In this document: positions 1 to 64,000 of the stretch, piece after piece
Position numbering within the stretch: position 1 is the first letter of the stretch
Layout: every line of letters begins with the position of its first letter
Source: Subsaximicrobium wynnwilliamsii
GTDB taxonomy: Bacteria > Bacteroidota > Bacteroidia > Flavobacteriales > Flavobacteriaceae
Direction: 5' to 3'
DNA: 64,000 nt
Assembly: GCF_007997225.1 (NCBI RefSeq)
Contig: NZ_VORM01000004.1
Coordinates: forward strand, 124,001 to 188,000
Notes under the pieces: generated by a model
Database searches by the model: none
What the model was told of the DNA's origin: nothing
What the model saw: the letters and a program-made list of their open reading frames with translations, nothing else
Program-made: the position numbers and the translations under genes

Positions 1-300
1 AACGGTGGAGATTTTTAGCCTCCCCGAAAGTTGCCCTTTATAGGCAAGCGTTTTATAATTAATGGCATGTACTTCATTCAGGATTTTTTCTGCAGCAGTG
101 GCGATTTCCAATCCGAAGTCTGTTACATACAGTTGTCTTCCCACCACCTCCGTAAGTGGAATAGGGAACTGATCCTGAAAATTTTTGAGCTGTATAGAAA
201 CGGCTGGCTGAGTTAAATGCAAGGTTTCCGCAGCCTTTGTAATACTCTTTAGTTCAGCTATTTTCAGGAATATATGAAGTTGATGAAGCGTGTAGTTCAT
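1..300 (-). CDS. LysR family transcriptional regulator, N-terminal part (cut by window edge)
   Basis: Reading the minus strand from an ATG at 298-300 gives about 100 residues beginning MNYTLHQLHIFLKIAELKSI, followed by TKAAETLHLTQPAVSIQLKN. This is the winged helix-turn-helix of the LysR family; the effector-binding domain lies outside the window. The gene diverges from a four-gene block ending in dabB-dabA, and LysR proteins usually control the adjacent divergent operon, so I infer it regulates the carbon-uptake genes, perhaps like CbbR/CcmR-type regulators. The ligand cannot be told from this part. The helix-turn-helix residues are intact and no frameshift is seen. Confidence 0.9.
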   Translation of the reverse strand, partial: MNYTLHQLHIFLKIAELKSITKAAETLHLTQPAVSIQLKNFQDQFPIPLTEVVGRQLYVTDFGLEIATAAEKILNEVHAINYKTLAYKGQLSGRLKISTV

Positions 301-415
301 AAATATTTTTTATACATGACATTACAAATATAAATAAAAATAAATGAATTATATATATAATCTTTGTGCCGGTGAATACATACAATATCTAATAATTTTA
401 AAAAATTCAATTAAA

Positions 416-721
416 ATGAAAACAAAGGAATTAGCACAAACCGAAAAAGTAAGTCAAAAAATTCAACTGGTAAAAGGCGAATTTACGCCCTCTGAAGCTT
501 CAGATATTATTATCAATCTGATCAACGAGAAAATCAATTTTCACAAGTTACAAAGACTTCAAATGTGGGAAGGCAACCACACCTGTAAGACTGACGAACT
601 TGATGGACGTATCGGGGAGCTTGAAAAAGAAAAAGCGACTGCTCGCGAGTTTATCAATAGCAAAAGGGGCTCTGGTCAAAATTTAAAAATAAATGGTATT
701 CTCGAAATAACCGTTGCCTAA
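416..721 (+). CDS. Hypothetical protein, 101 aa, first gene of the dab block
   Basis: I do not recognise this protein. I start it at the ATG at 416 (MKTKELAQTEKV); an upstream in-frame ATG at 344 would add a segment with no protein character that overlaps the likely promoter (TATATAATCTTTG near 354-366). It is soluble and charged, with a predicted helical middle (INEKINFHKLQRLQMWEGNH, then ELEKEKATAREFI) that may form a coiled coil. Its TAA overlaps the ATG of the next gene by one base (TAATG), so the two are probably translationally coupled. The link with inorganic-carbon uptake is inferred from position only. Confidence 0.6.
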   Translation: MKTKELAQTEKVSQKIQLVKGEFTPSEASDIIINLINEKINFHKLQRLQMWEGNHTCKTDELDGRIGELEKEKATAREFINSKRGSGQNLKINGILEITVA

Positions 722-963
722 TGATAACTAAAAGAAAATCCAAACCACAGATGTCATTCTCAAAATCAAAAATTCTACCAATCGTTGGCTTAGGGATCTT
801 GCTGTTTTTTATTGGCATATCTTATTTTAACAACCATGTTTTTTTAGATAAGCTCATTATTTGCAGTCTCATACTCAGCATGGTTTATTTTGCAAGGACG
901 CTAGGCAAAAGCAATGAAAACGAACCAAATTCAGATAGAAAAAATTACACAGACCCAACTTAA
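721..963 (+). CDS. Small membrane protein, 80 aa
   Basis: The protein has a basic N-terminus (MITKRKSKPQ), two hydrophobic segments at about residues 18-36 and 42-58, and a polar Asn/Asp-rich tail. That suggests a two-pass inner-membrane protein. It starts inside the stop codon of the preceding gene and lies 68 bases before dabB, in the same direction. No family is recognised. It could be an accessory subunit of the DabAB transporter, but this rests only on gene order. Confidence 0.55.
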   Translation: MITKRKSKPQMSFSKSKILPIVGLGILLFFIGISYFNNHVFLDKLIICSLILSMVYFARTLGKSNENEPNSDRKNYTDPT

Positions 964-1031
964 AGAACGGCCTTGTATCGCTTTAGATATTTGAAAAACC
1001 AATCGAACAACTGCATCATCTTAAGCCGCTA

Positions 1032-2549
1032 ATGCGAACTAAATTCACTAAATACTTCATAATGACACTCGAAAATCATTTAGATTCAATGCACCCACAA
1101 AGCACCAAAAGTGACCCAATTGACACGCGTAAGCCCATGGTTTCCAGATTTGTGACCTTGCTGTTATGGCTTCTGTTTCTTGGAAACCTCGCATTTCTAA
1201 CACTCAACTTCTTCAACATGCCAGAATGGAGCTGGAAAAGCTTGTTCAGGATCAATGGCTTTACAATTCTAATCTGGACCACCGTCACATTTTTTAGTGC
1301 CATCATAGGCAGTTATGCCGGGAACTACCTATCAGGATTTAAATTCCATTCCCGATTTATGATGCTTTGCTTGGGCTTTACCTTATCGGTAATGCTCTTG
1401 GTCATGTCCAACCATGTTGTACTCTTAATTTTTAGCTGGTTAATCATGGGGATTTTTATGTCTCAGTTGATAGGTATCGATAAAACATGGGGCGAAGCCA
1501 GAGAGGCCTCAAAATTTACCCAAAAGTACTTTTTGATCGGTACGCTTTTCTTAACCATAGGTTTATTGCTATTGGCTTTTTATAGCAAAACCTTTACAAT
1601 TAGCGGTTTGTCTACCGTTGTGAGCGAATTACCACTTTACATACTTATACCATCGGCGTTGTGCATTATCTCGGCAGCGGTTGTACAATCGGCAATGTAT
1701 CCATTTCACCGCTGGTTACTTTCTGCCATGACTGCACCAACGCCAGCTTCAGCGTTGATGCATGCAGGTTTCGTTAATGGTGCAGGGATTTTATTGGCTT
1801 TATTTGCAACGCTTTTATTTGCGTCCAATACCTTGACCATTCTATTTATCATCGGCGGGCTTACCGCCATAATTGCCCAATTCACAAAACTGCTACAGGT
1901 CAATGTCAAGCAAAAATTGGCCTGCTCCACTATTGCCCAAATGGGTTTTATGATTATGCAATGTGGTTTAGGCTTTTTCAATGCGGCAGTGGCACATTTA
2001 ATCCTACACGGATTCTATAAAGCCTATTTGTTTTTGTCTTCTGGGGAAGAAATAGCGCAGACGACGCCAGAAAAACATGTTCAACTAAAAATCAAACCAC
2101 TTCAAGCCCTTGCTGTGTTGCTATTTGGCGGTCTTGGCGCCTACTTATTTGCAATCTGGACCGGCAAAGGTCTGGAAATGGATAGTGGTGTTTTTTTAAC
2201 ACTCATTGTTGCCATAACTGTGGGCCAGGCCACTTACAATATGGTCAAGGAGCAAAGTCTTTCCTTAGTGCAAAAAATCCTTGTCCCAGCGGTACTTTTT
2301 GTTGCAGGAATAGGTATTTATGCTTTGATGTACAATGGCGTTAGCATTCTCATGTTGGATATGCCAATGGTTGCGCAGCCAATACCTTTAACATGGGTAC
2401 AAATCACCTTTGGTATCATCTTTCTACTTGGTTTTTTCATCATGAAATTGGGAGTCTATAAAAAACTGCCTTGGCTCTATGTCAAGTTAATGAACATTTC
2501 CCAACCCTATAAGAACTCAGTATTAATGTATAAATCAAAATCAATATGA
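1032..2549 (+). CDS. dabB: DabB: NuoL/MrpA-like proton-channel subunit of an inorganic carbon uptake complex
   Basis: This 505-residue membrane protein belongs to the proton-conducting antiporter family (NADH dehydrogenase subunit 5 / MrpA). After a polar N-terminus it is a string of hydrophobic helices. It contains the family signatures PFHRWLLSAMTAPTPASALM and HAGFVNGAGILLA, plus KQKLACSTIAQMGFM further on. A stand-alone NuoL-like protein followed directly by a DUF2309 protein is the DAB (DABs accumulate bicarbonate) arrangement. DabB is thought to couple cation flow to CO2 hydration by DabA. Its TGA overlaps the dabA ATG (ATGA, four bases). An alternative start is the ATG at 1062; 1032 is the longer choice and is not certain. 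Confidence 0.88.
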   Translation: MRTKFTKYFIMTLENHLDSMHPQSTKSDPIDTRKPMVSRFVTLLLWLLFLGNLAFLTLNFFNMPEWSWKSLFRINGFTILIWTTVTFFSAIIGSYAGNYLSGFKFHSRFMMLCLGFTLSVMLLVMSNHVVLLIFSWLIMGIFMSQLIGIDKTWGEAREASKFTQKYFLIGTLFLTIGLLLLAFYSKTFTISGLSTVVSELPLYILIPSALCIISAAVVQSAMYPFHRWLLSAMTAPTPASALMHAGFVNGAGILLALFATLLFASNTLTILFIIGGLTAIIAQFTKLLQVNVKQKLACSTIAQMGFMIMQCGLGFFNAAVAHLILHGFYKAYLFLSSGEEIAQTTPEKHVQLKIKPLQALAVLLFGGLGAYLFAIWTGKGLEMDSGVFLTLIVAITVGQATYNMVKEQSLSLVQKILVPAVLFVAGIGIYALMYNGVSILMLDMPMVAQPIPLTWVQITFGIIFLLGFFIMKLGVYKKLPWLYVKLMNISQPYKNSVLMYKSKSI

Positions 2550-4936
2550 ACCAAGTTATTCTAAACAGCATTAATGAGGCTTCAAAAGTGATTGGTAAAA
2601 CATGGCCTTTATACACTTTTGTAGCCTCCAATCCTTTATCGGGTTATGAAGACGCATCGTTTGAGGAAGCAGTAAGTTCAGCCCAGAAGCATTTCAATGC
2701 CAATGCCTTTCCAGCGGCAAGACTCTATCGGCAAGCATGGGAAAAGGGCGATATTGATAAGAAGGTGATGATTTCACTTCTGAAAGCAAATGGTTTATCT
2801 GAAACTCCAGAGGTCTATTTGAAACTCTTGGAGTCCCAAAAATCTACGGAAGAATTGAATGGCAATCACGCTGTAGACCGTATCATGGCAAAATGGTTGT
2901 CTGCCTTTTTGGATGAAGGCCTTGCAGAATGGGATATGCCCTATAGAAGTGAAGGCTTCTACACCGCTTGGAGACTTTTGGTTATTTACGATTCTGAAAT
3001 GGGAACAAACTCGCTAAAGGAAATTCCGAAAACAAGTGCGGAAACATTGGAACAGCTTTTAAAGGATTATCCTGAAACGGATTATACCAAATTATTTACC
3101 CATCATTTGGCAGCACTCCCTGGATGGACAGGCTATATCAATCATCGTACGCAATCCAATTCAGACTGGCAAAAAGACTTCCCGATAGACTTGATGGATT
3201 ATTTGGCAGCACGACTTTGGACAGCCCATAAATTGAATGTCCCGATACTTCCAGAAAAAACAGAAGATATTCCGAATGACCTCATACCGAAACTGCAACA
3301 CCTTTGGTTACAAGCCTGGGAACAAAGCTGGCAAAACCAGTTGGTCAAGACTCTGGAAAACGGAGCTATTTCCACGGCATCTAAAAATGCAGCGGCACTT
3401 CCAGATGCGCAGATGGTGTTTTGTATCGATACGCGGTCTGAACTCATCCGAAGACATGTGGAATCCAAAGGCAATTACGAAACCTTTGGTTATGCTGGAT
3501 TTTTTGGCATCGCCATGGATTACCAGAGTTTAAATGATGGTATCACTCGTAAATCCTGTCCGCCAATTTTAGCTTCGGCATACACCGTTTCAGAAACAGC
3601 CCAAGCAGACAAAAAAGCACAATTTTTGGCATACGGAACGAAAAATGAGCTCATAAAATTCGCGGATTATTTCCTTAAACGCATGAAAAACATGCTGCCA
3701 TCGGCCTTTGGTTATGTTGAAGGGTCTGGGTTTTATTACGGGCTGTCGTTGATGGCAAGAACACTAGCGCCTGGTTTGATCTATCGGAAAAATCAAAAAA
3801 ACGCTTCCCACATGGAAGCGACCTGCCAACCTAACATCAACAGAGCACTGCAAGAGAAAACAGATGCGCCTGGAATTCCGCTGGAAGAAAAAGTGGGGAT
3901 TGTAAAATCGGCATTCGACCTGATGGGCTGGAAACAGTTTGCGCCTTTGGTACTTTTTGTAGGCCACGGAAGCCACTCTGCCAACAACCCATTTAGTTCG
4001 AGCTTAGATTGCGGTGCCTGTGCAGCAAGCCCAGGACGACACAATGCACGAATGCTGGCAAAACTTGCCAACTTGCCAGAAGTTAGAGACGCTTTGGCAA
4101 AAACTCACGATATTTTGATTCCAGAAGCTACACTCTTTTTAGGAGCAGAACACAATACCACAACCGACGACATCGTTCTTTTTGATTCGGAAGCTCCAGA
4201 GTCTCACGGGCAGCTTATCAAGAATTTAAAAAGCAATCTCTCAAAAGCACAGCAAACAGCCACCCAAAATAGATTGGGCTCCAAAGGCAACAGCGTATCC
4301 ACGGCACAACAAAAAGCAAACGATTGGGGCGAAACACGACCAGAATGGGGCCTTTCTCAAAATGCGGGCTTCATCGTTGCACCCAGACATCTTACTAAGC
4401 ATACCAACCTGGATAGTCGCTGCTTTCTTCATTCGTACGATTGGGAATTAGACATTTCTGGCACTTCGCTTGAGGGCATCATGCAAGGGCCAATGGTCGT
4501 GACACAATGGATTAATAACCACTACTACTTTTCTACGGTGGATAACAGCATTTTTGGAGGGGGTTCTAAAATAACCCATAACATAACCGGCAAATTTGGT
4601 GTGGTTCAAGGAAATGGCGGCGACCTCAAAATGGGACTGCCTCTCCAATCCCTATACCTTTCAGATGATGCCATGTACCACCAACCTTTGCGATTATCGG
4701 TCATGATTCAAGCACCCATCTCCCGTGTGTCGAAAATTCTAGCTAGGAACAGCAGCTTAAAGACCCTACTCGATAACGAATGGATTTATTTGATGGTCAT
4801 GGATCCTAAACAAAACAATGAGATTTACAGATACAAAAAGTCCATACAATGGATATCAACTTCCGAAAACAAAGTAGAAACAAACCTAGTAAAAATCGAT
4901 ATTTCAGAATTAGCCACAACAGAAATTACGATGTAA
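2546..4936 (+). CDS. dabA: DabA: DUF2309 zinc protein, vectorial carbonic-anhydrase-like subunit
   Basis: This 796-residue DUF2309 protein carries the zinc-site pattern of DabA. C293 and D295 sit in VFCIDTRSELIRRH. H474 is in VGHGSHSANNP, and C489 is in SLDCGACAASPGR. The spacing (Cys-x-Asp, then His and Cys 15 apart) matches the four zinc ligands known for Halothiobacillus DabA. The family is thought to hydrate CO2 in one direction inside the cell, powered by the ion gradient through DabB. The protein is soluble and would sit on the cytoplasmic face. It is the last gene of the block and is followed by a strong hairpin terminator. In a heterotroph it would supply bicarbonate for anaplerotic carboxylation (inference). 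Confidence 0.92.
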   Translation: MNQVILNSINEASKVIGKTWPLYTFVASNPLSGYEDASFEEAVSSAQKHFNANAFPAARLYRQAWEKGDIDKKVMISLLKANGLSETPEVYLKLLESQKSTEELNGNHAVDRIMAKWLSAFLDEGLAEWDMPYRSEGFYTAWRLLVIYDSEMGTNSLKEIPKTSAETLEQLLKDYPETDYTKLFTHHLAALPGWTGYINHRTQSNSDWQKDFPIDLMDYLAARLWTAHKLNVPILPEKTEDIPNDLIPKLQHLWLQAWEQSWQNQLVKTLENGAISTASKNAAALPDAQMVFCIDTRSELIRRHVESKGNYETFGYAGFFGIAMDYQSLNDGITRKSCPPILASAYTVSETAQADKKAQFLAYGTKNELIKFADYFLKRMKNMLPSAFGYVEGSGFYYGLSLMARTLAPGLIYRKNQKNASHMEATCQPNINRALQEKTDAPGIPLEEKVGIVKSAFDLMGWKQFAPLVLFVGHGSHSANNPFSSSLDCGACAASPGRHNARMLAKLANLPEVRDALAKTHDILIPEATLFLGAEHNTTTDDIVLFDSEAPESHGQLIKNLKSNLSKAQQTATQNRLGSKGNSVSTAQQKANDWGETRPEWGLSQNAGFIVAPRHLTKHTNLDSRCFLHSYDWELDISGTSLEGIMQGPMVVTQWINNHYYFSTVDNSIFGGGSKITHNITGKFGVVQGNGGDLKMGLPLQSLYLSDDAMYHQPLRLSVMIQAPISRVSKILARNSSLKTLLDNEWIYLMVMDPKQNNEIYRYKKSIQWISTSENKVETNLVKIDISELATTEITM

Positions 4937-4957
4937 CTACCTTGAACAGGAAGCTGA

Positions 4958-4991
4958 ACGGCCATCATATCAATGATGGCCGTACTTTTTT
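4958..4991 (+). terminator. Rho-independent terminator after dabA
   Basis: A perfect 11-base stem (ACGGCCATCAT at 4958-4968, ATGATGGCCGT at 4973-4983) with a four-base loop is followed by ACTTTTTT. It lies 22 bases after the dabA stop codon and fits a terminator for the dab operon. The rest of the stretch to 5329 shows nothing else I can support. Confidence 0.85.
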
Positions 4992-5329
4992 ACGGTCGCT
5001 AACCTATAAGATTATAAGATTACACAAAAAAGCGGATGATCGTTTTCTGTTTTATCCCATATCCAACCTCCCACTCCTAGCCGTTGTGGTTTTTTATTTT
5101 GAAACTTGTCCAATACCAATCGCACTAATGGTCGACCCAGAAATTTGAACAGCATAATTAGTACTTACTCCATTAGCACCCCTACCCTTTAAAAGCAGCC
5201 AAATTAAACCCTATTGATGCCCTGCGTTATGAGTAGGTTATAGGCACTAAACTAATCATCTGTTCCACGAATGTGAAAATCACAACAACAAGAGAAAAAC
5301 AGCAAAAAGACGGAAAACAATCGAAACCA

Positions 5330-5854
5330 ATGAAAAACTTCAATTTCGCACAAAAACTGATTTTGGTTACCATACTTCTGCTTTGTGCATCCCTGCTTTT
5401 TTTATATTGGTATAAACACACCTACACTCTGGACGTTCCCAATGACGAAGAGGTCAATTCCACTGCTTTAGATGGAAAGCTCTTGATTGCCGCAATGGGC
5501 AGTCCTTTTAAAGATTCTATTGCTGCGAGGGTCTTAAAGCATTACAATGCTTCCCGCGTGGCTGTTGATGTCATTAAGGTCAAGGGTTTGGCAAATACAG
5601 ATGCTGCCCATTTTGATGCCATCCTTATGCTTCACAGTTGGGAGGCCGGCGCCCCCACCGAAATAGTTCAAGCGTTCATGGACAAAAGTCCTGAATCGGA
5701 AAAGAAGATAGTGATGCTAACAACCTCATGGAACGGTCTGGAACAAATGGAAAATATCGATGCGATAACAGGCGCATCCATTATGGTGGATGTATCGGTT
5801 TTTACAGATCAAATTATTAAAAGACTGGATAGGCTTCTCAAAAACAAGAAATAG
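5330..5854 (+). CDS. Membrane-anchored protein with a flavodoxin-like alpha/beta domain, 174 aa
   Basis: From the ATG at 5330 the protein has one N-terminal membrane segment (LILVTILLLCASLLFLYWYK). An alpha/beta-looking domain follows, with strand-like stretches LLIAAMGSPFKDSIAARVLK, DAILMLHSWEAGAP and KIVMLTTSWNG. These positions resemble a flavodoxin or FMN-reductase fold, but no FMN loop is certain. A longer reading from 5273 adds only a Lys/Gln-rich leader. The gene stands alone between two long non-coding stretches. The anchor suggests an envelope role; the substrate is unknown. Confidence 0.55.
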   Translation: MKNFNFAQKLILVTILLLCASLLFLYWYKHTYTLDVPNDEEVNSTALDGKLLIAAMGSPFKDSIAARVLKHYNASRVAVDVIKVKGLANTDAAHFDAILMLHSWEAGAPTEIVQAFMDKSPESEKKIVMLTTSWNGLEQMENIDAITGASIMVDVSVFTDQIIKRLDRLLKNKK

Positions 5855-6348
5855 AATCCATGCCATAAAAACAATCAAGACCTTAAGTAACAACAGTACA
5901 TTTTTAACCCTAAAGAACTGATCTAGTTTAATACTTAAGCCCCATCCAGCCATAACAGCCTAGCCTTAAAATCAAAATCAGTGTACAAATCCATCTTAAT
6001 TGGGACTTATCCTATTTGTTATTGCATCTTTTTACCGTGTGATTCTTTATGTCAAGGTTCTACAGAAGAATTTTTTACAAGTGTAAATACTTTGGGATCT
6101 GGCTCCAATTGAAGTGTTAAAACACCCGGCGAAGTAATATTCACATTCCCCGTGCACTAAAGGAATGCGATCAGGATTTGCATAAAACCATGATTGAAAA
6201 CACTATGAGGAACAACCCAATCCCAAGCTATCCAAAATAAAAGTATTAACTAAAGTCATTTTAGTATGAATAGAAAACATCTTGGCAATAATGCCGGTCT
6301 ATGCGAATGGAATGCCTAAGGTTTCTTATTTTTGATAAAATATTAAAA
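5855..6348. other. Long non-coding stretch before pta
   Basis: No convincing gene. A short open stretch on the minus strand (about 6052-6160, ending in TGA at 6052-6054) reads like protein (GVLTLQLEPDPKVFTLVKNS) but has no start and is probably a remnant. A -7 element TATTTTTG at 6327-6334 lies just before pta and predicts a leader of roughly ten bases. Confidence 0.4.
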
Positions 6349-8442
6349 ATGAACAAAGCCATATATATTGCCACCACCGAACCCAACAGCGGAAAATCCA
6401 TTGTCTCTTTGGGAATGATGCAATCGCTATTGGGAAAGGCTGCCAAAGTAGGTTACTATAGACCTATCATTGACGACTTCAAGCCAGGGAAAATCGATAA
6501 CCATATCAATACAGTCTCGACCTATTTCAATTTGGATATAAAGTTTGAAGATGCCTATGCGTTTACCCGAAGCCAAGTCATTAAGATGAAAAATGAGGAC
6601 AAAGATGATGAGATCATTAGCAAGATCATTGAAAAGTATAAAGCCATTGAAGACCGCTTTGATTTTGTTTTGGTGGAAGGAACAAGTTTCACTGGCGAAG
6701 GCTCTATCATAGAATTTGATATTAATGTATTGATTGCCAAAAATTTGGGTGTGCCAGCAATAATTTTAGCAAGTGGTGTTGGCAAAACATTGGAAGAACT
6801 TGTAGGAAACTTACAGATGGCTTTTGATTCCTTCGAAGAAAAAGGGGTTGAGGTATTATCTGTCATCGCTAATAAAGTAGAAGACAAAAATCAGGCTTTA
6901 GTGGTTTCTGAATTGGAAAAATACTTGCCTTCACAGGTCATTGTCGGTGCCATCCCCACGAATCCTATTTTAGCAAATCCTTCAATAAAAGAAATTGTGG
7001 AAGTACTCCAGGCAAAAGTACTTTTTGGAGCCGATTACATCAATAATCAAGCGGGCAATTTTAGTGTTGGAGCGATGCAACTGCGCAATTACCTCACGCA
7101 TTTAAAAGAAAATGGCTTGGTCATCACGCCGGGCGACAGGGCCGATATTATTTTAGGAGCCTTGCAGGCAAACATTTCAGAAAATTATCCATCCATATCT
7201 GGTATTGTGCTTACGGGTGGTCTTATACCCGAAGAATCAATTATTAAACTCATAGAAGGGCTTTCAGATATTGTTCCAATTATTTCAACAAACGAAGGCA
7301 CTTTTGCTGTCGCAAATTCCATTGGCACCATAAAATCACGAATTTATGCTGAGAACACACAAAAGATCATAACTTCCATCCAGGACTTTGAAAAGTATGT
7401 AAAAGTGGATGCGCTGGTAAATCGTCTCATCACCTTCAAAACAAGTGGGATCACCTCTAGAATGTTTCAGTATAACCTATTGAAAAAAGCAAAATCCAAC
7501 AAAAAGCACATTGTTTTGCCTGAGGGACTGGATGAGCGCATTTTAACCGCCACAAAACAGTTAATCGATTTGGACGCGGTAAAAATCACATTACTTGGAG
7601 ATAGAAAACAGATAGAAGAAAAAATAGCGACGCTTGGCATTGCACTGGATTTGAATAACATCAACATCATAAACCCCATTGCATCTGTCCATTTTGAAGC
7701 CTACGCGCAAACCCTCTATGAACTTCGCAAACATAAAAACGTCAATCTCGCGATGGCTAAAGATTTGATGGAAGACGTGTCTTATTTTGGCTCAATGATG
7801 GTTTATAAGGGAGATGCCGATGGTATGGTTTCTGGAGCCATTCATACCACACAACACACCATTCTACCAGCACTTCAATTTATAAAAACCAAACCGGAGG
7901 CTTCTATTGTTTCGTCGGTGTTTTTTATGTGTTTGGAAGATCGTGTCTCAGTATATGGCGATTGTGCGATCAATCCCAATCCTACTTCAGAAGAATTGGC
8001 AGAAATCGCCATTTCCTCGGCAGCGACCAGTCTTGCTTTTGGGATTGAACCTAAAATTGCAATGTTATCTTATTCTTCTGGGACTTCGGGCGTGGGAGAA
8101 GATGTGGAACGCGTTAGAAAAGCCACGGAAATCGTTAAAAGCAAACGACCAGATCTAAAAGTAGAAGGCCCTATTCAATATGATGCTGCGGTTGACATAA
8201 AAGTGGGCAAAATAAAACTTCCAGATTCTGAAGTTGCAGGTCAGGCAAACGTTTTTATTTTCCCCGATCTTAATACCGGAAACAATACGTATAAAGCAGT
8301 GCAGCGCGAAACCAAAGCATTAGCCATTGGGCCAGTAATACAAGGCTTAAACAAACCTGTTAACGATTTAAGCCGAGGCTGCACGGTAGATGATATTTTT
8401 AACACCGTTATTGTAACGGCCATTCAAGCCCAGGATATTTAA
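6349..8442 (+). CDS. pta: Phosphate acetyltransferase (long form)
   Basis: The enzyme exchanges acetyl-CoA and phosphate for acetyl phosphate and CoA. At 697 residues it is the long form. It has an N-terminal P-loop/dethiobiotin-synthase-like domain (AIYIATTEPNSGKSIVSLG), a middle DRTGG domain, and the C-terminal PTA_PTB catalytic domain from about residue 365 (HIVLPEGLDERI...DGMVSGAIHTTQHT...YSSGTSG). I start at the ATG at 6349 because MNKAIYIATTEPNSGKS is the conserved beginning; the upstream ATG at 6301 precedes the predicted -7 box. ackA follows 13 bases after the stop, so the two form the classical acetate overflow / acetyl-phosphate operon. Confidence 0.96.
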   Translation: MNKAIYIATTEPNSGKSIVSLGMMQSLLGKAAKVGYYRPIIDDFKPGKIDNHINTVSTYFNLDIKFEDAYAFTRSQVIKMKNEDKDDEIISKIIEKYKAIEDRFDFVLVEGTSFTGEGSIIEFDINVLIAKNLGVPAIILASGVGKTLEELVGNLQMAFDSFEEKGVEVLSVIANKVEDKNQALVVSELEKYLPSQVIVGAIPTNPILANPSIKEIVEVLQAKVLFGADYINNQAGNFSVGAMQLRNYLTHLKENGLVITPGDRADIILGALQANISENYPSISGIVLTGGLIPEESIIKLIEGLSDIVPIISTNEGTFAVANSIGTIKSRIYAENTQKIITSIQDFEKYVKVDALVNRLITFKTSGITSRMFQYNLLKKAKSNKKHIVLPEGLDERILTATKQLIDLDAVKITLLGDRKQIEEKIATLGIALDLNNINIINPIASVHFEAYAQTLYELRKHKNVNLAMAKDLMEDVSYFGSMMVYKGDADGMVSGAIHTTQHTILPALQFIKTKPEASIVSSVFFMCLEDRVSVYGDCAINPNPTSEELAEIAISSAATSLAFGIEPKIAMLSYSSGTSGVGEDVERVRKATEIVKSKRPDLKVEGPIQYDAAVDIKVGKIKLPDSEVAGQANVFIFPDLNTGNNTYKAVQRETKALAIGPVIQGLNKPVNDLSRGCTVDDIFNTVIVTAIQAQDI

Positions 8443-8455
8443 AACAAAAAAACCT

Positions 8456-9640
8456 ATGAACATACTGGTAATCAACTCTGGTAGCTCTTCCATAAAATTT
8501 CAGTTAATACAGATGCCTTCCGAAGCGTTGATTTGTAGTGGTCTAGTAGAACGTATTGGTCATAAAGACGCCATTCTAAATTACACGAGAAGCAACACTA
8601 GCATACAGCAAATAGGGCGCATAGAAACGCATCAAGAAGCACTGCACAAAATTTTGGACCTACTACTTGATGCTGAAACAGGGGTAATTCAAAAAAGCAA
8701 CGAGATTGAAGTGGTTGGACATCGCGTGGTTCATGGGGGAAATTCTTTTTCAGAAACCGCTTTAATCACTGCGGAAGTTAAGCAAGAGATTCAGCAGTAT
8801 GCTGCTTTAGCGCCTTTGCACAACCCTAGTAATCTTGTGGGCATCCTTGTTGCTGAAGCATTTTTTCCCTTGGCAAGACAAGTCGCGGTTTTTGATACTG
8901 CTTTTCATCAAAGCATTCCTGAAAAAGCCAAGAAGTATGCCATTCCCAACAATTTTTATGAAGACCATGGGATTCAGCTTTATGGTTTTCATGGAACCAG
9001 CCACCAATATGTTTCAGAACAGGCAATTGCGTATTTACAGCTGCAAAGGTCGAAAATCATTAGCATTCATTTAGGTAATGGTTGTAGCATAACCGCAATT
9101 ATGGATGGTAAAAGCATAGATCATAGTATGGGCTTCTCTCCTTCTCCCGGCTTAATCATGGGAACCCGCAGTGGCGATATCGACCACTCGATTGTGTTTC
9201 ATTTGGTCAATAATTTAGGCTATAGCTTAAACGAAGTCGATAAACTACTCAATAAAAAAAGCGGCATGTTGGGTCTTACAGGATACAGTGATTTAAGGGA
9301 TATTCAAGCCGAAGCAGAAAAAGGCAATGCACATTGCGTCCTGGCTTTAGCAATGAATGCCTACCGAATAAAGAAATACATTGGCGCATACATCGCCGCC
9401 ATGAACGGTTTGGATGCCATTGTTTTTACGGCGGGAATCGGCGAAAATTCAAGTACGCTAAGACAATTGATCTGTGCCGATATGGATTGCTTCAACATCG
9501 CTCTAGACGACAGCAAAAACGAATTTAGGACGCAAAATATTAGAGAAATCCATACCGATGCTTCCAAAGTAAAAATACTGGTAGTTCCCACCAACGAAGA
9601 ATTAGAGATTGCAAAACAAGCTTTTCAACTAGTGCATTAA
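8456..9640 (+). CDS. ackA: Acetate kinase
   Basis: This 394-residue cytoplasmic enzyme makes ATP and acetate from acetyl phosphate. It shows the ASKHA-fold signatures: NILVINSGSSSIKFQLIQM at the start, VVGHRVVHGG, YGFHGTSHQYV, SIHLGNGCSI, MGTRSGDIDHS, and FTAGIGENSS near the end. Length and domain order are standard and nothing is missing. It is the second gene of the pta-ackA operon. The pair can run toward acetate (energy under oxygen or carbon-overflow stress) or toward acetyl-CoA. Acetyl phosphate could also phosphorylate response regulators such as the hybrid regulator at 21.7 kb, which is speculation. Confidence 0.97.
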   Translation: MNILVINSGSSSIKFQLIQMPSEALICSGLVERIGHKDAILNYTRSNTSIQQIGRIETHQEALHKILDLLLDAETGVIQKSNEIEVVGHRVVHGGNSFSETALITAEVKQEIQQYAALAPLHNPSNLVGILVAEAFFPLARQVAVFDTAFHQSIPEKAKKYAIPNNFYEDHGIQLYGFHGTSHQYVSEQAIAYLQLQRSKIISIHLGNGCSITAIMDGKSIDHSMGFSPSPGLIMGTRSGDIDHSIVFHLVNNLGYSLNEVDKLLNKKSGMLGLTGYSDLRDIQAEAEKGNAHCVLALAMNAYRIKKYIGAYIAAMNGLDAIVFTAGIGENSSTLRQLICADMDCFNIALDDSKNEFRTQNIREIHTDASKVKILVVPTNEELEIAKQAFQLVH

Positions 9641-9859
9641 TTGCGTTTTCCTTGATTGATATTGGGGCTTTTTAAAATAACACATCACTGCTACCCTACT
9701 CCTATAAATTCTAGTGTGTAATTGTTTGGAGCTAGAGCTAAACGCTACAGCACCACAACTCGAAATCCCAATCGGTATTATAAATAGCACATACAAAGTG
9801 TTATGATTACATGCGATTTATTCCCATAAAAAGAGCAAAGCCAAAATATACCTTGTGAA

Positions 9860-9902
9860 TGACCCAGATCATTTTGCTCGGCGCTGCTTTGAATTATATT
9901 CG
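9860..9902 (+). promoter_or_regulatory. CRP/FNR-type operator and promoter (site 1)
   Basis: Operator TGACCCAGATCA at 9860-9871, then 23 bases, then TATATTCG at 9895-9902 (one mismatch to TAnnTTTG). It drives 10077-11771 with a leader of about 170 bases. No other feature is seen between 9641 and 10076. Confidence 0.7.
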
Positions 9903-10076
9903 AAGAAGTTTAGAATAACGCAAATCTTCAGATCATGATTGAGAACTAATCAAAAACCATAATGACCCCAGCAGCCTGATGAGCGCACTGGGCACAAAAA
10001 TTCCACTTGCCCGTAACTTGCGGTATAAGGGAAATAACAAACTGAAATTGAATACTAATACTAAAAATCATAAATC

Positions 10077-10463
10077 ATGGCCACAAAAGTCTTATACAAC
10101 GAAAACATGCACTTTGAGCACCAACAGTGGAAAGGAGAACTCGATTTTTGGAAAGACGAGCTAAAATCGTTCAACAACAGATTGAGTGAATTGGTAACCC
10201 GGTGGACAGATAAAAAAATTCTCGAGCAACTTGAGCATTATCAAAATGAATTCATCCTTCATGGGAGCGTCATTGAAGATTTAAATGAGACCATTGAAAA
10301 ACACGAAACCCGTATTGCCGGCCAAAGCAAAACTGGCTCAGATGCATTGGATACCCAAATGACGAAGCAGCATGTGGAGTTCAGAAACCGTATAGAAACA
10401 CAAAGACAAATTTACGCAGAACTTAAAGAAGAGTTTTTTAAATTTCTTGAAAAATACATGTAA
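10077..10463 (+). CDS. Hypothetical helical protein, 128 aa, paralogue of the interrupted gene at 14.7-15.1 kb
   Basis: I do not recognise a named family. The protein is almost entirely charged helix (WKGELDFWKDELKSFNNRLS, then EDLNETIEKHETRIA, then NRIETQRQIYAELKEEFFKF), so a coiled-coil bundle is likely. It lacks a signal peptide and membrane segments. The FWKDE motif and the overall pattern recur in the product of 14735-15141. It is the first gene behind regulatory site 1 and lies 36 bases before a DUF4010 membrane protein, so both are probably induced together. An upstream overlapping ATG at 9979 opens another frame and is not used here. Confidence 0.65.
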   Translation: MATKVLYNENMHFEHQQWKGELDFWKDELKSFNNRLSELVTRWTDKKILEQLEHYQNEFILHGSVIEDLNETIEKHETRIAGQSKTGSDALDTQMTKQHVEFRNRIETQRQIYAELKEEFFKFLEKYM

Positions 10464-10499
10464 CACCATTGAAACCGTTCAGTAATCTCATTAAAATAG

Positions 10500-11771
10500 A
10501 TGCAAACATTTCAAGACCTCAATGAATTAGTGGGCTCTTACATGCTTGGTGTTTTAATTAGCACAGGTGTTGGGCTTATTCTTGGTTTAGAGAGGGAGTT
10601 TGACAAGCTTAAAGACAAAGGGTTTGCAGGCATACGCAGCTTCCCTATTGTTACCATCATTGGTTTTTCTTTAGGGAGTCTTACACAACAATTTTCCAAT
10701 TGGCTAGTCATCATAAGTTTAGGCAGCTTCATTTTGTTTTTGGCATTGTACCATTTTTCTCAAAAACAAGAAGAATATGGGCAAGGTCTCACCACCAATT
10801 TGGCTTTAATAGCCACATTTATTCTGGGGGTCATGGTTTCAGCAGAATTTCTAAAAGAGGCAGTGGCCACAGCCGTGATACTTGTGACCTTGCTTTCCCT
10901 TAAAACCAAGTTCGTTTCAATTATCAGTAATATTACTTCCGTAGAACTTTTTGCATTCATAAAATTCTCAATCATTGCCTTATTGATTCTTCCTTTTTTA
11001 CCAAACAAAAACTATGGCCCAGATAACCTGTTGAACCCTTTTGAAATTGGCTCCATCATCGTCATCGTATCTTTGATCAATTTTATTGGCTACTTTCTAG
11101 TAAAATTTGTAGGCTCTAAAAAAGGGATTATTCTCACAGCAATTCTTGGCGGACTCATATCCAGCACAGCAGTGGCCTGGAATTACGCTTCAAAGAGCAA
11201 AGCGTCGCCAGAATTATCTAAAAAATATAGTGCGGGGATCATCGTGGCATCTGCCATTATGTTTCCTAGACTTGCCCTTTTAACCTATATTTTCAATGCC
11301 GCAATTTTAATACATCTCGCCCTACCTTTCGCACTATTGACCTTGGTCTGTATTGTGGCTACCTTGCTTTTAATGCGAAAGGACGATAATAAACCCGACA
11401 CCAATATTAAACTTGGCAATCCATTAGATATGCTCAATGCCATTGGTTTTGGTGCCATATATCTGCTCATTCTATTTGCTGTGTTTTATAGCAATCAGTT
11501 TTTTGGAGAACGCGGTTTGTACTATTCAGCCTTTATCGCTGGTTTGGCAGATACTGATGCCATTACCATAAGCATGGCAAAATTTTCATTGGATTCTGAA
11601 AAAACACAACTCGCAACATCGGTTATCATTGCAGCCACTCTAAGCAATATGTTGGTAAAACTTGGCATCACCGCTTTAAAAGGCTCAAAAACGGCGGGTA
11701 AACGCGTGAGCTATGCTTTTGGAAGTGTCATTTTGGTGGGGCTAGCTTATATTTTTTTCAACACAAACTAG
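10500..11771 (+). CDS. MgtC/SapB-DUF4010 family inner-membrane protein
   Basis: This 423-residue polytopic protein has an N-terminal MgtC/SapB domain (GVLISTGVGLILGLEREFDK, GFAGIRSFPIVTIIG) and a C-terminal DUF4010 domain (GGLISSTAVAWNYA, GLADTDAITISMAK, IAATLSNMLVKLG). The family is conserved, but its transported substrate is not established; MgtC relatives act in magnesium limitation and acid survival. It is second in a two-gene operon controlled by site 1, which places it among the stress-induced functions of this block. No lesion is seen. Confidence 0.85.
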   Translation: MQTFQDLNELVGSYMLGVLISTGVGLILGLEREFDKLKDKGFAGIRSFPIVTIIGFSLGSLTQQFSNWLVIISLGSFILFLALYHFSQKQEEYGQGLTTNLALIATFILGVMVSAEFLKEAVATAVILVTLLSLKTKFVSIISNITSVELFAFIKFSIIALLILPFLPNKNYGPDNLLNPFEIGSIIVIVSLINFIGYFLVKFVGSKKGIILTAILGGLISSTAVAWNYASKSKASPELSKKYSAGIIVASAIMFPRLALLTYIFNAAILIHLALPFALLTLVCIVATLLLMRKDDNKPDTNIKLGNPLDMLNAIGFGAIYLLILFAVFYSNQFFGERGLYYSAFIAGLADTDAITISMAKFSLDSEKTQLATSVIIAATLSNMLVKLGITALKGSKTAGKRVSYAFGSVILVGLAYIFFNTN

Positions 11772-12563
11772 TGTTGTGTTCAATAAAATAGTTGAAGATC
11801 TAGAGTGTGATATTTAATTGGGGCGTGACCACAAGGGTCAGGCTTTCCGCTACAATTCCTCACACTTCTCCCCATAAACATCGGGAGAAGTGCTGCGGGA
11901 TTTCCGCTGCAATCCTTCACGCAAAGCTTAGCGAGTTTGGTCTTGAGTCTTAAACCAGATACTAATAAACCCAAAACATAATTACCCTTTATCAATAAAT
12001 TATGAGATTCAATAAAATAGGACCTGAAAAACTGAGTGGCTATTGAGCATTGATTTTTATTACTTCTACACCTTTAGATCTTACTTAGCCCTTTCAAGAC
12101 ATCCGTAAAACAAGTCCAAATGCCGGTGCAGCCACAACTAAAGTACCTGTCTTTCGGCATCCTAATAAAAACCTAAAAACAAATGGAGAAAGTAAGCGAG
12201 GTCAACCAGATTTTATTTGGGGGACCCGTTGATGAGCCTAGGAAAAAATAGAATAAATTGGCTCTAGTCTAAAATGGCTGGTAGGGTTGAAATAACCGAT
12301 TTTCGGCGTTTTGGCTCCCATTAGTCCCGATATCTATCGGGAGGGGCAAAAACAAAATGCCCAAAATCCAATTATTTTTTCCCTGATCCTAAAGGTAATA
12401 ATCCGATTTTCTAGGTTTGTGCCAACTTACAAGCTTTATGATTTCAATTTTATTAATAGTAGCAACGCTAGATTGAACTAGAGCCAATAATTTTAACAAA
12501 AAAAAATCAAAAAAAAAAGAGACTATCTTTTAAAATAGTCTCTTTATTGCAATAATATTTTAA
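11772..12563. repeat. Long intergenic region with a repeated hairpin module
   Basis: Two 20-base near-identical direct repeats (TTTCCGCTACAATTCCTCAC at 11844-11863, TTTCCGCTGCAATCCTTCAC at 11901-11920) flank an inverted repeat (ACTTCTCCC at 11864-11872, GGGAGAAGT at 11883-11891). This resembles dispersed intergenic elements seen in flavobacteria. A second small hairpin (CCCGAT...ATCGGG) lies near 12324-12341. A 71-residue minus-strand reading across the repeats is not protein-like. No gene is supported here. Confidence 0.5.
12505..12545 (-). terminator. Terminator of the fasciclin gene
   Basis: An 11-base stem (12516-12526 with 12535-12545, core AGAGACTAT/ATAGTCTCT) is preceded on the plus strand by an A-run, which is a T-run in the minus direction. 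It lies 19 bases past the fasciclin stop codon. Confidence 0.85.
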
Positions 12564-13046
12564 TTACTTAGGCATTACAACCGTGTCGATAGCATGAATC
12601 ACACCATTTGAAGCTGCTACGTCGGCGATTACCACTGTAGCTGTTCCTGCGTTTGCATCAGTTAAGATTACTTTTCCGTCTTTAAGACCTAAGTGAATTT
12701 GACCACCTTGAACTGTATCCACTGTAAACTTTCCATCATTTTTAGCAATTGCATCCATTACTGCTGCTGCCTCAAATTTTCCAGCTACTACATGGTAAGT
12801 AAGAACCGCTGTTAATTTATCTTTACTTTCTGGCTTCAATAAACTTTCTACTGTGCCATTTGGCAATTTATCAAATGCATCGTTTGTAGGTGCAAATACT
12901 GTAAATGGCCCTTGACCACTTAATGTATCCACTAATCCTGCTGCTTTTACTGCCGCTACCAAAGTGGCAAAAGCGTCATTACCTGCAGCAACTCCTACAA
13001 TATTTGGAGTGTCTTGTCCTGTTTTTTTGTCGTTTGAATTTTCCAT
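12564..13046 (-). CDS. Fasciclin (FAS1) domain protein, 160 aa
   Basis: The protein is one FAS1 domain: the H1 region FTVFAPTNDAFDKLP at residues 48-62, the YH motif LTYHVVAGKF, and the C-terminal ASNGVIHAIDTVVMP. FAS1 domains mediate adhesion and are usually exported, but this one starts MENSNDKKTGQDTPN with no signal peptide, so it would be cytoplasmic or use another route. A -7 element TATCTTTG lies at complement 13084-13091. No TGA-N6-TCA operator occurs at the spacing used by its neighbours, so it seems to be outside that regulon. It is monocistronic and ends at its own terminator. Confidence 0.88.
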   Translation of the reverse strand: MENSNDKKTGQDTPNIVGVAAGNDAFATLVAAVKAAGLVDTLSGQGPFTVFAPTNDAFDKLPNGTVESLLKPESKDKLTAVLTYHVVAGKFEAAAVMDAIAKNDGKFTVDTVQGGQIHLGLKDGKVILTDANAGTATVVIADVAASNGVIHAIDTVVMPK

Positions 13047-13142
13047 AATCTGTTTAAAATTTATTTTATTGGTGATTTATACTCAAAGATAGGGCAATGC
13101 ATATACTGTTTAACTTATTTAACAAAAGATTAAACAAAATTA

Positions 13143-13416
13143 TTAATTGAGATGAAATAAAACCTGATAATCCCACCTCCATTCATTATAAGTTTTTGCA
13201 GGACTTGCTTGTGTAAAACATCAAAACATCCCATCGGATTTTTTCGCATCATGTCAATCTTCAAACCTGCCGTAGTATGTTCGTAGATATATGTTCCGTC
13301 ATAAGCATAGGTACAGTAACGACATAAGTTCTGTTATCGGCATGGCAGCCAATTCTGCCAATAATTAAACTGTGTAATACCTGTTCAATGTGTTTACTGT
13401 TTAAGTCGCCTAACAT
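13143..13416 (-). pseudogene. Broken PNPOx-like flavin nucleotide-binding protein gene
   Basis: On the minus strand from the ATG at 13414-13416 the sequence reads MLGDLNSKHIEQVLHSLIIG, then RIGCHADNRTYVVTVP. After a one-base shift it continues YAYDGTYIYEHTTAGLKIDM and MRKNP. Together these match the start of pyridoxamine-phosphate-oxidase-like proteins (the group with nitroimidazole reductases such as NimA), where the two blocks are continuous. The break is near 13310. Downstream the similarity fades; another frame stays open to TAA at 13143-13145 (AKTYNEWRWDYQVLFHLN). The gene would make no full product. Either it is a pseudogene or the base call is wrong. Confidence 0.65.
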
Positions 13417-13483
13417 GCTGTTTTATTCTATGAATAAATACTATGATCTAACAAAAAAAGGTCAAAAAAAATAGCTTCTGAAT

Positions 13484-13526
13484 TGATCTATATCAGTTTA
13501 AAACTTTGATCTTCACTATACTTTTG
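13484..13526 (+). promoter_or_regulatory. CRP/FNR-type operator and promoter (site 2)
   Basis: TGATCTATATCA at 13484-13495, 23 bases, then TACTTTTG (a perfect TAnnTTTG) at 13519-13526. The start codon of the LOG-family gene is 18 bases further on. Confidence 0.8.
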
Positions 13527-13543
13527 AAAAACAATAGTCAGGT

Positions 13544-14299
13544 ATGAGGCAGGATCAAAAAGAAGAAGAATTTCTTGGTGGCAGAAGAAGCCGGTTTAAG
13601 GAATTCACGAGTTTACTTGCCATTGTAATTGAGTTTATTCATGGCTTTAGAAAACTACATTTTGTAAATCCGTGCATTACCGTTTTTGGCTCTGCAAGAT
13701 TTGGCGAAGACAATGTGTATTATAAAAGCGCAAGCGCATTTTCTCAGTTAGCAGCACAAAAGGGTTTTACCATTATGACTGGTGGTGGCCCTGGCATTAT
13801 GGAAGCCGCAAATAGAGGTGCTAAAGATGTTTCTGGCAAGTCCATTGGCTGTAGTATAGCATTACCAGAAGAACAAGAGCCAAATCCGTACCTGGATTTT
13901 AACATCGCCATGGAACATTTTTACGTTCGAAAAGTGTTACTACTAAAATACTCCTATGCTTTTGCTGTATTTCCTGGAGGTTTTGGCACAATGGACGAAC
14001 TTTTTGAGACACTTACATTGCTCCAAACTAAAAAAATATCCAATTTTCCCGTGGTGTTATTTGGTAAAGAGTATTGGTCCAAATTATTAGAGCAAACTAA
14101 AGTGATGCAAGACATTGGAACCATTTCTAAAACCGATTTAGATCTCTTTCTGGTCACAGATTCTGTGATCGAAGGGATGGCCTATATCAACACCAAATTA
14201 GAAACTACATATGGCGCACCTCTTTTAATCAGAACAACAAAAAGCAAGTGGTGGCTTGGGGAGAAAGAAATTACTGCAAAAAAGCAAAAAACCGAATAA
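13544..14299 (+). CDS. LOG family protein (TIGR00730-type nucleotide phosphoribohydrolase)
   Basis: This 251-residue Rossmann-fold protein was once misnamed lysine decarboxylase. It carries the two family motifs, TGGGPGIMEAANRGA at about residues 81-95 and FPGGFGTMDELFE at about 144-156. Proteins with PGGxGTxxE cleave the N-glycosidic bond of nucleoside 5'-monophosphates; bacterial members also help tolerate nucleotide damage. The N-terminal 35 residues (FLGGRRSRFKEFTSLLAI) are an extension found in the longer type. It stands behind regulatory site 2 with a short leader, and its 3' end almost meets the convergent gene at 14303. Confidence 0.87.
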   Translation: MRQDQKEEEFLGGRRSRFKEFTSLLAIVIEFIHGFRKLHFVNPCITVFGSARFGEDNVYYKSASAFSQLAAQKGFTIMTGGGPGIMEAANRGAKDVSGKSIGCSIALPEEQEPNPYLDFNIAMEHFYVRKVLLLKYSYAFAVFPGGFGTMDELFETLTLLQTKKISNFPVVLFGKEYWSKLLEQTKVMQDIGTISKTDLDLFLVTDSVIEGMAYINTKLETTYGAPLLIRTTKSKWWLGEKEITAKKQKTE

Positions 14300-14302
14300 A
14301 TC

Positions 14303-14662
14303 TCAAAATCTACTATCCAAATATTTTTTCAAAACATTCATTTGAAATTCGCCAACCACAGATAAGCTGGTATCCGCATTCATCAATACCAACCCAAATC
14401 CCAAATCAGAGAGTTTGCAGTCTTGTATGATATCTTGGCGTATACCACTAAAAACTGGCCTAAAATGCTTGTGCACCTCAACACCCAAAGCATTGGCGAT
14501 TTTTGTGGCCTTTAACACTGCATCTGAAATTTGTTTCGGGGAAAGCCCTTTAGCCAATAAATCACTGGCCAAATGCGTCATGTGAAGGCTATAGTAAAAG
14601 TCAATAAAGTTACGCATGGCATCCGCCTCTGCGTAGGTTCTACTATATATTAACAATTCCAT
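14303..14662 (-). CDS. Hypothetical protein, 119 aa, last gene of the sigma-like operon
   Basis: I cannot name the family. The protein is soluble, with the conserved-looking block ANALGVEVHKHFRPVFSGIR followed by DCKLSDLGFGLVLMNAD. No catalytic motif is obvious. It is 72 bases downstream of the interrupted helical-protein gene, in the same direction as the sigma-like gene, so all three are probably transcribed from site 3. Confidence 0.6.
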   Translation of the reverse strand: MELLIYSRTYAEADAMRNFIDFYYSLHMTHLASDLLAKGLSPKQISDAVLKATKIANALGVEVHKHFRPVFSGIRQDIIQDCKLSDLGFGLVLMNADTSLSVVGEFQMNVLKKYLDSRF

Positions 14663-14734
14663 AGGCTTTCATTTTAGAAATTAACTACTGAAAAAATGCT
14701 TACATTCTGGATTCATTGCTTCAGTAGACATCAT

Positions 14735-15141
14735 TTAGAGCTTTTTCACATAGCCAAAAACTATTTTTTTGAAGCTTTTAAAATCACTGGTAAACGTATT
14801 CATTTTCAAAAACAGATGTTGGTGTTGCGATCTGTAATCGGCATCAGACAATCCCTTTTCAGATTTTTCTATTCTTGCCAATAGTTTTTCGTGCGCCAGG
14901 ATGCTATCTTCCAGATCGTCGAACAAATCTGCATGAATTTTATTCAGGTTTTTCAGCATCTGTTCGTATTCAGGATTGTTCTTTTTTGAAGTTTCTTTTT
15001 TCTTTAATAAATCATCAAAAAACCGAACTTCATCTTTTCAAAAGGCGATAACATCTAACCATTCCTTACTTTCAAAATGCAAAACGTCTAGTCCCGCTCC
15101 CAATAGAAATTGTGTTTTTAGGTTTTGATTTGTTGTTTTCA
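14735..15141 (-). pseudogene. Helical protein gene interrupted by a TGG-to-TGA stop
   Basis: From the ATG at 15139-15141 the frame reads MKTTNQNLKTQFLLGAGLDV, then LHFESKEWLDVIAF, a TGA at complement 15038-15040, and then KDEVRFFDDLLKKK and an intact frame to the TAA at 14735. The stop falls where the paralogue at 10077 has Trp in FWKDE, so a single G-to-A change explains it. A downstream ATG at 14959 could still start the last 74 residues. The gene lies 11 bases after the sigma-like gene. Its product was probably a soluble helical protein of unknown role. Confidence 0.7.
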
Positions 15142-15152
15142 TAACTTGATTT

Positions 15153-15932
15153 TTAGTCATTTGTGGCTTTAGTGCTACATCTGTTAAAAAGACTTATTTG
15201 CAATGCGTTTCGGGCATCCTTCAAAAGTTGTTCAACTTCTTTAACGGTGCTATCTATGACTTGGGCAATCTCATTTATACCGAGACGTTGTTGGGTTGAT
15301 AGCTCAAAAACAGTACGCATGGATACTGGTAGATTGTGCAACACCATTTGAATGTGAAGATTGACAGCTTCCTCACTCAAGTCCTTATCTAGTTTTTCGG
15401 TCATCTCTTTTTCGTCATTTTCAATAAAAACGTGGTTGAGCGTATAATCATTATGATTGTACGAGCTATCATCCAATTCCTCAATCATCAACAAATCACC
15501 ATCACCATCGGTACTGAACTTTTCTTGCATGGCGTCCCATTCGGGTTTAGAATAGTCATCGATATTTTGAAAGAATAGATCATCAAATTCTTCTTCGATT
15601 ATGGTATCTTCCAATAATTCATTGGTTTTTTTAAACACCCATAAATAGAAATCTTTTTCATCTTTAATGGTTTCGATATGGTCATAGATTTCAATAAAAA
15701 GTTGATCTGAAAAATCATCTGCTTTGTACTTTCCTTTTGAGAAATGTCCTTTTTTTATGGCAGTATTAAGCCTTCCGTTAATGTATTTTTTAACTTCTGG
15801 CAATATTTTTAGGAGTTGTTGGTTAAACGTCACTTTATCGTCTTGTTTTTTTGATTTCACAAGCTTTAGATACGTGTGTTCTACAACGATTCTGAAGTTA
15901 CTTTTCTGGGAATAGGTTTCGGTGTTTTTCAT
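15153..15932 (-). CDS. ECF-sigma-like protein, 259 aa
   Basis: The C-terminal 60 residues look like sigma region 4: NLPVSMRTVFELSTQQRLGI followed by NEIAQVIDSTVKEVEQLLKD, a helix-turn-helix after the usual promoter of cell-division-like sequence. The N-terminal part (EVKKYINGRLNTAIKKGHF, DDFSDQLFIEIYDHIE) fits a divergent region 2, with a long acidic linker (residues about 130-190) between. I place the start at the ATG at 15932; a longer reading would begin with TTG at 15983, which overlaps the predicted start of transcription. Site 3 lies upstream, so the CRP/FNR hybrid may switch on a second regulator. Sigma activity itself is not proven. Confidence 0.7.
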   Translation of the reverse strand: MKNTETYSQKSNFRIVVEHTYLKLVKSKKQDDKVTFNQQLLKILPEVKKYINGRLNTAIKKGHFSKGKYKADDFSDQLFIEIYDHIETIKDEKDFYLWVFKKTNELLEDTIIEEEFDDLFFQNIDDYSKPEWDAMQEKFSTDGDGDLLMIEELDDSSYNHNDYTLNHVFIENDEKEMTEKLDKDLSEEAVNLHIQMVLHNLPVSMRTVFELSTQQRLGINEIAQVIDSTVKEVEQLLKDARNALQISLFNRCSTKATND

Positions 15933-15986
15933 GGGTTTCTTGATTTTGAAGGATTGCGATGAATCCTTGCAGATTTCATCCAAACA

Positions 15987-16029
15987 TAAAGGTGCAATTC
16001 TATGGGTAATTGCAAAATGACTTAGGTCA
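15987..16029 (-). promoter_or_regulatory. CRP/FNR-type operator and promoter (site 3)
   Basis: In the minus direction the operator TGACCTAAGTCA (16018-16029) is followed after 23 bases by CACCTTTA (15987-15994), a near match to TAnnTTTR. It serves the sigma-like operon at 15932-14303. Confidence 0.7.
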
Positions 16030-16095
16030 TTCTCTTAAGCCATGATGTATCGGGATGCCTAACAGGTTCGCCATTACTTAAACGTATGGACTAAC

Positions 16096-16854
16096 TTATC
16101 TAGCAGTATATCCGCCATCAATAACCAATTCACTTCCAGTAGTAAATTTAGATTCGTCTGATATGAGATAGAGTATTCCATATGCAATGTCTATTGCTTC
16201 ACCAATATGACCTATGGGGTGCAGACTATCCAATTGCTCACGGAATCCTGGTTTATCTTTGCCTAACTCCTCCACTAGAGGTGTCCAAATAAAACCTGGA
16301 TGCACAGAGTTGACCCTAATCTTCTCTTTTGCATATTGTATGGCATCGGTTTTAGACATCACTCTAACCGCGCCTTTAGAAGCATGATATGCTGGCAAAT
16401 CTGCCGCACCGATGATGCCATATATAGAAGAAATATTTACAATACTTCCGCCACCCGATTTTTTCATGTGAGGCACGGCATATTTCGTGCAAAAGAACAC
16501 ACCTTTTACATTAATATTCATAACAAGATCCCATTCTTTTTCAGTTACTTCGGTCGATGGTTTATCTGCTCCGGCTATTCCTGCATTGTTTACGGTGGCA
16601 TCAAGTTTGCCAAATTCTTTAACGACTTCAGCATACACTTTCTCAACTTCTTTTTCATCACTCACATCAAGATGCCAAAATTTTGATACACCACCAGACT
16701 TGTTTATTTTTTCAGCCAATGCCTGACCTTCTTTATCAAGAATATCAACCACTGCCACTTTTGCGCCTTCCTTTGCTAACAAAAGACACGTTTCACGACC
16801 AATTCCCTTTGCGCCTCCTGTGACGATAACCACTTTTTTTTCTGCTCTTTTCAT
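16096..16854 (-). CDS. Short-chain dehydrogenase/reductase (classical SDR)
   Basis: This 252-residue protein is a classical NAD(P)-dependent SDR. It has VVIVTGGAKGIGRETCLLLA (cofactor loop TGxxxGIG), VVDI after the second strand (the Asp favours NAD over NADP), NNAGIAG, the catalytic Ser in NISSIYG and the catalytic YHASKG, and ends LVIDGGYTAR. The closest types are 3-alpha(or 20-beta)-hydroxysteroid or glucose/cyclopentanol dehydrogenases; the substrate cannot be fixed from sequence. It is transcribed alone from site 4, with a short leader. The gene is intact. Confidence 0.9.
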   Translation of the reverse strand: MKRAEKKVVIVTGGAKGIGRETCLLLAKEGAKVAVVDILDKEGQALAEKINKSGGVSKFWHLDVSDEKEVEKVYAEVVKEFGKLDATVNNAGIAGADKPSTEVTEKEWDLVMNINVKGVFFCTKYAVPHMKKSGGGSIVNISSIYGIIGAADLPAYHASKGAVRVMSKTDAIQYAKEKIRVNSVHPGFIWTPLVEELGKDKPGFREQLDSLHPIGHIGEAIDIAYGILYLISDESKFTTGSELVIDGGYTAR

Positions 16855-16882
16855 GATTTCTAATTATTTTGATTTTATACTC

Positions 16883-16925
16883 TAAAGTTAACCTGTTGTT
16901 AGGCAAGTAACAATGATACAGGTCA
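16883..16925 (-). promoter_or_regulatory. CRP/FNR-type operator and promoter (site 4)
   Basis: Minus-direction operator TGACCTGTATCA (16914-16925), 23 bases, then TAACTTTA (16883-16890). It lies just upstream of the SDR gene. Confidence 0.8.
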
Positions 16926-17047
16926 GTCGGGCATAATAAATGGGAATTCAGATGCCTGCTTCTTTTTTATTATTCACTTTTGTGAGCACCCTCAAAACTT
17001 AAGGTAGAATGCCCTAATACTTCACTCTCTTTAAACAACTGTTAGAC

Positions 17048-17090
17048 TGACCTGCATCATTTTGAAACACCAATGAAAAAGGTACTTTTA
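17048..17090 (+). promoter_or_regulatory. CRP/FNR-type operator and promoter (site 5)
   Basis: TGACCTGCATCA at 17048-17059, 23 bases, then TACTTTTA at 17083-17090; ppsA starts at 17120. The operator is identical to that of site 8. Confidence 0.85.
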
Positions 17091-17119
17091 GATTATATAA
17101 TCTGAAAGATTCAAACCAC

Positions 17120-19531
17120 ATGAAATCACGTATTAAAAAATTCAGTGAAATAGGCATTAGAGATGTTGCAAGTGTTGGAGGAAAAAACGCCTCACTAGGC
17201 GAAATGTACAATGAGCTCACTTCTAAAGGAGTTCGCATTCCCAATGGTTTTGCAACCACCTCGTTTGCATTTTGGGAATTTCTGAAAGAAAACAACATTC
17301 AAACAAAATTAGAAACCATTTTAACGCAACTCGATAGAGATGCCTACGCCAATCTTAAAGACATCGGAAAACAAGCGAGAGCACTTATTTTAAGTGCTAC
17401 ATTTTCCGAAGCTTTTTCCGAAGAAATCAAAAACGAATATACCCTATTATGTGGCAAGGACTTAAAAGAAGTTGCAGTAAGAAGTAGTGCCACGGCAGAA
17501 GACCTTCCAGATGCCAGTTTTGCCGGACAGCATGAAACCTATTTGAATGTAAAAGGCGGCACCGCATTACTTGAAGCCGTAAAAAAATGTTTTGCCTCCC
17601 TTTATACCAATCGTGCCATAAAATATAGAGAAGACAAAGGTTTTAAACATGATGATGTGGCACTATCGGTTGGTGTGCAAATTATGGTGCGGTCAGATAA
17701 AGGTTGTTCTGGAGTAGGTTTTACCATAGAGCCAGAATCTGGTTTTGAGAACGTGATATTACTTTCTGGGGTTTGGGGCTTGGGAGAAAACATTGTTCAA
17801 GGCACCGTGAGTCCAGATGAATTTTATGTATTCAAACCAAGTTTAGCACACAATAAATATCCTATTATCCAGAAAAAATTAGGCGATAAAAAACTGACCA
17901 TGATTTATGCTGAAGCTGACCAGGAAAAAACCATTACCAACATAGAGACGCCAAAAGATAAACAAGAACAGTTTGTCCTAACCGACAACGAGCTGATTAC
18001 ACTTGCAAAATGGGCAACTTTGATTGAAGACCACTATCAAAAACCCATGGATATTGAATGGGCAAAAGATGGTATTACCAGCGAATTATTTATTACGCAG
18101 GCACGCCCAGAAACGGTTCACAACACTCGCAACAAGAACATCCACATTGCCTATAAGCTAATAAATAAAGGGAAACTATTATCTCAAGGAAATGCTGTAG
18201 GCTCAAAAATCGCTATTGGGAAAGCACGTCTATTAACATCCCCAAAAGAGGCCGATCAATTAACACCAGACACCATTATTGTAACCGATACCATCACACC
18301 AGACTGGGATCCGCTTTTGAAACAAGTCGCAGGTATTGTGACCAATAAAGGAGGCAGAACAAGTCACGCAGCAATTGTTGCCCGTGAGCTGGGCGTTCCT
18401 GCAATTGTGGGATGTGGCGACGCTACCCAAACCATAAAAAATGGAGATGCAATTACCTTGTCTTGTGCTCAAGGAAAAACGGGTTATATCTATCAAGGCG
18501 CATGTGCATTTGAGGAGGAAGAAATTGATTTTTCAAACATAATCTTGCCTAAAACCGAAGTAAAACTAATACTTGCCGATCCTGAAAGTGCTTTTCAATT
18601 GGCAAGTTATCCCAATAACGGCGTGGGCTTATTACGAATGGAATTTATCATCACCCATCATGTTAAGGTACACCCGATGGCATTGGTAAAGTTCGACCAG
18701 ATCAAAGACGATTCCGTAAAGAAAGCCATTGAAAAAATCACTGTAACCTACACTGATAAAAAAGACTATTTTATAGATAAACTATCGCAAGGCATTGCAA
18801 CGATTGCTGCGGCATTTTACCCAAAAGAAGTGATTGTACGCTTAAGCGATTTTAAAACCAATGAATACGCCAATCTTATTGGTGGAAAGGATTTTGAACC
18901 TCACGAAGAAAACCCCATGCTAGGTTTTAGAGGTGCATCGCGCTATTATAATGACTTATACAAGGATGGGTTTGTATTAGAATGTAAAGCCATTAAAAAA
19001 GCACGTGAAGACATGGGCTTGACCAATTTGAAAATCATGGTGCCCTTTTGTAGAACCTTGGAGGAAGGTAGAACAGTAGTGGCTGCCATGGCAGAAAACG
19101 ACTTGAAACGTGGCGACAAAGGCTTGGGAATTTACACCATGGTAGAGATCCCGAGCAACGTCATTTTAGCGGAACAATTTGCTGAAATTTTTGATGGTTT
19201 TTCCATAGGCTCTAATGATTTAACACAACTTACATTGGGTATTGATAGAGATTCAGAATTAATGAAGGATTTGTTTGACGAGAATAATGACGCCGTAAAA
19301 CAGATGATTAAAATGGCCATCCATTCGGCTAAAAAAACAAACACTAAAATAGGTTTGTGTGGCCAAGCACCAAGTGACTCTCCTGAATTTGCATCTTTTC
19401 TGGTTAAAGAAGGCATTGATAGTATTTCTTTTAATCCAGATGCGCTATTGCAAGGAATTGAAAATATCAATAAAGCGGAAAAGGATTTAAAAAAAGTAGA
19501 TGAGCACGATGATTTTATTTTTTACAAATAA
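17120..19531 (+). CDS. ppsA: Phosphoenolpyruvate synthase
   Basis: The enzyme converts pyruvate and ATP to phosphoenolpyruvate, AMP and phosphate, feeding gluconeogenesis. Its 803 residues have the usual order. The ATP-grasp pyruvate-phosphate-dikinase domain comes first (VGGKNASLGEMYNEL, VRSSATAEDLPDASFAGQHE). The swivelling domain carries the phosphohistidine H416 in GGRTSHAAIVARELGVPAIV. The C-terminal PEP-binding barrel has MVEIPSNVILAEQF, GSNDLTQLTLG and the active-site C747 in GLCGQAPSD. It is monocistronic, with site 5 72 bases upstream. Sharing a control site with stress genes suggests that carbon is routed backward when respiration or carbon supply falls (inference). Confidence 0.96.
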   Translation: MKSRIKKFSEIGIRDVASVGGKNASLGEMYNELTSKGVRIPNGFATTSFAFWEFLKENNIQTKLETILTQLDRDAYANLKDIGKQARALILSATFSEAFSEEIKNEYTLLCGKDLKEVAVRSSATAEDLPDASFAGQHETYLNVKGGTALLEAVKKCFASLYTNRAIKYREDKGFKHDDVALSVGVQIMVRSDKGCSGVGFTIEPESGFENVILLSGVWGLGENIVQGTVSPDEFYVFKPSLAHNKYPIIQKKLGDKKLTMIYAEADQEKTITNIETPKDKQEQFVLTDNELITLAKWATLIEDHYQKPMDIEWAKDGITSELFITQARPETVHNTRNKNIHIAYKLINKGKLLSQGNAVGSKIAIGKARLLTSPKEADQLTPDTIIVTDTITPDWDPLLKQVAGIVTNKGGRTSHAAIVARELGVPAIVGCGDATQTIKNGDAITLSCAQGKTGYIYQGACAFEEEEIDFSNIILPKTEVKLILADPESAFQLASYPNNGVGLLRMEFIITHHVKVHPMALVKFDQIKDDSVKKAIEKITVTYTDKKDYFIDKLSQGIATIAAAFYPKEVIVRLSDFKTNEYANLIGGKDFEPHEENPMLGFRGASRYYNDLYKDGFVLECKAIKKAREDMGLTNLKIMVPFCRTLEEGRTVVAAMAENDLKRGDKGLGIYTMVEIPSNVILAEQFAEIFDGFSIGSNDLTQLTLGIDRDSELMKDLFDENNDAVKQMIKMAIHSAKKTNTKIGLCGQAPSDSPEFASFLVKEGIDSISFNPDALLQGIENINKAEKDLKKVDEHDDFIFYK

Positions 19532-19706
19532 AAGGCTTCACAGCACTATGCCTTATTTTATGACACTATTTATGATCTTATAGCTGTTAAGACCCTTCAG
19601 AGACTAGTATCAACACTATCTTCAGAAAGGTCTCTGCCATTTAGGACTTAAACTATTTTATGGATTGATTTGATATGAACAAAAAAATAACTGAAAATAG
19701 CGCAAC

Positions 19707-19749
19707 TGACCCAGGTCATTTAAAACACCAATAAAGAGCTCTATATTAG
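19707..19749 (+). promoter_or_regulatory. CRP/FNR-type operator and promoter with no protein gene behind it (site 6)
   Basis: TGACCCAGGTCA at 19707-19718, 23 bases, then TATATTAG at 19742-19749. Transcription should begin near 19755 and run into a region with no supported reading frame. Confidence 0.75.
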
Positions 19750-19754
19750 CAGTA

Positions 19755-19955
19755 TACTAGAAATATAAATGTTCTTTGAAATATAAACATATAGATTCTT
19801 GCTGTAGCAATACACTTGAATTTTAGGTGGTAAAAGATTCTTAAAGGCTTTCAAGTTATTAGGTTGGCTTTGCAAAAAGTGTAGGTAATACAAAAAGGTT
19901 CTAAAGAGTGCTTTACTCCAGAAATCTGGGACAGTAAAATGTCCCAGATTTTATT
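19755..19955 (+). ncRNA. Candidate regulated small RNA of about 200 nt
   Basis: The segment starts at the predicted transcription start of site 6 and ends at a perfect 12-base hairpin (AAATCTGGGACA at 19922-19933, TGTCCCAGATTT at 19940-19951, loop GTAAAA) followed by TATTG. No ORF on the plus strand is longer than a few codons with a plausible start. The layout (regulated promoter, about 200 bases, intrinsic terminator) is that of a small RNA such as FnrS in enterobacteria. It could instead be the leader of a decayed gene: a short protein-like stretch (EFVLPKLIFYKFPEMEALID) follows near 20028-20090. Confidence 0.4.
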
Positions 19956-20111
19956 GAAAATATAACATTGGCCAGCGATTGCTGTAAGGCAAACTTGGCT
20001 CATATGAAGCGATTGAATTTGTTTTGCCAAAATTGATCTTTTATAAATTTCCAGAAATGGAAGCTTTGATTGATTGGTTGAAGGTACAGCTAAAATGAAT
20101 CGTTTCATTAG

Positions 20112-20139
20112 GAAACTGGAGGTCTCGGCTTCCAGTTTC
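20112..20139 (+). terminator. Hairpin downstream of the small-RNA candidate
   Basis: GAAACTGGA (20112-20120) pairs with TCCAGTTTC (20131-20139) and is followed by TATTTTAAT. It lies 13 bases after the TGA that ends the protein-like stretch at about 20028-20098, so it may be the original terminator of a decayed gene. Confidence 0.5.
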
Positions 20140-20250
20140 TATTTTAATGCACTATTCAATACTAGAAAAAATAATTATTCAAAAAAGAATACAAAGATGC
20201 TATTAATCAATTTTTGAAGTTAGTCACAAAATTAATTTTTGTAGCAGCAT

Positions 20251-20285
20251 AAAACTGGAAGTTTCGACTTCCAGTTTTTGTTTTT
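20251..20285 (+). terminator. Hairpin with TTCG tetraloop, terminator-like
   Basis: A perfect 12-base stem (AAAACTGGAAGT / ACTTCCAGTTTT, 20251-20278) closes a TTCG tetraloop and is followed by TGTTTTT. It shares the ACTGGA core with the hairpin at 20112, which suggests a duplicated terminator module. Confidence 0.6.
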
Positions 20286-20340
20286 AATTCTGTTTGATGC
20301 AATTATTACTTGAACTTACAATTCGAAAAAAATTGTTTGG

Positions 20341-20841
20341 CTATTTATCAATCGGCCTGCAAGATAATGCATCAAACGCTTGCAACTCTTGTTCAAAACC
20401 TCTTAAAATCAATACATAATTACCATCATTCAACTGTTTTAAACAGTGCGTGGCTTGGGCTTCACTAGCACCAATTCCTCTAAAAACACCATAAGGGCCA
20501 GAGGATAATGTGGCCAAAGACTTTCCGTTTATTTTATGCAGAAATGTAGATACTAAAGACCCTACAATAAAAACAGATCCCGTTTGTGGATTATAAAAAG
20601 TACCAAAATTCATCGTATTGCCCAAGCGGCTTTCCCAATACGTTTTTATGGTATCTGTATCTTTCGAAATTGCTGTGTTTTTATCAACATGAAATTGCTC
20701 ACTTTTTCCTAATACAGAAACTTGAACTTGTAAAAAGCGTTGCTCTTCTAAGTGTTTCAAAGCATTCTCCAACTGTGGAAGATCTTGATACACTTTGAAA
20801 TAGATCTGTTTTTCTTTTATATTATAATTAGCTGACCTCAT
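20341..20841 (-). CDS. Hypothetical protein, 166 aa, with glycine-rich stress-protein-like segments
   Basis: I start it at the ATG at 20839-20841 (MRSANYNIKEKQIYFKVYQD). A longer reading from 20940 would begin upstream of the operator and -7 box of site 7. The rest reads as soluble alpha/beta (LENALKHLEEQRFLQVQVSV, TGSVFIVGSLVSTF, FRGIGASEAQATHCLKQLND, GNYVLILRGFEQEL). The last block resembles general-stress proteins with a GIPEEKAKxYE-type motif (DUF1269 or GsiB-like 'heat induced stress protein YflT' group), but this is tentative. It is monocistronic and behind site 7, diverging from the YtxH gene. Confidence 0.65.
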   Translation of the reverse strand: MRSANYNIKEKQIYFKVYQDLPQLENALKHLEEQRFLQVQVSVLGKSEQFHVDKNTAISKDTDTIKTYWESRLGNTMNFGTFYNPQTGSVFIVGSLVSTFLHKINGKSLATLSSGPYGVFRGIGASEAQATHCLKQLNDGNYVLILRGFEQELQAFDALSCRPIDK

Positions 20842-20874
20842 TATTGAAAAAAATGGCAAAATACCAATCGTGAT

Positions 20875-20917
20875 ACAATATAGCACGCCTTTTAAACGCT
20901 GTAAATGACATAGGTCA
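20875..20917 (-). promoter_or_regulatory. CRP/FNR-type operator and promoter (site 7)
   Basis: Minus-direction operator TGACCTATGTCA (20906-20917), 23 bases, then TATATTGT (20875-20882). It fixes the start of the 166-residue gene, because the upstream ATG at 20940 lies outside the transcript. Confidence 0.75.
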
Positions 20918-20976
20918 ATTTGCAAAAAACAGGTCACCATAGAATAAGTTAAAATCTTCCAATAAACGTTTTCAAC

Positions 20977-21019
20977 TGACCTGCATCATTTTGTGTAAAG
21001 CGATCTTTCTCTATCTTTA
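20977..21019 (+). promoter_or_regulatory. CRP/FNR-type operator and promoter (site 8)
   Basis: TGACCTGCATCA at 20977-20988, 23 bases, then TATCTTTA at 21012-21019, leading to the YtxH gene. It sits 59 bases from site 7, so two divergent class II promoters are packed back to back. Confidence 0.85.
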
Positions 21020-21045
21020 GCTAATAATTATAAATAATTGATATC

Positions 21046-21363
21046 ATGGAAAACAATAATGGAAATCTACTTATTTCATTTTTAACAGGAGCGGTCATTG
21101 GAGCAGCGGTCGGTATTCTTTATGCACCTTACAAAGGCAGCAAGACAAGAGGGAAAATTAAGCACGGTGTAACAGATACTGCGCACGATATTTCAGAGCG
21201 ATTAAAACATGCCAAAAATGATCTTAGCAAAAGCGCTCATGATCAAAAGAAAGCGTTTGACAAAAAATTAGAGGCCACTATTTCTAAAATGAACTATAAA
21301 GCGGAAGATCTCATTAGTGCTTTAGAAGGCAAACTAGAAGATCTTAAAAATAAAAATGCGTAA
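21046..21363 (+). CDS. YtxH domain protein, 105 aa
   Basis: The protein has a short N-terminus, a Gly/Ala-rich membrane-like helix (LISFLTGAVIGAAVGILYAP), and the YtxH signature YAPYKGSKTRGKI, followed by a long charged helix (residues about 45-105, DISERLKHAKNDLSKSAHD). YtxH proteins are small general-stress proteins of unknown biochemical role that are probably membrane associated. Site 8 lies upstream at the conserved spacing. In flavobacteria a holin-like gene often follows; here the next 320 bases have only degraded frames. Confidence 0.85.
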   Translation: MENNNGNLLISFLTGAVIGAAVGILYAPYKGSKTRGKIKHGVTDTAHDISERLKHAKNDLSKSAHDQKKAFDKKLEATISKMNYKAEDLISALEGKLEDLKNKNA

Positions 21364-21685
21364 CTGCACAAATAAGCTTCTATAACTTTTGACCGTTTCA
21401 ACGATGGGCTTGAAGAGATGCCTATTTGAGTTCGTATTTAAAACACATCAAGGCCGTTTCTAAAGATTCAAAAGCACTTACAACACAAAAGCAACAGTAT
21501 TTTTTTAAACCACATTGGCTTAATCAACGCTGTTACTAACCCTATTATTTATGACGTTGCGATTGTTTTTGTTTGAGGGCAGGCATTAGCAAATACTTGA
21601 ATAGCTGAACGATTATAAACGCATCAGTGCTGTACATTTTTTCATTGAGAAATTAAAAACATAACAGGAATTGTTTACTCTATTT
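21364..21685. other. Non-coding stretch after ytxH
   Basis: No gene is supported. About 40 codons near 21417-21527 read without stops (DAYLSSYLKHIKAVSKDSKA) but have no start, and a TGA precedes them. This may be the remnant of a gene that once followed ytxH. Confidence 0.3.
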
Positions 21686-22756
21686 TCAACCAAACACTGC
21701 AATTGCCTCTAGAGCCTCTATATCTTCTATCACTATCTTTCTGGCAGCACCTATGGATATAAATCCTTCGTCCTTAAATTCGGTTAGCATACGTATAGCT
21801 GTTTCGGTTGCAGTACCTATGAGACCCGCAAAATCTTCTCTTACTATACTAATACCATTCGCTTCATTGTTGGATAGAATACCATTGGTATGCAAATGTA
21901 CTAATGCCCTTGCCACGCGCTGCCTTACCGTAGCAAATGCTACATTCATCATTTCTTCTTGCATGGCCACCAAATTATTAGAGACTAAGCTCACAAATTT
22001 ATTAGCAACGTCTTTGTTACCGTGAATAAGTGTTGTAAAATCTAATTTTGGAATTTCGTAAAGCTCTGCCTCTTCAAGTATTGCAGCAGACTCCATATAG
22101 GTTCCATGGTCTGACAATAAAGATAACTGACCTACAAAATGACCAGTACCGTAAAAACCTGTTACAAATTCTTTTCCTTTTTCTGTGGTTTTAAAGGTCT
22201 TTACGACACCACATTCTATAAAATATAAGGAATTGGCTGCATTACCTTCCATGAAGACGAGCTCCTTCTTGTTGTATTTTTTCGCAGTATAGTCTCTTGA
22301 GAGATGCTCTAAATCCAAGAATTTTGAAGCTTCTTCAATAAATTGGGACACGCCTTTAATGTTGCGAGAAAATTCCATTTTAAGAAAGTCGTGTTTTTTC
22401 AATCGGCAATCTATGGCTTCTAACAATTCAGTTTCACTAAAGGGTTTGGTCAAATAATCGTCGGCACCCAAATTCATGCCTTTTCGCACATCGGTTTTTT
22501 CCGTTTTGGCGGTAAGAAAGATGAACGGAATACTTGCCGTTTTGGTGTTTTTACTCAATGTTTGTAATACTTCATAGCCATTTAGTTCGGGCATCATGAT
22601 ATCGCACACTATAACATCGGGAAGTAGTTTCATTGCCAAATCAAGGCCGATTTTACCGTTTTCAGCAGTGCTTACTTTATAATTTGAGAGCTCTAGGATA
22701 TCTGCCGTGTTTTCACGAACATCCTTATTATCTTCAATAATTAGTACTTTTTTCAT
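21686..22756 (-). CDS. Response regulator: receiver domain fused to a CRP/FNR-type DNA-binding protein
   Basis: The 356-residue protein starts at MKKVLIIEDNKDVRENTADI (ATG at 22754-22756); an upstream ATG at 22798 only adds a basic leader. The receiver domain (1-120) has D52 in VIVCDIMMPELNG and the switch residues in IFLTAKTEK. A cyclic-nucleotide-binding-like domain (about 145-270, ELVFMEGNAANSLYFIECGV) lacks an FNR cysteine cluster, so an oxygen-labile FeS centre is not expected. The C-terminal HTH_Crp (REDFAGLIGTATETAIRMLT) keeps the Glu and Arg that read the TGA core in CRP and FNR. It lies 66 bases after the kinase gene. I infer it is the activator of sites 1-11. Confidence 0.92.
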   Translation of the reverse strand: MKKVLIIEDNKDVRENTADILELSNYKVSTAENGKIGLDLAMKLLPDVIVCDIMMPELNGYEVLQTLSKNTKTASIPFIFLTAKTEKTDVRKGMNLGADDYLTKPFSETELLEAIDCRLKKHDFLKMEFSRNIKGVSQFIEEASKFLDLEHLSRDYTAKKYNKKELVFMEGNAANSLYFIECGVVKTFKTTEKGKEFVTGFYGTGHFVGQLSLLSDHGTYMESAAILEEAELYEIPKLDFTTLIHGNKDVANKFVSLVSNNLVAMQEEMMNVAFATVRQRVARALVHLHTNGILSNNEANGISIVREDFAGLIGTATETAIRMLTEFKDEGFISIGAARKIVIEDIEALEAIAVFG

Positions 22757-22821
22757 CGAAAAATTTTTTTTTCGTCCCCAAGACATTGGGAAACTCAATA
22801 TGTTATTCTCAGTTTCTTTTC

Positions 22822-25800
22822 TTATTCTCTATTATTCAAAGGAAAAGCAATCCAAAAAGTTGTTCCAATATTCAATTGACTTTCAAAACCAATGGATCCA
22901 CCCATTAATTCGGTATAGCTTTTCACAATATTTAGTCCCAATCCGGTACCTTCAAAGTTGGCCGCATTTTTTGCCCTAAAAAACCGATCGAACAAATAGT
23001 GCTGCTCTTCTTTTGGAATACCCATACCGTGGTCTGTGATTTGTATGAGCAGCTTTTCTTGATTTTGAGATATGATAAAATCGATAACTGTCTCTGGCAA
23101 TGCGTATTTTGAAGCATTTGCCAGAAGATTACTAAGGATATGACGTAATAACTTTGCATCCAAATGCACCCAAAGCTCGTTATTAGCCTTACCAAAATCA
23201 ATAGTTTGTCCTTTTTTTAATATGGGATTAATTTCTTTGATCAAGAGTTTCGAAAAGGAAATTAAATCAAACCGTTCTAGCAATGGCTGCACCTTCCCCT
23301 CTTCTAATTTGCTTAAGGAGAGAAAGTCGTTTAGGATAACCACCATGTTTTTTACGTTTCTCTCTATCTGCTCAACGTACTTTTCCCTTTTAAGCTCTTT
23401 TCCCGGTTCATTTTGTTTACCAATTAAAACTGCCGACGTAAGTATGGCACTCAATGGGGTTCTAAACTCATGAGATGCCATAGACACAAAGCGCGACTTG
23501 AGCTCGCTTAATTCCTTTTCCTTTTTAAAGGCATTTTGTATTTTGAATTCAAATGCTTTTTGTTCTGAAATATCATTGTAAACGTGTAGTGCATAACTTA
23601 TTTTATTATGCTCATCATATAAAGGCGCTGTGTTTACAACAAAGTATCTGTTTTTATAAGAAATTTCGAAAGCGAGATGCTGGCCTGTCAATGTTTTTGT
23701 GGTGTATTCTTTTATTTTTGTCTTTCGTTCTTCAGAAAAAACCGTAACGTCATCCACTAAAATTCCTTCCTTACTAAATTCTTTTAAGCCTAATTGTGCT
23801 AATGCTTCCCCTTCAGCAAATGCAACTTTAAAATCTTTATCTATTACAGCAATGAAACCATTTGGGAAGTTTTTTGCAATTTCTGAAGCAATGCTTTTAC
23901 TCGCTATGGCGTCACTTTCTGCTTGCTTGGTTATCATTATTTGGTCTTCGAGATTTAAATTGGTCTCTACCAGTTTCTGCACGGTTTCCATAACTTCCTT
24001 TGTGCGCGCTTCTACTTTTTCTTCTAATTTTTGGGCATAGTCTACAAGTTCCTTTTTGCTTTCTTTCAAGGCTGTGATATTTTGATGTTTTTCTATAGCC
24101 ACACTCGCCAGGTAAGTCATATTCAAAAGCATTTCTTTTTCCTTAGCTGAAGGTTTTCTTTCCAATTTACTGTAAATGGCAAAGGTGCCGAGCACTTGAT
24201 TGGTGGACGATAAAATAGGAAATGCCCAACAGGCCTTTAAACCACTTTTTAGTGCCATGTCTTTATAATCTTCCCAAAGCACATTGGTTGCAATATGAGC
24301 TACAATCACTTCCTTTTTTAAGAATGAAGCTGTACCACTTGAGCCTACTTTTGGACCAATGGCAGTACCTTCAATATAATTGCAAAATGCTTTTGGTAAA
24401 TTCGGTGCGACCAATTTGTGCAGTGTTTTGGTTTCTTTATCTAATAGCAAAATAGTGGCAATACCCTCGTTAAGATGCCCTTCAACAGTTTCTATAATTT
24501 TTTTGCCTATGTCTAGTATGGGTTTGTCTTGCGCTATTAACTCTAATATCTTTTGGGTTTTATCTTTAAGGTCTTCCTCTTTTACCTTAGTGGTCACGTC
24601 ATTTTGAACACCTATAAAGTGTGTTAGTTCATGATTTTCGTTATGTACAGGTGTAATCGTTAGATCGTTCCAAAAAAGCGTGCCATCTTTTTTGTAATTA
24701 CGCAATACCACGTTGCAGGCCTCGCCATTTGCGATAGCGTTTTTCATAATGCCAATCTCCTTTTGATCTCGATCGTGGTTTTGAAGAAAGTTACAATTCC
24801 TACCCAGTGTTTCTGCTTCAGTGTATCCTGTCATTTTCTCAAAAGTGTCATTACAGTAGATAATTCGCGTGTTTTGATGTTGTGCTTCTGCAATTATAAT
24901 ACTATTATTTGCTGAAGCTAGCGCGTTGTTTCTTATGCTTAGCAAGTCCTCCCTGACTTTTTCTTCTGTCACGTCCCTAATAATTGTTAACAGTTCGTGG
25001 TCGTTGATCAATACCACGCGAGCCTCAAAATGTTCTATTCCTTTTTTACCTTGAACGCTATATTCTGCAATCTGCATTGTTCCAGATGCCATGGCCTTAT
25101 CATGTGACTGCTTTATTATTTTATAAACATCTGGAGGCAAAACATTTTTCATGTTTATGCCAATAAAGTCTTTTGGTGGCAGAAATAAATTTTCTGGACT
25201 ATTGACGTAAAACTCAAGATATTTGCCAAATTCATCTTGTATAAACATCATATCTGGAATCGCTTCTAGTAGCGCTTTGGTTTTGAATTCGCTTCTGCGT
25301 AATTCCAGTTCGGTTTCTTTTTTTGCTGTAATGTCTGTTATAAACCCTTCCAAAGCTTCAAGCTTACCATTGCTGTCATAGATGCCACGTCCCAATTCCT
25401 GCATGTATTTAACATGGCCGTTCTTATCTGTGATGCGATAGTTTAAACTATAAGGTTGCCGTTTATCAATCCCATGCTCTGTATCATTCCATACCTTATC
25501 TTGGTCTTCATCAAATATCAAATGCGAAAAATGAACCTTACCCTCCAAAAAGTATTCAGGCGAATATCCTGTTATTTCCTTGCAACCTTCGCTAATGTAT
25601 TCCATCGTCCAATCCCGATCATTTTTACAGCGATACACAATACCTTGCAAGTTATTTAATAAGGTATTGTACCTTCTATTACTTCCTGAAAGTTCATTAT
25701 TAACGTTTTTAATTTTATTGAAATCTTCTTTACGTTTACTGGCATCTCGCAAGAAAGCAATGGTTAGATGTTTACCATCAATGACTGTAGGACTTAAGCT

Positions 25801-26118
25801 TATGTCTAAACTAAATTGGATGCCATTTTTTTTGATACCCCATAAATCCATGTCTTTACTAACGGCTCTTGCTTTTGGATTTTTTGTATAGGTTTCAAAA
25901 TGTCTTTTATGATGTTGCTTAAATTGTTGTGGAATAAGGATTTCAATGTTTTTGCCTGCTAAAATTTCAGGATTGTAACCAAATAACTGTTCGCAAGCCC
26001 GATTTGCCATGACAATGCCTCCGTTTTCATCAACTACTAAAATACCTTCAACAGATGATTGAAAAATATTTTGAAAAAGATCTTCGTTTGGAACATCAGT
26101 CATCATAGAAATTGGCAT
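22822..26118 (-). CDS. Multi-PAS/GAF sensor histidine kinase
   Basis: This 1098-residue protein has no membrane segment, so it is cytoplasmic. It has serial PAS domains with PAC motifs: PAS1 at about 10-130 (DENGGIVMANRACEQLFGYN), then PAS at about 150-275, 280-390 and 395-520 (the last with GRNCNFLQ as in LOV-like PAS). A GAF domain follows at about 535-680, a coiled coil, then another PAS at about 740-860. The kinase core is HisKA with H883 in SMASHEFRTPLSAILTSAVL, then an N box (HILSNLLANASKYA), G1 (ITDHGMGIPKE) and G2 (GTGLGLNIVKS). The GRNCNFLQ motif has the cysteine that forms the flavin adduct in LOV domains, so blue-light or redox sensing through FMN is possible. It is encoded between mscS and the response regulator. 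Confidence 0.93.
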   Translation of the reverse strand: MPISMMTDVPNEDLFQNIFQSSVEGILVVDENGGIVMANRACEQLFGYNPEILAGKNIEILIPQQFKQHHKRHFETYTKNPKARAVSKDMDLWGIKKNGIQFSLDISLSPTVIDGKHLTIAFLRDASKRKEDFNKIKNVNNELSGSNRRYNTLLNNLQGIVYRCKNDRDWTMEYISEGCKEITGYSPEYFLEGKVHFSHLIFDEDQDKVWNDTEHGIDKRQPYSLNYRITDKNGHVKYMQELGRGIYDSNGKLEALEGFITDITAKKETELELRRSEFKTKALLEAIPDMMFIQDEFGKYLEFYVNSPENLFLPPKDFIGINMKNVLPPDVYKIIKQSHDKAMASGTMQIAEYSVQGKKGIEHFEARVVLINDHELLTIIRDVTEEKVREDLLSIRNNALASANNSIIIAEAQHQNTRIIYCNDTFEKMTGYTEAETLGRNCNFLQNHDRDQKEIGIMKNAIANGEACNVVLRNYKKDGTLFWNDLTITPVHNENHELTHFIGVQNDVTTKVKEEDLKDKTQKILELIAQDKPILDIGKKIIETVEGHLNEGIATILLLDKETKTLHKLVAPNLPKAFCNYIEGTAIGPKVGSSGTASFLKKEVIVAHIATNVLWEDYKDMALKSGLKACWAFPILSSTNQVLGTFAIYSKLERKPSAKEKEMLLNMTYLASVAIEKHQNITALKESKKELVDYAQKLEEKVEARTKEVMETVQKLVETNLNLEDQIMITKQAESDAIASKSIASEIAKNFPNGFIAVIDKDFKVAFAEGEALAQLGLKEFSKEGILVDDVTVFSEERKTKIKEYTTKTLTGQHLAFEISYKNRYFVVNTAPLYDEHNKISYALHVYNDISEQKAFEFKIQNAFKKEKELSELKSRFVSMASHEFRTPLSAILTSAVLIGKQNEPGKELKREKYVEQIERNVKNMVVILNDFLSLSKLEEGKVQPLLERFDLISFSKLLIKEINPILKKGQTIDFGKANNELWVHLDAKLLRHILSNLLANASKYALPETVIDFIISQNQEKLLIQITDHGMGIPKEEQHYLFDRFFRAKNAANFEGTGLGLNIVKSYTELMGGSIGFESQLNIGTTFWIAFPLNNRE

Positions 26119-26167
26119 AACCTATTTATTTTTATAAAGTTATCTATTTTACAAGATAAAACAAACA

Positions 26168-27229
26168 TTAGGTTTCTTTTTGGCTTATGGGTGGTTCTCG
26201 TCTTATTTTTGGCAAAGATTCTGGGAACTGCTCTTGAATGAAAGTTATGAGCTGTTCCCTAATTTGGCAACTTAAATCCCACACGCTCGCTGCATTCTTA
26301 GCACTAAATGTGACTCTTACTTCAACGCTAACGGCATCGGCGTTGGTTACTAATAATTGGGCTACTTTTTTGTCCCATAGTATATTTTCTCCAATAATAT
26401 CAAGACATTTTTTTCGCAGCTCAGCCACTGGAAACGTATAATCGACATACAAATAAACGGTGCCTATCAATTCGGGTGAATTGAAGCTTCTGTTAATAAA
26501 ATGATGGTCGTTAAAATAGTTTAATGGCAATACCAGTCGTCGCCAATCCCAGGTTTTTATTACCACATAAGTAAGTGTGATGTCCTCTACAGTGCCAAAC
26601 TCGCCTTCAATAACCACCTCATCATCAATTTTAATAGGCTGTGTAAACGCGATTTGCATGCCTGTTATGAGGTTAGCAATGGATTTTTGAGCAGCAACAC
26701 CTGCAATAATACCAATAACGCCAGCAGAGGTAAGAATGGTTGTGCCGATGGTTCTTACCGCTGGGATATTCCATAAAATAGTAGCAGTGGCCAGTGTCAC
26801 AATAACAACGATAGACGCACTCTTTATAAAACGCATCTGGGTAATTGCTTTTCGTTCTTTAGCTTTATGGCTGCTATTGGTTGTGAATTTTTGTTTTACT
26901 ATTTCCTCTACGGCTCTTATAATTGCAAGCAAGACCCAAGTGAAATTGACAATAATGATAACTTCAATCACAGTATGCCAAACCTTACTTATACTGAATA
27001 AACCAAACGAGCTATAAATAAATAAAATAGGCAAGAGAAGTTTTACGGGTGTTTCTAAGTGCTTTAACAATTGTGTTTTTAAAACCGTTGGCTTTTTTTT
27101 GTTATAGGTCTTTAAAAGATAAAAGACCACCAATTGTAAAACCAATCCCACAAGAATACATACGGCAAAAGTTATGACAATTTTTAACCAAAGGTCGGTA
27201 ATGCTTAATTTTGAGAAAATAGTATCCAA
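26168..27229 (-). CDS. MscS family mechanosensitive channel
   Basis: The 353-residue protein has four N-terminal membrane segments, then the pore-lining helix and beta domain of MscS: TILTSAGVIGIIAGVAAQKS, LITGMQIAFTQPIKIDDEVV, EGEFGTVEDITLTYVVIKTW, NRSFNSPELIGTVYLYVDY. These channels open under membrane tension to release solutes in hypo-osmotic shock. It is the first gene of an apparent operon mscS-kinase-regulator (50 and 66 base gaps), and site 9 lies right in front with a leader of only about eight bases. Co-transcription with a two-component system suggests that envelope stress and the regulon are linked (inference). Confidence 0.92.
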   Translation of the reverse strand: MDTIFSKLSITDLWLKIVITFAVCILVGLVLQLVVFYLLKTYNKKKPTVLKTQLLKHLETPVKLLLPILFIYSSFGLFSISKVWHTVIEVIIIVNFTWVLLAIIRAVEEIVKQKFTTNSSHKAKERKAITQMRFIKSASIVVIVTLATATILWNIPAVRTIGTTILTSAGVIGIIAGVAAQKSIANLITGMQIAFTQPIKIDDEVVIEGEFGTVEDITLTYVVIKTWDWRRLVLPLNYFNDHHFINRSFNSPELIGTVYLYVDYTFPVAELRKKCLDIIGENILWDKKVAQLLVTNADAVSVEVRVTFSAKNAASVWDLSCQIREQLITFIQEQFPESLPKIRREPPISQKET

Positions 27230-27242
27230 ATGTCTTTTTCAG

Positions 27243-27285
27243 TAAAAATAGCTGTCTTAAAGCAATTTAAATATGACATCTATCA
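27243..27285 (-). promoter_or_regulatory. CRP/FNR-type operator and promoter of mscS-kinase-regulator (site 9)
   Basis: Minus-direction operator TGATAGATGTCA (27274-27285), 23 bases, then TATTTTTA (27243-27250). It lies ahead of the operon that encodes the presumed activator, so it predicts positive autoregulation. Confidence 0.75.
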
Positions 27286-27429
27286 TTAAAATCAGCTTAG
27301 ATAATAGCAGTTATGGGATCTACATCTACTTGTCAGTCAGGCCAAAATAATTAGCCCATTGCATTGGGATCACTCAATATATTGCTGCTTTATAGACTCT
27401 GGCGAAATAGAGCATTATTCTCAACCAAA

Positions 27430-27472
27430 TGACCAGGGTCATGTTAAGATCAATCCCAAGGACTTAATTTTA
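27430..27472 (+). promoter_or_regulatory. CRP/FNR-type operator and promoter (site 10)
   Basis: TGACCAGGGTCA at 27430-27441, 23 bases, then TAATTTTA at 27465-27472. It serves the HMA protein and perhaps the superoxide dismutase behind it. It sits 144 bases from site 9 in the opposite direction. Confidence 0.8.
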
Positions 27473-27614
27473 ATGATTATGAATCTTAATGAGCGTCTTT
27501 TAATTTTATAAAATACCATTGACGCTACTTAGAAAGTTGTATAAAACGGCATTCACAATGCCTTGTAAACGAAAAATTTACATCCATTACCCAAATCTTT
27601 TCAATACTCAAAGA

Positions 27615-27839
27615 ATGAGATCAACAGTACACATACAAAACCTCATCTGTGACACTTGCACAAAATCCATTGTAAAAAGGCTTATTGAATTAAGACATAT
27701 TAGTGATGTAGCGGTTGACTTAAAAAAGGAAACCGTAAGCTTTGACTTTTTTACGAAACACGACTTTGAACATGCCAAACACGTCCTTGAAATGATGGGT
27801 TATACCATACTTGGGCATGATAATATTTTAGATGCTTAA
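27615..27839 (+). CDS. Heavy-metal-associated (HMA) domain protein, 74 aa
   Basis: From the ATG at 27615 (MRSTVHIQNLICDTCTKSIV) the protein is one HMA fold of about 70 residues with the metal-binding CxxC as CDTC (residues 12-15). Such proteins carry Cu(I) or similar soft metals in the cytoplasm. The frame is open upstream to 27519, but that extension (TLLRKLYKTAFTMPCKRKI) precedes the HMA start and looks untranslated. The gene lies behind site 10 and about 100 bases before the superoxide dismutase. The canonical MxCxxC is changed to LICDTC, so the metal preference is uncertain. Confidence 0.8.
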   Translation: MRSTVHIQNLICDTCTKSIVKRLIELRHISDVAVDLKKETVSFDFFTKHDFEHAKHVLEMMGYTILGHDNILDA

Positions 27840-27945
27840 CCTTGAAATGGAAATACCTCAAGAAAGACAGCATTACAAGCCAAGTGTATAACGCAAGTTT
27901 CTATTACACCTTATTAAACCATGCCATTGAAAAAAAACAGAAACC

Positions 27946-28665
27946 ATGAACAAACGGAAATTTTTAAAACAAAGCATATTGATTTCAATAGGTGCTTACA
28001 TTGCGCCTTCCGTGCTACTGTCGGCCTGCAAATCAGCATCAATAAAGGATAAAAATATTAAGACAACAGCAACAGGTATGTTTACGCTGCCCGAGCTTCC
28101 TTATGGTTATAATGCCTTTCCTGACACTATAGACCCTTTAACTATGGAAATTCATTATACAAAACACCATCAAGGCTATACCGATAAACTGAATGCAGCG
28201 TTAAAAGACGCCAATATTTTTGGAAAAACAATTGAAGAAATTTTAAGTATGGATAATCTCTCTGAAGCGATACGGAATAATGGTGGTGGGTATTTTAATC
28301 ACAGTCTCTATTGGGACATCTTAACTCCCGGTGGCACGATGAGCAATGCCTTTAAAGCCAAAATTATCGAAGATTTTGGGTCAGAGGAGGCTTTTATGAA
28401 TGAATTATCAGAGGCAGGTGCTAAACGTTTTGGATCTGGCTGGGCTTGGGTTGTTCAGGATACTGATAAAAAACTGCGTATTTTCTCTACACCTAATCAA
28501 GATAATCCTTTAATGAAAGTAGCAGAGATGAACGGAACACCAATTTTAGGTATTGATGTTTGGGAACATGCTTACTATCTCAAATATCAAAATAAAAGAA
28601 CCGAGTACCTTAATAAAATCCTAAACATTATTAATTGGAATAAAGTGGAAGCCAGAATGCTTTAA
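27946..28665 (+). CDS. Fe/Mn superoxide dismutase with a lipoprotein signal
   Basis: The 239-residue enzyme disproportionates superoxide. All four metal ligands are visible: His in MEIHYTKHHQGY, His in GGYFNHSLYW, and Asp and His in DVWEHAYYLKY. The C-terminal domain has GSGWAWVVQD. Before the enzyme is a signal sequence (MNKRKFLKQSILISIGAYIA) with the lipobox LLSAC at residues 23-27, so it should be exported and lipid-anchored in the envelope, unlike the usual cytoplasmic enzyme. It follows the HMA gene in the same direction by about 100 bases and may share site 10. Confidence 0.94.
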   Translation: MNKRKFLKQSILISIGAYIAPSVLLSACKSASIKDKNIKTTATGMFTLPELPYGYNAFPDTIDPLTMEIHYTKHHQGYTDKLNAALKDANIFGKTIEEILSMDNLSEAIRNNGGGYFNHSLYWDILTPGGTMSNAFKAKIIEDFGSEEAFMNELSEAGAKRFGSGWAWVVQDTDKKLRIFSTPNQDNPLMKVAEMNGTPILGIDVWEHAYYLKYQNKRTEYLNKILNIINWNKVEARML

Positions 28666-28797
28666 TTTTCGATTTGTCCTTATAATTTTATCGATTGTTT
28701 GTAAAACATCATAATGCTATAAATGGTTCCATTATAGCAACATCTCTATTTCATCACCAAAAACAAATATTTGTTTTTTATTCTGTGTAAATCAGTG

Positions 28798-28848
28798 AAA
28801 TCTGCGGGATAATTCTTCCATGCGCTTATGTTTAGTTCCCGCAGATTT
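28798..28848. repeat. 12-base inverted repeat between sod and the ATPase gene
   Basis: AAATCTGCGGGA (28798-28809) and TCCCGCAGATTT (28837-28848) are perfect inverted arms separated by 27 bases. It resembles dispersed intergenic repeats of Bacteroidetes and may work as a terminator for the two convergent genes. The rest of 28666-29064 holds nothing else I can support. Confidence 0.55.
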
Positions 28849-29064
28849 CGCAGACTTGCAAGCCTGCAGGCTAGTGTTCGCATATTTTTTTTGACAATAT
28901 GACAAAAAATGGGTACACAATAATTTTAATCCTGCCGATTGTTTTTTTCAATTAAAACATCACAGCGTTTGTATTGAGACAGATTTAAAAAGACTCTAAT
29001 AACAAATAAAACCCGGGCTAACTGTGGCGTCAACTTGGACAATACCTGTCCATAAAACTATCAT

Positions 29065-31710
29065 TTAAAATGTACCTCCCAAACGCTTTATAATTTGTGA
29101 TAAAGCCAATGATCCTAATGCGAAAACAATAACCCAACCTATTTGTTCTAAAGATAAATTGATTAAGAAAAGTGCGTTTGCCACTGGTGGAATATAATAG
29201 GCACCTATTGTCAAAAACAGGGATATACCAATAGCAGACCAAACCCAAGGATTTTTTATGACTTCGTTTTTAAAAAAGGAGACCTTATTTTCAGCCATAT
29301 TAAAAACATTAAACAATTGGGCTAGTACCAAAGTATAGAATGCCATATTGTTTATTATTTGGGCTGAAAACTCCAATCCAAAGTAGGCATACGCCGTAAT
29401 ACCCACAACCGCTGCGGTTATACTAATCCCATAAATAATGGTAGACGACCACAGTTTTCGGGTCAAAATGGGTTCGTTTGCTTTTCTGGGTGGTCGTTTC
29501 ATAATATCCACTTCGCCTTTACCCATTCCTAAGGCTAATGCCGGAAATATATCTGTAACCAAATTTAAAAATAAGATTTGTAGCGGTAACAAAGGTGCGG
29601 GTAAACCCAATAAAGCCGCTAAACCTACAGAAACCACCTCTGCCAAATTGCAGGATAATAAATAGACTACAAATTGCCTGACATGATCAAAAACAGCACG
29701 CCCTTGACTTATTGCCAATTCCATGGCGGTAAATTTGTCATTTTTAAGAACAATATCCGCAGCTTCTCTGGCAGCTTGCGTACCTCTAATGCCCATTGCA
29801 ATACCAATATCTGCCTTGCGTAATGCAGGAATATCATTGATACCATCGCCAAACATGCCAACAACGTTTTCGTTCTCCTGGAAGAGTTGAACCAGTTTTA
29901 ACTTCTGTTCTGGTGTTACTCTTGCAAAGACTGAAGCATCCAAAATTTTTGTTTGATTAGTGCGGTGTTCACCTTCAAACTGTAAATCTTTTCCATGTAT
30001 AATGCTATTTGAAGTCGCATTTGTGGATATTAAGCCTATTTCTTCAGCAATTTTTCTGGCAGTTCCAGGATGGTCTCCTGTCATCATAACCACTTTTATA
30101 CCTGCTTCTTTGTAAACTTTTATGGTGGATGCCACATCTTCTCTGGCTGGATCTAAAAATCCAATGATGCCTATAAAAGTCAACTCTGATAATAAATCGT
30201 TTTTATTTGGCTTGGTTTCGTGATTGCGGAACGCAAAAGCCAATAGTCTTAATCCTTGAGATGCTAAATCATTTTCACGACTAATCCATTCTTTTTTGTT
30301 TTTGAATTCTTCTGATGTGTTATTCTTCAAAATCGTATTGCAGTGATGTATCACACTTTCAAAGGCGCCCTTCACATAAACCGTATAACCCTTGGCTTCA
30401 TTTTTATTTAATGTTGCCATCAACTTACTTTCCGTTGTAAAAGGGATCTCCATGATTTCAGGATGCTCTTCTTTGACTTTTTTGGGATTGAAATGTACTT
30501 TTTCAGCAAATTGAATGAGTGCCAATTCAATACTGTCACCGCGCAGTTCTTCAGCATTCAAAATAACATTGTTACACAACATACTGGTCATCAACATGGC
30601 ATTAAAAGCTTCAGATTTCTCTAATTCGTTGAAGTAAGCATGGGCTTTGTTTTGGATTTCGGTTACTGTTTCATCTTCAAAAACCAAAGTATGCACCTGC
30701 ATTTTATCTTCGGTAAGTGTGCCTGTTTTATCTGTGCAAATTATGTTTGTAGCTCCCAAGGTCTCTACCGCTTCCATTTGTTTAATGATGACCTGTCGCT
30801 TGGATAGTTTGAGCATTCCTCTAGCCAAGGCAATGGTTGCAACCACTGGAAGTCCTTCTGGGATTGCTGCAACAGCTAATGCTACTGCTGTTTCTATGAT
30901 TAAAAGCATGTCCTGCCCTCTTAAATATCCGGTAAAAATAATGAGGACGGCAAAAATTAAGGTCAGCCAAATAAGCCACTTGCTCAATTCACTCAGCTTT
31001 TTCTCTAATGGTGTGCGCTGCTCTTCAACCTCGCTTCCCATTTGCTGAATTTTACCAAGTTGCGTATGCAATCCTGTTTCAACAACGATTGCTTTCGCAG
31101 AACCTTGCTCTACCGTCGTTCCTTTAAATAGCATATTTGTCCTATCAGGCAAGGTTGTGTTTTTTGGAAGCGAATTTATGGTCTTAAGTATGGCTCTACT
31201 TTCTCCGGTTAACGAAGCTTCTTTAATGGCTAAATTCTCAATGGTAATAAGGCGAGCATCAGCAGAAACCACGTCTCCAGCTTCTATTATAATGATATCT
31301 CCAGGAACTAATAATGATGATTTTATAGCTTTTATTTTTCCGTCGCGCAAAACGCTACTTTCTGTGATGCCCATTTTACGAAGGGCTTCCAAAGAACGAA
31401 GACCTTGTAATTCCATTATAAATCCAATAATCACGGTAATTAAGATCACCGTAATTATAGCGATGGTCTCTGGCAAATCGTCATTGAAAAAGAAGGTAAG
31501 CACTGCTGCTACGGCAAGAATGAAAATAATGGGATCGTTAAATTGATCCATAAGGATTTTTAGTTTTGTCTTACCCGCTTTAGCAGCGATTTCATTTTTT
31601 CCATGTTTTTTTATACGTTGTTTTACCTCGTTTTCAGTTAAGCCATCAGTGAGATTGCTATTTAATTTTTCTACAACAGCTGCTATGGAAAGCGCAAAAG
31701 GTTCTAACAT
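29065..31710 (-). CDS. P-type cation ATPase, calcium-type (P2A-like)
   Basis: This 881-residue pump has the cation ATPase N-terminal domain, an actuator with LTGESRAI, the phosphorylation motif with D327 in ICTDKTGTLTEDKMQ, a nucleotide domain with KGAFESVIHHC, MTGDHPGTARKIAEEIG, and MFGDGINDIPALRKADIG. It has about ten membrane helices, including PEGLP in helix 4. The order matches SERCA/PMR1-like Ca2+ or Mn2+ exporters; the exact ion is not decided. It lies downstream of the Hsp20 gene in the same direction, separated by a terminator-like hairpin, so it may be expressed by read-through from site 11. Confidence 0.92.
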   Translation of the reverse strand: MLEPFALSIAAVVEKLNSNLTDGLTENEVKQRIKKHGKNEIAAKAGKTKLKILMDQFNDPIIFILAVAAVLTFFFNDDLPETIAIITVILITVIIGFIMELQGLRSLEALRKMGITESSVLRDGKIKAIKSSLLVPGDIIIIEAGDVVSADARLITIENLAIKEASLTGESRAILKTINSLPKNTTLPDRTNMLFKGTTVEQGSAKAIVVETGLHTQLGKIQQMGSEVEEQRTPLEKKLSELSKWLIWLTLIFAVLIIFTGYLRGQDMLLIIETAVALAVAAIPEGLPVVATIALARGMLKLSKRQVIIKQMEAVETLGATNIICTDKTGTLTEDKMQVHTLVFEDETVTEIQNKAHAYFNELEKSEAFNAMLMTSMLCNNVILNAEELRGDSIELALIQFAEKVHFNPKKVKEEHPEIMEIPFTTESKLMATLNKNEAKGYTVYVKGAFESVIHHCNTILKNNTSEEFKNKKEWISRENDLASQGLRLLAFAFRNHETKPNKNDLLSELTFIGIIGFLDPAREDVASTIKVYKEAGIKVVMMTGDHPGTARKIAEEIGLISTNATSNSIIHGKDLQFEGEHRTNQTKILDASVFARVTPEQKLKLVQLFQENENVVGMFGDGINDIPALRKADIGIAMGIRGTQAAREAADIVLKNDKFTAMELAISQGRAVFDHVRQFVVYLLSCNLAEVVSVGLAALLGLPAPLLPLQILFLNLVTDIFPALALGMGKGEVDIMKRPPRKANEPILTRKLWSSTIIYGISITAAVVGITAYAYFGLEFSAQIINNMAFYTLVLAQLFNVFNMAENKVSFFKNEVIKNPWVWSAIGISLFLTIGAYYIPPVANALFLINLSLEQIGWVIVFALGSLALSQIIKRLGGTF

Positions 31711-31747
31711 AATAATTGGATTTTAATGATAGCAATAAGGTAAAAAT

Positions 31748-31797
31748 TAAAAAAACCCTCTTGCCAAATCTTTTATTTAAGTTTTGGGCAAAGGGTG
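31748..31797 (-). terminator. Terminator-like hairpin between hsp20 and the ATPase gene
   Basis: ACCCTCTTGCC and GGGCAAAGGGT form a mostly paired stem (about 31755-31765 with 31785-31795), followed in the minus direction by a T-run. It may attenuate transcription from the Hsp20 promoter into the ATPase gene. Confidence 0.65.
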
Positions 31798-31825
31798 TTT
31801 TGAGCGCATGCAAAAAGATTGCGTA

Positions 31826-32259
31826 CTAAGAAACCTCAATTTTTTTTGGTTTGCGCTGTTCAGATGCTACTTTTTTAGTAAGATTAAAACGCAAAACACC
31901 ATCTTTATAATGTGCCTTAACATTTTCTTCTTTCACAGAGTCTGGAAGCATTAAGCTTTTCTCAAAAGAACTATAACTGAACTCTTGACGTGTGTAGTTC
32001 TCTTTTTTTTCGGCTTCGGAAGAAGAATTTTCTGCTGAGATATGTAAGCAGCCATCATCAATGGTGACTTCAAAATCTTTTTTGGAAAATCTGGGTGCAG
32101 CCAATTCAACTTCAAAAGCGTCATCGGCTTCTTTAATATTCAATGCTGGTTCATTCAACTGATTGTCCCAAGGTTGATTGTTAAAGAAATCGCTATTGTC
32201 AAAAAAATCTGATCTGATAAGATTCCCCCATGTCTTCTGTTAAATTTTACGAGTGACAT
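31826..32259 (-). pseudogene. Small heat shock protein (Hsp20) gene with a 5' frameshift
   Basis: The alpha-crystallin domain is intact (NIKEADDAFEVELAAPRFSK, VTIDDGCLHISAE, FEKSLMLPDSVKEENVKAHY, KDGVLRFNLTKK). The true start is the ATG at 32257-32259 (MSLVKFNRR). Near 32230 one base is missing, so the frame runs off (RRHGG). The other frame continues as TWGNLIRSDFFDNSDFFNNQ and PWDNQLNEPALN. Relatives read RRPW continuously at this place, which fits loss of one C. Translation from an internal ATG at 32158 would give a 110-residue protein without its N-terminal arm. The gene is probably impaired or the base call is wrong. It is driven by site 11. Confidence 0.8.
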
Positions 32260-32297
32260 AATTTAAAAAATTTAGAGATTAAACACTTCAGTGGCTA

Positions 32298-32340
32298 CTA
32301 ATTTATGATGAACCAAGTGTTTTGGAAATGACCTAGGTCA
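32298..32340 (-). promoter_or_regulatory. CRP/FNR-type operator and promoter (site 11), perfect palindrome
   Basis: TGACCTAGGTCA at 32329-32340 is a perfect 12-base palindrome. In the minus direction 23 bases separate it from TAAATTAG (32298-32305), upstream of hsp20. Confidence 0.8.
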
Positions 32341-32381
32341 GAGGGTTTAACTTTAGTTCATTTTCCGACTTGCAATCAAAT

Positions 32382-32411
32382 AAAAAAGCCTCTCAATGTC
32401 TTGAAAGGCTT
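32382..32411 (-). terminator. Terminator of the serine hydrolase gene
   Basis: AAGCCTCTCA (32386-32395) pairs with TGAAAGGCTT (32402-32411) with one internal mismatch; in the minus direction a T-run follows. It lies 28 bases after the stop at 32440. Confidence 0.75.
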
Positions 32412-32439
32412 ATTAATGTTGACAACCGCTACTACAAAA

Positions 32440-33651
32440 TCAAGTGCCAAAATGTTCTGTAACAATGTCCTTGATTTTTTCGTTTAGTGATCTTATAGCC
32501 TTATAACTCGTATGTTCTAAGACAATAACTACCAGATCATCTTCTAAATATTTGGTAAGTCCTGTGCCAAACCCATTCCATCTGCCGTGATGATAGATGC
32601 GGTTTTTTTCTTTAGTATCAATTCTGAATCCAAAGCCATAGGGTATTTTTCTCCCGTGAACCGTTTCTCCTTCTGAATACATAAGATCCAACGAGGCTTT
32701 GGTAAGGAGTTTTCCTGTATTTAATCCAAGGGTCCACTTAAACAAATCCTCGGTTGTGGTATATACATTTTTATCGCCAACAATGGCGTCATTTACAGTA
32801 CCGCGTATTTTGAGATGCCGCCATCCTCTATACAATCGATACCCATCCAGTTGATTTTCTTTGATACTGTCATTCTCAAAACTGTAGACATAAGAGTGTT
32901 TCATTTCCAGTGGTTCAAAAATGTTACTCTTTAAAAAAGAGCTGAAAGAAGTACCAGAAACCTTTTCAACAATAGAAGCCAGAACGATATAACCAGTGTT
33001 GGAATAATCAAAAGTACGCCCAGGCTTGAAAAACCGTTGCACATTACTTGACTCTAGCAGTGCCATCATTTCACTGTTTATGGGTGCTTTTTCTTGTTGC
33101 CATTTATGCTCAGCGACCCAAAAATATTTTGGCAATCCACCGGTATGATTCAAAAGATTCTCAATAGTCACATCCGCATAGGGAAAATCAGGGAAATAGG
33201 CGTTTACGGTGTCTGTTAGCTTAATTTGATTCCTCTCATTCAGTAGCATAATAGCAGCGGCCGTGAACTGTTTACTCACTGAGGCCAACTGGAACGCAGA
33301 TTCTTCATGCAGTGGTGTCTTCTTGTTGAAGTCTGCATACCCTATTTGATTGTTATAAAGTACTTTATTGTTTTTAGCCACTAATATTGCGCCGTGAAAA
33401 TCATGTCTTTCATTAATTCGTTGCAATAACGAATCTAATTTATGGCGCACGCCTTTTGTAGTGTTTTCAGGGTATCGCTCTATCAAAATGGGAGATTTCT
33501 CCTTTGACTGGGGTTTGATAGCTGTTGCAGCTACTGTCTCTAGATGCGTTGCGACCATTACATTCTCAGATGCTGAAGAACGAGTGACCAACAAGAAAAC
33601 ACATAAAACAAGTATGAGTACTACGGCTATATTTTTAATATTTTTTTTCAA
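32440..33651 (-). CDS. Class C beta-lactamase-like serine hydrolase
   Basis: The 403-residue protein starts with a signal anchor (NIAVVLILVLCVFLLVTRSS) and has the penicillin-binding-protein/class C fold: SxxK as SVSK in FQLASVSKQFTAAA, YxN as YSN in FDYSNTGYIVLAS, and a late HHG (IYHHGRWNGFG) in place of KTG. This group includes esterases, D-aminopeptidases and unproven beta-lactamases, so resistance should not be assumed. It is exported and probably acts in the periplasm. It stands alone between its terminator and an empty 450-base stretch. No TGA-N6-TCA operator is seen at the conserved spacing. Confidence 0.85.
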   Translation of the reverse strand: MKKNIKNIAVVLILVLCVFLLVTRSSASENVMVATHLETVAATAIKPQSKEKSPILIERYPENTTKGVRHKLDSLLQRINERHDFHGAILVAKNNKVLYNNQIGYADFNKKTPLHEESAFQLASVSKQFTAAAIMLLNERNQIKLTDTVNAYFPDFPYADVTIENLLNHTGGLPKYFWVAEHKWQQEKAPINSEMMALLESSNVQRFFKPGRTFDYSNTGYIVLASIVEKVSGTSFSSFLKSNIFEPLEMKHSYVYSFENDSIKENQLDGYRLYRGWRHLKIRGTVNDAIVGDKNVYTTTEDLFKWTLGLNTGKLLTKASLDLMYSEGETVHGRKIPYGFGFRIDTKEKNRIYHHGRWNGFGTGLTKYLEDDLVVIVLEHTSYKAIRSLNEKIKDIVTEHFGT

Positions 33652-34099
33652 ATGAAACTGTTAAGATTTGGCGACAAGGTAACAATCATTCCTAAATATT
33701 CAAAACCTAAGCCTCACATAATTAGATTAATGTAAGCCCGTGGATTTTCAGAATCAGAATTCTCATAAATTTGAATATCGAAAAGCAACCACCTATACTA
33801 ACATAAAACTGCAAATAGTGTTTCGTAAGCGTCTCATTTTAATAGTTACCATAAGTTCTGCGTAATCGTGACAGCCCATGATACAGCGCTCTTATGTCTA
33901 TTATGCAAAAAATGCTTTTGAACCCGTGTTCAATTAGGGCAAAAGGCCGATTAATTTTCATGCAAAACATTATTTTTTTCCAATTTGTATGGTGTTTTAA
34001 ACTTTTATTTTACAATCAATTAAAAATTGAAAAAAGCGTTCTCAAAAGCAAGTGATTCCCTTTCTTAAAAGCGTGTATGACAGTAAATAGTAAACAACT
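33652..34099. other. Intergenic stretch, 448 bases
   Basis: No gene, hairpin or operator that I can support. It contains the promoter regions of the serine hydrolase (minus) and the decayed symporter gene (plus), but no clear -7 element was assigned. Confidence 0.3.
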
Positions 34100-34963
34100 A
34101 TGAAAAAGTCTTTACTGTTGTTTCTTGATATCTTTTCTACTCCTCACAACAAGCTCGCAAAGCCAACAAAGCACATCCAAAGCCAATGATCGTTTAAGGG
34201 TTGAGGCTGAAACCGGCAATCCCACTTCCGTCATAAATGATGGCTATATTGAGTTGAATGTCCTTGGAGGTACTCCACCTTTTAGTTTCAAATGGTCTAA
34301 TCGGGAAACGGCATTAGAATCCAATAAAGCATCAGGGCTTGTAGAAGGGATTCCTTATGAAGTCATCATTACAGATTCACAGAATAAATCAATTTCGAGA
34401 TCCTATACTGTAAAAGCGCAATCCATTACAGAAACATTCAATAGCAAGTTCGATCCATTGTTCACGCTCATGAGCAGCGTTTTATTTTGAGATCCCTTCG
34501 CTGCCATAGGATTGTATGATCCCGTGATTTATGCTGACGTGAAACCAGTGCCAGCCCCAAGTTGGAGTGCCAAAACGGTAAAAACCTATACGCTTCAAAA
34601 AAATTGGTAGCTGATGGGGCTGAGGTAAAAGAAGGTCAAGAGATTGCTTTGGTTACAATTGATGAAGATCAAGTAGAGACTGTAAAAGCATTGACCAATG
34701 GCACGATCAAATTCCTGATGGAAGAAGGACCGTTTATTTTTAACTCAGATAGTGGCAAGGAGCTTATAGAGCAAGGAGCTCATTATCTGGCAGAAATAAA
34801 ATACGATACGCCTGTTCCCTTGAGGCACCCTAATGGCGATATCAGGGAGAATCAGATTCCTTTTATTGTGGTGTGGCTAATTTTAGGTGCCACATTTTTT
34901 ACGTTTAGAATGGGCATTATCAAGATTTCCAGAGGGTTTACCTCAAATTTTCTTATCACATAA
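34100..34963 (+). pseudogene. Truncated alanine:cation symporter gene (AGCS) with SprB and lipoyl-like N-terminal domains
   Basis: The ATG at 34100 begins a signal peptide (MKKSLLLFL) that shifts frame near 34125. The second frame reads a SprB-type repeat (GGTPPFSFKWSNRETALESN) and then hits a TGA at 34488-34490 before DPFAAIGLYDPVIYADVK; relatives have Trp there. A further shift in an A-run near 34600 leads to a biotinyl/lipoyl-like domain (KKLVADGAEVKEGQEIALVT). Then NQIPFIVVWLILGATFFTFR begins the first membrane helix of a sodium:alanine symporter. After RMGIIKISRG the frame ends and the rest of the transporter is absent. With at least three lesions and a 3' truncation it cannot make a working protein. 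Confidence 0.8.
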
Positions 34964-34968
34964 ATATA

Positions 34969-35046
34969 TCCTGCCCAAAATTTTGATTATGAACATCGTT
35001 TGTTGTTCACAACCCATAAATTTTTTATTGTTTGGATTGGGCAGGA
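34969..35046. repeat. Inverted repeat at the symporter breakpoint
   Basis: TCCTGCCCAA (34969-34978) and TTGGGCAGGA (35037-35046) are perfect 10-base inverted arms, 58 bases apart. They lie between the truncated symporter and the convergent end of the RND gene. They may form a terminator or mark an old rearrangement. Confidence 0.5.
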
Positions 35047-35066
35047 CGTATTATCTGTAATCTCAC

Positions 35067-38000
35067 TTAGCGTCTTTTAACGACCAACATATACACACAT
35101 GGAATAACCAACAAATTCAAAACCGTTGCAGAAAGCAAACCACCTAAAATAACCACGGCCATAGGGCTTTGGATTTCACTGCCTGGTTCGCCGCCCTTCA
35201 ATGCCAATGGTATCAATGCCAAACCTGTTGTACAGGCTGTCATTAAAATTGGATTCAATCTGTCTAATGCTCCAGTTTTTATCAACTGAAATCCTTTTAT
35301 TCCTTCTTTTCTCAAATCTTCATAACGGGAAACCAATAAGATTCCGTTACGAGTGGCTATCCCGAACAAACTAATAAAACCAATTGTTGCTGCGATACTG
35401 ATAATGCCTGATGTAAAATACACAATCAAGATTCCACCGATTAGTGCCAATGGCAGGTTGATCAACACCACAAAAGCCAATTTCACATCTTTAAACTCAT
35501 AATAGAGTAACAAGAAAATAATAGCAATGGCAACAATTGCTGTTATAGATAGTAATTGTGATGCTTTGGCTTCGCTTTCAAATTGTCCGCCGTATTGAAT
35601 GCGATACCCTTCTGGCATATTTACATTGTTCGCCACAACTTCTTTGATTTCTTCCACGGCACCACGTAAATCCCTGCCTTGAACATTGGCAGCCACTACA
35701 ATTTTACGTTGTACGTCTTCACGACTAATCTTACTCGGACTGCTAACAGAAGCTACCGTTGCCAATTCGCCCAAAGTGGTTTGACCTCCATTTGGTAAAC
35801 TGATTAAAGCATTGCCGATGTTTTCTATATCATCTCGAAACGGTTTTTCATAGCGAACCACCAAATCAAAATACTTCTGACCTTCATAAATTTCGCCTGC
35901 TTCTTCGCCCGCAAATGCAATGTCCACCTGTTCCATTAAGTTACCTACCGTCATTCCATAAGCCGAGAGAATTTGGCGTTTTGGTTGGATGCGAATCTGT
36001 GGTACTTCAATTTGCTGGTCAACCGCAACATCTGCCAATCCATCGATATCTTTGATGTTTTGCTCTACACTTTTGCCCACCTCGTACAAGCGTTGCAAGT
36101 CTGGACCAAAAATCTTGATGGCAATATTGGCTCGTGTACCCGAAAGCATATGGTCAATTCGGTGTGCAATGGGTTGTCCTAAGGTAATATTAACGCCTGG
36201 TGCGATGCTCAATTTGTTTCGGACTTCTTCAAAAAATGCTTCTTTGGTTTTGTCTTCGAGTACAAAAGGCACATCTATTTCTGAAGCATTAACGCCTTGT
36301 GCGTGTTCGTCCAATTCAGCACGCCCTTGTCTTCGGGTAACGACTTCCACTTCGGGTAAATCCAATAAAATTGTTTCGATTAAATTACCTGTTTTATTAC
36401 TTTCTTCCAAAGACATTCCCGGTGGACCTACCACGCTTATTACCATAGAGCCTTCATTAAATTCTGGCAGAAAACTTCGTCCCAATTGGGTTAAAACCAA
36501 CATACTTATGATAAAGGCGATGACTGTCACACCGATAATTGTTTTAGGGATTCTGGTAGCTCGCTCCAAGAGGTTGCCATAATGTTTCTGTAACCAACGT
36601 TCCACTTTTGTGCCTTCAGATTGTTTCTTTAAAAGCTTTTCATTATCCAATAAATAGGAACATAAAATTGGTGTTACGGTTACCGCAACAATTAAAGATG
36701 TCAATACTGAAGTGACAAATGCTATTCCTAAAGGTTGCAACAAACGTCCTTCCATTCCGCTCAAAAAGAACAAGGGAATAAAAGATACAATGATAATCAA
36801 GGTTGCGATAATGATTGAGCTTCTTATTTCTACGGAAGCATCTCGTACAACTGTCAGGGTTGATTCGCGTTCCTCTTTTGGCTTCCTTATATTTTCGCGC
36901 AAGCGTTTATAAACGTTTTCCACATCAATAATGGCATCATCCACCAAAGCTCCAATGGCAATTGCCATACCTCCTAAACTCATCGTGTTGATGGTGTAAC
37001 CCAACCATTTTAAAATGATGATGGACACCAATAGTGAAATAGGAATTGCCAATAAGGAAATTAAGGTGGTTCTCCAATTCATTAAAAAGATGAGAAGGAT
37101 AATCATTACAAAGAATGCACCTTCCAATAGGGTCTGATTCAAATTGCTGATGGAAGCATCAATAAAGTCCGACTGTCTAAAAATTTGACTTTTGATGTCG
37201 ACACCCTTTAGCAAGGTTTTTTGTAAATCAACAATAGCTTCATCCAATCGGTCTGTCAGTTCCAAGGTGTTGACATCGGGTTGTTTTGAAATGGTTAAGA
37301 TTACTGCCGGTTTTGCATTTAAAGAACCATCGCCAATTTTATCGGCAGCACCAATTTGAACAGTTGCTACATCTTTGATTTTGATGCTTTGACCGTTCAC
37401 TTGTTTTAAAACCGCTTCTTCCAGATCTTCCAGAGCATAAGCTCTACCGCTTCCTTTTATAATGTATTGATTTCCATATTGATTAATGACGCCTCCTGGT
37501 GCATTGGTGTTTGCTTCCTTCACGTGCTCTACCAATTCTGTAAGACGTACATTATAATGCTTCATCTTTTCAGGATTGGCAAATACTTGGTATTGCTTAT
37601 AATCGCCTCCAATGACCACTACATTTGCGATACCACCAATTGCTTTGATTCGTGGTCTAATTGTCCAATCTGATAAAGTTCTTAACTCCATCGGTGATAA
37701 ACTGTCAGAAGTCACACCCAAGAGCATTATTTCGCCCATAATAGATGAAATAGGCGCCATTGTTGGTGCGCCAATACCTTCAGGCAAGTTCTCACGAACC
37801 ATAGGGATGCGTTCACTTACAATTTGTCGTGCCCGATAAATATCGGTTCCCCATTCAAATTCTATCCAAACAATGGAAATTCCTGCTGCCGATGACGAAC
37901 GGATCCGTCTCACATTAGGCGAACCATTTAAGGCTGTTTCCAATTGATAGGTTACTAATTTTTCTACTTCTTCAGATTCCATTCCGTGCGCTTCGGTAAG

Positions 38001-38147
38001 AATAGTTACCGTTGGCGCTGTAAGGTCTGGGAATACATCTACGTTCATTGTGCGGGCATAATACACGCCCAACACGCTCAACGCAACCGCTCCCAACAGA
38101 ATGAGCAATCTATTGTGAAGTGAAATTGATAATATTTTGTTTAACAT
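35067..38147 (-). CDS. Heavy-metal efflux RND transporter (CzcA/CusA family)
   Basis: The 1026-residue inner-membrane pump belongs to the HME-RND family. It has the first helix (LLILLGAVALSVLGVYYART), porter motifs (RSSSAAGISIVWIEFEWGTD), and the helix-4 signature GALVDDAIIDVENVYKRL with its acidic proton-relay residues. The C-terminal GIATRNGILLVSRYEDLRKE matches too. It exports metal ions across the envelope with an adaptor and an outer-membrane channel, encoded upstream in the same direction (38742-41899). The helix-4 motif differs from classical CusA (Cu/Ag) and CzcA (Co/Zn/Cd), so the metal is not assigned. A 590-base repeat region separates it from the adaptor gene. Confidence 0.93.
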   Translation of the reverse strand: MLNKILSISLHNRLLILLGAVALSVLGVYYARTMNVDVFPDLTAPTVTILTEAHGMESEEVEKLVTYQLETALNGSPNVRRIRSSSAAGISIVWIEFEWGTDIYRARQIVSERIPMVRENLPEGIGAPTMAPISSIMGEIMLLGVTSDSLSPMELRTLSDWTIRPRIKAIGGIANVVVIGGDYKQYQVFANPEKMKHYNVRLTELVEHVKEANTNAPGGVINQYGNQYIIKGSGRAYALEDLEEAVLKQVNGQSIKIKDVATVQIGAADKIGDGSLNAKPAVILTISKQPDVNTLELTDRLDEAIVDLQKTLLKGVDIKSQIFRQSDFIDASISNLNQTLLEGAFFVMIILLIFLMNWRTTLISLLAIPISLLVSIIILKWLGYTINTMSLGGMAIAIGALVDDAIIDVENVYKRLRENIRKPKEERESTLTVVRDASVEIRSSIIIATLIIIVSFIPLFFLSGMEGRLLQPLGIAFVTSVLTSLIVAVTVTPILCSYLLDNEKLLKKQSEGTKVERWLQKHYGNLLERATRIPKTIIGVTVIAFIISMLVLTQLGRSFLPEFNEGSMVISVVGPPGMSLEESNKTGNLIETILLDLPEVEVVTRRQGRAELDEHAQGVNASEIDVPFVLEDKTKEAFFEEVRNKLSIAPGVNITLGQPIAHRIDHMLSGTRANIAIKIFGPDLQRLYEVGKSVEQNIKDIDGLADVAVDQQIEVPQIRIQPKRQILSAYGMTVGNLMEQVDIAFAGEEAGEIYEGQKYFDLVVRYEKPFRDDIENIGNALISLPNGGQTTLGELATVASVSSPSKISREDVQRKIVVAANVQGRDLRGAVEEIKEVVANNVNMPEGYRIQYGGQFESEAKASQLLSITAIVAIAIIFLLLYYEFKDVKLAFVVLINLPLALIGGILIVYFTSGIISIAATIGFISLFGIATRNGILLVSRYEDLRKEGIKGFQLIKTGALDRLNPILMTACTTGLALIPLALKGGEPGSEIQSPMAVVILGGLLSATVLNLLVIPCVYMLVVKRR

Positions 38148-38187
38148 TTTTATTGAATTTTTAATGTTGAATTTTGTGACTAAAAAG

Positions 38188-38650
38188 CAATGGCCTAAAT
38201 AACAAATGTGCTATCAGTATTTAAACCAATTTCTCCGTGAATCTCTTTTGTCTCTGCGAGTCTCTGCGCTATAGCTATTACACAGAGATTCGCAGAGTTC
38301 CGCGGAGTTACACAGAGGAATTAAGTAACAACTATTATTGTGTAAACCGTTATGCACTCGAAACAACACAGAGCCAATTTTTGAATCTGGAGGTCGAATT
38401 TTTGGGTTCTATGTTGACTATTGCGGGTAAAATGCAATGGCCTAAATAACAGATGTGCTATCAGTATTTAAACCAATTTCTCCGTGAATCTCTTTTGTCT
38501 CTGCGAATCTCTGCGCTATTTATTACACAGAGATTCGCAGAGTTCCGCGGAGTTACACAGAGAAATAAAGCAACAACTTTTATGGTGTAAACCATTACCC
38601 TCTCAAAACAACATAGAGCCAGTTTTTGAAACTGGAGGTTGAATTTTCAA
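38188..38650. repeat. Tandem duplication with a 247-base period
   Basis: A segment starting CAATGGCCTAAATAACA at 38188 recurs at 38435 with few changes over about 215 bases. Each copy contains an inverted repeat built from CTCTGCGAATCTCTGCG and ACAGAGATTCGCAGAG, which would form a long hairpin. No reading frame is supported. It lies between the pump and the adaptor genes and may reduce or process their joint transcript. Confidence 0.85.
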
Positions 38651-38659
38651 GACATCTTC

Positions 38660-38738
38660 ACTCATAGCTCACAGCTCACAACTCACTTCTCACAACTCAA
38701 AGCTCACAACTCACAACTCACAACTCAAAGCTCACAAC
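38660..38738. repeat. Short degenerate tandem repeats (CTCACAACT)
   Basis: The unit CTCACAACT, alternating with variants such as CTCAAAGCT, is repeated about eight times just downstream of the adaptor stop codon. It looks like slippage-prone simple sequence. Confidence 0.8.
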
Positions 38739-38741
38739 TAA

Positions 38742-40247
38742 TTAATGATCGTGACCGTGAGCAGGTGTTGAGCCTGACATTGAAGCCATTTTAACTTGGT
38801 AAGCGCCAGTTGTCACAACCACTTCGCCCACTTCCAGACCTTGCAGTATTTCTACATTCTCGCCATTGCGTTTTCCAATTTGCACAGGTCGTCTCTCAAA
38901 GCTTTCGCCTGAAAGCTGAACGATAACGGAATAACTGCCATAGTCTTCCAATATGGCATTCACAGGAATCATTGTGTTTTGGGTGGCATTCCCCATTGCT
39001 ATTTGAACTGGTGTCAAACTCCCTTCTGGCATATCAACGTCTACATTTACTTTCGCGTAAACTGAGATCAATGGATTTTCTCGCTCTACATCTTTACCAA
39101 TAGAAAGAATTTCCCCTTCGGCATCTGTAACGCTTTTCCATTCTCCGTTTTTAGTTTGATACCAAATACCTTGTACATTTTCCATACTAAGTCCATAATT
39201 AGGTGCTAACTGGGTTTTTAATACTTTGGATTGATGCGTGCCAACAGTAACCAATGCCACACCTTGCTCTACATAATCGCCATTGGAAACTGTAATAGAC
39301 TTAATAAAACCCTCAAATGGCGCACGAATTTGTTTGCTTCCGCCGGAAACACCCGATGTCAAGGATTGATAATTGGATTTGGCAATTGAAAAATTGCTTT
39401 CCACTTTTTCAAATTCTGACTTCGGGATAATTTTAGAATCGTACAATTCTTTTTTACGTTCGTATTCAGATTTTGCCTGATTAAAATTGGAACGTGCATT
39501 GGCTATTTCAGTACTCAAATTATTAGAAGCCAAACCTTGACTGTTCAAACTCATCAGAAGCTGACCTTGTTTTACAGCGGTGCCTTCCGTGAGGTTATTC
39601 ACTTTAAAATCGACCACGCCATTGGATTTTGCTGCCAATGATTTTACCGAACCTGGTGATGGCATCCAAACCCCAGAAGTATTAATAACATCATAAATTT
39701 CACCTGAAACCACTACTGCGGTTTGAAAATCGATTTTCCAAGCCTGCTCCTTTAAGAATGAAATTCCAGCATCTTCTTCGGCAGTACCTAATGCTTTTAT
39801 GGCATCATCCGTATTTGCATAAACAGTTACATCGTTTATCGTAATTTTATCGGAATAGTCAGGTGTTTTCAACTCAAAAACAAGTTGGTAGGTTCCTGCT
39901 TCTTTAGGCTGAATGGTTGGCGAAAAAATGCCCGGCGATGAAGGTTTTTCGGCAGTATTGCGCAACCCTTTATCTCCTTTAATTAAACTAAGCGTAACCG
40001 AACCTTCGCGAACGGGTTGGTGCTTGTCTAACACCGTAAAGTGGGCTGCGAACCTGCTGGGACTACCAACAATCAATGCAGGAAATTCTACAAATGATTC
40101 GGTTTTATCCGTCCAAATGGTATGGCTCAATCGCGGAATTTCTTCTCCGGCGTGGCTACCATCTTCATTATGTGCGTGTGCGTCTTCTGCCTTTTCATTG
40201 CAAGACATTGCCAAAAAGGCGAACACTGCTATTATTAAATATTTCAT
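38742..40247 (-). CDS. Efflux RND periplasmic adaptor (CusB/CzcB-like lipoprotein)
   Basis: The 501-residue membrane-fusion protein joins the pump to the outer-membrane channel. It starts with a lipoprotein signal (KYLIIAVFAFLAMSC, lipobox LAMSC). A His-rich metal-binding stretch follows (AHAHNEDGSHAGEE), then an N-terminal extra domain (residues about 40-160). Then come barrel-sandwich and coiled-coil parts (IANARSNFNQAKSEYERKKE and APFEGFIKSITVSNGDYVEQ), and it ends in His (GSTPAHGHDH). Both termini could bind metal. It lies in the same direction as the pump and outer-membrane genes and is the second member of the cluster by function. Confidence 0.92.
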   Translation of the reverse strand: MKYLIIAVFAFLAMSCNEKAEDAHAHNEDGSHAGEEIPRLSHTIWTDKTESFVEFPALIVGSPSRFAAHFTVLDKHQPVREGSVTLSLIKGDKGLRNTAEKPSSPGIFSPTIQPKEAGTYQLVFELKTPDYSDKITINDVTVYANTDDAIKALGTAEEDAGISFLKEQAWKIDFQTAVVVSGEIYDVINTSGVWMPSPGSVKSLAAKSNGVVDFKVNNLTEGTAVKQGQLLMSLNSQGLASNNLSTEIANARSNFNQAKSEYERKKELYDSKIIPKSEFEKVESNFSIAKSNYQSLTSGVSGGSKQIRAPFEGFIKSITVSNGDYVEQGVALVTVGTHQSKVLKTQLAPNYGLSMENVQGIWYQTKNGEWKSVTDAEGEILSIGKDVERENPLISVYAKVNVDVDMPEGSLTPVQIAMGNATQNTMIPVNAILEDYGSYSVIVQLSGESFERRPVQIGKRNGENVEILQGLEVGEVVVTTGAYQVKMASMSGSTPAHGHDH

Positions 40248-40357
40248 TTGTCTTTATTTATTGATTTTTATCGGTCAAATGGTACATCCAAATAATCATA
40301 CGTTTGTGCAATTATAGTTTAGGTAATGGATGTTTCATCTTTAGTATCAGTTATTCT

Positions 40358-40654
40358 TTAGTGCTCGTGGTGTTCAGCGCCATCATCGTGTTTGTGAGTT
40401 TCAGAGTCATTATGATCTGAATGATTACCGTCCGCATCGTGTTCGTGACCGTGTTCCTCTTTCGTTGTTTCCATAGCATCTTTTCCTACTTGAAATTCTT
40501 CCTGTTCCACAGCTTCTTCATCCATATGGCTTCCATCGGCTTCGTGTTCGTGGCCGTGGTCGTCTGTTGCTTCAGTTTTTGTGTCCCTACAAGAGCTTAG
40601 CAAAAAAGTTGATGCTATTGCTACTGTGACTATTAGTTTTGAAATTTTACTCAT
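40358..40654 (-). CDS. His/Asp/Glu-rich lipoprotein, 98 aa
   Basis: Starting at the ATG at 40652-40654 the protein has a signal peptide with lipobox (MSKISKLIVTVAIASTFLLS, then SCRD). The rest is low-complexity acidic and His-rich sequence (HGHEHEADGSHMDEE, HGHEHDADGNHSDHND, HKHDDGAEHHEH). It probably buffers metal ions in the periplasm, similar to the His-rich ends of the adaptor. An upstream ATG at 40696 is possible but lies before the signal peptide. It sits between the adaptor and the channel genes, in the same direction. Confidence 0.8.
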   Translation of the reverse strand: MSKISKLIVTVAIASTFLLSSCRDTKTEATDDHGHEHEADGSHMDEEAVEQEEFQVGKDAMETTKEEHGHEHDADGNHSDHNDSETHKHDDGAEHHEH

Positions 40655-40714
40655 TGCTAAATGTTTGTTTTGGTATTCGTGAATCTTCGATTTCATTAGT
40701 GTATGTTTTAAAAG

Positions 40715-41899
40715 TTATAATTGATGTTTTAATAATTGCGTCTGAAGCAATTGTAATTCCATTTCCATTTGCAGCATTTTATCGGATGCATTTCGATAAA
40801 ACTGAAGCTCCACGTAATAATCCATAAACGAATACTCGCCCAACTGATAAGCTTTAAAAAGCAATTGCTCACTATTTAAATTACCCATTGTGGTTTGATA
40901 CTCATTGAACTTCTCGAGCATCAATAGGTATTGATTATATGTTTCTTGAAATTGTGTGTAAAGCGAGGTAGTGATTACTTCGGTATTGGATTGCTGGTAC
41001 TCATAATTTGCTTCGGCAGCTTTTACTTTATTTTTACTGCTCCAAAGTGGAATCGAAATCCCGCCATAAAATCCAGAATAATTGTTTCCGCTTACCCCTT
41101 GATAATTATAGCCCAGTGCCATGTTTGGCAGTACTTTGTTTTTCTCCAATTTTACTTTTTGAAATGAAGCAGTTTCATTGGCTTTCAATTCCTGCAATAG
41201 AGGCTCCTTCGTTAATTTTTCTTGCCAAAGATTTTCTATTGTACCAATTTCAGCAGGCAAAACTATCAATGCTGAAAGTGATGCCAATGGCTTCCCTCCA
41301 TTCAAGGTTTTAAGTTTGGACATTTGAATTTGGAGGTCGCTCTGAATCTGCTGAACTATAAATTGCTCTTGAATCCAGGCAATTTTAGCCTTGTTCAAAT
41401 CTAAAATACCTACTTGCTCTTTATTGAAAAGTTCCTGAATTTGGTCGAAAACCTGCTTGCTTTGGGTTCTCCTTTCGGTTTCAATCGCTTTTTGCTTTTG
41501 CAAGAAAACGAGTTTTATTAAAAGCTCCTTGGCATTAAGCAATACGTCCTGCCTTCTTTTTTCATAGCCAGATTCTAGCTGTTGTGATTTAGAGGCATTC
41601 CATTGGCCACGTGCAGCATATACCGTTGGGAATTCAAAAGATTGAGATATTTGATATTCGGTATAATCCCCTGTTGCATTATCGCCAAAAGGCAAATAAA
41701 ACCCAGAAAGCTGTGGGTCTGGCAAATTATTAGTGCTCTTGTTTTCAAGTTGTTGGCTTTCAATAAACGATTGATAGCCCTTTAGCTCTATATTATTCTG
41801 CTCTATTTCATTAAGCAGTTCCTCTATGTTTGTTGTTTGTGAGAAACCATTAATAAAGAACAGGCACCCGCAAATTGCGAATACGATGTATTTATTCAT
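40715..41899 (-). CDS. TolC/CzcC-like outer-membrane efflux protein
   Basis: The 394-residue protein has a signal peptide (YIVFAICGCLFFINGFSQ) and the two-repeat outer-membrane efflux structure: long heptad helices (ESGYEKRRQDVLLNAKELLI, LQSDLQIQMSKLKTLNGG) and short beta segments (QLSGFYLPFG, GGISIPLWSSKNKVKA). It forms the outer-membrane exit for the RND pump. It is slightly shorter than average for the family but complete. It is transcribed before the His-rich lipoprotein, adaptor and pump. Confidence 0.88.
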   Translation of the reverse strand: MNKYIVFAICGCLFFINGFSQTTNIEELLNEIEQNNIELKGYQSFIESQQLENKSTNNLPDPQLSGFYLPFGDNATGDYTEYQISQSFEFPTVYAARGQWNASKSQQLESGYEKRRQDVLLNAKELLIKLVFLQKQKAIETERRTQSKQVFDQIQELFNKEQVGILDLNKAKIAWIQEQFIVQQIQSDLQIQMSKLKTLNGGKPLASLSALIVLPAEIGTIENLWQEKLTKEPLLQELKANETASFQKVKLEKNKVLPNMALGYNYQGVSGNNYSGFYGGISIPLWSSKNKVKAAEANYEYQQSNTEVITTSLYTQFQETYNQYLLMLEKFNEYQTTMGNLNSEQLLFKAYQLGEYSFMDYYVELQFYRNASDKMLQMEMELQLLQTQLLKHQL

Positions 41900-41993
41900 T
41901 GTTTGAAATTTTAGGTTTAATCATGCCCGTCAGCAGACAGGTCTGAATTTGTAAAAAGGAATAGTACCGAAGCAGTACTATGTTCCTAAACGA

Positions 41994-42437
41994 TTAACCT
42001 AAAGAGGGTGGGCCTCGTGTGTCGAGGGAGGAGAGGTATTGATGGCAATAAATATTTGGCGGATGATAGACCGTAAGCTTTTCGGCTTCATCATCATAGT
42101 TTATGGAAATGCTATAACGATTAAGAAAGATAGATGTTTTTACATCCTTTTTAAGCTTGAGTTGTTTGACACTACTGTTGTGAGTTACAACTATTTCATT
42201 AGCAACTACAGAATGTATGTGAACCTCCAGAAATAAATCTAAAAGCCCTTTATTAGAACTTTCTTTTTCTGGAACATCGTGATGATGACTATGACTGTCA
42301 CTGTTACTATTTGAAACAGCTTTATGTGAGTGTTCAACGTCGTGTTGATGATGTAAATGAGGTACTACTTGATGTAAAAGCATTAGGCCGAATATGCCTA
42401 AAAAGAAAAGTGCTTTTATATGATTGTGTTTTTGCAT
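41994..42437 (-). CDS. His-rich single-anchor protein at the head of the metal efflux cluster
   Basis: The protein begins MQKHNHIKALFFLGIFGLML (147 residues from the ATG at 42435-42437). One membrane or signal segment is followed by a His-rich stretch (HQVVPHLHHQHDVEHSHKAV, then DSHSHHHDVPEKE) and a more ordered C-terminus. It could bind the exported metal at the membrane. A -7 element TATATTTG at complement 42444-42451 would start transcription almost at this ATG, so the leader is very short or absent. It is the first gene of the cluster; no metal-responsive regulator is seen nearby. Confidence 0.7.
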   Translation of the reverse strand: MQKHNHIKALFFLGIFGLMLLHQVVPHLHHQHDVEHSHKAVSNSNSDSHSHHHDVPEKESSNKGLLDLFLEVHIHSVVANEIVVTHNSSVKQLKLKKDVKTSIFLNRYSISINYDDEAEKLTVYHPPNIYCHQYLSSLDTRGPPSLG

Positions 42438-42685
42438 CAGTTGCAAATATAATATTATTTTCCGTCGGGGAAAATTATTCTAGCCGGATGGAGCCAATCT
42501 ATTGGTTAGAAGTGCTGAATCTACTATTGGTACGTTTAGAACCGATACTGCTCTTAAACACGCATTAAGCATCATTTACCGATGAGGAATTGACAGTAGT
42601 ATGACAAACTACAACATAGAATCCCAGTATGTGCGGAAGGTTTATTAACTTTATAAAAAGAAAATTAACCTAAAAACATATAGTT

Positions 42686-43000
42686 ATGATAAAAGTATCC
42701 ATAATGTATCCAAACGGTAAAGATGTTGAGTTTGATGCAGCATATTACAAAAACAACCATTTACCTATGGTCTCTAAAGCTGTTGGCAATGCGTTGAAAG
42801 GATTAGAGTTAGATTTAGGTATTGGAAGTAGAGTGCCTGGAGAACCCGCTCCATATATTGCCATTGCACATTTAAACTTTGAAGATGTAGCATCTTTTCA
42901 AGCGGCATTTGGTCCTCATGCTGAAACGTTTGCTGCCGATGTAAAAAATTTTACGAATGTTCAAGGACAGATGCAAATAAGTGAAGTGATAACTTTTTAA
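42686..43000 (+). CDS. EthD family protein, 104 aa
   Basis: The protein is a ferredoxin-like dimeric alpha/beta-barrel of the EthD family: VSIMYPNGKDVEFDAAYYKN with NHLPMVSKAV, then PYIAIAHLNFEDVASFQAAF. Members bind or modify small aromatic or ether compounds; the function here is unknown. It is followed three bases later by a FrnE-type DsbA protein and then a haloacid dehalogenase, all in one direction. The trio looks like a small detoxification operon. Confidence 0.85.
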   Translation: MIKVSIMYPNGKDVEFDAAYYKNNHLPMVSKAVGNALKGLELDLGIGSRVPGEPAPYIAIAHLNFEDVASFQAAFGPHAETFAADVKNFTNVQGQMQISEVITF

Positions 43001-43003
43001 GAG

Positions 43004-43651
43004 ATGACAAAAAAACTAAAAATAGATATCATATCAGATGTAGTTTGCCCTTGGTGTACCATCGGCTACAAACGTTTGGAAAAAGCCATTTCAGAACTGG
43101 GAATTCAAGACCAGGTTAATATAGAATGGCATCCTTTTGAATTAAACCCAAACATGCCTGCGGAAGGTCAAAACGTACAAGAACATATCACAGAAAAATA
43201 CGGTTCTACTCCAGCGCAACAAATAGAATCGCAGCAGCGCATGACGGAAATTGGGAAAGAACTTGGTTTTACCTTTGATTATTTTGATGCTATGAGAATG
43301 GTCAACACGTTCGAAGCGCATGTCCTGTTAGAATACGCCAAAGAATTTGGCAAACAAACCGAGATGAAAATGCGCTTGACAAGGGCATTCTTTAGCGAAC
43401 GCAAAGACGTTTCCGATAGAGCCATCTTAAAACAAGCGGTATTGGATGTAGGTTTAGATGCGGAAGGAGCATTGGCAAGATTGGATAGTGAAGACGCACG
43501 TAAAGACATCAGAAATCAACAAGACTATTGGAAGAATCTAGGTGTGAACTCAGTACCAACCATCGTGTTCAACAGAAAAAGTGCCGTCACAGGTGCACAA
43601 CCTGTGCGTGTTTTTAAGGAGGTATTGACCGAACTCCTTGAGCAAGCATAA
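43004..43651 (+). CDS. FrnE-like DsbA family oxidoreductase
   Basis: The 215-residue thioredoxin-fold protein has the active-site CPWC at residues 15-18 (IISDVVCPWCTIGYKRLEKA), the helical insertion, and the cis-Pro loop SVPTIVFNRKSAVTGAQP. FrnE-type proteins are cytoplasmic dithiol oxidoreductases or isomerases linked to oxidative stress and polyketide chemistry. There is no signal peptide. Its start is three bases after the EthD gene, so the two are cotranscribed. Confidence 0.9.
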   Translation: MTKKLKIDIISDVVCPWCTIGYKRLEKAISELGIQDQVNIEWHPFELNPNMPAEGQNVQEHITEKYGSTPAQQIESQQRMTEIGKELGFTFDYFDAMRMVNTFEAHVLLEYAKEFGKQTEMKMRLTRAFFSERKDVSDRAILKQAVLDVGLDAEGALARLDSEDARKDIRNQQDYWKNLGVNSVPTIVFNRKSAVTGAQPVRVFKEVLTELLEQA

Positions 43652-43729
43652 AATAGGTCAAGTGGTATTAATTATCTAGTTGAACTAGTCAAATAAGAAA
43701 TCAAACGTCTGGAAAACGACAGAAGAAAC

Positions 43730-44476
43730 ATGGGGATTATGGGCACAACAGAACCAATTTCAGAAAACGCACAAGAAAAAGAAGACTTAAACTTGACAAA
43801 AATTCGACCCAAAGTATTGTTTTTTGACGTCAACGAAACACTCCTAGACCTCACCCAAGTCAGAGCGCAGGTGGCCCAAGCCCTGGAGGGTAGAGACGAT
43901 TTGTTAGCGCTATGGTTTACCACCATGCTTCAGTATTCTTTAGTGATGACCACGAGTGGGCAGTACGACCATTTTGCTAACATAGGTGCGGCAGCTCTGC
44001 AAATGGTGGCGGCAAATAACAACATTGACATCACTCAAGCTAAGGCACGGGAAACCGTCGTGAATGCTTTACGTGGTTTGCCCGCACACCCAGAAGTGAA
44101 AGCTGCCTTGGCTCAACTCAAATCAGATGGTTATAAATTAGTCTCGTTTACAAACTCATCTAACGAAGCTGTTAAAAAACAATTCGAAAGTGCCGGCTTA
44201 ACAGATTATTTTGACGAACGATTGAGTGTTGAAGACATTGGGAAATTCAAACCCTCTAAAGCCACCTATGATTGGGCAGCACACAAAATGGGAGTCAAAC
44301 CAAGCGAGGCTATGCTAGTTGCAGCTCACGGTTGGGATGTAGCCGGTGCTTCATGGGCAGGTTGGCGTGCCGCTTTTGTGAGTAGGCCAGGACAACAACT
44401 GTTTCCTTTGGCAGCAAAAACCGAAATCAACGAACCAGATTTACAAAAGATAGCAGCCATTTTAGTCAAGTACTAA
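43730..44476 (+). CDS. Haloacid dehalogenase type II (HAD superfamily)
   Basis: The 248-residue HAD protein has nucleophile D33 in VLFFDVNETLLDLTQVR, the SFTNSSNE motif, K in the KFKPSKATYDW block, and HGWDVAGASWAGWRAAFVSR near the end. This is the L-2-haloacid dehalogenase/HAD-IA type, which hydrolyses C-halogen or C-phosphate bonds; the true substrate is unknown. The first 25 residues (MGIMGTTEPISENAQEKEDL) are an unusual extension. It lies 78 bases after the FrnE gene. Confidence 0.87.
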   Translation: MGIMGTTEPISENAQEKEDLNLTKIRPKVLFFDVNETLLDLTQVRAQVAQALEGRDDLLALWFTTMLQYSLVMTTSGQYDHFANIGAAALQMVAANNNIDITQAKARETVVNALRGLPAHPEVKAALAQLKSDGYKLVSFTNSSNEAVKKQFESAGLTDYFDERLSVEDIGKFKPSKATYDWAAHKMGVKPSEAMLVAAHGWDVAGASWAGWRAAFVSRPGQQLFPLAAKTEINEPDLQKIAAILVKY

Positions 44477-44851
44477 ACTTGCAAAAGACTATTGGATTCG
44501 ATACTGTTAGAACATCTAATCAGCATTTGAAACCAAACTATTGATACAAATAGTACCATGTAACAATAGGATTAGGCGTCTAAAACGAACGCCTACCGAC
44601 GTATATAATCAATTGCTCGTTGTATGTGTTCTTTGATATTATTTTAGGGATTTTCTTCTAGTATGTCTAAACTATCTTAAATATTCAACACTACAAAGTA
44701 CAAGACCTCGGCACTGATTAGATTGGCTAAATGGGATGAAAAAGTTAGACAGGCGGCATTCAAAAGCTTCAACCCCATATCCAGAACGATGTCAATTCAT
44801 TATCAAAAGGCATCTCATATTCAGAATGTACATATTCTGTACTTTGCAGAA
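44477..44851. other. Intergenic stretch before the tRNA-GIY-YIG array
   Basis: A small hairpin (AGGCGT...ACGCCT, about 44574-44593) could end the HAD transcript. A 70-residue minus-strand reading at 44769-44981 runs across the terminator and the tRNA-like sequence and is not a gene. Nothing else is supported. Confidence 0.4.
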
Positions 44852-44884
44852 TAAAAAAAGGCCTCACATTTCTGTGAAGCCTTG
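44852..44884 (-). terminator. Terminator downstream of the tRNA array
   Basis: AAGGCTTCACA pairs with TGTGAGGCCTT (minus strand, one G-T pair) and a T-run follows. It was probably the original terminator of the tRNA gene whose 3' end starts at 44895. Confidence 0.8.
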
Positions 44885-44950
44885 TCTTTCCTAGTAGCGG
44901 GAACTGGACTCGAACCAGTGTCCGCCATCGGCGGATATGGACCCGATGAG

Positions 44951-45223
44951 CTAGAGTGCTTTCTGGTGGTCTTTTATCCATTCCCGTCCTGCTCCTGACT
45001 TGAGCCAGTGCTCATGACCCATTGCCTCGCTCTTGGTTGCAAAAAACCTCACATAGACCACTCGCCAGGGCCGATAACGAACCGTCCAGCCCTTCTTGGA
45101 AAGTCCGTTGTGGGATTTGAAGCGCCCGATTAAATTTGAGGTGTGCCCCTTATAGAGATTCGCGGTCTTCTCAGAGGCCAATATGTACGTCACAAAATCC
45201 AAGATAGAGTAAAAAAAAACCAC
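44951..45223 (-). CDS. GIY-YIG nuclease, array copy 1
   Basis: The product is a single GIY-YIG domain of about 85 residues: TYILASEKTANLYKGHTSNL (the two motif tyrosines), IGRFKSHN (the catalytic Arg) and AMGHEHWLKSGAGREWIK (the Glu), ending DHQKAL at a TAG shared with the tRNA-like linker. Stand-alone GIY-YIG domains cut DNA and are the core of homing endonucleases and UvrC. The open frame begins with GTG inside the preceding terminator hairpin; a later start near LDFVTYIL is possible. It is intact and is the copy farthest from the conjugative element. Confidence 0.8.
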   Translation of the reverse strand: MVFFYSILDFVTYILASEKTANLYKGHTSNLIGRFKSHNGLSKKGWTVRYRPWRVVYVRFFATKSEAMGHEHWLKSGAGREWIKDHQKAL

Positions 45224-45301
45224 GCTGTTTGCGTGGTTTTGTTAGTAGCGGGAACTGGACTCGAACCAGTGTCCGCCATCGGCGGATATGGACCTGATGA
45301 G

Positions 45302-45575
45302 CTAGAGTGCTTTCAGGTGGTCTTTTATCCATTCCCGTCCTGCTCCTGACTTTAGCCAGTGCTCATGACCCATTAGCCTCGCTCTTGGTTGCAAAAAACC
45401 TCACATAGACCACTCGCCAGGGCCGGTAACGAACCGTCCAGCCCTTCTTGGAAAGTCCGTTGTGGGATTTGAAGCGCCCGATTAAATTTGAGGTGTGCCC
45501 CTTATAGAGATTCGCGGTCTTCTCAGAGGCCAATATGTACGTCACAAAATCCAAGATAGAGTAAAAAAAAACCAC
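45302..45575 (-). pseudogene. GIY-YIG nuclease, array copy 2, frameshifted
   Basis: It is nearly identical to the other three copies, but one extra A near 45374 (CCATTAGCCTC instead of CCATTGCCTC) shifts the frame after FFATKSEA and gives an early stop at 45363. The lost part includes the catalytic Glu. The remaining sequence down to the TAG position at 45302 is preserved, so the lesion is recent. Confidence 0.85.
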
Positions 45576-45653
45576 GCGGTTTGCGTGGTTTTGTTAGTAG
45601 CGGGAACTGGACTCGAACGAGTGTCCGCCAACGGCGGATATGGACCCGATGAG

Positions 45654-45929
45654 CTAGAGTGCTTTCAGGTGGCATTTTATCCATTCCCGTCCTGCTCCTG
45701 ACTTGAGCCAGTGCTCATGACCCATTGCCTCGCTCTTGGTTGCAAAAAACCTCACATAGACCACTCGCCAGGGCCGGTAGCGAACCGTCCAGCCCTTCTT
45801 GGAAAGTCCGTTGTGGGATTTGAAGCGCCCGATTAAATTTGAGGTGTGCCCCTTATAGAGATTCGCGGTCTTCTCAGAGGCCAGTATGTACGTCACAAAA
45901 TCCAAGATAGAGTAAAAAAAAAAAACCAC
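45654..45929 (-). CDS. GIY-YIG nuclease, array copy 3
   Basis: Same domain as copies 1 and 4, with one residue change near the end (WIKCHLKAL). The T-run after the GTG is 12 bases here and nine in the other copies, a difference of exactly one codon (VFFFYS against VFFYS), so the frame from the GTG is kept. Its downstream T-arm has a stem mismatch. Confidence 0.8.
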   Translation of the reverse strand: MVFFFYSILDFVTYILASEKTANLYKGHTSNLIGRFKSHNGLSKKGWTVRYRPWRVVYVRFFATKSEAMGHEHWLKSGAGREWIKCHLKAL

Positions 45930-46007
45930 GCTGTTTGCGTGGTTTTGTTAGTAGCGGGAACTGGACTCGAACCAGTGTCCGCCATCGGCGGATATGGACC
46001 CGATGAG

Positions 46008-46280
46008 CTAGAGTACTTTCAGGTGGTCTTTTATCCATTCCCGTCCTGCTCCTGACTTGAGCCAGTGCTCATGACCCATTGCCTCGCTCTTGGTTGCAAA
46101 AAACCTCACATAGACCACTCGCCAGGGCCGGTAGCGAACCGTCCAGCCCTTCTTGGAAAGTCCGTTGTGGGATTTGAAGCGCCCGATTAAATTTGAGGTG
46201 TGCCCCTTATAGAGATTCGCGGTCTTCTCAGAGGCCAGTATGTACGTCACAAAATCCAAGATAGAGTAAAAAAAAACCAC
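46008..46280 (-). CDS. GIY-YIG nuclease, array copy 4, next to the element boundary
   Basis: Intact copy with TYILASEKTANLYKGHTSNL, IGRFKSHN and HEHWLKSGAGREWIKDHLKV. It starts about 20 bases after the tRNA-Met fragment at 46303-46345, with the terminator hairpin between. In the minus direction it would be the first gene of the array transcribed after that tRNA 3' end. It differs from copy 1 at only a few positions, so the array arose recently. Confidence 0.8.
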   Translation of the reverse strand: MVFFYSILDFVTYILASEKTANLYKGHTSNLIGRFKSHNGLSKKGWTVRYRPWRVVYVRFFATKSEAMGHEHWLKSGAGREWIKDHLKVL

Positions 46281-46302
46281 GCGGTTTGCGTGGTTTTGTT
46301 AG

Positions 46303-46345
46303 TAGCGGGAACTGGACTCGAACCAGTGACCTTCGGGTTATGAGC
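46303..46345 (-). other. 3' half of tRNA-Met(CAT), boundary of the conjugative element
   Basis: On the minus strand this reads G, anticodon loop CTCATAA (anticodon CAT), stem CCCGA, variable AGGTC, T-arm ACTGG-TTCGAGT-CCAGT, acceptor TCCCGCT and discriminator A. The expected 5' half (TCGGG stem, D-arm, AGCGGGA) is missing: the bases before the loop (GGACTAAG) do not pair. So the tRNA is cut in the anticodon loop, as expected for the duplicated end (att) of an element integrated into a tRNA gene. The intact tRNA should be at the other end, beyond 64000. It could also be tRNA-Ile2 with a modified CAT anticodon. Confidence 0.7.
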
Positions 46346-46504
46346 TTAGTCCGTACAGCAACTAACAAAACTTAAAACTACTTAAAATCAATGATTTACA
46401 TAATTTTAATAAAATTTATCATCAATTATAGGCATCCGATACCAAATTATTCTGTACTTATTCTGTACTAGTTTTTGTATCTTTATCATTGCAAAAAGTA
46501 AGTT

Positions 46505-47839
46505 ATGGCTAATATAAAAATTGTTCTTCGTAAAAATATGATTAAAAAGGATGGTACAATTCCATTGGCCATAAGAATAAGTGCAAATTATAAGACTAAT
46601 TATAAGTGGCTTGGTCAATACGTTCTTGCAAAGGATTGGGATAAAGTTGCTGGACAAGCAAAAAGAAGTCATCCAAATTATAAAATGCTAAATAATTTTT
46701 TACTTAAAAAATTAACAGAAGCCAACGATGTTTATTTAAATAACCAAGATGAAAATATTACTCCAAAACAGGTCAAACAAAAACTGAAAGGTCCAGGCGG
46801 CTCTAAATCGTTTTTTGCAGTTGCTGCTCAACGGATAAAAACAAAATATGACCGTAAAGTTTTTTCAGTAGCCAAATCAGAGCTTTCTATTTTATACAAC
46901 ATTGAAGAGTTTTTAAATCTCAAAACTTCCTTAACTAAAAAAGATGTTATCGAAGGTATTGCAAAACGAAGAAAAGATAGAGTTGGCAAGGCTCGAAAGT
47001 CGGAATATTCCTTTATTGATGGAATTGAACATTTCCAAAAGAAAAAAGATTTGAAGTTTCAAGATATTAATCAGGCTTTTCTAGAACGCTATAAAACCTT
47101 TTGTTCCGCTTATCTTAATCAGAAAACTAGAACAATTTCAAATCAATTAATTTTTATCAGAACACTTTTCAATGTTGCCATTAAAGATGGTGTGGTTTCT
47201 GCAAAGTATTACCCTTTTGCTGGTGACAAAGAAAAAATCAGATTAGGAACTAGTAATAAGATAGGTCTAACTATCGAAGAGGTCGAAAAAATTGAATCAT
47301 TGAAATTAGAACCTTATTCTTCGATTTGGCATACGCATAATGTATGGTTGATTTCCTTTTATTTTGCTGGTATTCGTATTTCAGATGTTGTAAAATTAAA
47401 ATGGTCTGATTTTAAGGATGATAGGCTGTATTACGTTATGAATAAGAACGAGAAGCCTTTAAGCCTTAAAGTTCCCGAAAAAGCGAAAGCTATTCTAGAT
47501 TTTTACAAAATGAACAGAAAAAATAATGGTGGATATATCTTTCCTTTTTTAAATGAAGTCCGGCCAAATGATGATGAAGATTTTTTTACTAAGACTAGAA
47601 ATGCCACTAAACTCTTCAATAAATATTTAATTAGAATCGCTGCTCAATGTGATATTGACAAAAGCTTATCTAATCATATTGCGCGTCACACTTTTGGAAA
47701 TATTGCAGGGGATAAAATCCACCCATTAATGTTACAGAAGCTTTACAGACATAGCGACTTAAAAACTACTTTAAACTATCAAGCAAACTTTATTCATAGA
47801 GATGCTGATGATGCTTTGGATAGTGTAATTAGTTTTTAA
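46505..47839 (+). CDS. Tyrosine site-specific integrase of the element
   Basis: The 444-residue recombinase has an N-terminal arm-binding domain (VLRKNMIKKDGTIPLAIRIS), a SAM-like core-binding domain (about 135-260) and the catalytic domain. Catalytic residues are visible: Arg in YFAGIRISDVVKLKW, His-x-x-Arg in LSNHIARHTFGNIAG, His in LYRHSDLKTT and the nucleophile Tyr in LNYQANF. It is of the Bacteroidetes ICE type with an Arm-DNA-bind_5-like start. It lies 160 bases inside the tRNA boundary and points inward, as usual for such elements. It catalyses integration into, and with an excisionase excision from, the tRNA site. Confidence 0.95.
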   Translation: MANIKIVLRKNMIKKDGTIPLAIRISANYKTNYKWLGQYVLAKDWDKVAGQAKRSHPNYKMLNNFLLKKLTEANDVYLNNQDENITPKQVKQKLKGPGGSKSFFAVAAQRIKTKYDRKVFSVAKSELSILYNIEEFLNLKTSLTKKDVIEGIAKRRKDRVGKARKSEYSFIDGIEHFQKKKDLKFQDINQAFLERYKTFCSAYLNQKTRTISNQLIFIRTLFNVAIKDGVVSAKYYPFAGDKEKIRLGTSNKIGLTIEEVEKIESLKLEPYSSIWHTHNVWLISFYFAGIRISDVVKLKWSDFKDDRLYYVMNKNEKPLSLKVPEKAKAILDFYKMNRKNNGGYIFPFLNEVRPNDDEDFFTKTRNATKLFNKYLIRIAAQCDIDKSLSNHIARHTFGNIAGDKIHPLMLQKLYRHSDLKTTLNYQANFIHRDADDALDSVISF

Positions 47840-48027
47840 TCTGAGTTTTACCATTTAAAGAACACTTCGCAAGTACCAACTTTTAAGAAATTTTAAGAAA
47901 GGCATAATTTTTGCAGCTTTCCAGTAAAAAACTGTCTATAGAACGTCAACTACATAATTCTTTGTAATTACCTTATCTAATATCGACCCTACTATTAACA
48001 GTTACTAACTCTGTAATTAGGTATGGT

Positions 48028-48864
48028 ATGAAATTACATTTACTCGCACAAAATCTAGAAAAACAATTATTAGAAATTGAAGAAAATTCAGAGACAATTA
48101 TGCAACGCTCAAAGCATTCTATAATAGTCTGCACGAAACTTTTAGGTCAATTTAAAAAGGAAATTATTAACAAAGGTTTCGCCTCTATCTCGGATGAGAT
48201 TTATTTTTTTAAGCACACAAAACAAATCCCATTAAGACATCTTATCTATTTTTCTGAAATTCGTTCCTTTGAAATTCAATTCCCCAAAACAGACAAAGAA
48301 TCACAACGCAAATTTATTAGAAGAAAGATGCAGAAAGTCAATCGTTTCTTTAGCTACAATTTGGACTTCACGCAATATGCTGATTCAAAACATACTCATT
48401 TTGATAAAGAATATTATACAAGAGAATATTTGGGATCTTACATTATAGCTACATCTAAATTCTATTTCCAAGACCCTGAATTTTGTACACCAAGAGATAT
48501 GCTTCTTGGTAAATACAGAGCCTATGATTCGCTAGCAACTTATTTAGATGAGAAAAAATTTAAAATTCGCAACGGTTTAAACGGTAAACTTAAATCCATT
48601 AAACCGATTAAAAAAATACATTGGCCATTTTCAAATACAGAATATGTAGAATTGCTCTATTCGCTATGCTCAAAAGGCTTAGGTAAACAAGATAATCAAG
48701 GCATAATGCAAGTTTCTAAAAAACTGGAACAGATATTCGACTTCACGCCAAAAGACATCTATAAGACCTATCACGACATCAAAAACAGGAAAAATAGCCG
48801 AACACTTTTTCTGGACGAACTTTCTACATCACTACTCATAGAAATGGACAAGAGCGAGGAATAA
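48028..48864 (+). CDS. rteC: RteC domain protein
   Basis: This 278-residue protein matches RteC, which in CTnDOT turns on the excision operon. Features include QRSKHSIIVCTKLLGQFKKE near the start, EIYFFKHTKQIPLRHLIYFS, and a C-terminal segment with LSKKLEQIF-like helices (MQVSKKLEQIFDFTPKDIYK) and TYHDIKNRKNSRTLFLDEL. It probably binds DNA in the element's regulatory region, for example the repeats at 48913-49063. RteA and RteB are not seen here. It is a single gene between the integrase and the excisionase-like gene. Confidence 0.88.
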   Translation: MKLHLLAQNLEKQLLEIEENSETIMQRSKHSIIVCTKLLGQFKKEIINKGFASISDEIYFFKHTKQIPLRHLIYFSEIRSFEIQFPKTDKESQRKFIRRKMQKVNRFFSYNLDFTQYADSKHTHFDKEYYTREYLGSYIIATSKFYFQDPEFCTPRDMLLGKYRAYDSLATYLDEKKFKIRNGLNGKLKSIKPIKKIHWPFSNTEYVELLYSLCSKGLGKQDNQGIMQVSKKLEQIFDFTPKDIYKTYHDIKNRKNSRTLFLDELSTSLLIEMDKSEE

Positions 48865-48912
48865 ATCAATTATTCCTACTTTCAATACCCACAATTAATA
48901 TGTTAAAAAACT

Positions 48913-49063
48913 ACCGTACTACGGTTAACCTACGGTGATTCTATTTTAGACCTGTTTTTTATAAAATTTAAAGGTATTTGATGTTGCGCTTTCGCGAAAG
49001 CCGCAATAAAACACATCAAAACTTCTCAAATTTCAAGATGTTAAATTTTAACCGTACTACGGT
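48913..49063. promoter_or_regulatory. Two identical palindromes ACCGTACTACGGT and a 14-base palindrome
   Basis: ACCGTACTACGGT occurs at 48913-48925 and 49051-49063 (arms ACCGTA/TACGGT around one C), with a half-site TACGGT at 48930-48935. Between them is the perfect palindrome GCTTTCGCGAAAGC at 48988-49001. They lie between rteC and the excisionase-like gene, where RteC or the HTH protein would act. The rest of 48865-49187 has no gene. Confidence 0.55.
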
Positions 49064-49128
49064 CGTACTGGGGAATAAAATCCATTAATCCTACTCAAAT
49101 TTGTAGAACGAAAGTCAAATCAGGTTAA

Positions 49129-49169
49129 GGGCTATCAATTAAAAATATGGAACTATTGATAGTCCTTTT
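49129..49169 (+). terminator. Hairpin before the excisionase-like gene
   Basis: GGGCTATCAAT (49129-49139) pairs with ATTGATAGTCC (49155-49165), then TTTTC. It looks like a terminator or an attenuator, since the HTH gene starts 19 bases later. Confidence 0.6.
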
Positions 49170-49187
49170 CTTTAAAACCGTTCTATT

Positions 49188-49472
49188 ATGCCGACAAGTA
49201 TCATTACCACAGACGACCTTCGAGATTTCAAAATGGAATTACTCGATGACATTAAGAAACTACTTACCAATCAATCCAAAGGAAAGGTCAAGAAATATGT
49301 AAAATCTTCCGAAGTGATGGATTTGCTTCAAGTGAGTCCTGGCACTCTTCAGAACCTTCGCATCAATGGTACGCTGCCTTATACAAAAGTGGGCGGAATC
49401 ATTTACTACGATACAGAGGAAATTCAAAATGTGATGGATGCCAACCGTGTCCAGCACGGTCTAAATTCTTAA
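49188..49472 (+). CDS. Helix-turn-helix protein, excisionase-like, 94 aa
   Basis: The protein has a MerR/excisionase-type winged helix (HTH_17): KKYVKSSEVMDLLQVSPGTL followed by QNLRINGTLPYTKVGGIIYY. Its N-terminus is a charged helix (DLRDFKMELLDDIKKLLTNQ). It resembles Xis-like factors of Bacteroides elements that bend DNA at the attachment site or regulate excision genes. The next gene starts directly after its stop, so it begins a three-gene operon with the 251-residue protein and the DnaC-like ATPase. Confidence 0.85.
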   Translation: MPTSIITTDDLRDFKMELLDDIKKLLTNQSKGKVKKYVKSSEVMDLLQVSPGTLQNLRINGTLPYTKVGGIIYYDTEEIQNVMDANRVQHGLNS

Positions 49473-50228
49473 ATGATGAACTATATAAAGCTACTTAACT
49501 CGGCTTTTGAAAAGTTCTATTTTGATGACCGCCTAAATCCGACCCATATCAGTTTATATATGGCGCTGTTTCAAGAATGGAACAGCTCACGGTTTGCAGA
49601 TGAACTCTATGTAAACCGAAGGGATTTAATGCGCTGTGCAAAGATAGGTTCAAAATCCACGTATCATAGATGTATCACAGATTTAGACGCTTGGCTATAT
49701 CTGTCCTATTTCCCATCTAACAATCCATACAAAGGCAGTAAGATAAAGATGGCCATTATCGAGACAAGTGTTGAACCTGTTGTGGGACGGTACAATCCCA
49801 CATTAGAACAACTTGCGGAACACTACCATCCCATACGTGAACCAGTTGTGGGACAGCACCATCCCATAAATGGACAAGTAGTGAACCAACACCGTCCCAT
49901 AGGTGGACAAGCATTGGTATCTACTATAAACAATAACAAACAAGAAAACAATATAAAACAACCAAAGGGCTGGCAGGCCGTTTTTATTTTTTTTGAAGAA
50001 AAAGGTTTTGATGCTGATGAAGCAAAAAAATTCTTTGAGCATTACCAAACTCGGAATTGGCAAACGAGCGATGGAAATGACATTAGAGATTGGCGCGCCG
50101 TAGCCACAAACTGGATGGACAGAACCGAACTATTTGACGAGGAAAACAAATCAAACAAAAAACAAGCGTCCCAAATCAAGGACAACTTGCGAACCACTAA
50201 AAACAAAGACTATGGACAACCCCTCTAA
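49473..50228 (+). CDS. Element replication/regulatory protein with internal repeats, 251 aa
   Basis: The N-terminal 100 residues look like a winged-helix replication-initiation domain (LNPTHISLYMALFQEWNSSR, then ELYVNRRDLMRCAKIGSKST). A middle segment (about 95-150) repeats a short unit, seen as EPVVGRYNPT, EHYHPIREPVVGQHHPINGQ and VVNQHRPIGGQ. The C-terminal part (WQAVFIFFEEKGFDADEAKK, then RDWRAVATNWMDR) matches the DnaT/DnaD-like end found in phage replisome organisers. It precedes and overlaps the DnaC-like ATPase by 17 bases, which supports a helicase-loading role. Confidence 0.7.
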   Translation: MMNYIKLLNSAFEKFYFDDRLNPTHISLYMALFQEWNSSRFADELYVNRRDLMRCAKIGSKSTYHRCITDLDAWLYLSYFPSNNPYKGSKIKMAIIETSVEPVVGRYNPTLEQLAEHYHPIREPVVGQHHPINGQVVNQHRPIGGQALVSTINNNKQENNIKQPKGWQAVFIFFEEKGFDADEAKKFFEHYQTRNWQTSDGNDIRDWRAVATNWMDRTELFDEENKSNKKQASQIKDNLRTTKNKDYGQPL

Positions 50229-50874
50229 AATAACCGAAGGTGGCGTAGAATATTCGCTCGGAAAGTTCGATGGTAAAAGCATACTCTACGACTTCCCAAA
50301 AATTTTGATTTACTTGAATGCAAAAGGCAAACTGTTGTTTGGCGAAAAGTTCAGGATTTATGATGAGGATAAAGATATTTTATTAAAACTCTGTTCTTAT
50401 TTCATCAAGGATAAGGAAAACTGCAAAAACTACGGAATTGATATTGATAAAGGCATTCTACTTTCTGGACCCGTAGGATGTGGAAAGACCAGCTTAATGA
50501 AATTATTACGTCACATCGTGCCTATGCAAAGACCTTACGAAATGATTCCTTGCCGAAATGTAACATTTGGCTTCAATCATTTAGGTTTTAAAACAGTTGA
50601 AGAATATGGCAATACCAAATTTTACTGTTTTGATGATTTGGGTGTTGAACCTGCTGGACGGTTTTACGGCAAAGACTTGAACGTAATGGGTGAAGTTTTG
50701 CTTTCACGATACGAACTTTATCTTGATACCAAACACAAAGTTAAAACCCACGCTACCACCAACCTCAATGCTGAAGAATTGGAAGAACGGTATGGCAATA
50801 GGGTTCGTAGCAGAATGAGGGAATTGTTTAATTTGATAGCTTTTGATACTAAAGCTGGGGATAAGCGGAAGTGA
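50212..50874 (+). CDS. DnaC-like AAA+ ATPase
   Basis: From the ATG at 50212 (MDNPSKITEGGVEYSLGKFD) the protein has 220 residues. Walker A is GILLSGPVGCGKTSLMKLL (residues about 83-101), Walker B is FYCFDDLGVEP, and a sensor-like THATTNLNAEELEERYGNRV and arginine-finger region RSRMRELF follow. This is the DnaC/IstB-like helicase-loader class. A longer reading from 50134 overlaps the previous gene and is unlikely. It is the last gene of the excisionase-like operon and may help the element replicate as a plasmid-like circle. Confidence 0.85.
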   Translation: MDNPSKITEGGVEYSLGKFDGKSILYDFPKILIYLNAKGKLLFGEKFRIYDEDKDILLKLCSYFIKDKENCKNYGIDIDKGILLSGPVGCGKTSLMKLLRHIVPMQRPYEMIPCRNVTFGFNHLGFKTVEEYGNTKFYCFDDLGVEPAGRFYGKDLNVMGEVLLSRYELYLDTKHKVKTHATTNLNAEELEERYGNRVRSRMRELFNLIAFDTKAGDKRK

Positions 50875-50953
50875 TTTAAAATGACTTTGATGAATGTGTT
50901 ACTTGATATAGTACCATTTACTATCTAATCCTCATTAATGGCTAAGGAAATTT

Positions 50954-51160
50954 TTAACAGCAACTTTTGTTTTCCTGAATTGGTGGGCAAGCCATCGTTC
51001 CAAATGAACAATAGACACAACAATCGCCTTCATTTGGTTTGAGAACTGTTTTGCAATTCACGCACTCGTAAAAGAATTGACAAGCGTTTGTTGGCATTTC
51101 CTCTACTTTTTTATGTCCGCAGTTTGGACAGGTAATTTCTGATTTTAATTCGATTTCCAT
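50954..51160 (-). CDS. GDCCVYCSYG-type cysteine-rich protein, 68 aa
   Basis: The protein has two CxxC knuckles (CPNCGHKK and CVNCKTVL) followed by GDCCVYCSFGTMACPPIQ and a terminal CC. This small cysteine-rich family is regularly found beside mercury transport genes in Bacteroidetes. It probably binds Hg(II) or zinc in the cytoplasm. Its ATG overlaps the merTP stop by one base, so it is the third gene of the arsR-merTP operon. Twelve of its 68 residues are cysteine. Confidence 0.85.
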   Translation of the reverse strand: MEIELKSEITCPNCGHKKVEEMPTNACQFFYECVNCKTVLKPNEGDCCVYCSFGTMACPPIQENKSCC

Positions 51161-51765
51161 TAGTTTTCCTCTTTGTCGATTACTTTGTAACCCGTTGAAT
51201 TAATTGCCTTCTCTATATCCTCTTTGGAAGTTTTCGAATCATCGAATTCTACTTTTGTATTAGCTTTTTCAAAAGAAGCAGCCACGTTAACAATACCTTC
51301 TAATTTCTTAACTGCGTGCGTAACGTGTTGTTCACAAGAAGCGCAAGTCATACCTTGAACATCAAAATTCACGGTTTGAATGTTTGATTGATTCACGATA
51401 ACAATTTCTTTTTTATTATCAGGATAAAAAATGTGAGAGTAATATGGAAAGCTAATTGAGATAACCGCAAATAGCGTAATTCCTATTAAAAATCCTTTGG
51501 TTTGAAACCACTTTGGTTTTGCATCTATTTCACAGCAATCTTCTACTTTTTTTTGCTTTAAATAATCATACCACGCATAGCCAATTGCGACTATTGCTAA
51601 AACAATTAAGTAGGGTCTAAAAGGTTCCATCCAAGATAAGGCGGATGTACTTCCTCCAACTCCAGCAATAAGCGCAATAACTGGTGGTATGCAACAAGAT
51701 GATGCGGCTACAGCAGCAAACAAACCTGTATATGCTGCTTTTTTTGATGTTTCTTCTGTACTCAT
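51160..51765 (-). CDS. merTP: Mercuric transport protein MerTP (MerT-MerP fusion)
   Basis: The 201-residue protein has three membrane helices with the MerT vicinal cysteines C24-C25 (AASSCCIPPVIALIAGVGG) and a second pair in KVEDCCEIDAK. A C-terminal HMA domain with GMTCASCEQHVTHAVKKLEG stands in place of a separate MerP. It moves Hg(II) from the periplasm to the cytoplasm. MerA (mercuric reductase) is not seen in this window, so cargo detoxification would need MerA elsewhere or binding by the next protein. It is cotranscribed with the ArsR gene, 11 bases upstream. Confidence 0.92.
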   Translation of the reverse strand: MSTEETSKKAAYTGLFAAVAASSCCIPPVIALIAGVGGSTSALSWMEPFRPYLIVLAIVAIGYAWYDYLKQKKVEDCCEIDAKPKWFQTKGFLIGITLFAVISISFPYYSHIFYPDNKKEIVIVNQSNIQTVNFDVQGMTCASCEQHVTHAVKKLEGIVNVAASFEKANTKVEFDDSKTSKEDIEKAINSTGYKVIDKEEN

Positions 51766-51776
51766 TGCTATAAAAT

Positions 51777-52148
51777 TTATGCTATTTTTCTTTCTAATTT
51801 TATTGATTTGAAGATATTGTTCAATATATCAGTTTCATCCTCATTTAATGAATAGTATAAAGTTTGCCCGTCTCTTCTTGCTGTTATAATCGCGGCGTCC
51901 TTCATTTTCCGGATGTGCTGTGATACGGCTGGAACACTCATTTTCAATATATCAGCTAAATCGCAAGGACACAATTCATTTTCTTTATTCAATAAAAACA
52001 GAATTTTCAGTCTTACATCATTACCAGCAAGGGATAATAATTTTGTTATTTTTTGAAAACTTCCTTCCATTTTATCCAAAGTTTCCATACAATTTTGCAA
52101 CTGTTTTAGGTTAGCTTCTGCTCTTGTACAGGTTATTTCTAATTTCAT
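51777..52148 (-). CDS. ArsR family metal-responsive repressor
   Basis: The 123-residue winged-helix protein has the ArsR helix-turn-helix with a metal-site-like cysteine pair in ELCPCDLADILKMSVPAVSQ, then HIRKMKDAAIITARRDGQTL. Two more cysteines are near the N-terminus (C8 and C22). It should repress its own operon until Hg(II) or another soft metal binds. Its upstream region has a -7 element TACATTTG at complement 52168-52175, preceded by a palindrome. Confidence 0.9.
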   Translation of the reverse strand: MKLEITCTRAEANLKQLQNCMETLDKMEGSFQKITKLLSLAGNDVRLKILFLLNKENELCPCDLADILKMSVPAVSQHIRKMKDAAIITARRDGQTLYYSLNEDETDILNNIFKSIKLERKIA

Positions 52149-52167
52149 AATACTTTATATTGTCGAA

Positions 52168-52208
52168 CAAATGTATAACTATTTACGTATTTAAGCAAAT
52201 ACTTAAAT
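52168..52208 (-). promoter_or_regulatory. Promoter and ArsR operator candidate of the mer operon
   Basis: TACATTTG (complement 52168-52175) is a -7 box. Upstream lies the inverted repeat ATTTAAG-CAAATA-CTTAAAT at 52189-52208, a typical place for an ArsR operator to block the polymerase. Confidence 0.6.
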
Positions 52209-52349
52209 ATGTTTATTCACTTATCTGAAAAAACCTTAGCAAGTTATCTTCTGAAGGATTTATACAATAAAATTATCTCTGAAATAAATTCTAAAAAAAT
52301 AGCTTTCAAGCTCTTTGTTAACTCTAAAAATAGGTCTTTCATAATAATA

Positions 52350-52985
52350 TCAGTTTTGAATGGATAATAAGATAGTGCTGGCAATAAATTGGATATTTAA
52401 GGCATCTGAGATATAACTTCCTTCATCCCGATTACTCAAAAAACTCAGTTCTAATAGTAAGGAAGGACAGTAATTAACTGTTTCCCTAATCACTTGAAAA
52501 TCCCCAAACTTTACACCCCTACTTTCATAACCTATGGTTTTACATAACGCCTTTTCAATTTGAAAGCCAATAAATACAGACTGTCTTGAATATTTTCCTT
52601 GCTTTTTTGAAGCATAAACTTCAACACCTCTCGCATCAGGATTATCTGAATGATTACAATGTAACGACACAAACAAATCTGCTTTTAGGATTTTGGCAAG
52701 TTTGGTTCTGTCCGATAATGAAATAAGTGTATCGCTGTACCTGGTCAAATAAATATTAAGAGGCTTTTCCAATTCATTATTTAGCCTCAAAATGGCATTT
52801 GCAATACCCAATACCACATCCTTTTCTTGGATGTCATTTACACCAATTGCCCCAGAATCTTTTCCACCGTGTCCAACATCAATAATTATTCTTTTTTGGG
52901 CACTCGTTTCTTGTCCAAAAATGATGCACATTTTTAGAAGCAAAAAGACAAAACTGACGTTTTTGAGCACTTTTTTCATTTTCAA
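52350..52985 (-). CDS. N-acetylmuramoyl-L-alanine amidase (Amidase_3)
   Basis: The 211-residue protein has a signal peptide (LKNVSFVFLLLKMCIIFGQE) and the zinc amidase fold: His in IIDVGHGGKDSG, Glu in IQEKDVVLG, His in FVSLHCNHSDN and the catalytic Glu in LLLELSFLSN. It cuts the stem peptide from the glycan, which would open the cell wall locally. It lies opposite to and just upstream of the tra operon, where such an enzyme could make room for the conjugation apparatus. An ATG two codons downstream of the first is equally possible. Confidence 0.9.
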   Translation of the reverse strand: MKMKKVLKNVSFVFLLLKMCIIFGQETSAQKRIIIDVGHGGKDSGAIGVNDIQEKDVVLGIANAILRLNNELEKPLNIYLTRYSDTLISLSDRTKLAKILKADLFVSLHCNHSDNPDARGVEVYASKKQGKYSRQSVFIGFQIEKALCKTIGYESRGVKFGDFQVIRETVNYCPSLLLELSFLSNRDEGSYISDALNIQFIASTILLSIQN

Positions 52986-53168
52986 TTTTCAGGTTATCAA
53001 CAACTTCCATTCAAAAACCCATAGCATTTGATACCAATTAATAGCAACGGAATTCAAACAATATCAAATAATATTTTATTCACAAATATTTGATTATCAG
53101 TTATTTAAAAACAAATATATGTAAATTTCCAATAACGAAAATAGCATAAAAATCTAAACAATTTTATT

Positions 53169-53456
53169 ATGAAAAAATCACTCTATTTAGCATCATTCCT
53201 TTCGCTCTTATCCACTTCGCTTTTTGCTCAAATTGGTGGCATAGAAGATTCAGTTAATGATGTTGGCGACACTATCCGAACCATTTTTCCAATACTACTC
53301 GGTGTAATCTTTCTTGTAGGTTTCCTGTTCAATGCAGGACATTTTTTTGGGGAAAATGCAGACTTGAAAAAGGGGATTACCCGAGTTTTAGTATTTGTTC
53401 TTATTGCTGGTGCAGTAGTCGGAATCTTTACTTACCTAATTGGAATCGTAGTATAA
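53169..53456 (+). CDS. traE: TraE (DUF4134) conjugation protein
   Basis: The 95-residue protein has a cleavable signal (SLYLASFLSLLSTSLFAQIG) and two membrane helices (ILLGVIFLVGFLFNAGHFFG and LVFVLIAGAVVGIFTYLIGI). It is the VirB2-like pilin/channel subunit position of the Bacteroidetes T4SS. It begins the tra operon and is followed by traF. The predicted leader is short. Confidence 0.88.
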   Translation: MKKSLYLASFLSLLSTSLFAQIGGIEDSVNDVGDTIRTIFPILLGVIFLVGFLFNAGHFFGENADLKKGITRVLVFVLIAGAVVGIFTYLIGIVV

Positions 53457-53487
53457 TCCACTAAGTGGGATTTAATTACAAAGCTAT

Positions 53488-53766
53488 ATGAAGAAATTCG
53501 AGGTATATAAAAACATCAGGAAACGGGCGGTCATTTTTGGGCTGCCTATTTCCCTGTTTGCATTAATGATGGTTGCAATACTTGCTTCGTTATTAATCAT
53601 CATTTTTTCATTCAGCTTCTTAATGATAATAGGCGTTATGGTTTTCAATGCAGCCTTATATATTGCTCTAACAAGGATGGCTAATAACCCACAACTATTT
53701 CAGTCGGCAAAAGCCTTTCCAAAAATTATAAGCAACAAAAGAAATTCAGGCTTTAATTATGAATAA
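53488..53766 (+). CDS. traF: TraF (DUF4133) conjugation protein
   Basis: This 92-residue protein with two close membrane helices (VIFGLPISLFALMMVAILAS, then IIIFSFSFLMIIGVMVFNAA) matches the VirB3-like TraF of CTnDOT-type systems. A hairpin with a TAA loop lies between traE and this gene. Its stop overlaps the traG start by eight bases, which suggests coupled translation. Confidence 0.88.
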   Translation: MKKFEVYKNIRKRAVIFGLPISLFALMMVAILASLLIIIFSFSFLMIIGVMVFNAALYIALTRMANNPQLFQSAKAFPKIISNKRNSGFNYE

Positions 53767-56161
53767 GATTAACCTCTCGGCATATCAACCCATCGCAGAT
53801 ATTCAGGACAATATCGTCTTTGCCAACAATGGCAATGTGGTCTTGTGCTATGAAGGCAATCTGCCAGAAATCTATTCGCTTTCTGAAAAGGATTTTGAGG
53901 ATATGCACGGTTCTTGGTTTCAGGCATTAAAATCTTTGCCTGTTGGTACTGTGGTTCATAAACAGGATATCTATTTGAAGAAGTCCTATTCTTCAGAACA
54001 ACTTCCTAACAAAACCTTTTTAGAGAAAGCAACACACGAGCATTTTAAAGGTCGTGGACATATTGAACACAAATGCTATCTATTCTTTATACTGACCAAA
54101 AACAAGGCGCTCAACAATCCAAAATACGTCAATCCGTTCCGAAAAATTTCAAAAGGAATCGTTCAAGAACTGGACGACAACATAAAGAGTTTCGCCAACT
54201 CGGTAAGTGATTCGGTTTCTTTCATTAACAATAGTCGGAAAATGGCCTTTCTTCCGCTTAATGCGAATGAGATTCAGCAATTAACGAATAGCTATTTCAA
54301 TGGGTTTAATGAGGGATTTGATACCGATATTTTACTGGATAAGAAAAGCGTCAATATTGGCGAAAACCATTTTGATGCCCTCGCCATCAATAGCGAACTG
54401 TGCTTTGGCGAAAGTGTACAGAGTAGCAAAACCAATGAGAAATTCACTTCTGACGATTTTGTGTTTCATCAAGGGTTCGTTGATGGCTTAGGGCTTACGC
54501 TTAATGAAAACCACATTATCAATCAAATTTTATATTTGGATGATAAACAAAAGTGGCGCAAGCTGCTCGATAAGAAAATTGAGGAACTTAATAAAAGTTC
54601 CAATTTCGGTTCACAGAACAAAGTAGTTTTAGGAAAAATCCAACATATCCTTGACCAAATTAATGCCGATGATAATGCACGTATTATTCGTGGTCATTTA
54701 AACATCGTTTACTGGGCAAAGGAAGCTAAAGAACTCGATAAAATAACTTCAAAAATCAAGACCGAGTTTAAGGAACTGGATATCATCCCATACTACCCGA
54801 GAGGCGAAGAACGGAAGAATTACATCCTTAATAGCTACTGCTGTTTCTCTTCCAACTTCTCAAATAACGATTTATACGTAACGGATTTAAAGCACGCACT
54901 TTGTCTGTTTATCAATAATACAAATTACAAATCTGATAATACTGGAATCATTTTTAATGATAGAGAACATAACATTCCCGTTTTAAAGGATGTTTGGGAT
55001 GAAAAGAAGAAACGCATCAAAGCGAGAAACTTTGCCATTTTTGCACCCACAGGCGAAGGAAAATCCTTTTTGGCCAATAATATTCTACGCCAATATTTTG
55101 AAAGTGGTGTTCGTTTGGTCATTATCGACTTGGGTGGTTCTTATACCAAATTCGCAAAGCTTTATCCTGAAAAATATACGGTGCTTCGTTATGAAAGCGG
55201 AAAAAACTTAGGCATTAATCCTTTTTACATCAGCGATGTAAAAGATTTGACACCGGAACGGTTGGAAGATTTATCGGTTTTCCTTTTTGAACTCTTTGCT
55301 TCAGATATGAAAGTGACCAAGGCTCAATCGGTTTCGGTAAAAAAGATATTACGTCATTATTATGATAGTACAACAGAAAAACACTCTTTGGATGGTTTTT
55401 ACAGCTTTATAGAAAGGAATCAGAAAGACCTACTGAAAACCTTAAAAATCCATCCCGACTACTTCAATGTGACGAGCTTCTTGCACGTAATGTCCGAATA
55501 TGTCGGCGATGGTCTATACAGTTTCTTGTTTGAGGTAAGCGAAGACCAGACTTACAAAATTGAAGACAAAAGATTAATTGTTTTTGAGCTGGATGAAGTC
55601 AAGGATAATAAAGAAATCCTGTCCGTAATGTTGAAACTCATAAAATCAGCTATCCAAAGAACCATTTGGAAAAACAGAGCGGAAAAAGGCATCATCCTAT
55701 TCGATGAGTTTGCCAAACAACTGAAGTTTGATAACGTATTGGAAAGCGTGGAATTCTACTACCAAGCTATTCGTAAACAGAACGGTGCGATTGGGATTAT
55801 TCTGCAATCCATCAATCAGCTTCCTAACAATTCTACATCGGCAAGCATACTTGAAAATACACAAGTTATTTATAGCCTAAATAATGAAAAGGGTTATGAC
55901 GAATTGGTCAAAAGGCTCAATCTGTCCAGCCACGATTTAAACCAATTAAAGTCAATCAAGAACAACCTTTCCGGTCCACGCAAGTACACCGAAATGTTCA
56001 TCAAAATTGGTCGTGAAAGTAACATTTTCCGTCTCGAAGTTCCGAAGGAAGTGTACGCAGCTTACCTAACCGATGGACAGGAAAATGAAGACATAATGAA
56101 ACTCTACAATGAACATCACAATATGGAAAAAGCAATTATTCAATTCACATCTAAAACGTAA
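53759..56161 (+). CDS. traG: TraG, VirB4-like conjugation ATPase
   Basis: The 800-residue ATPase energises assembly of the mating apparatus. The N-terminal domain (about 1-400) has NLSAYQPIADIQDNIVFANN. The motor domain has Walker A APTGEGKS at residues 429-436 and Walker B IILFDE around residues 645-650, then SINQLPNN as a sensor segment. It is a single protein of the usual length for the Bacteroidetes TraG family. It overlaps traF by eight bases. Confidence 0.95.
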   Translation: MNKINLSAYQPIADIQDNIVFANNGNVVLCYEGNLPEIYSLSEKDFEDMHGSWFQALKSLPVGTVVHKQDIYLKKSYSSEQLPNKTFLEKATHEHFKGRGHIEHKCYLFFILTKNKALNNPKYVNPFRKISKGIVQELDDNIKSFANSVSDSVSFINNSRKMAFLPLNANEIQQLTNSYFNGFNEGFDTDILLDKKSVNIGENHFDALAINSELCFGESVQSSKTNEKFTSDDFVFHQGFVDGLGLTLNENHIINQILYLDDKQKWRKLLDKKIEELNKSSNFGSQNKVVLGKIQHILDQINADDNARIIRGHLNIVYWAKEAKELDKITSKIKTEFKELDIIPYYPRGEERKNYILNSYCCFSSNFSNNDLYVTDLKHALCLFINNTNYKSDNTGIIFNDREHNIPVLKDVWDEKKKRIKARNFAIFAPTGEGKSFLANNILRQYFESGVRLVIIDLGGSYTKFAKLYPEKYTVLRYESGKNLGINPFYISDVKDLTPERLEDLSVFLFELFASDMKVTKAQSVSVKKILRHYYDSTTEKHSLDGFYSFIERNQKDLLKTLKIHPDYFNVTSFLHVMSEYVGDGLYSFLFEVSEDQTYKIEDKRLIVFELDEVKDNKEILSVMLKLIKSAIQRTIWKNRAEKGIILFDEFAKQLKFDNVLESVEFYYQAIRKQNGAIGIILQSINQLPNNSTSASILENTQVIYSLNNEKGYDELVKRLNLSSHDLNQLKSIKNNLSGPRKYTEMFIKIGRESNIFRLEVPKEVYAAYLTDGQENEDIMKLYNEHHNMEKAIIQFTSKT

Positions 56162-56165
56162 TATT

Positions 56166-56747
56166 ATGAAGACAAAAATCAAAATTTTAGTAATGACCGT
56201 AGCCCTGACCTTATTTATGTCGGGAAATGCTTCCGCGCAAGGAATGCCCACGTATGACAACACAAATTTTATCAGTTTGGTAAAACAACTTTTGGAATCG
56301 GGTAAACAGACCGCTCAAATGATTAAGTCTGTAAAATTCTTAAAAGATGCTAAAGAAGCCATCGAGCAGGTTTCAAGCGTGGTTCAACAACTAAACGCTG
56401 TCCAAGAAATTGCAGACAACAATCAGCGCCTTATCAATGTAATGCAAAATGATTTACAGGACATTTTAAATTCGCCCTACATCAAACCCGATGAAGTTTC
56501 CAGAGTCGTGGAATCATTCGATGCCATAGTCCAAAACTCATTAGAAACGGTAGATTTTATTGATGAAGTTTTATCCAGCGATTACCTAAAAATGAGTGAT
56601 GCAGAACGTGAGGAAGTCTTGAAAGAAAAAGAACTGGAATCAAAAGAAATGGTTTCCAATATCACTACCAAAACGAGACGTTACAAGGATATTATTTCCT
56701 TCAGAAAAATGCAGGATAAAATCAATAATCGCGAAACGGAATACTAA
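56166..56747 (+). CDS. traI: TraI (DUF4141) conjugation protein
   Basis: From the ATG at 56166 (MKTKIKILVMTVALTLFMSG) the protein has a signal peptide with an ASAQG cleavage site, then a mostly helical domain of about 165 residues (KQLLESGKQTAQMIKSVKFL, AIEQVSSVVQQLNAV). It resembles the VirB5-like periplasmic component of these systems. A longer reading from 56109 overlaps traG and ignores the signal peptide. It lies three bases before traJ. Confidence 0.85.
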   Translation: MKTKIKILVMTVALTLFMSGNASAQGMPTYDNTNFISLVKQLLESGKQTAQMIKSVKFLKDAKEAIEQVSSVVQQLNAVQEIADNNQRLINVMQNDLQDILNSPYIKPDEVSRVVESFDAIVQNSLETVDFIDEVLSSDYLKMSDAEREEVLKEKELESKEMVSNITTKTRRYKDIISFRKMQDKINNRETEY

Positions 56748-56749
56748 AG

Positions 56750-57592
56750 ATGACCGCAACCATACTTTTAGGGATTGGACTGGAATACATCGATACGGTG
56801 TTTCAAACCATACAGAACAGTAGCTTCTCGCAATACACCATTGCAGGAATGAAAACGCTTGCTGTTCTGTTTTTTCTGGTCAACATCCTTAAAAAGTACA
56901 ATGAAGGTATTGCAGATAAAGACGGTTACACTTGGGGATTGAGTCCTGGGGAATTGATGAAGAATTTTGCAATTGTCATTTTGGTCATCTTTTCAACACA
57001 AGTATTAGGTTTCTTCGATAGTATTTTGGTTTCCGTTGAAGCTCAATATCGTGGTACTGCACCAGCCTTATTGCCTTTACAGATGCAGGATATTCCCATT
57101 GAAGAAGATATAGGCCTAATGGATGCCGCCAAAAATGCAATGACATTACTTTATGAAGCTCTGGTTACACCACTCTACGGATTTAAAATATTTGCTTTCA
57201 TCATTGGCATTATTCTTTGGATTTTAGATTTGTTCATTTACCCTTTGTTTTTAGCTGAACGGTTTTTCCTTTTAGGAATAATGCAGGCGTTTTTTCCCTT
57301 GGTTATTAGCCTAGCAGTTTTTGAGAAATTTCGCTCATTAGCTTATACATTTTTCAAGTTGTATGCTGCGGTCTATATGTTGGTACCAGCTTTCTTTTTA
57401 GTCAACATATTTGTTAATGCGCTCTATACTGAAATCAATACTAATTTCTGGGTTAATCTTTTTGGAACAGATGTCGGCGAAGGCTTTTTTGCACCTGTGG
57501 TACAGCTAGGGTCTGTATGCTTTATCGTTTTCCTAAAATTCAAACTATATAAACGCGCCACGTCCTTTACGCTTAGATTATTTACCAGCTAA
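56750..57592 (+). CDS. traJ: TraJ conjugation membrane protein
   Basis: The 280-residue polytopic protein has seven or so hydrophobic helices (AGMKTLAVLFFLVNILKK, NFAIVILVIFSTQVLGFFD, LFLAERFFLLGIMQAFFPLV). It corresponds to the VirB6-like channel component TraJ of CTnDOT-type elements. The start is close to the traI stop, as in a tightly packed operon. Confidence 0.88.
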   Translation: MTATILLGIGLEYIDTVFQTIQNSSFSQYTIAGMKTLAVLFFLVNILKKYNEGIADKDGYTWGLSPGELMKNFAIVILVIFSTQVLGFFDSILVSVEAQYRGTAPALLPLQMQDIPIEEDIGLMDAAKNAMTLLYEALVTPLYGFKIFAFIIGIILWILDLFIYPLFLAERFFLLGIMQAFFPLVISLAVFEKFRSLAYTFFKLYAAVYMLVPAFFLVNIFVNALYTEINTNFWVNLFGTDVGEGFFAPVVQLGSVCFIVFLKFKLYKRATSFTLRLFTS

Positions 57593-57603
57593 TTACATAC
57601 AGA

Positions 57604-58218
57604 ATGAAAACACCATACAAGAATATTTATAACGTTTTAAAGTTGAATCGGTTTATCGTTTTGGCAGTAATTGTCCTTGCATTTTTATCTAGCACATTTT
57701 CACTTTGGATGGCTTTTTCTACCAATAAAAAAGCACTCAATAGTGCTTTTGCCATCAATACTGATGGCAGTATTATTCCGCTGAAATTGATTACTCAAAA
57801 AGAAAACTTTCAGGTTGAAGCTTTGGCACATTTAGACCTGTTTCACAACTATTTCTATAACATTGATGCTAGTAATTATGAACGAAATCTTGAAAAGGCA
57901 CTTTGGTTAGGTAATAGTTCCGTGGACAACCTTTATCGACAGAAGAAAGCGGATGGTGTATATAACCGATTACTACAATATTCGCTCGTTCAAAAAGTAT
58001 TGAGCATCGATTCCCAAGTTGAAGAACAAAACGGAACATATGTCTTTAGAACGGTTACCGTATTTGAAATCAATCGAGGTTCAATAATAGATACCTACGA
58101 ACTTGTTTCTAGCGGAAACTTAATTCCAGTAGACAGAAACTTCCCCAATAATCCACACGGTTTATTGATTACAAACTATTTCGAGAACTCACTAAAAAAA
58201 TTAAACAATGAAAGTTGA
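57604..58218 (+). CDS. traK: TraK conjugation protein, VirB8-like
   Basis: The 204-residue protein has a cytoplasmic start, one membrane anchor (FIVLAVIVLAFLSSTFSLWM) and a periplasmic domain of about 160 residues (LKLITQKENFQVEALAHLDL, YRQKKADGVYNRLLQYSLVQ). This is the VirB8 plan: one anchor plus an NTF2-like periplasmic fold. It is followed directly by a TAA-loop hairpin and traM. A TraL gene, usually found between K and M, is absent. Confidence 0.87.
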   Translation: MKTPYKNIYNVLKLNRFIVLAVIVLAFLSSTFSLWMAFSTNKKALNSAFAINTDGSIIPLKLITQKENFQVEALAHLDLFHNYFYNIDASNYERNLEKALWLGNSSVDNLYRQKKADGVYNRLLQYSLVQKVLSIDSQVEEQNGTYVFRTVTVFEINRGSIIDTYELVSSGNLIPVDRNFPNNPHGLLITNYFENSLKKLNNES

Positions 58219-58231
58219 GCCGATAATCGGC
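58219..58231 (+). promoter_or_regulatory. TAA-loop hairpin before traM
   Basis: GCCGA-TAA-TCGGC follows directly after the traK stop codon, then ATTTAAAAAC and, 17 bases after the hairpin, the traM ATG. See the parallel elements before traF and traN. Confidence 0.7.
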
Positions 58232-58248
58232 ATTTAAAAACCACGATT

Positions 58249-59178
58249 ATGAAAGTAGAGAAAAATAAAATAGTATTTGCAGCGGTACTGGCTGTGATTT
58301 TCATATTCCTGATATCCTATTCCGTGATTGTAATGGGCGATGATGAAAGTGAGAACGAGAACCTAAAACAAACTTTAGTTCCTGATTTGGACGAAAACCA
58401 AAAAGAGTATGATTCTAAATTGGACGCCATTAACGACCTAAAAGAAGTTCGTGAGAATAATGCACCAAGTATCTATGACGAAAAATTGATTGATTCGCTT
58501 GGCTTCTATGACCCAAATTTACCAGAACTGGAAAAAAAACGTATTGTAGATAGCATTTACGAATCAGGTAAGATTCAATATTCGGAAAAGCGTTATCAAA
58601 ATTTCGGACAAAAGAAAGCTGACAGAAAAATCACAAAGAAAATCGACACAGCTGATATAAAGCGAGAGCAAAAGATTGAGGCCAAAGAATTAGGTCTTGA
58701 GCATCAATTGTTCTTTGCAGCTTCGCCCAAACCCAATGACCTTTCCATCATAGAAAATACAGATGAAACTATTTATGTAATCGTAGATGGCAGCCAAGTT
58801 GTACAGGCAAATTCACGCATACGAATGCGTTTATCCAAGACTGCCCAAATCAACAACATAACTATTGAAAAGAATACACCTATCTATGGTCTAGTGAGTT
58901 TTCAGCCTAACCGAACAATTATAAAAATCGAAAATATAAATCACAATCCTACAAGTTTAAAGGCTTTTGACCTACAAGATGGTAGCGAAGGTATATACGT
59001 TGAGAATAACTTTAGGGCAGAGGTAACTACCGAAGTTTTAGATGATGTTATCAGCGATATCAATATACCAACCGTCCCGCAAGTTGGCGGAATAACAAAA
59101 GTATTTAGACGCAGTAACCGAAACATAAAAGTGACGGTGTTGAACAATTACAAACTAATTCTAAAACCAAAATTATGA
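58249..59178 (+). CDS. traM: TraM conjugation protein, VirB10-like
   Basis: The 309-residue protein has an N-terminal membrane anchor (IVFAAVLAVIFIFLISYSVI), an acidic and helical linker (ENLKQTLVPDLDENQKEYDS, about 40-170), and a C-terminal beta domain (ETIYVIVDGSQVVQANSRIR, KNTPIYGLVSFQPNRTIIKI). This is the VirB10 plan, bridging inner and outer membrane. The start is fixed by the hairpin before it and by the anchor. Confidence 0.88.
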   Translation: MKVEKNKIVFAAVLAVIFIFLISYSVIVMGDDESENENLKQTLVPDLDENQKEYDSKLDAINDLKEVRENNAPSIYDEKLIDSLGFYDPNLPELEKKRIVDSIYESGKIQYSEKRYQNFGQKKADRKITKKIDTADIKREQKIEAKELGLEHQLFFAASPKPNDLSIIENTDETIYVIVDGSQVVQANSRIRMRLSKTAQINNITIEKNTPIYGLVSFQPNRTIIKIENINHNPTSLKAFDLQDGSEGIYVENNFRAEVTTEVLDDVISDINIPTVPQVGGITKVFRRSNRNIKVTVLNNYKLILKPKL

Positions 59179-59191
59179 GCCCATAATGGGC
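59179..59191 (+). promoter_or_regulatory. TAA-loop hairpin before traN
   Basis: GCCCA-TAA-TGGGC follows directly after the traM stop, then ATTTAAAAAC and, 18 bases after the hairpin, the traN ATG. Compared with the traM leader the stem pair G-C is changed to C-G, so pairing is kept. Confidence 0.7.
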
Positions 59192-59209
59192 ATTTAAAAA
59201 CGCACTCTT

Positions 59210-60067
59210 ATGAAAAAACATATCCTTATTTCAGCTCTTATTATTGTTTGCGCTTTCGCACCTCGACTTTGCTCGGCACAGGCTACAGCTCAAACGCCAC
59301 AGATTCTTGACACTATTTACGCAAACGATACCAAAAATGTTGCGCTGTTCTTTCCAGAACCCATACGGCAAGGGGTTACTGGCGCAGACAATTTTGTATT
59401 TACCTACAATCGAGAAAAAGAACAGTATTTTGGATTGCTTCAAGCAAAACCTGGCAAAGAAAGTAATCTATTAGTAATCAACAGAAATGGCTCGATTTTT
59501 TCGTATATTGTAAAGTATAAAAAACATCTCTCGAAGCTTAATTATTTCGTTTCGAAAGCAAGTAGTATAGGCAATGAGAGACCTTTCGTTAATGATAGTA
59601 CTGTAGTAAAGAAGATTGAAGATTCCGTTGATAATAAGACCTTTTATTATACTAAATTTTCTTCTTATCTTCTTGACAAAAGGCAACGTATAGCTACGAT
59701 ACAAAAACGAAATGAAGGCATCGTTTTGAGTATTAAAAATATCGTTTTTGACAAAGAAGAATTGTATTTCGTTATCGAGATTGAGAATAAATCGACATTG
59801 GATTACGACTTGAATTTTCTTAATCTTTCAGTTGAAACAAGACAAAAAGGCAAAAAGAAATCGTTACAAAAACTATTTGAAGAACCTATATTCAAATACA
59901 AGCTTCCACAAAAGATAACTGAAGGTGAAGTTGTAAGATTGGTTTACGTGCTGCCTAAATTCTCGATAAGCAATGACCGCAGATTGGTTGTGGAATTGAA
60001 TGAGAAAAACGGGGAACGGGATTTAAAATTGAAGGTATCGCACAAATATATCAATAACCCAAATTAA
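59210..60067 (+). CDS. traN: TraN (DUF4138) conjugation protein, VirB9-like
   Basis: The 285-residue protein has a signal peptide (ILISALIIVCAFAPRLCSAQ) and beta-rich domains: DTIYANDTKNVALFFPEPIR with GVTGADNFVFTYN, then VLSIKNIVFDKEELYFVIEI. It fits the outer-membrane, VirB9-like protein of these systems. Its last segment (RLVVELNEKNGERDLKLKVS) is typical. A lipoprotein gene follows seven bases later. Confidence 0.88.
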   Translation: MKKHILISALIIVCAFAPRLCSAQATAQTPQILDTIYANDTKNVALFFPEPIRQGVTGADNFVFTYNREKEQYFGLLQAKPGKESNLLVINRNGSIFSYIVKYKKHLSKLNYFVSKASSIGNERPFVNDSTVVKKIEDSVDNKTFYYTKFSSYLLDKRQRIATIQKRNEGIVLSIKNIVFDKEELYFVIEIENKSTLDYDLNFLNLSVETRQKGKKKSLQKLFEEPIFKYKLPQKITEGEVVRLVYVLPKFSISNDRRLVVELNEKNGERDLKLKVSHKYINNPN

Positions 60068-60074
60068 TACTGTT

Positions 60075-60443
60075 ATGAAAAAAATAGTCATTTGCTCACT
60101 CGTACTTTTATTCATTTCCTGTTCAGGAAATAAGGATATGTCGCCACCTGAAACTGCTAAAGTAGTAGCCGAAAGTTTTTATCACGGCGATAAGGCAGCT
60201 TTAAAAAAGCATACTACTGCGGAAGGCTACGCCAACCTTTCAAGCATACAAGAAATGTTTGCTAAAGATAAAAATTCAGAATCTAATTTCAAGATTGTAG
60301 ATGAAGCTATGGATGGCGAATTTGTTTGGATAAAATATTCCACAGCTTACGACCCAAAGCCTGGTGTTTTTAAATTAGTCCAAGAAGATGGGCAATGGAA
60401 GGTTACGCATAATGGGCCGAGGGATAAAGGCCCATTTGAATAA
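60075..60443 (+). CDS. DUF4878-like lipoprotein, 122 aa
   Basis: The protein has a lipoprotein signal with lipobox (VICSLVLLFISCSG, cysteine 16) and an NTF2-like fold of about 100 residues (SPPETAKVVAESFYHGDKAA, then EDGQWKVTHNG). It resembles DUF4878 proteins, a SnoaL-like group. It is in the tra operon, seven bases after traN, at the position where VirB7-like lipoproteins of other systems stand. No enzyme motif is seen. Confidence 0.75.
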   Translation: MKKIVICSLVLLFISCSGNKDMSPPETAKVVAESFYHGDKAALKKHTTAEGYANLSSIQEMFAKDKNSESNFKIVDEAMDGEFVWIKYSTAYDPKPGVFKLVQEDGQWKVTHNGPRDKGPFE

Positions 60444-60571
60444 TTTCGGCTATAAGCAGTTGCGCAGGTTGGCACTTAACTCTGTAAGTAAGCACCAAGT
60501 TGAAAATTCTTTCGGAATTTTCAGAATAAGCGAGAACAATCATCTACTTATATTATTGTTGTGTACCGTAG
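60444..60571. other. Short non-coding gap at the end of the tra operon
   Basis: The sequence begins with GGCTATAAGCAGTTGCGCAG, a string like dispersed repeats in flavobacterial genomes. A 74-residue reading across it (60388-60612) is not protein-like and is rejected. The next gene is on the other strand. Confidence 0.4.
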
Positions 60572-61564
60572 TTATTTTTCTTCTGTTATTCGTATTATTT
60601 TATCGTCCTTAAATTCAAAGATATACTGTCTGTATTTTAATGTTATATTATCCTTGTTGGTTGAATCTGGAAAATATTTAACCCCAATAGTAATGCTAAA
60701 GGGTAAATTGATATTCCAAGAAGAACGTATTTTAAAACCTATACAACAAAGATTTTGGTCTTTGGATTCTATATATTTCTTAAACTCCTCAATCCCATTA
60801 AATTCTGATTCGGTTTTCCATTTAACGTTTTTCTTAAAAATGAAATTTTTGTCAAGGTTTTTTAAGATACCATCTAAATCATTTTCGTTACAGGAATTTA
60901 TAAAATCCCGAACCCTTTTTCGGGGAATTCTTTGCCGTTTCCTTATTTCTTTCTTCTTGTTTTTTAAATATTCTTCAAAATCATTATTTACTATACTTTC
61001 CATCCTGTTGTGAGCATAATGAAACGCTTCAAGAGGTGTTTTATAAAGTCTGTCTTTTAGAATTTCAGACTTGTCGTTCGTATCTTTATTTCTAAATTCA
61101 TTAAGAAGCAAAAAGCCTTTTTCGTCTGTATTTTTGTTTACTCCATCAACGATATTAACGTAATAGCTCTGTTCTTTATCTTCGAATAATACTGTTATTC
61201 TTGGATTGAATCTTGTCAATTTATTTTTTGATTTCTTTACCAAATATTTAGTTTCGTTTAATGGGTTTTCTAACGGACGTCCCCAACCATCAGTATATAA
61301 TTCAGATTGATATCGAGATATTTGTAGTCTTATTTCTTTACGACCTTTTTTGAGATTTTCAGTAAATTCATAATCTGTAAAGCAATTAAGTATTGCTTTA
61401 TCCAATTCCCATTCTTCGTAGTCGCTTGTAAAATTAAGAGCGAAGTTTTCTTCATATTCACAAATAAAAATTGGAAACTGAATTTTACTATTAATAACGC
61501 AATTCTTGGTCAGTTCTATATCTGATTTCCTATTTATTAAAATCGAAATTTGAGTTTCTATCAT
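60572..61564 (-). CDS. Cargo protein of unknown function, 330 aa, with NTF2-like C-terminus
   Basis: I do not recognise the whole protein. It is soluble, without signal peptide. The N-terminal 110 residues look beta-rich (TQISILINRKSDIELTKNCV, FPIFICEYEENFALNFTSDY). A middle helical and basic segment follows (YLKNKKKEIRKRQRIPRKRV). The C-terminal 100 residues resemble a SnoaL/NTF2 fold (VRDFINSCNENDLDGILKNL, FKKYIESKDQNLCCIGFKIR). The gene is AT-rich, and its position between tra genes and hipBA marks it as element cargo. A role in defence or in host interaction is possible but is not shown by the sequence. Confidence 0.6.
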   Translation of the reverse strand: MIETQISILINRKSDIELTKNCVINSKIQFPIFICEYEENFALNFTSDYEEWELDKAILNCFTDYEFTENLKKGRKEIRLQISRYQSELYTDGWGRPLENPLNETKYLVKKSKNKLTRFNPRITVLFEDKEQSYYVNIVDGVNKNTDEKGFLLLNEFRNKDTNDKSEILKDRLYKTPLEAFHYAHNRMESIVNNDFEEYLKNKKKEIRKRQRIPRKRVRDFINSCNENDLDGILKNLDKNFIFKKNVKWKTESEFNGIEEFKKYIESKDQNLCCIGFKIRSSWNINLPFSITIGVKYFPDSTNKDNITLKYRQYIFEFKDDKIIRITEEK

Positions 61565-61590
61565 TGAATTATTTTTAGTCAGTCATATGG

Positions 61591-62841
61591 CTACCATCTA
61601 AAAGCCCCAGCCATTAGTTGCATTTCCGAGTTTTTAATCCCTATCTCTTTTGCCATAATTTTCCAATTTTTCACAACTGAGAGCACATCATCAAGAATGG
61701 TCTGCATTTCTTTTTCGCTTAAGCGAAAATATTTACCGACACTTTTAGCCAACTCAAAATCCAATGCATTATCATCCATATCTATGTTAAGGGAAAGTCC
61801 GTCTTTTTCTATGGATGGATTTAAGTCATACGCTGGCGATAAAATCCATCCTTTATCAGTTAATATAAATCCGTGGTTACGCAAGTGGTCGTCCGTATTA
61901 GAAATCGCTATGTTAAACACAATACGCCGCCACAGCTGATGCAAATTAGCTTCCACATCAACACCGTAATTCTCTATAAATTCAACTATCTCAAGATAGC
62001 TTGGTGCAGTATCTTTGATAGAATCTTCAGTATTGCCGGTCATTGTCATCGCAGAGGCAAAATGGATGCGCCTTGAGTTGTACCTATCAAATCGTTTCGT
62101 TAAAAAAGTATGGTATTGTCCGCTAATTTTTTCAATTTTTGATTCCGCCATCTCTATACCCGAATCAACGGCAAGACGGTATGCCAGAAATTCCCAAGAG
62201 GCTTTATCGATAGTATCTGTTTTCGATGGGAATTTTGCTATCCATAGATTTTTTTGAGCGTCAAAAATATTGGCCTTTGGTCTTGCACCACCCAATGAAG
62301 AACCGGGCGCAATTAGAACGGCAATCCATTTTCTGATTTCGTCATTTTGCTCATCACTTTCCAATTGTCTGGCCGCTTCCTGTAAATCGCCCAATGAAGA
62401 CCAAGGTGGTGTAGGGGTATGGGCATCATTGTCTAAAAACGGTCCTTCCAAATCGGTTTTGAAGCGAAGGGCACCCATCCTGCTTTCATCGAAAACACCG
62501 AGCAAATAATCAATTTCGTAAAGTGTTTTCTGTTTTTCGTCCTTTGCCCTGGCATCTTGTGCTGCCCTGCGCTTCATAAGTGTTTTCCCCCACGTATCTG
62601 GCATACTATCCAAGAATATTCCAAAATTCTCTTTGTTTGTTGGATATTGTGGTCCAGAAAAGAATGCTATATCTGGGTCTAATATTCGTTGTGCATCGGT
62701 TTTTAACCAATCTTTATCATACTCAAAACCGAATGCTTTTTTGCCTTTGGCAAAATGAGCGGAAAGTACGCCTACAAAGGTTGGCTTCTCTAAAGTTGCC
62801 CAGTCTGCAAATACATATATATCAAATTTTCCTGTTGCCAT
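61591..62841 (-). CDS. hipA: HipA-family serine/threonine kinase toxin
   Basis: The 416-residue protein is a HipA-like kinase: N-terminal subdomain (DIYVFADWATLEKPTFVGVL), a glycine-rich ATP loop (LIAPGSSLGGARPKANIFDA), the catalytic SNTDDHLRNHGFILTDKGW and the metal-binding SPAYDLNPS. HipA stops growth by phosphorylating glutamyl-tRNA synthetase or other targets. It is six bases downstream of its HipB-like partner and in the same direction, forming a type II toxin-antitoxin pair. On a conjugative element such pairs help keep the element in the host. Confidence 0.9.
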   Translation of the reverse strand: MATGKFDIYVFADWATLEKPTFVGVLSAHFAKGKKAFGFEYDKDWLKTDAQRILDPDIAFFSGPQYPTNKENFGIFLDSMPDTWGKTLMKRRAAQDARAKDEKQKTLYEIDYLLGVFDESRMGALRFKTDLEGPFLDNDAHTPTPPWSSLGDLQEAARQLESDEQNDEIRKWIAVLIAPGSSLGGARPKANIFDAQKNLWIAKFPSKTDTIDKASWEFLAYRLAVDSGIEMAESKIEKISGQYHTFLTKRFDRYNSRRIHFASAMTMTGNTEDSIKDTAPSYLEIVEFIENYGVDVEANLHQLWRRIVFNIAISNTDDHLRNHGFILTDKGWILSPAYDLNPSIEKDGLSLNIDMDDNALDFELAKSVGKYFRLSEKEMQTILDDVLSVVKNWKIMAKEIGIKNSEMQLMAGAFRW

Positions 62842-62846
62842 ACCGC

Positions 62847-63134
62847 TTATAATAAATCAAGGTCTTGTAATTTTCTTCCAAATTCATCATCTACTGCCAG
62901 CTTCAAAAAGTCGTCCTGAAGATTCAGCACCCTAAACACATTAAAATACAACCCTATGGAAACTGCTGGGTCGCCTTTTTCGATGCGATAAAGCGTAGCT
63001 CTATGTATGCCGGCACGTTCGGATACTTGTTCGGTCGTGAGTTTTCTTCTCTTACGCGCCAGTTTTATATTTTCCCCAATCTGTTCAAAAATCTTCTTGT
63101 ATTTTGGAAGAAGAATGGTTTTCTTAGAGTTCAT
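62847..63134 (-). CDS. hipB: HipB-like helix-turn-helix antitoxin
   Basis: From the ATG at 63132-63134 (MNSKKTILLPKYKKIFEQIG) the protein has 95 residues with an XRE-type helix-turn-helix: IKLARKRRKLTTEQVSERAG and IHRATLYRIEKGDPAVSIGL. It would repress the hipBA promoter and neutralise HipA. An upstream ATG at 63146 gives four more residues, but it lies inside the operator and almost at the predicted transcription start. So I prefer the downstream one. Confidence 0.88.
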   Translation of the reverse strand: MNSKKTILLPKYKKIFEQIGENIKLARKRRKLTTEQVSERAGIHRATLYRIEKGDPAVSIGLYFNVFRVLNLQDDFLKLAVDDEFGRKLQDLDLL

Positions 63135-63145
63135 AATGTTGCTCA

Positions 63146-63176
63146 TTTACGACAAATATACAATTTTTGTTGTAAA
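63146..63176 (-). promoter_or_regulatory. hipBA operator and promoter
   Basis: Inverted repeat TTTACGACAA (63146-63155) and TTGTTGTAAA (63167-63176) surrounds a -7 element TATATTTG at complement 63153-63160. HipB bound here would block its own promoter. The repeat also lies just upstream of the divergent DUF2971 gene. Confidence 0.75.
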
Positions 63177-63202
63177 TTAGCGACAATTAAAGATTTGTAA
63201 TT

Positions 63203-63985
63203 GTGTATAGTATTTTTGACCAAGACCACGAGCTATCAATAAAAATGGGAATACCGAATGTATTTCGATTCCGTCCGCCCAATGTAAATACTTTAAGCGA
63301 GCTTAAAGAAAATTATATTTGGTTTTCAGATAGGGACTCACTTAATGATGAATTAGATTCTAATCCAGAATTTGTGAAATTGTCAACTAACCCTGAAGAG
63401 CAAAAGCTGCTTTATAATACAATTGCAGAGAATATTCTTGACCCAAAAACCAAAGCTTATTTTGATAAGAATATGGATGCAGATAGGCTTCAAGAATTTG
63501 CTTCAACCAAAATAAAACCATTTGTATCGAGTTTTGGGATAGCCTGCTTTACAATGTACCCAATGAATGAGAAACTATGGGACATCTATTCTGAAAATAA
63601 CAAGGGTATCTGCCTTCATTTTGACAGTAGTGATGACTCCTCTTTTTTTCATAATATTCTACCAATTCATTATGTCTCACGTATAAAAGAAAGAGAATAC
63701 AGCGCAATTTCACAACCCAATCACATCATTGACTTGTTCTATAAAAAAACCGAAAAATGGTCTTATGAAAAAGAACTTCGTCTGCTCAAAGAAGAAACTG
63801 GAAAGATTAAATTTAAGCCTTCGTCTTTACAAAATGTACTTATTGGCTGTGATGCCGAGCAAGACTTTATAAATACAGTAGTGGGTATCGTCAAAGACAA
63901 TTATAATAAAGTAAATATTTTTCAAGTAATTGAGCCAGTTTCGATAGGGAAATTATCTTATAAGCCGTTGTATATTCCTAAATAA
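63203..63985 (+). CDS. DUF2971 protein, 260 aa
   Basis: The protein matches the DUF2971 family: FRFRPPNVNTLSELKENYIW with FSDRDSLNDELDSNP, SFGIACFTMYPMNEKLWDIY, NNKGICLHFD, and KKTEKWSYEKELRLLK. The family is poorly known, often near mobile or defence genes, and its role is not established. The first codon at 63203 is GTG; a -7 element TATTTTTG at 63211-63218 lies inside this start, so the ATG at 63245 (MGIPNVFRFRPP, 246 residues) is perhaps the real one. It diverges from hipBA and may respond to HipB at the shared operator. Confidence 0.8.
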   Translation: MYSIFDQDHELSIKMGIPNVFRFRPPNVNTLSELKENYIWFSDRDSLNDELDSNPEFVKLSTNPEEQKLLYNTIAENILDPKTKAYFDKNMDADRLQEFASTKIKPFVSSFGIACFTMYPMNEKLWDIYSENNKGICLHFDSSDDSSFFHNILPIHYVSRIKEREYSAISQPNHIIDLFYKKTEKWSYEKELRLLKEETGKIKFKPSSLQNVLIGCDAEQDFINTVVGIVKDNYNKVNIFQVIEPVSIGKLSYKPLYIPK

Positions 63986-64000
63986 GAAATAAAATATTTG

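Follow-up and report, generated by a model that had tools for sequence, protein, structure and literature searches.

A putative class II Crp/Fnr-type promoter code with one fixed spacing around a LOV-domain kinase, a receiver-CRP regulator and a structured RNA in Subsaximicrobium wynnwilliamsii

Introduction

Which regulator reads a set of stress promoters that all carry the same palindrome at the same distance from their promoter box? The question is raised by a 64-kb stretch of the Subsaximicrobium wynnwilliamsii genome (hereafter the window), in which an initial annotation described eleven TGA-N6-TCA operators, each 23 bases (N23) from an 8-base element resembling the Bacteroidetes -7 box, and took them for a local regulon activated from a class II position.

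Results

All eleven operators have the 8-base element at exactly N23, as described (Table 1). The element matches TAnnTTTR exactly at six sites, with one mismatch at four and with two at a single site; the C that opens the box of promoter 15987..16029 is retained in close orthologues. The majority form of the island palindrome is approximately TGACCTAGGTCA, with T or C as the fourth base. A shuffle comparison gave 10 N23 pairs against about 0.2: a box with at most one mismatch follows at N23 for 10 of the 24 oriented operators of the tighter form TGAYN4RTCA in the window, while in 200 dinucleotide shuffles N23 averaged 0.195 and no spacing from 0 to 60 exceeded three. For the loose operator TGAN6TCA the count is 11 of 54, again with at most one mismatch, compared with a shuffled mean of 0.985 at N23 and a top count of six at any spacing. 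One loose N23 match outside the earlier list, at 10481 on the minus strand and antisense to the end of gene 10077, looks like a chance occurrence.

Table 1. Promoters, genes and other features of the window (positions in the window; mismatches are to TAnnTTTR).
Span	Strand	Feature	Operator	Box	Mismatches	Associated gene or remark
9860..9902	+	promoter	TGACCCAGATCA (9860-9871)	TATATTCG (9895-9902)	1	helical protein 10077, then DUF4010/MgtC 10500
13484..13526	+	promoter	TGATCTATATCA	TACTTTTG	0	LOG-family protein 13544
15987..16029	-	promoter	TGACCTAAGTCA	CACCTTTA	1	sigma-like gene
16883..16925	-	promoter	TGACCTGTATCA	TAACTTTA	0	SDR 16096-16854
17048..17090	+	promoter	TGACCTGCATCA	TACTTTTA	0	ppsA 17120
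19707..19749	+	promoter	TGACCCAGGTCA	TATATTAG	1	no downstream protein gene
19754..20150	+	structured non-coding RNA				ends estimated
20875..20917	-	promoter	TGACCTATGTCA	TATATTGT	2	conserved small protein 20341-20838
20977..21019	+	promoter	TGACCTGCATCA	TATCTTTA	0	YtxH 21046
21686..22753	-	REC-CRP response regulator				receiver, cNMP-binding-like and Crp-type HTH domains; presumed activator
22822..26118	-	sensor histidine kinase				several PAS, LOV, GAF, HisKA, HATPase
24559-24933	-	LOV domain of kinase				residues 396-520
26168..27229	-	MscS-type channel gene				first in presumed operon with kinase and regulator
27243..27285	-	promoter	TGATAGATGTCA	TATTTTTA	0	mscS-kinase-regulator operon, presumed autoregulation
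27430..27472	+	promoter	TGACCAGGGTCA	TAATTTTA	0	HMA protein 27519, superoxide dismutase 27946
32298..32340	-	promoter	TGACCTAGGTCA	TAAATTAG	1	hsp20 31826, Ca-type P-ATPase 29065

The Flavobacterium psychrophilum promoter map places a TAnnTTTG box at -12 to -5 (PMC9723704). Combined with N23, this published position puts the operator centre at a computed -41.5, which agrees with the class II position near -42 predicted earlier. Ten of the eleven promoters have an open reading frame behind them; promoter 19707 has none. For the small protein at 20341 an assignment as YflT was rejected, the match being weak (E 0.074).

The same spacing dominates in related DNA. Twenty related islands (771,802 nt) contain 152 exact boxes at N23, whereas 60 other spacings average 1.42 and reach 5 at most; 28 further named loci contain 60 at N23, compared with about 0.9 per other spacing. 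The island also occurs in Winogradskyella thalassocola DSM 15363. At least one exact site occurs in 18 of these 28 loci; it is absent from the other 10, including those of Mucilaginibacter, Jiulongibacter, Arcticibacter and Sphingobacterium. In the window and the 20 islands together, 239 of 303 operators are flanked at N23 by a box with no more than one mismatch, 26 of them on both sides. N23 sites cluster around the regulator orthologue in the 20 islands; a 21st orthologue genome (G202), represented by a short contig, lies outside this set. With the window included, an N23 site stands upstream of hsp20 in 19 of 19 cases, YtxH in 13 of 13, ppsA in 6 of 8 and MscS in 4 of 5; the kinase/regulator operon is preceded by one in 19 of 21, at more than 400 nt in two of these. 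Association is weak for LOG (2/4), HMA (1/2), pta (2/5) and the receiver-CRP gene itself (1/21), and no N23 site was found upstream of ackA (0/5) or hyp14303 (0/8) in the window and related islands.

Across the S. wynnwilliamsii genome, a search for TGACN4RTCA-N8..38-TAnnTTTR returned 23 matches, 15 of which have exactly the N23 spacing; in one further row, too, the operator is followed by an N23 box. Exact N23 copies number 26 genome-wide, some near other Crp-type genes, which rules out the purely local regulon of the initial annotation. Some of these copies are probably bound by other Crp/Fnr proteins. Elsewhere in the genome, genes named by eye as universal stress, oxidase-like and nitrite-reductase-like follow the same architecture.

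The product of 21686-22753 scores above the cut-offs of PF00027 and PF13545 and so has the features of the CRP/FNR superfamily. Glu318 and Arg322 of its HTH are retained in 22/22 orthologues and 9/9 paralogues; we take the Glu and Arg of the recognition helix to be the contacts to the TGA half-site in this superfamily. The response-regulator residues are also present, with Asp9, the phospho-acceptor Asp52 and the active-site Lys104 in 22/22 orthologues and Thr (19) or Ser (3) at receiver position 82. The oxygen sensor FNR uses four Fe-S cysteines; this set is absent from the regulator, which has three Cys only, one of them (Cys182) found in 2 of 22 orthologues, the window's included. Among 299 family genomes, classed by the receiver-CRP matches listed, TGACCN3RTCA-N23-TAnnTTTR occurs 5.6 times per genome in the 22 with an orthologue (raw counts that ignore kinship and genome size), and 1.15 times in the 116 with a paralogue only and 0.17 times in the 161 with neither (raw counts, kinship ignored). 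The reversed pattern has nine matches in all 299. Because the count rises from neither through paralogue only to orthologue, the receiver-CRP hybrid is likely the activator. Four Crp-type HTH proteins (HTH_Crp_2) score above cut-off in the genome, including a stand-alone protein on contig C10 and a receiver-CRP protein on C54.

The operators themselves fall into two classes, with a C/G core upstream of island targets and an A/T core at paralogue loci. The inner core position is C or G in 65 of 126 half-sites in the former and in 11 of 90 in the latter, the A/T-core set comprising exact boxes only. The operators of the kinase operon lean to the paralogue's A/T-core class (C/G in 5 of 18 half-sites). 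Not every N23 site, therefore, need be bound by the window's hybrid regulator.

What lies behind promoter 19707? The promoter appears to switch on a structured RNA of about 390 nt with strong covariation. Its landmarks are a GTTCTTT motif at the 5' end near 19771, hairpin 1 at about 19922-19951 and a terminator-like hairpin 2 at about 20111-20139; model R1 matches the window at 19915-20158. With two terminator-like hairpins in the locus, RNAs of about 390 and about 200 nt may both arise. Rfam gave no match over the gathering score in window positions 9000-34000 or nine related loci, the best sub-threshold match having an E-value of 0.76, and the RNA is apparently a new family. A small protein was considered and rejected, since the longest frames in 13 copies (18-72 codons) are not common to the genera, as judged by eye. 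At E <= 5e-6, a cut chosen after inspection of the table, the RNA occurs in 36 of 138 genomes with a hybrid and in none of 161 without (raw counts, classes from the matches listed). Seven genomes without a receiver-CRP gene match the model too, though solely in the range 1.5e-5 to 1e-3. The comparison of RNA and receiver-CRP genes used 72 receiver-CRP rows, a part of the total, and 49 RNA rows (E <= 1.1e-6) that include some opposite-strand or overlapping duplicates; alignments A2 and A3 are without the RNA-like copy of G011 and the second copy of G061. This RNA and the LOV domain of the kinase were both missed by the initial annotation.

The LOV domain is identical to the solved LOV 7a6p at 56 of 115 residues and has the adduct Cys and all three FMN contacts (Asn, Asn, Gln). 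In 46 LOV copies the Cys and both Asn are retained in 45 each and the Gln in 37, being replaced in nine. Of the 46 close LOV matches in the 299 family genomes, 45 have a receiver-CRP gene near them on the same strand. Conversely, 108 of the 151 receiver-CRP rows listed lack a LOV within 6 kb. Five of 20 orthologue islands yielded none in a neighbouring kinase, and of three named orthologue loci one (L109) has a LOV-kinase motif, which was not found in L110 and L111; light would thus not be the only input. The kinase stays under the cut-offs of the NCBIfam YtvA model (170.6 of 250 bits) and blue-light kinase model (118.3 of 450 bits), each built for another whole protein. Its first PAS resembles DosP/FixL sensors (E 9e-14), which led us to consider a heme oxygen sensor of that type; we set this aside because the aligned positions that we take to be the DosP heme ligands are Thr and Lys. 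No photolyase or cryptochrome was found among the 30 target proteins scanned.

Discussion

We favor an autoregulated two-component stress regulon driven by the receiver-CRP hybrid, and put the probability of this reading at roughly 0.7 on the comparative evidence. The earlier proposal, in which the hybrid stands at the centre of a class II Crp/Fnr-type regulon, is well supported by the spacing, its conservation in the 20 islands and its co-occurrence with the regulator. One promoter precedes the kinase and receiver-CRP genes, which are arranged head to tail. We hypothesize that blue light, through a flavin-cysteine adduct, changes the activity of the kinase, and that other cues probably join through its PAS and GAF domains. 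Once phosphorylated at Asp52, the receiver-CRP protein would bind as a dimer centred on -41.5 and contact RNA polymerase in the manner of a class II activator. Genes for hsp20, YtxH, ppsA, superoxide dismutase, the channel and sigma-like proteins would be induced together with the RNA and the operon that encodes the sensor, a response that would ready the cell for a state of arrested growth or low energy.

Chance pairing in AT-rich intergenic DNA can be dismissed as the source of the code. Loose single matches do arise, about one per shuffled window, but the shuffled, reversed-pattern and other-spacing controls all fall far below the observed counts, and the judgment that the spacing is very hard to explain by chance holds. 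A more serious alternative is that another Crp/Fnr protein, the stand-alone one on C10 or the receiver-CRP on C54, mainly binds these sites in an oxygen- or nitrosative-type regulon of which the window's hybrid is one target among several. The four HTH_Crp_2 proteins, the kinds of genes that follow the architecture elsewhere and the A/T lean of the kinase operon's operators fit such a scheme, whereas the distinct C/G core of the island operators, the pattern count that tracks the orthologue and the crowding of sites around it in 20 islands argue against it; we consider it improbable.

The blue-light input is the weakest link in the hybrid-driven regulon, with about an even chance of being real. 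The regulon could be real and the LOV a flavin redox or scaffold domain, not a light switch in the cell, with signals entering through the other PAS and GAF domains. The orthologue loci in which no LOV was found, the several further PAS domains and the GAF, the DosP/FixL-like first PAS and a target set of general stress and energy genes without photolyase or cryptochrome (0/30) are in keeping with this. The adduct Cys, retained in 45 of 46 copies, and the Thr and Lys at the positions taken as DosP heme ligands speak against it, and we regard it as unlikely, if less so than regulation by another Crp protein. The most ambitious version of our reading, to which we give slightly less than even odds, is that Flavobacteriaceae may possess a blue-light-gated general stress and dormancy response made of a LOV histidine kinase and a receiver-CRP activator, one regulated arm of which is a structured RNA specific to the family. 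The cell would sense light before committing resources to a resting state, and would do so independently of the alternative-sigma solutions found in other phyla.

A Bacteroidota family would gain a concrete, testable stress switch that combines a single sensor pair, a rigid promoter code and an RNA family, and a 43-base pattern is enough to list its predicted targets in a genome. If true, the model would define exact class II promoter rules for a group with non-textbook promoters, and would add a further route from LOV to general stress beside those that run through sigma factors in Bacillus and Caulobacter. In titles and the openings of abstracts, with subscription journals thinly covered, we found no description in Bacteroidota of a receiver-CRP regulator paired with a LOV kinase or of an N23 Crp-type promoter code.

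How does this regulon compare with known systems? Class II promoters of CRP and FNR in E. coli have a TGA-N6-TCA palindrome centred at -41.5, and the palindrome, with this centre as computed from the box, and the Crp-type HTH with Glu and Arg in its recognition helix recur here; a receiver fused in front, a Bacteroidota -7 box, the lack of the Fe-S cysteine set and one exact spacing common to dozens of promoters set the present system apart. The FixL-FixJ-FixK cascade likewise joins a PAS sensor kinase, a receiver and a Crp-type output, but here the last two are one protein, a LOV is present and the heme-ligand positions are not kept in the DosP/FixL-like PAS. The DosR dormancy regulon of mycobacteria has a similar target set (hsp20, universal stress proteins, PfkB, CBS and a P-type ATPase beside hsp20), although DosR belongs to an unrelated regulator family and is served by heme sensor kinases. 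The box resembles that of the F. psychrophilum promoter map, whose main text does not contain the words FNR and palindrome (PMC9723704). YtvA/sigma-B and LovK-LovR/sigma-T are LOV-fed general stress responses (PMC4844311) that likewise link a LOV protein to general stress genes. A sigma-like gene is among the regulon targets here; nonetheless, the output would be a receiver-CRP activator working at -7-box promoters, where theirs is an alternative-sigma cascade.

Results

The initial annotation had described eleven promoters in which a TGA-N6-TCA operator is followed, after 23 bases, by a -7-like box of the form TAnnTTTR (N23 sites). All eleven operators and boxes were found where it had placed them, with exactly 23 bases between them; six boxes match exactly, four have one mismatch, and one (20917(-)) has two. 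When one box mismatch was allowed, 10 of the 24 oriented TGAYN4RTCA operators in the window had a box at N23, compared with a mean of 0.195 in 200 dinucleotide shuffles, none of which exceeded 3 at any of the spacings 0 to 60; chance is indeed an unlikely explanation. In the 4.9-Mb genome, TGACN4RTCA is followed by TAnnTTTR at N8 to N38 in 23 places, 15 of them at exactly N23. A genome-wide scan for TGAYN4RTCA-N23-TAnnTTTR with one mismatch gave 60 matches versus 18 for the reversed control pattern. The regulon had been called local, and 6 exact TGAYN4RTCA-N23-TAnnTTTR sites do lie in the region, but 26 are present genome-wide, so the pattern extends beyond it.

An operator center at -41.5 is the class II position. 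PMC9723704 places the TAnnTTTG box of Flavobacterium psychrophilum at -12 to -5; because the spacer is N23, a box at that position would put the operators at -47 to -36, with a center of -41.5 (the initial annotation had given a value near -42). Computed in this way, the window operators would occupy the class II position.

Coordinates of the features (window unless a locus is named)
Feature	Coordinates	Strand	Remark
Region of the eleven promoters	9860-32340
pta-ackA pair	6301-9640		Directly upstream of the island
Helical protein	10077
Sigma-like protein	15153-15932		ECF-like, long acidic linker; below family cut-offs (TIGR02937 E 3e-9)
Structured RNA	~19754-20150		Behind promoter 19707
Partial RNA match	20194-20279		Second match to the 3' part of the RNA model (36 bits, E 2e-5)
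Conserved small protein p20341	20341-20838
Receiver-CRP regulator	21686-22753	-	Receiver, cNMP-binding-like and Crp-type HTH domains
Sensor histidine kinase	22822-26118	-	LOV domain at residues 396-520
hsp20	31826-32258
Second LOV kinase/receiver-CRP pair	8097-10621 of L021		Own genome, contig C54
Three tandem RNA copies	15037-16386 of L109		Winogradskyella thalassocola

A search of 299 genomes of the family found close orthologues of the regulator in 21 others (47-77% identity). Up to 40 kb was taken around 20 of them (771,802 bases in total, three islands being shortened by contig ends), and these islands hold 152 exact boxes at N23, versus a mean of 1.42 (maximum 5) at each of 60 other spacings. 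The window and islands together contain 303 operators. With one mismatch allowed, 239 of them are flanked by an N23 box, 26 of these on both sides, so that a single palindrome can serve a divergent promoter pair. Directly downstream of the operator, 93% of the 152 sites have a T; the frequency of T at the three following positions is 66, 64, and 49%, and the remainder of the spacer has no conserved base. Relatives of the regulator also occur beyond the family, in Crocinitomix, Mucilaginibacter, Jiulongibacter, Arcticibacter, and Chitinophagaceae. The 28 named loci with such relatives contain 60 exact N23 boxes, compared with about 0.9 for each other spacing; the boxes are spread over 18 loci, and the ten without one include those of Mucilaginibacter, Jiulongibacter, Arcticibacter, and Sphingobacterium. 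Promoter geometry may differ in the extra-family loci, several of which show no N23 site.

All 22 orthologues (counting that of the window) and all 9 paralogues compared share the regulator's phospho-acceptor Asp52 and Lys104, as well as Glu318 and Arg322 of its recognition helix. TGACCN3RTCA-N23-TAnnTTTR occurs 123 times in the 22 orthologue genomes (mean, 5.6), 133 times in 116 paralogue-only genomes (mean, 1.15), and 28 times in the 161 genomes with neither among the receiver-CRP matches listed (mean, 0.17), in groups related by descent and uncorrected for genome size; the reversed pattern occurs 9 times in all 299. Of 126 half-sites upstream of island targets, 65 have C or G at the inner core position; the corresponding counts are 5 of 18 half-sites for the kinase operon and 11 of 90 for paralogue loci of named genomes (exact boxes only). 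By computation, the promoter code is conserved and linked to the receiver-CRP regulator, which would bind the operators and activate transcription after phosphotransfer from the kinase.

Among genomes having the gene (window included), an N23 site lies upstream of hsp20 in 19/19, YtxH in 13/13, ppsA in 6/8, the helical protein in 8/11, p20341 in 5/7, MscS and SDR in 4/5 each, LOG in 2/4, pta in 2/5 (G108 and G201), and HMA in 1/2. None was found upstream of ackA (0/5), the hypothetical gene hyp14303 (0/8), or DUF4010 (0/5) and Ca-ATPase (0/12), both second genes in the window. A site precedes the first gene of the presumed kinase-regulator operon in 19 of 21 cases and is more than 400 nt away in two. 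The sigma-like gene has a deviant box starting with C in the window and in each of the 9 orthologues with 36% identity or more; a remote relative (27%) lacks it. The genes immediately behind sites in the window and islands fall into clusters, which are, by number of genomes, hsp20 (19), p20341 and YtxH (13 each), kinase (12), sigma-like (11), patatin and universal stress protein (9 each, the latter with 20 sites), CMD and helical (7 each), ppsA (6), erythromycin-esterase/PCMT (5), SDR, MscS, PfkB, and PNPOx-like (4 each), and BON and peroxiredoxin (3 each). Pfam matches were obtained for 25 of 30 proteins tried (17 cluster representatives and 13 of the 44 singletons that reach 110 residues). 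The start codon region of hsp20 in the window is out of frame with the remaining gene, through a sequencing error or a real frameshift; the 18 further islands that carry hsp20 have a frame open from an ATG.

No gene lies behind promoter 19707. About 390 bases following it are found again in related islands, downstream of a promoter of this type, with a TTCTTT motif 16-23 bases after the box, and in W. thalassocola each tandem copy has its own operator and promoter. An alignment of eleven copies contains two terminator-like hairpins, which suggest short and long forms of the RNA, and further helices. With the structure derived from this same alignment, 35 of 50 pairs have pair-keeping changes on both sides, and there are 80 pair-keeping double-change cells versus 25.2 ± 3.9 shuffled and 10-18 slid. 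In Rfam, no family scored at or above its threshold. A covariance model built on the 3' part matches 36 genomes (8 of them sequence donors to the model) at E ≤ 5e-6, a cut chosen after the table was seen; all belong to the 138 genomes that have a receiver-CRP gene, and the 161 that lack one, by the receiver-CRP matches listed, contribute none. At E ≤ 1e-3 there are 50 genomes, 7 without such a gene. Of 49 matches at E ≤ 1.1e-6 (33 genomes), at least 26 (19 genomes) have a receiver-CRP gene within 6 kb and at least 35 (27 genomes) within 45 kb. Of twelve RNA loci whose sequences did not enter the model, 8 have the operator-N23-box at the same upstream place, three lack it, and one begins at a contig end. 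These patterns link the putative RNA to receiver-CRP genes across the family, and it may be switched on as part of the regulon.

The kinase's LOV domain has its best solved-structure match in 7a6p (E 4.5e-35; 56/115 residues identical) and retains the cysteine that forms the adduct, along with the two asparagines and the glutamine. The 299 genomes yielded 46 LOV matches at E ≤ 1e-30, which keep the cysteine and both asparagines in 45 copies each and the glutamine in 37. Among the matches listed, 43 lie on the same strand as, and 1.1-2.0 kb from, a receiver-CRP gene; the neighborhoods of the other three revealed two more such neighbors (45/46). In the exception, G289, the LOV kinase lies about 2.5 kb from an RNA copy, and the island seems to be split. 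None of the 24 weaker LOV matches listed has a receiver-CRP gene, among those listed, within 6 kb. Close to the second pair of the own genome are genes for universal stress and MscS-like proteins, which have N23 operators.

Discussion

What does the regulator sense, and do all N23 sites belong to it? It is not an Fe-S FNR, because it has three cysteines, and of these Cys182 occurs in just 2 of 22 orthologues. The first PAS domain of the kinase resembles DosP/FixL-type heme sensors (E 9e-14) and was rejected as one, since it lacks their heme ligands. The conserved LOV residues suggest that the regulon may respond to light. Light as the sole signal is counted against by receiver-CRP genes with no neighboring LOV domain (108 of 151 have none within 6 kb, among the matches listed); none was found in the neighboring kinase in 5 of 20 orthologue islands, and of three named orthologue loci only that of W. 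thalassocola has the LOV-kinase motif.

Elsewhere in the genome, N23 sites lie upstream of universal stress genes and of genes resembling oxidases and nitrite reductases (named by eye). Some of these sites probably belong to other proteins, because the genome encodes four Crp-type HTH proteins over the cut-off. At two loci (L022 and L023), sites with an A/T core precede genes resembling by eye NirK, CcoN, CcoI, and universal stress proteins, and a stand-alone Crp-type gene is nearby; these are perhaps a separate oxygen/nitrogen-oxide regulon of identical promoter geometry.

Taken singly, LOV kinases, Crp-type regulators, receivers, and class II activation are known. The four together, with these targets and this RNA, did not turn up in searches of open-licence papers. 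The target genes are a stress-and-rest set, much like that of mycobacterial DosR.
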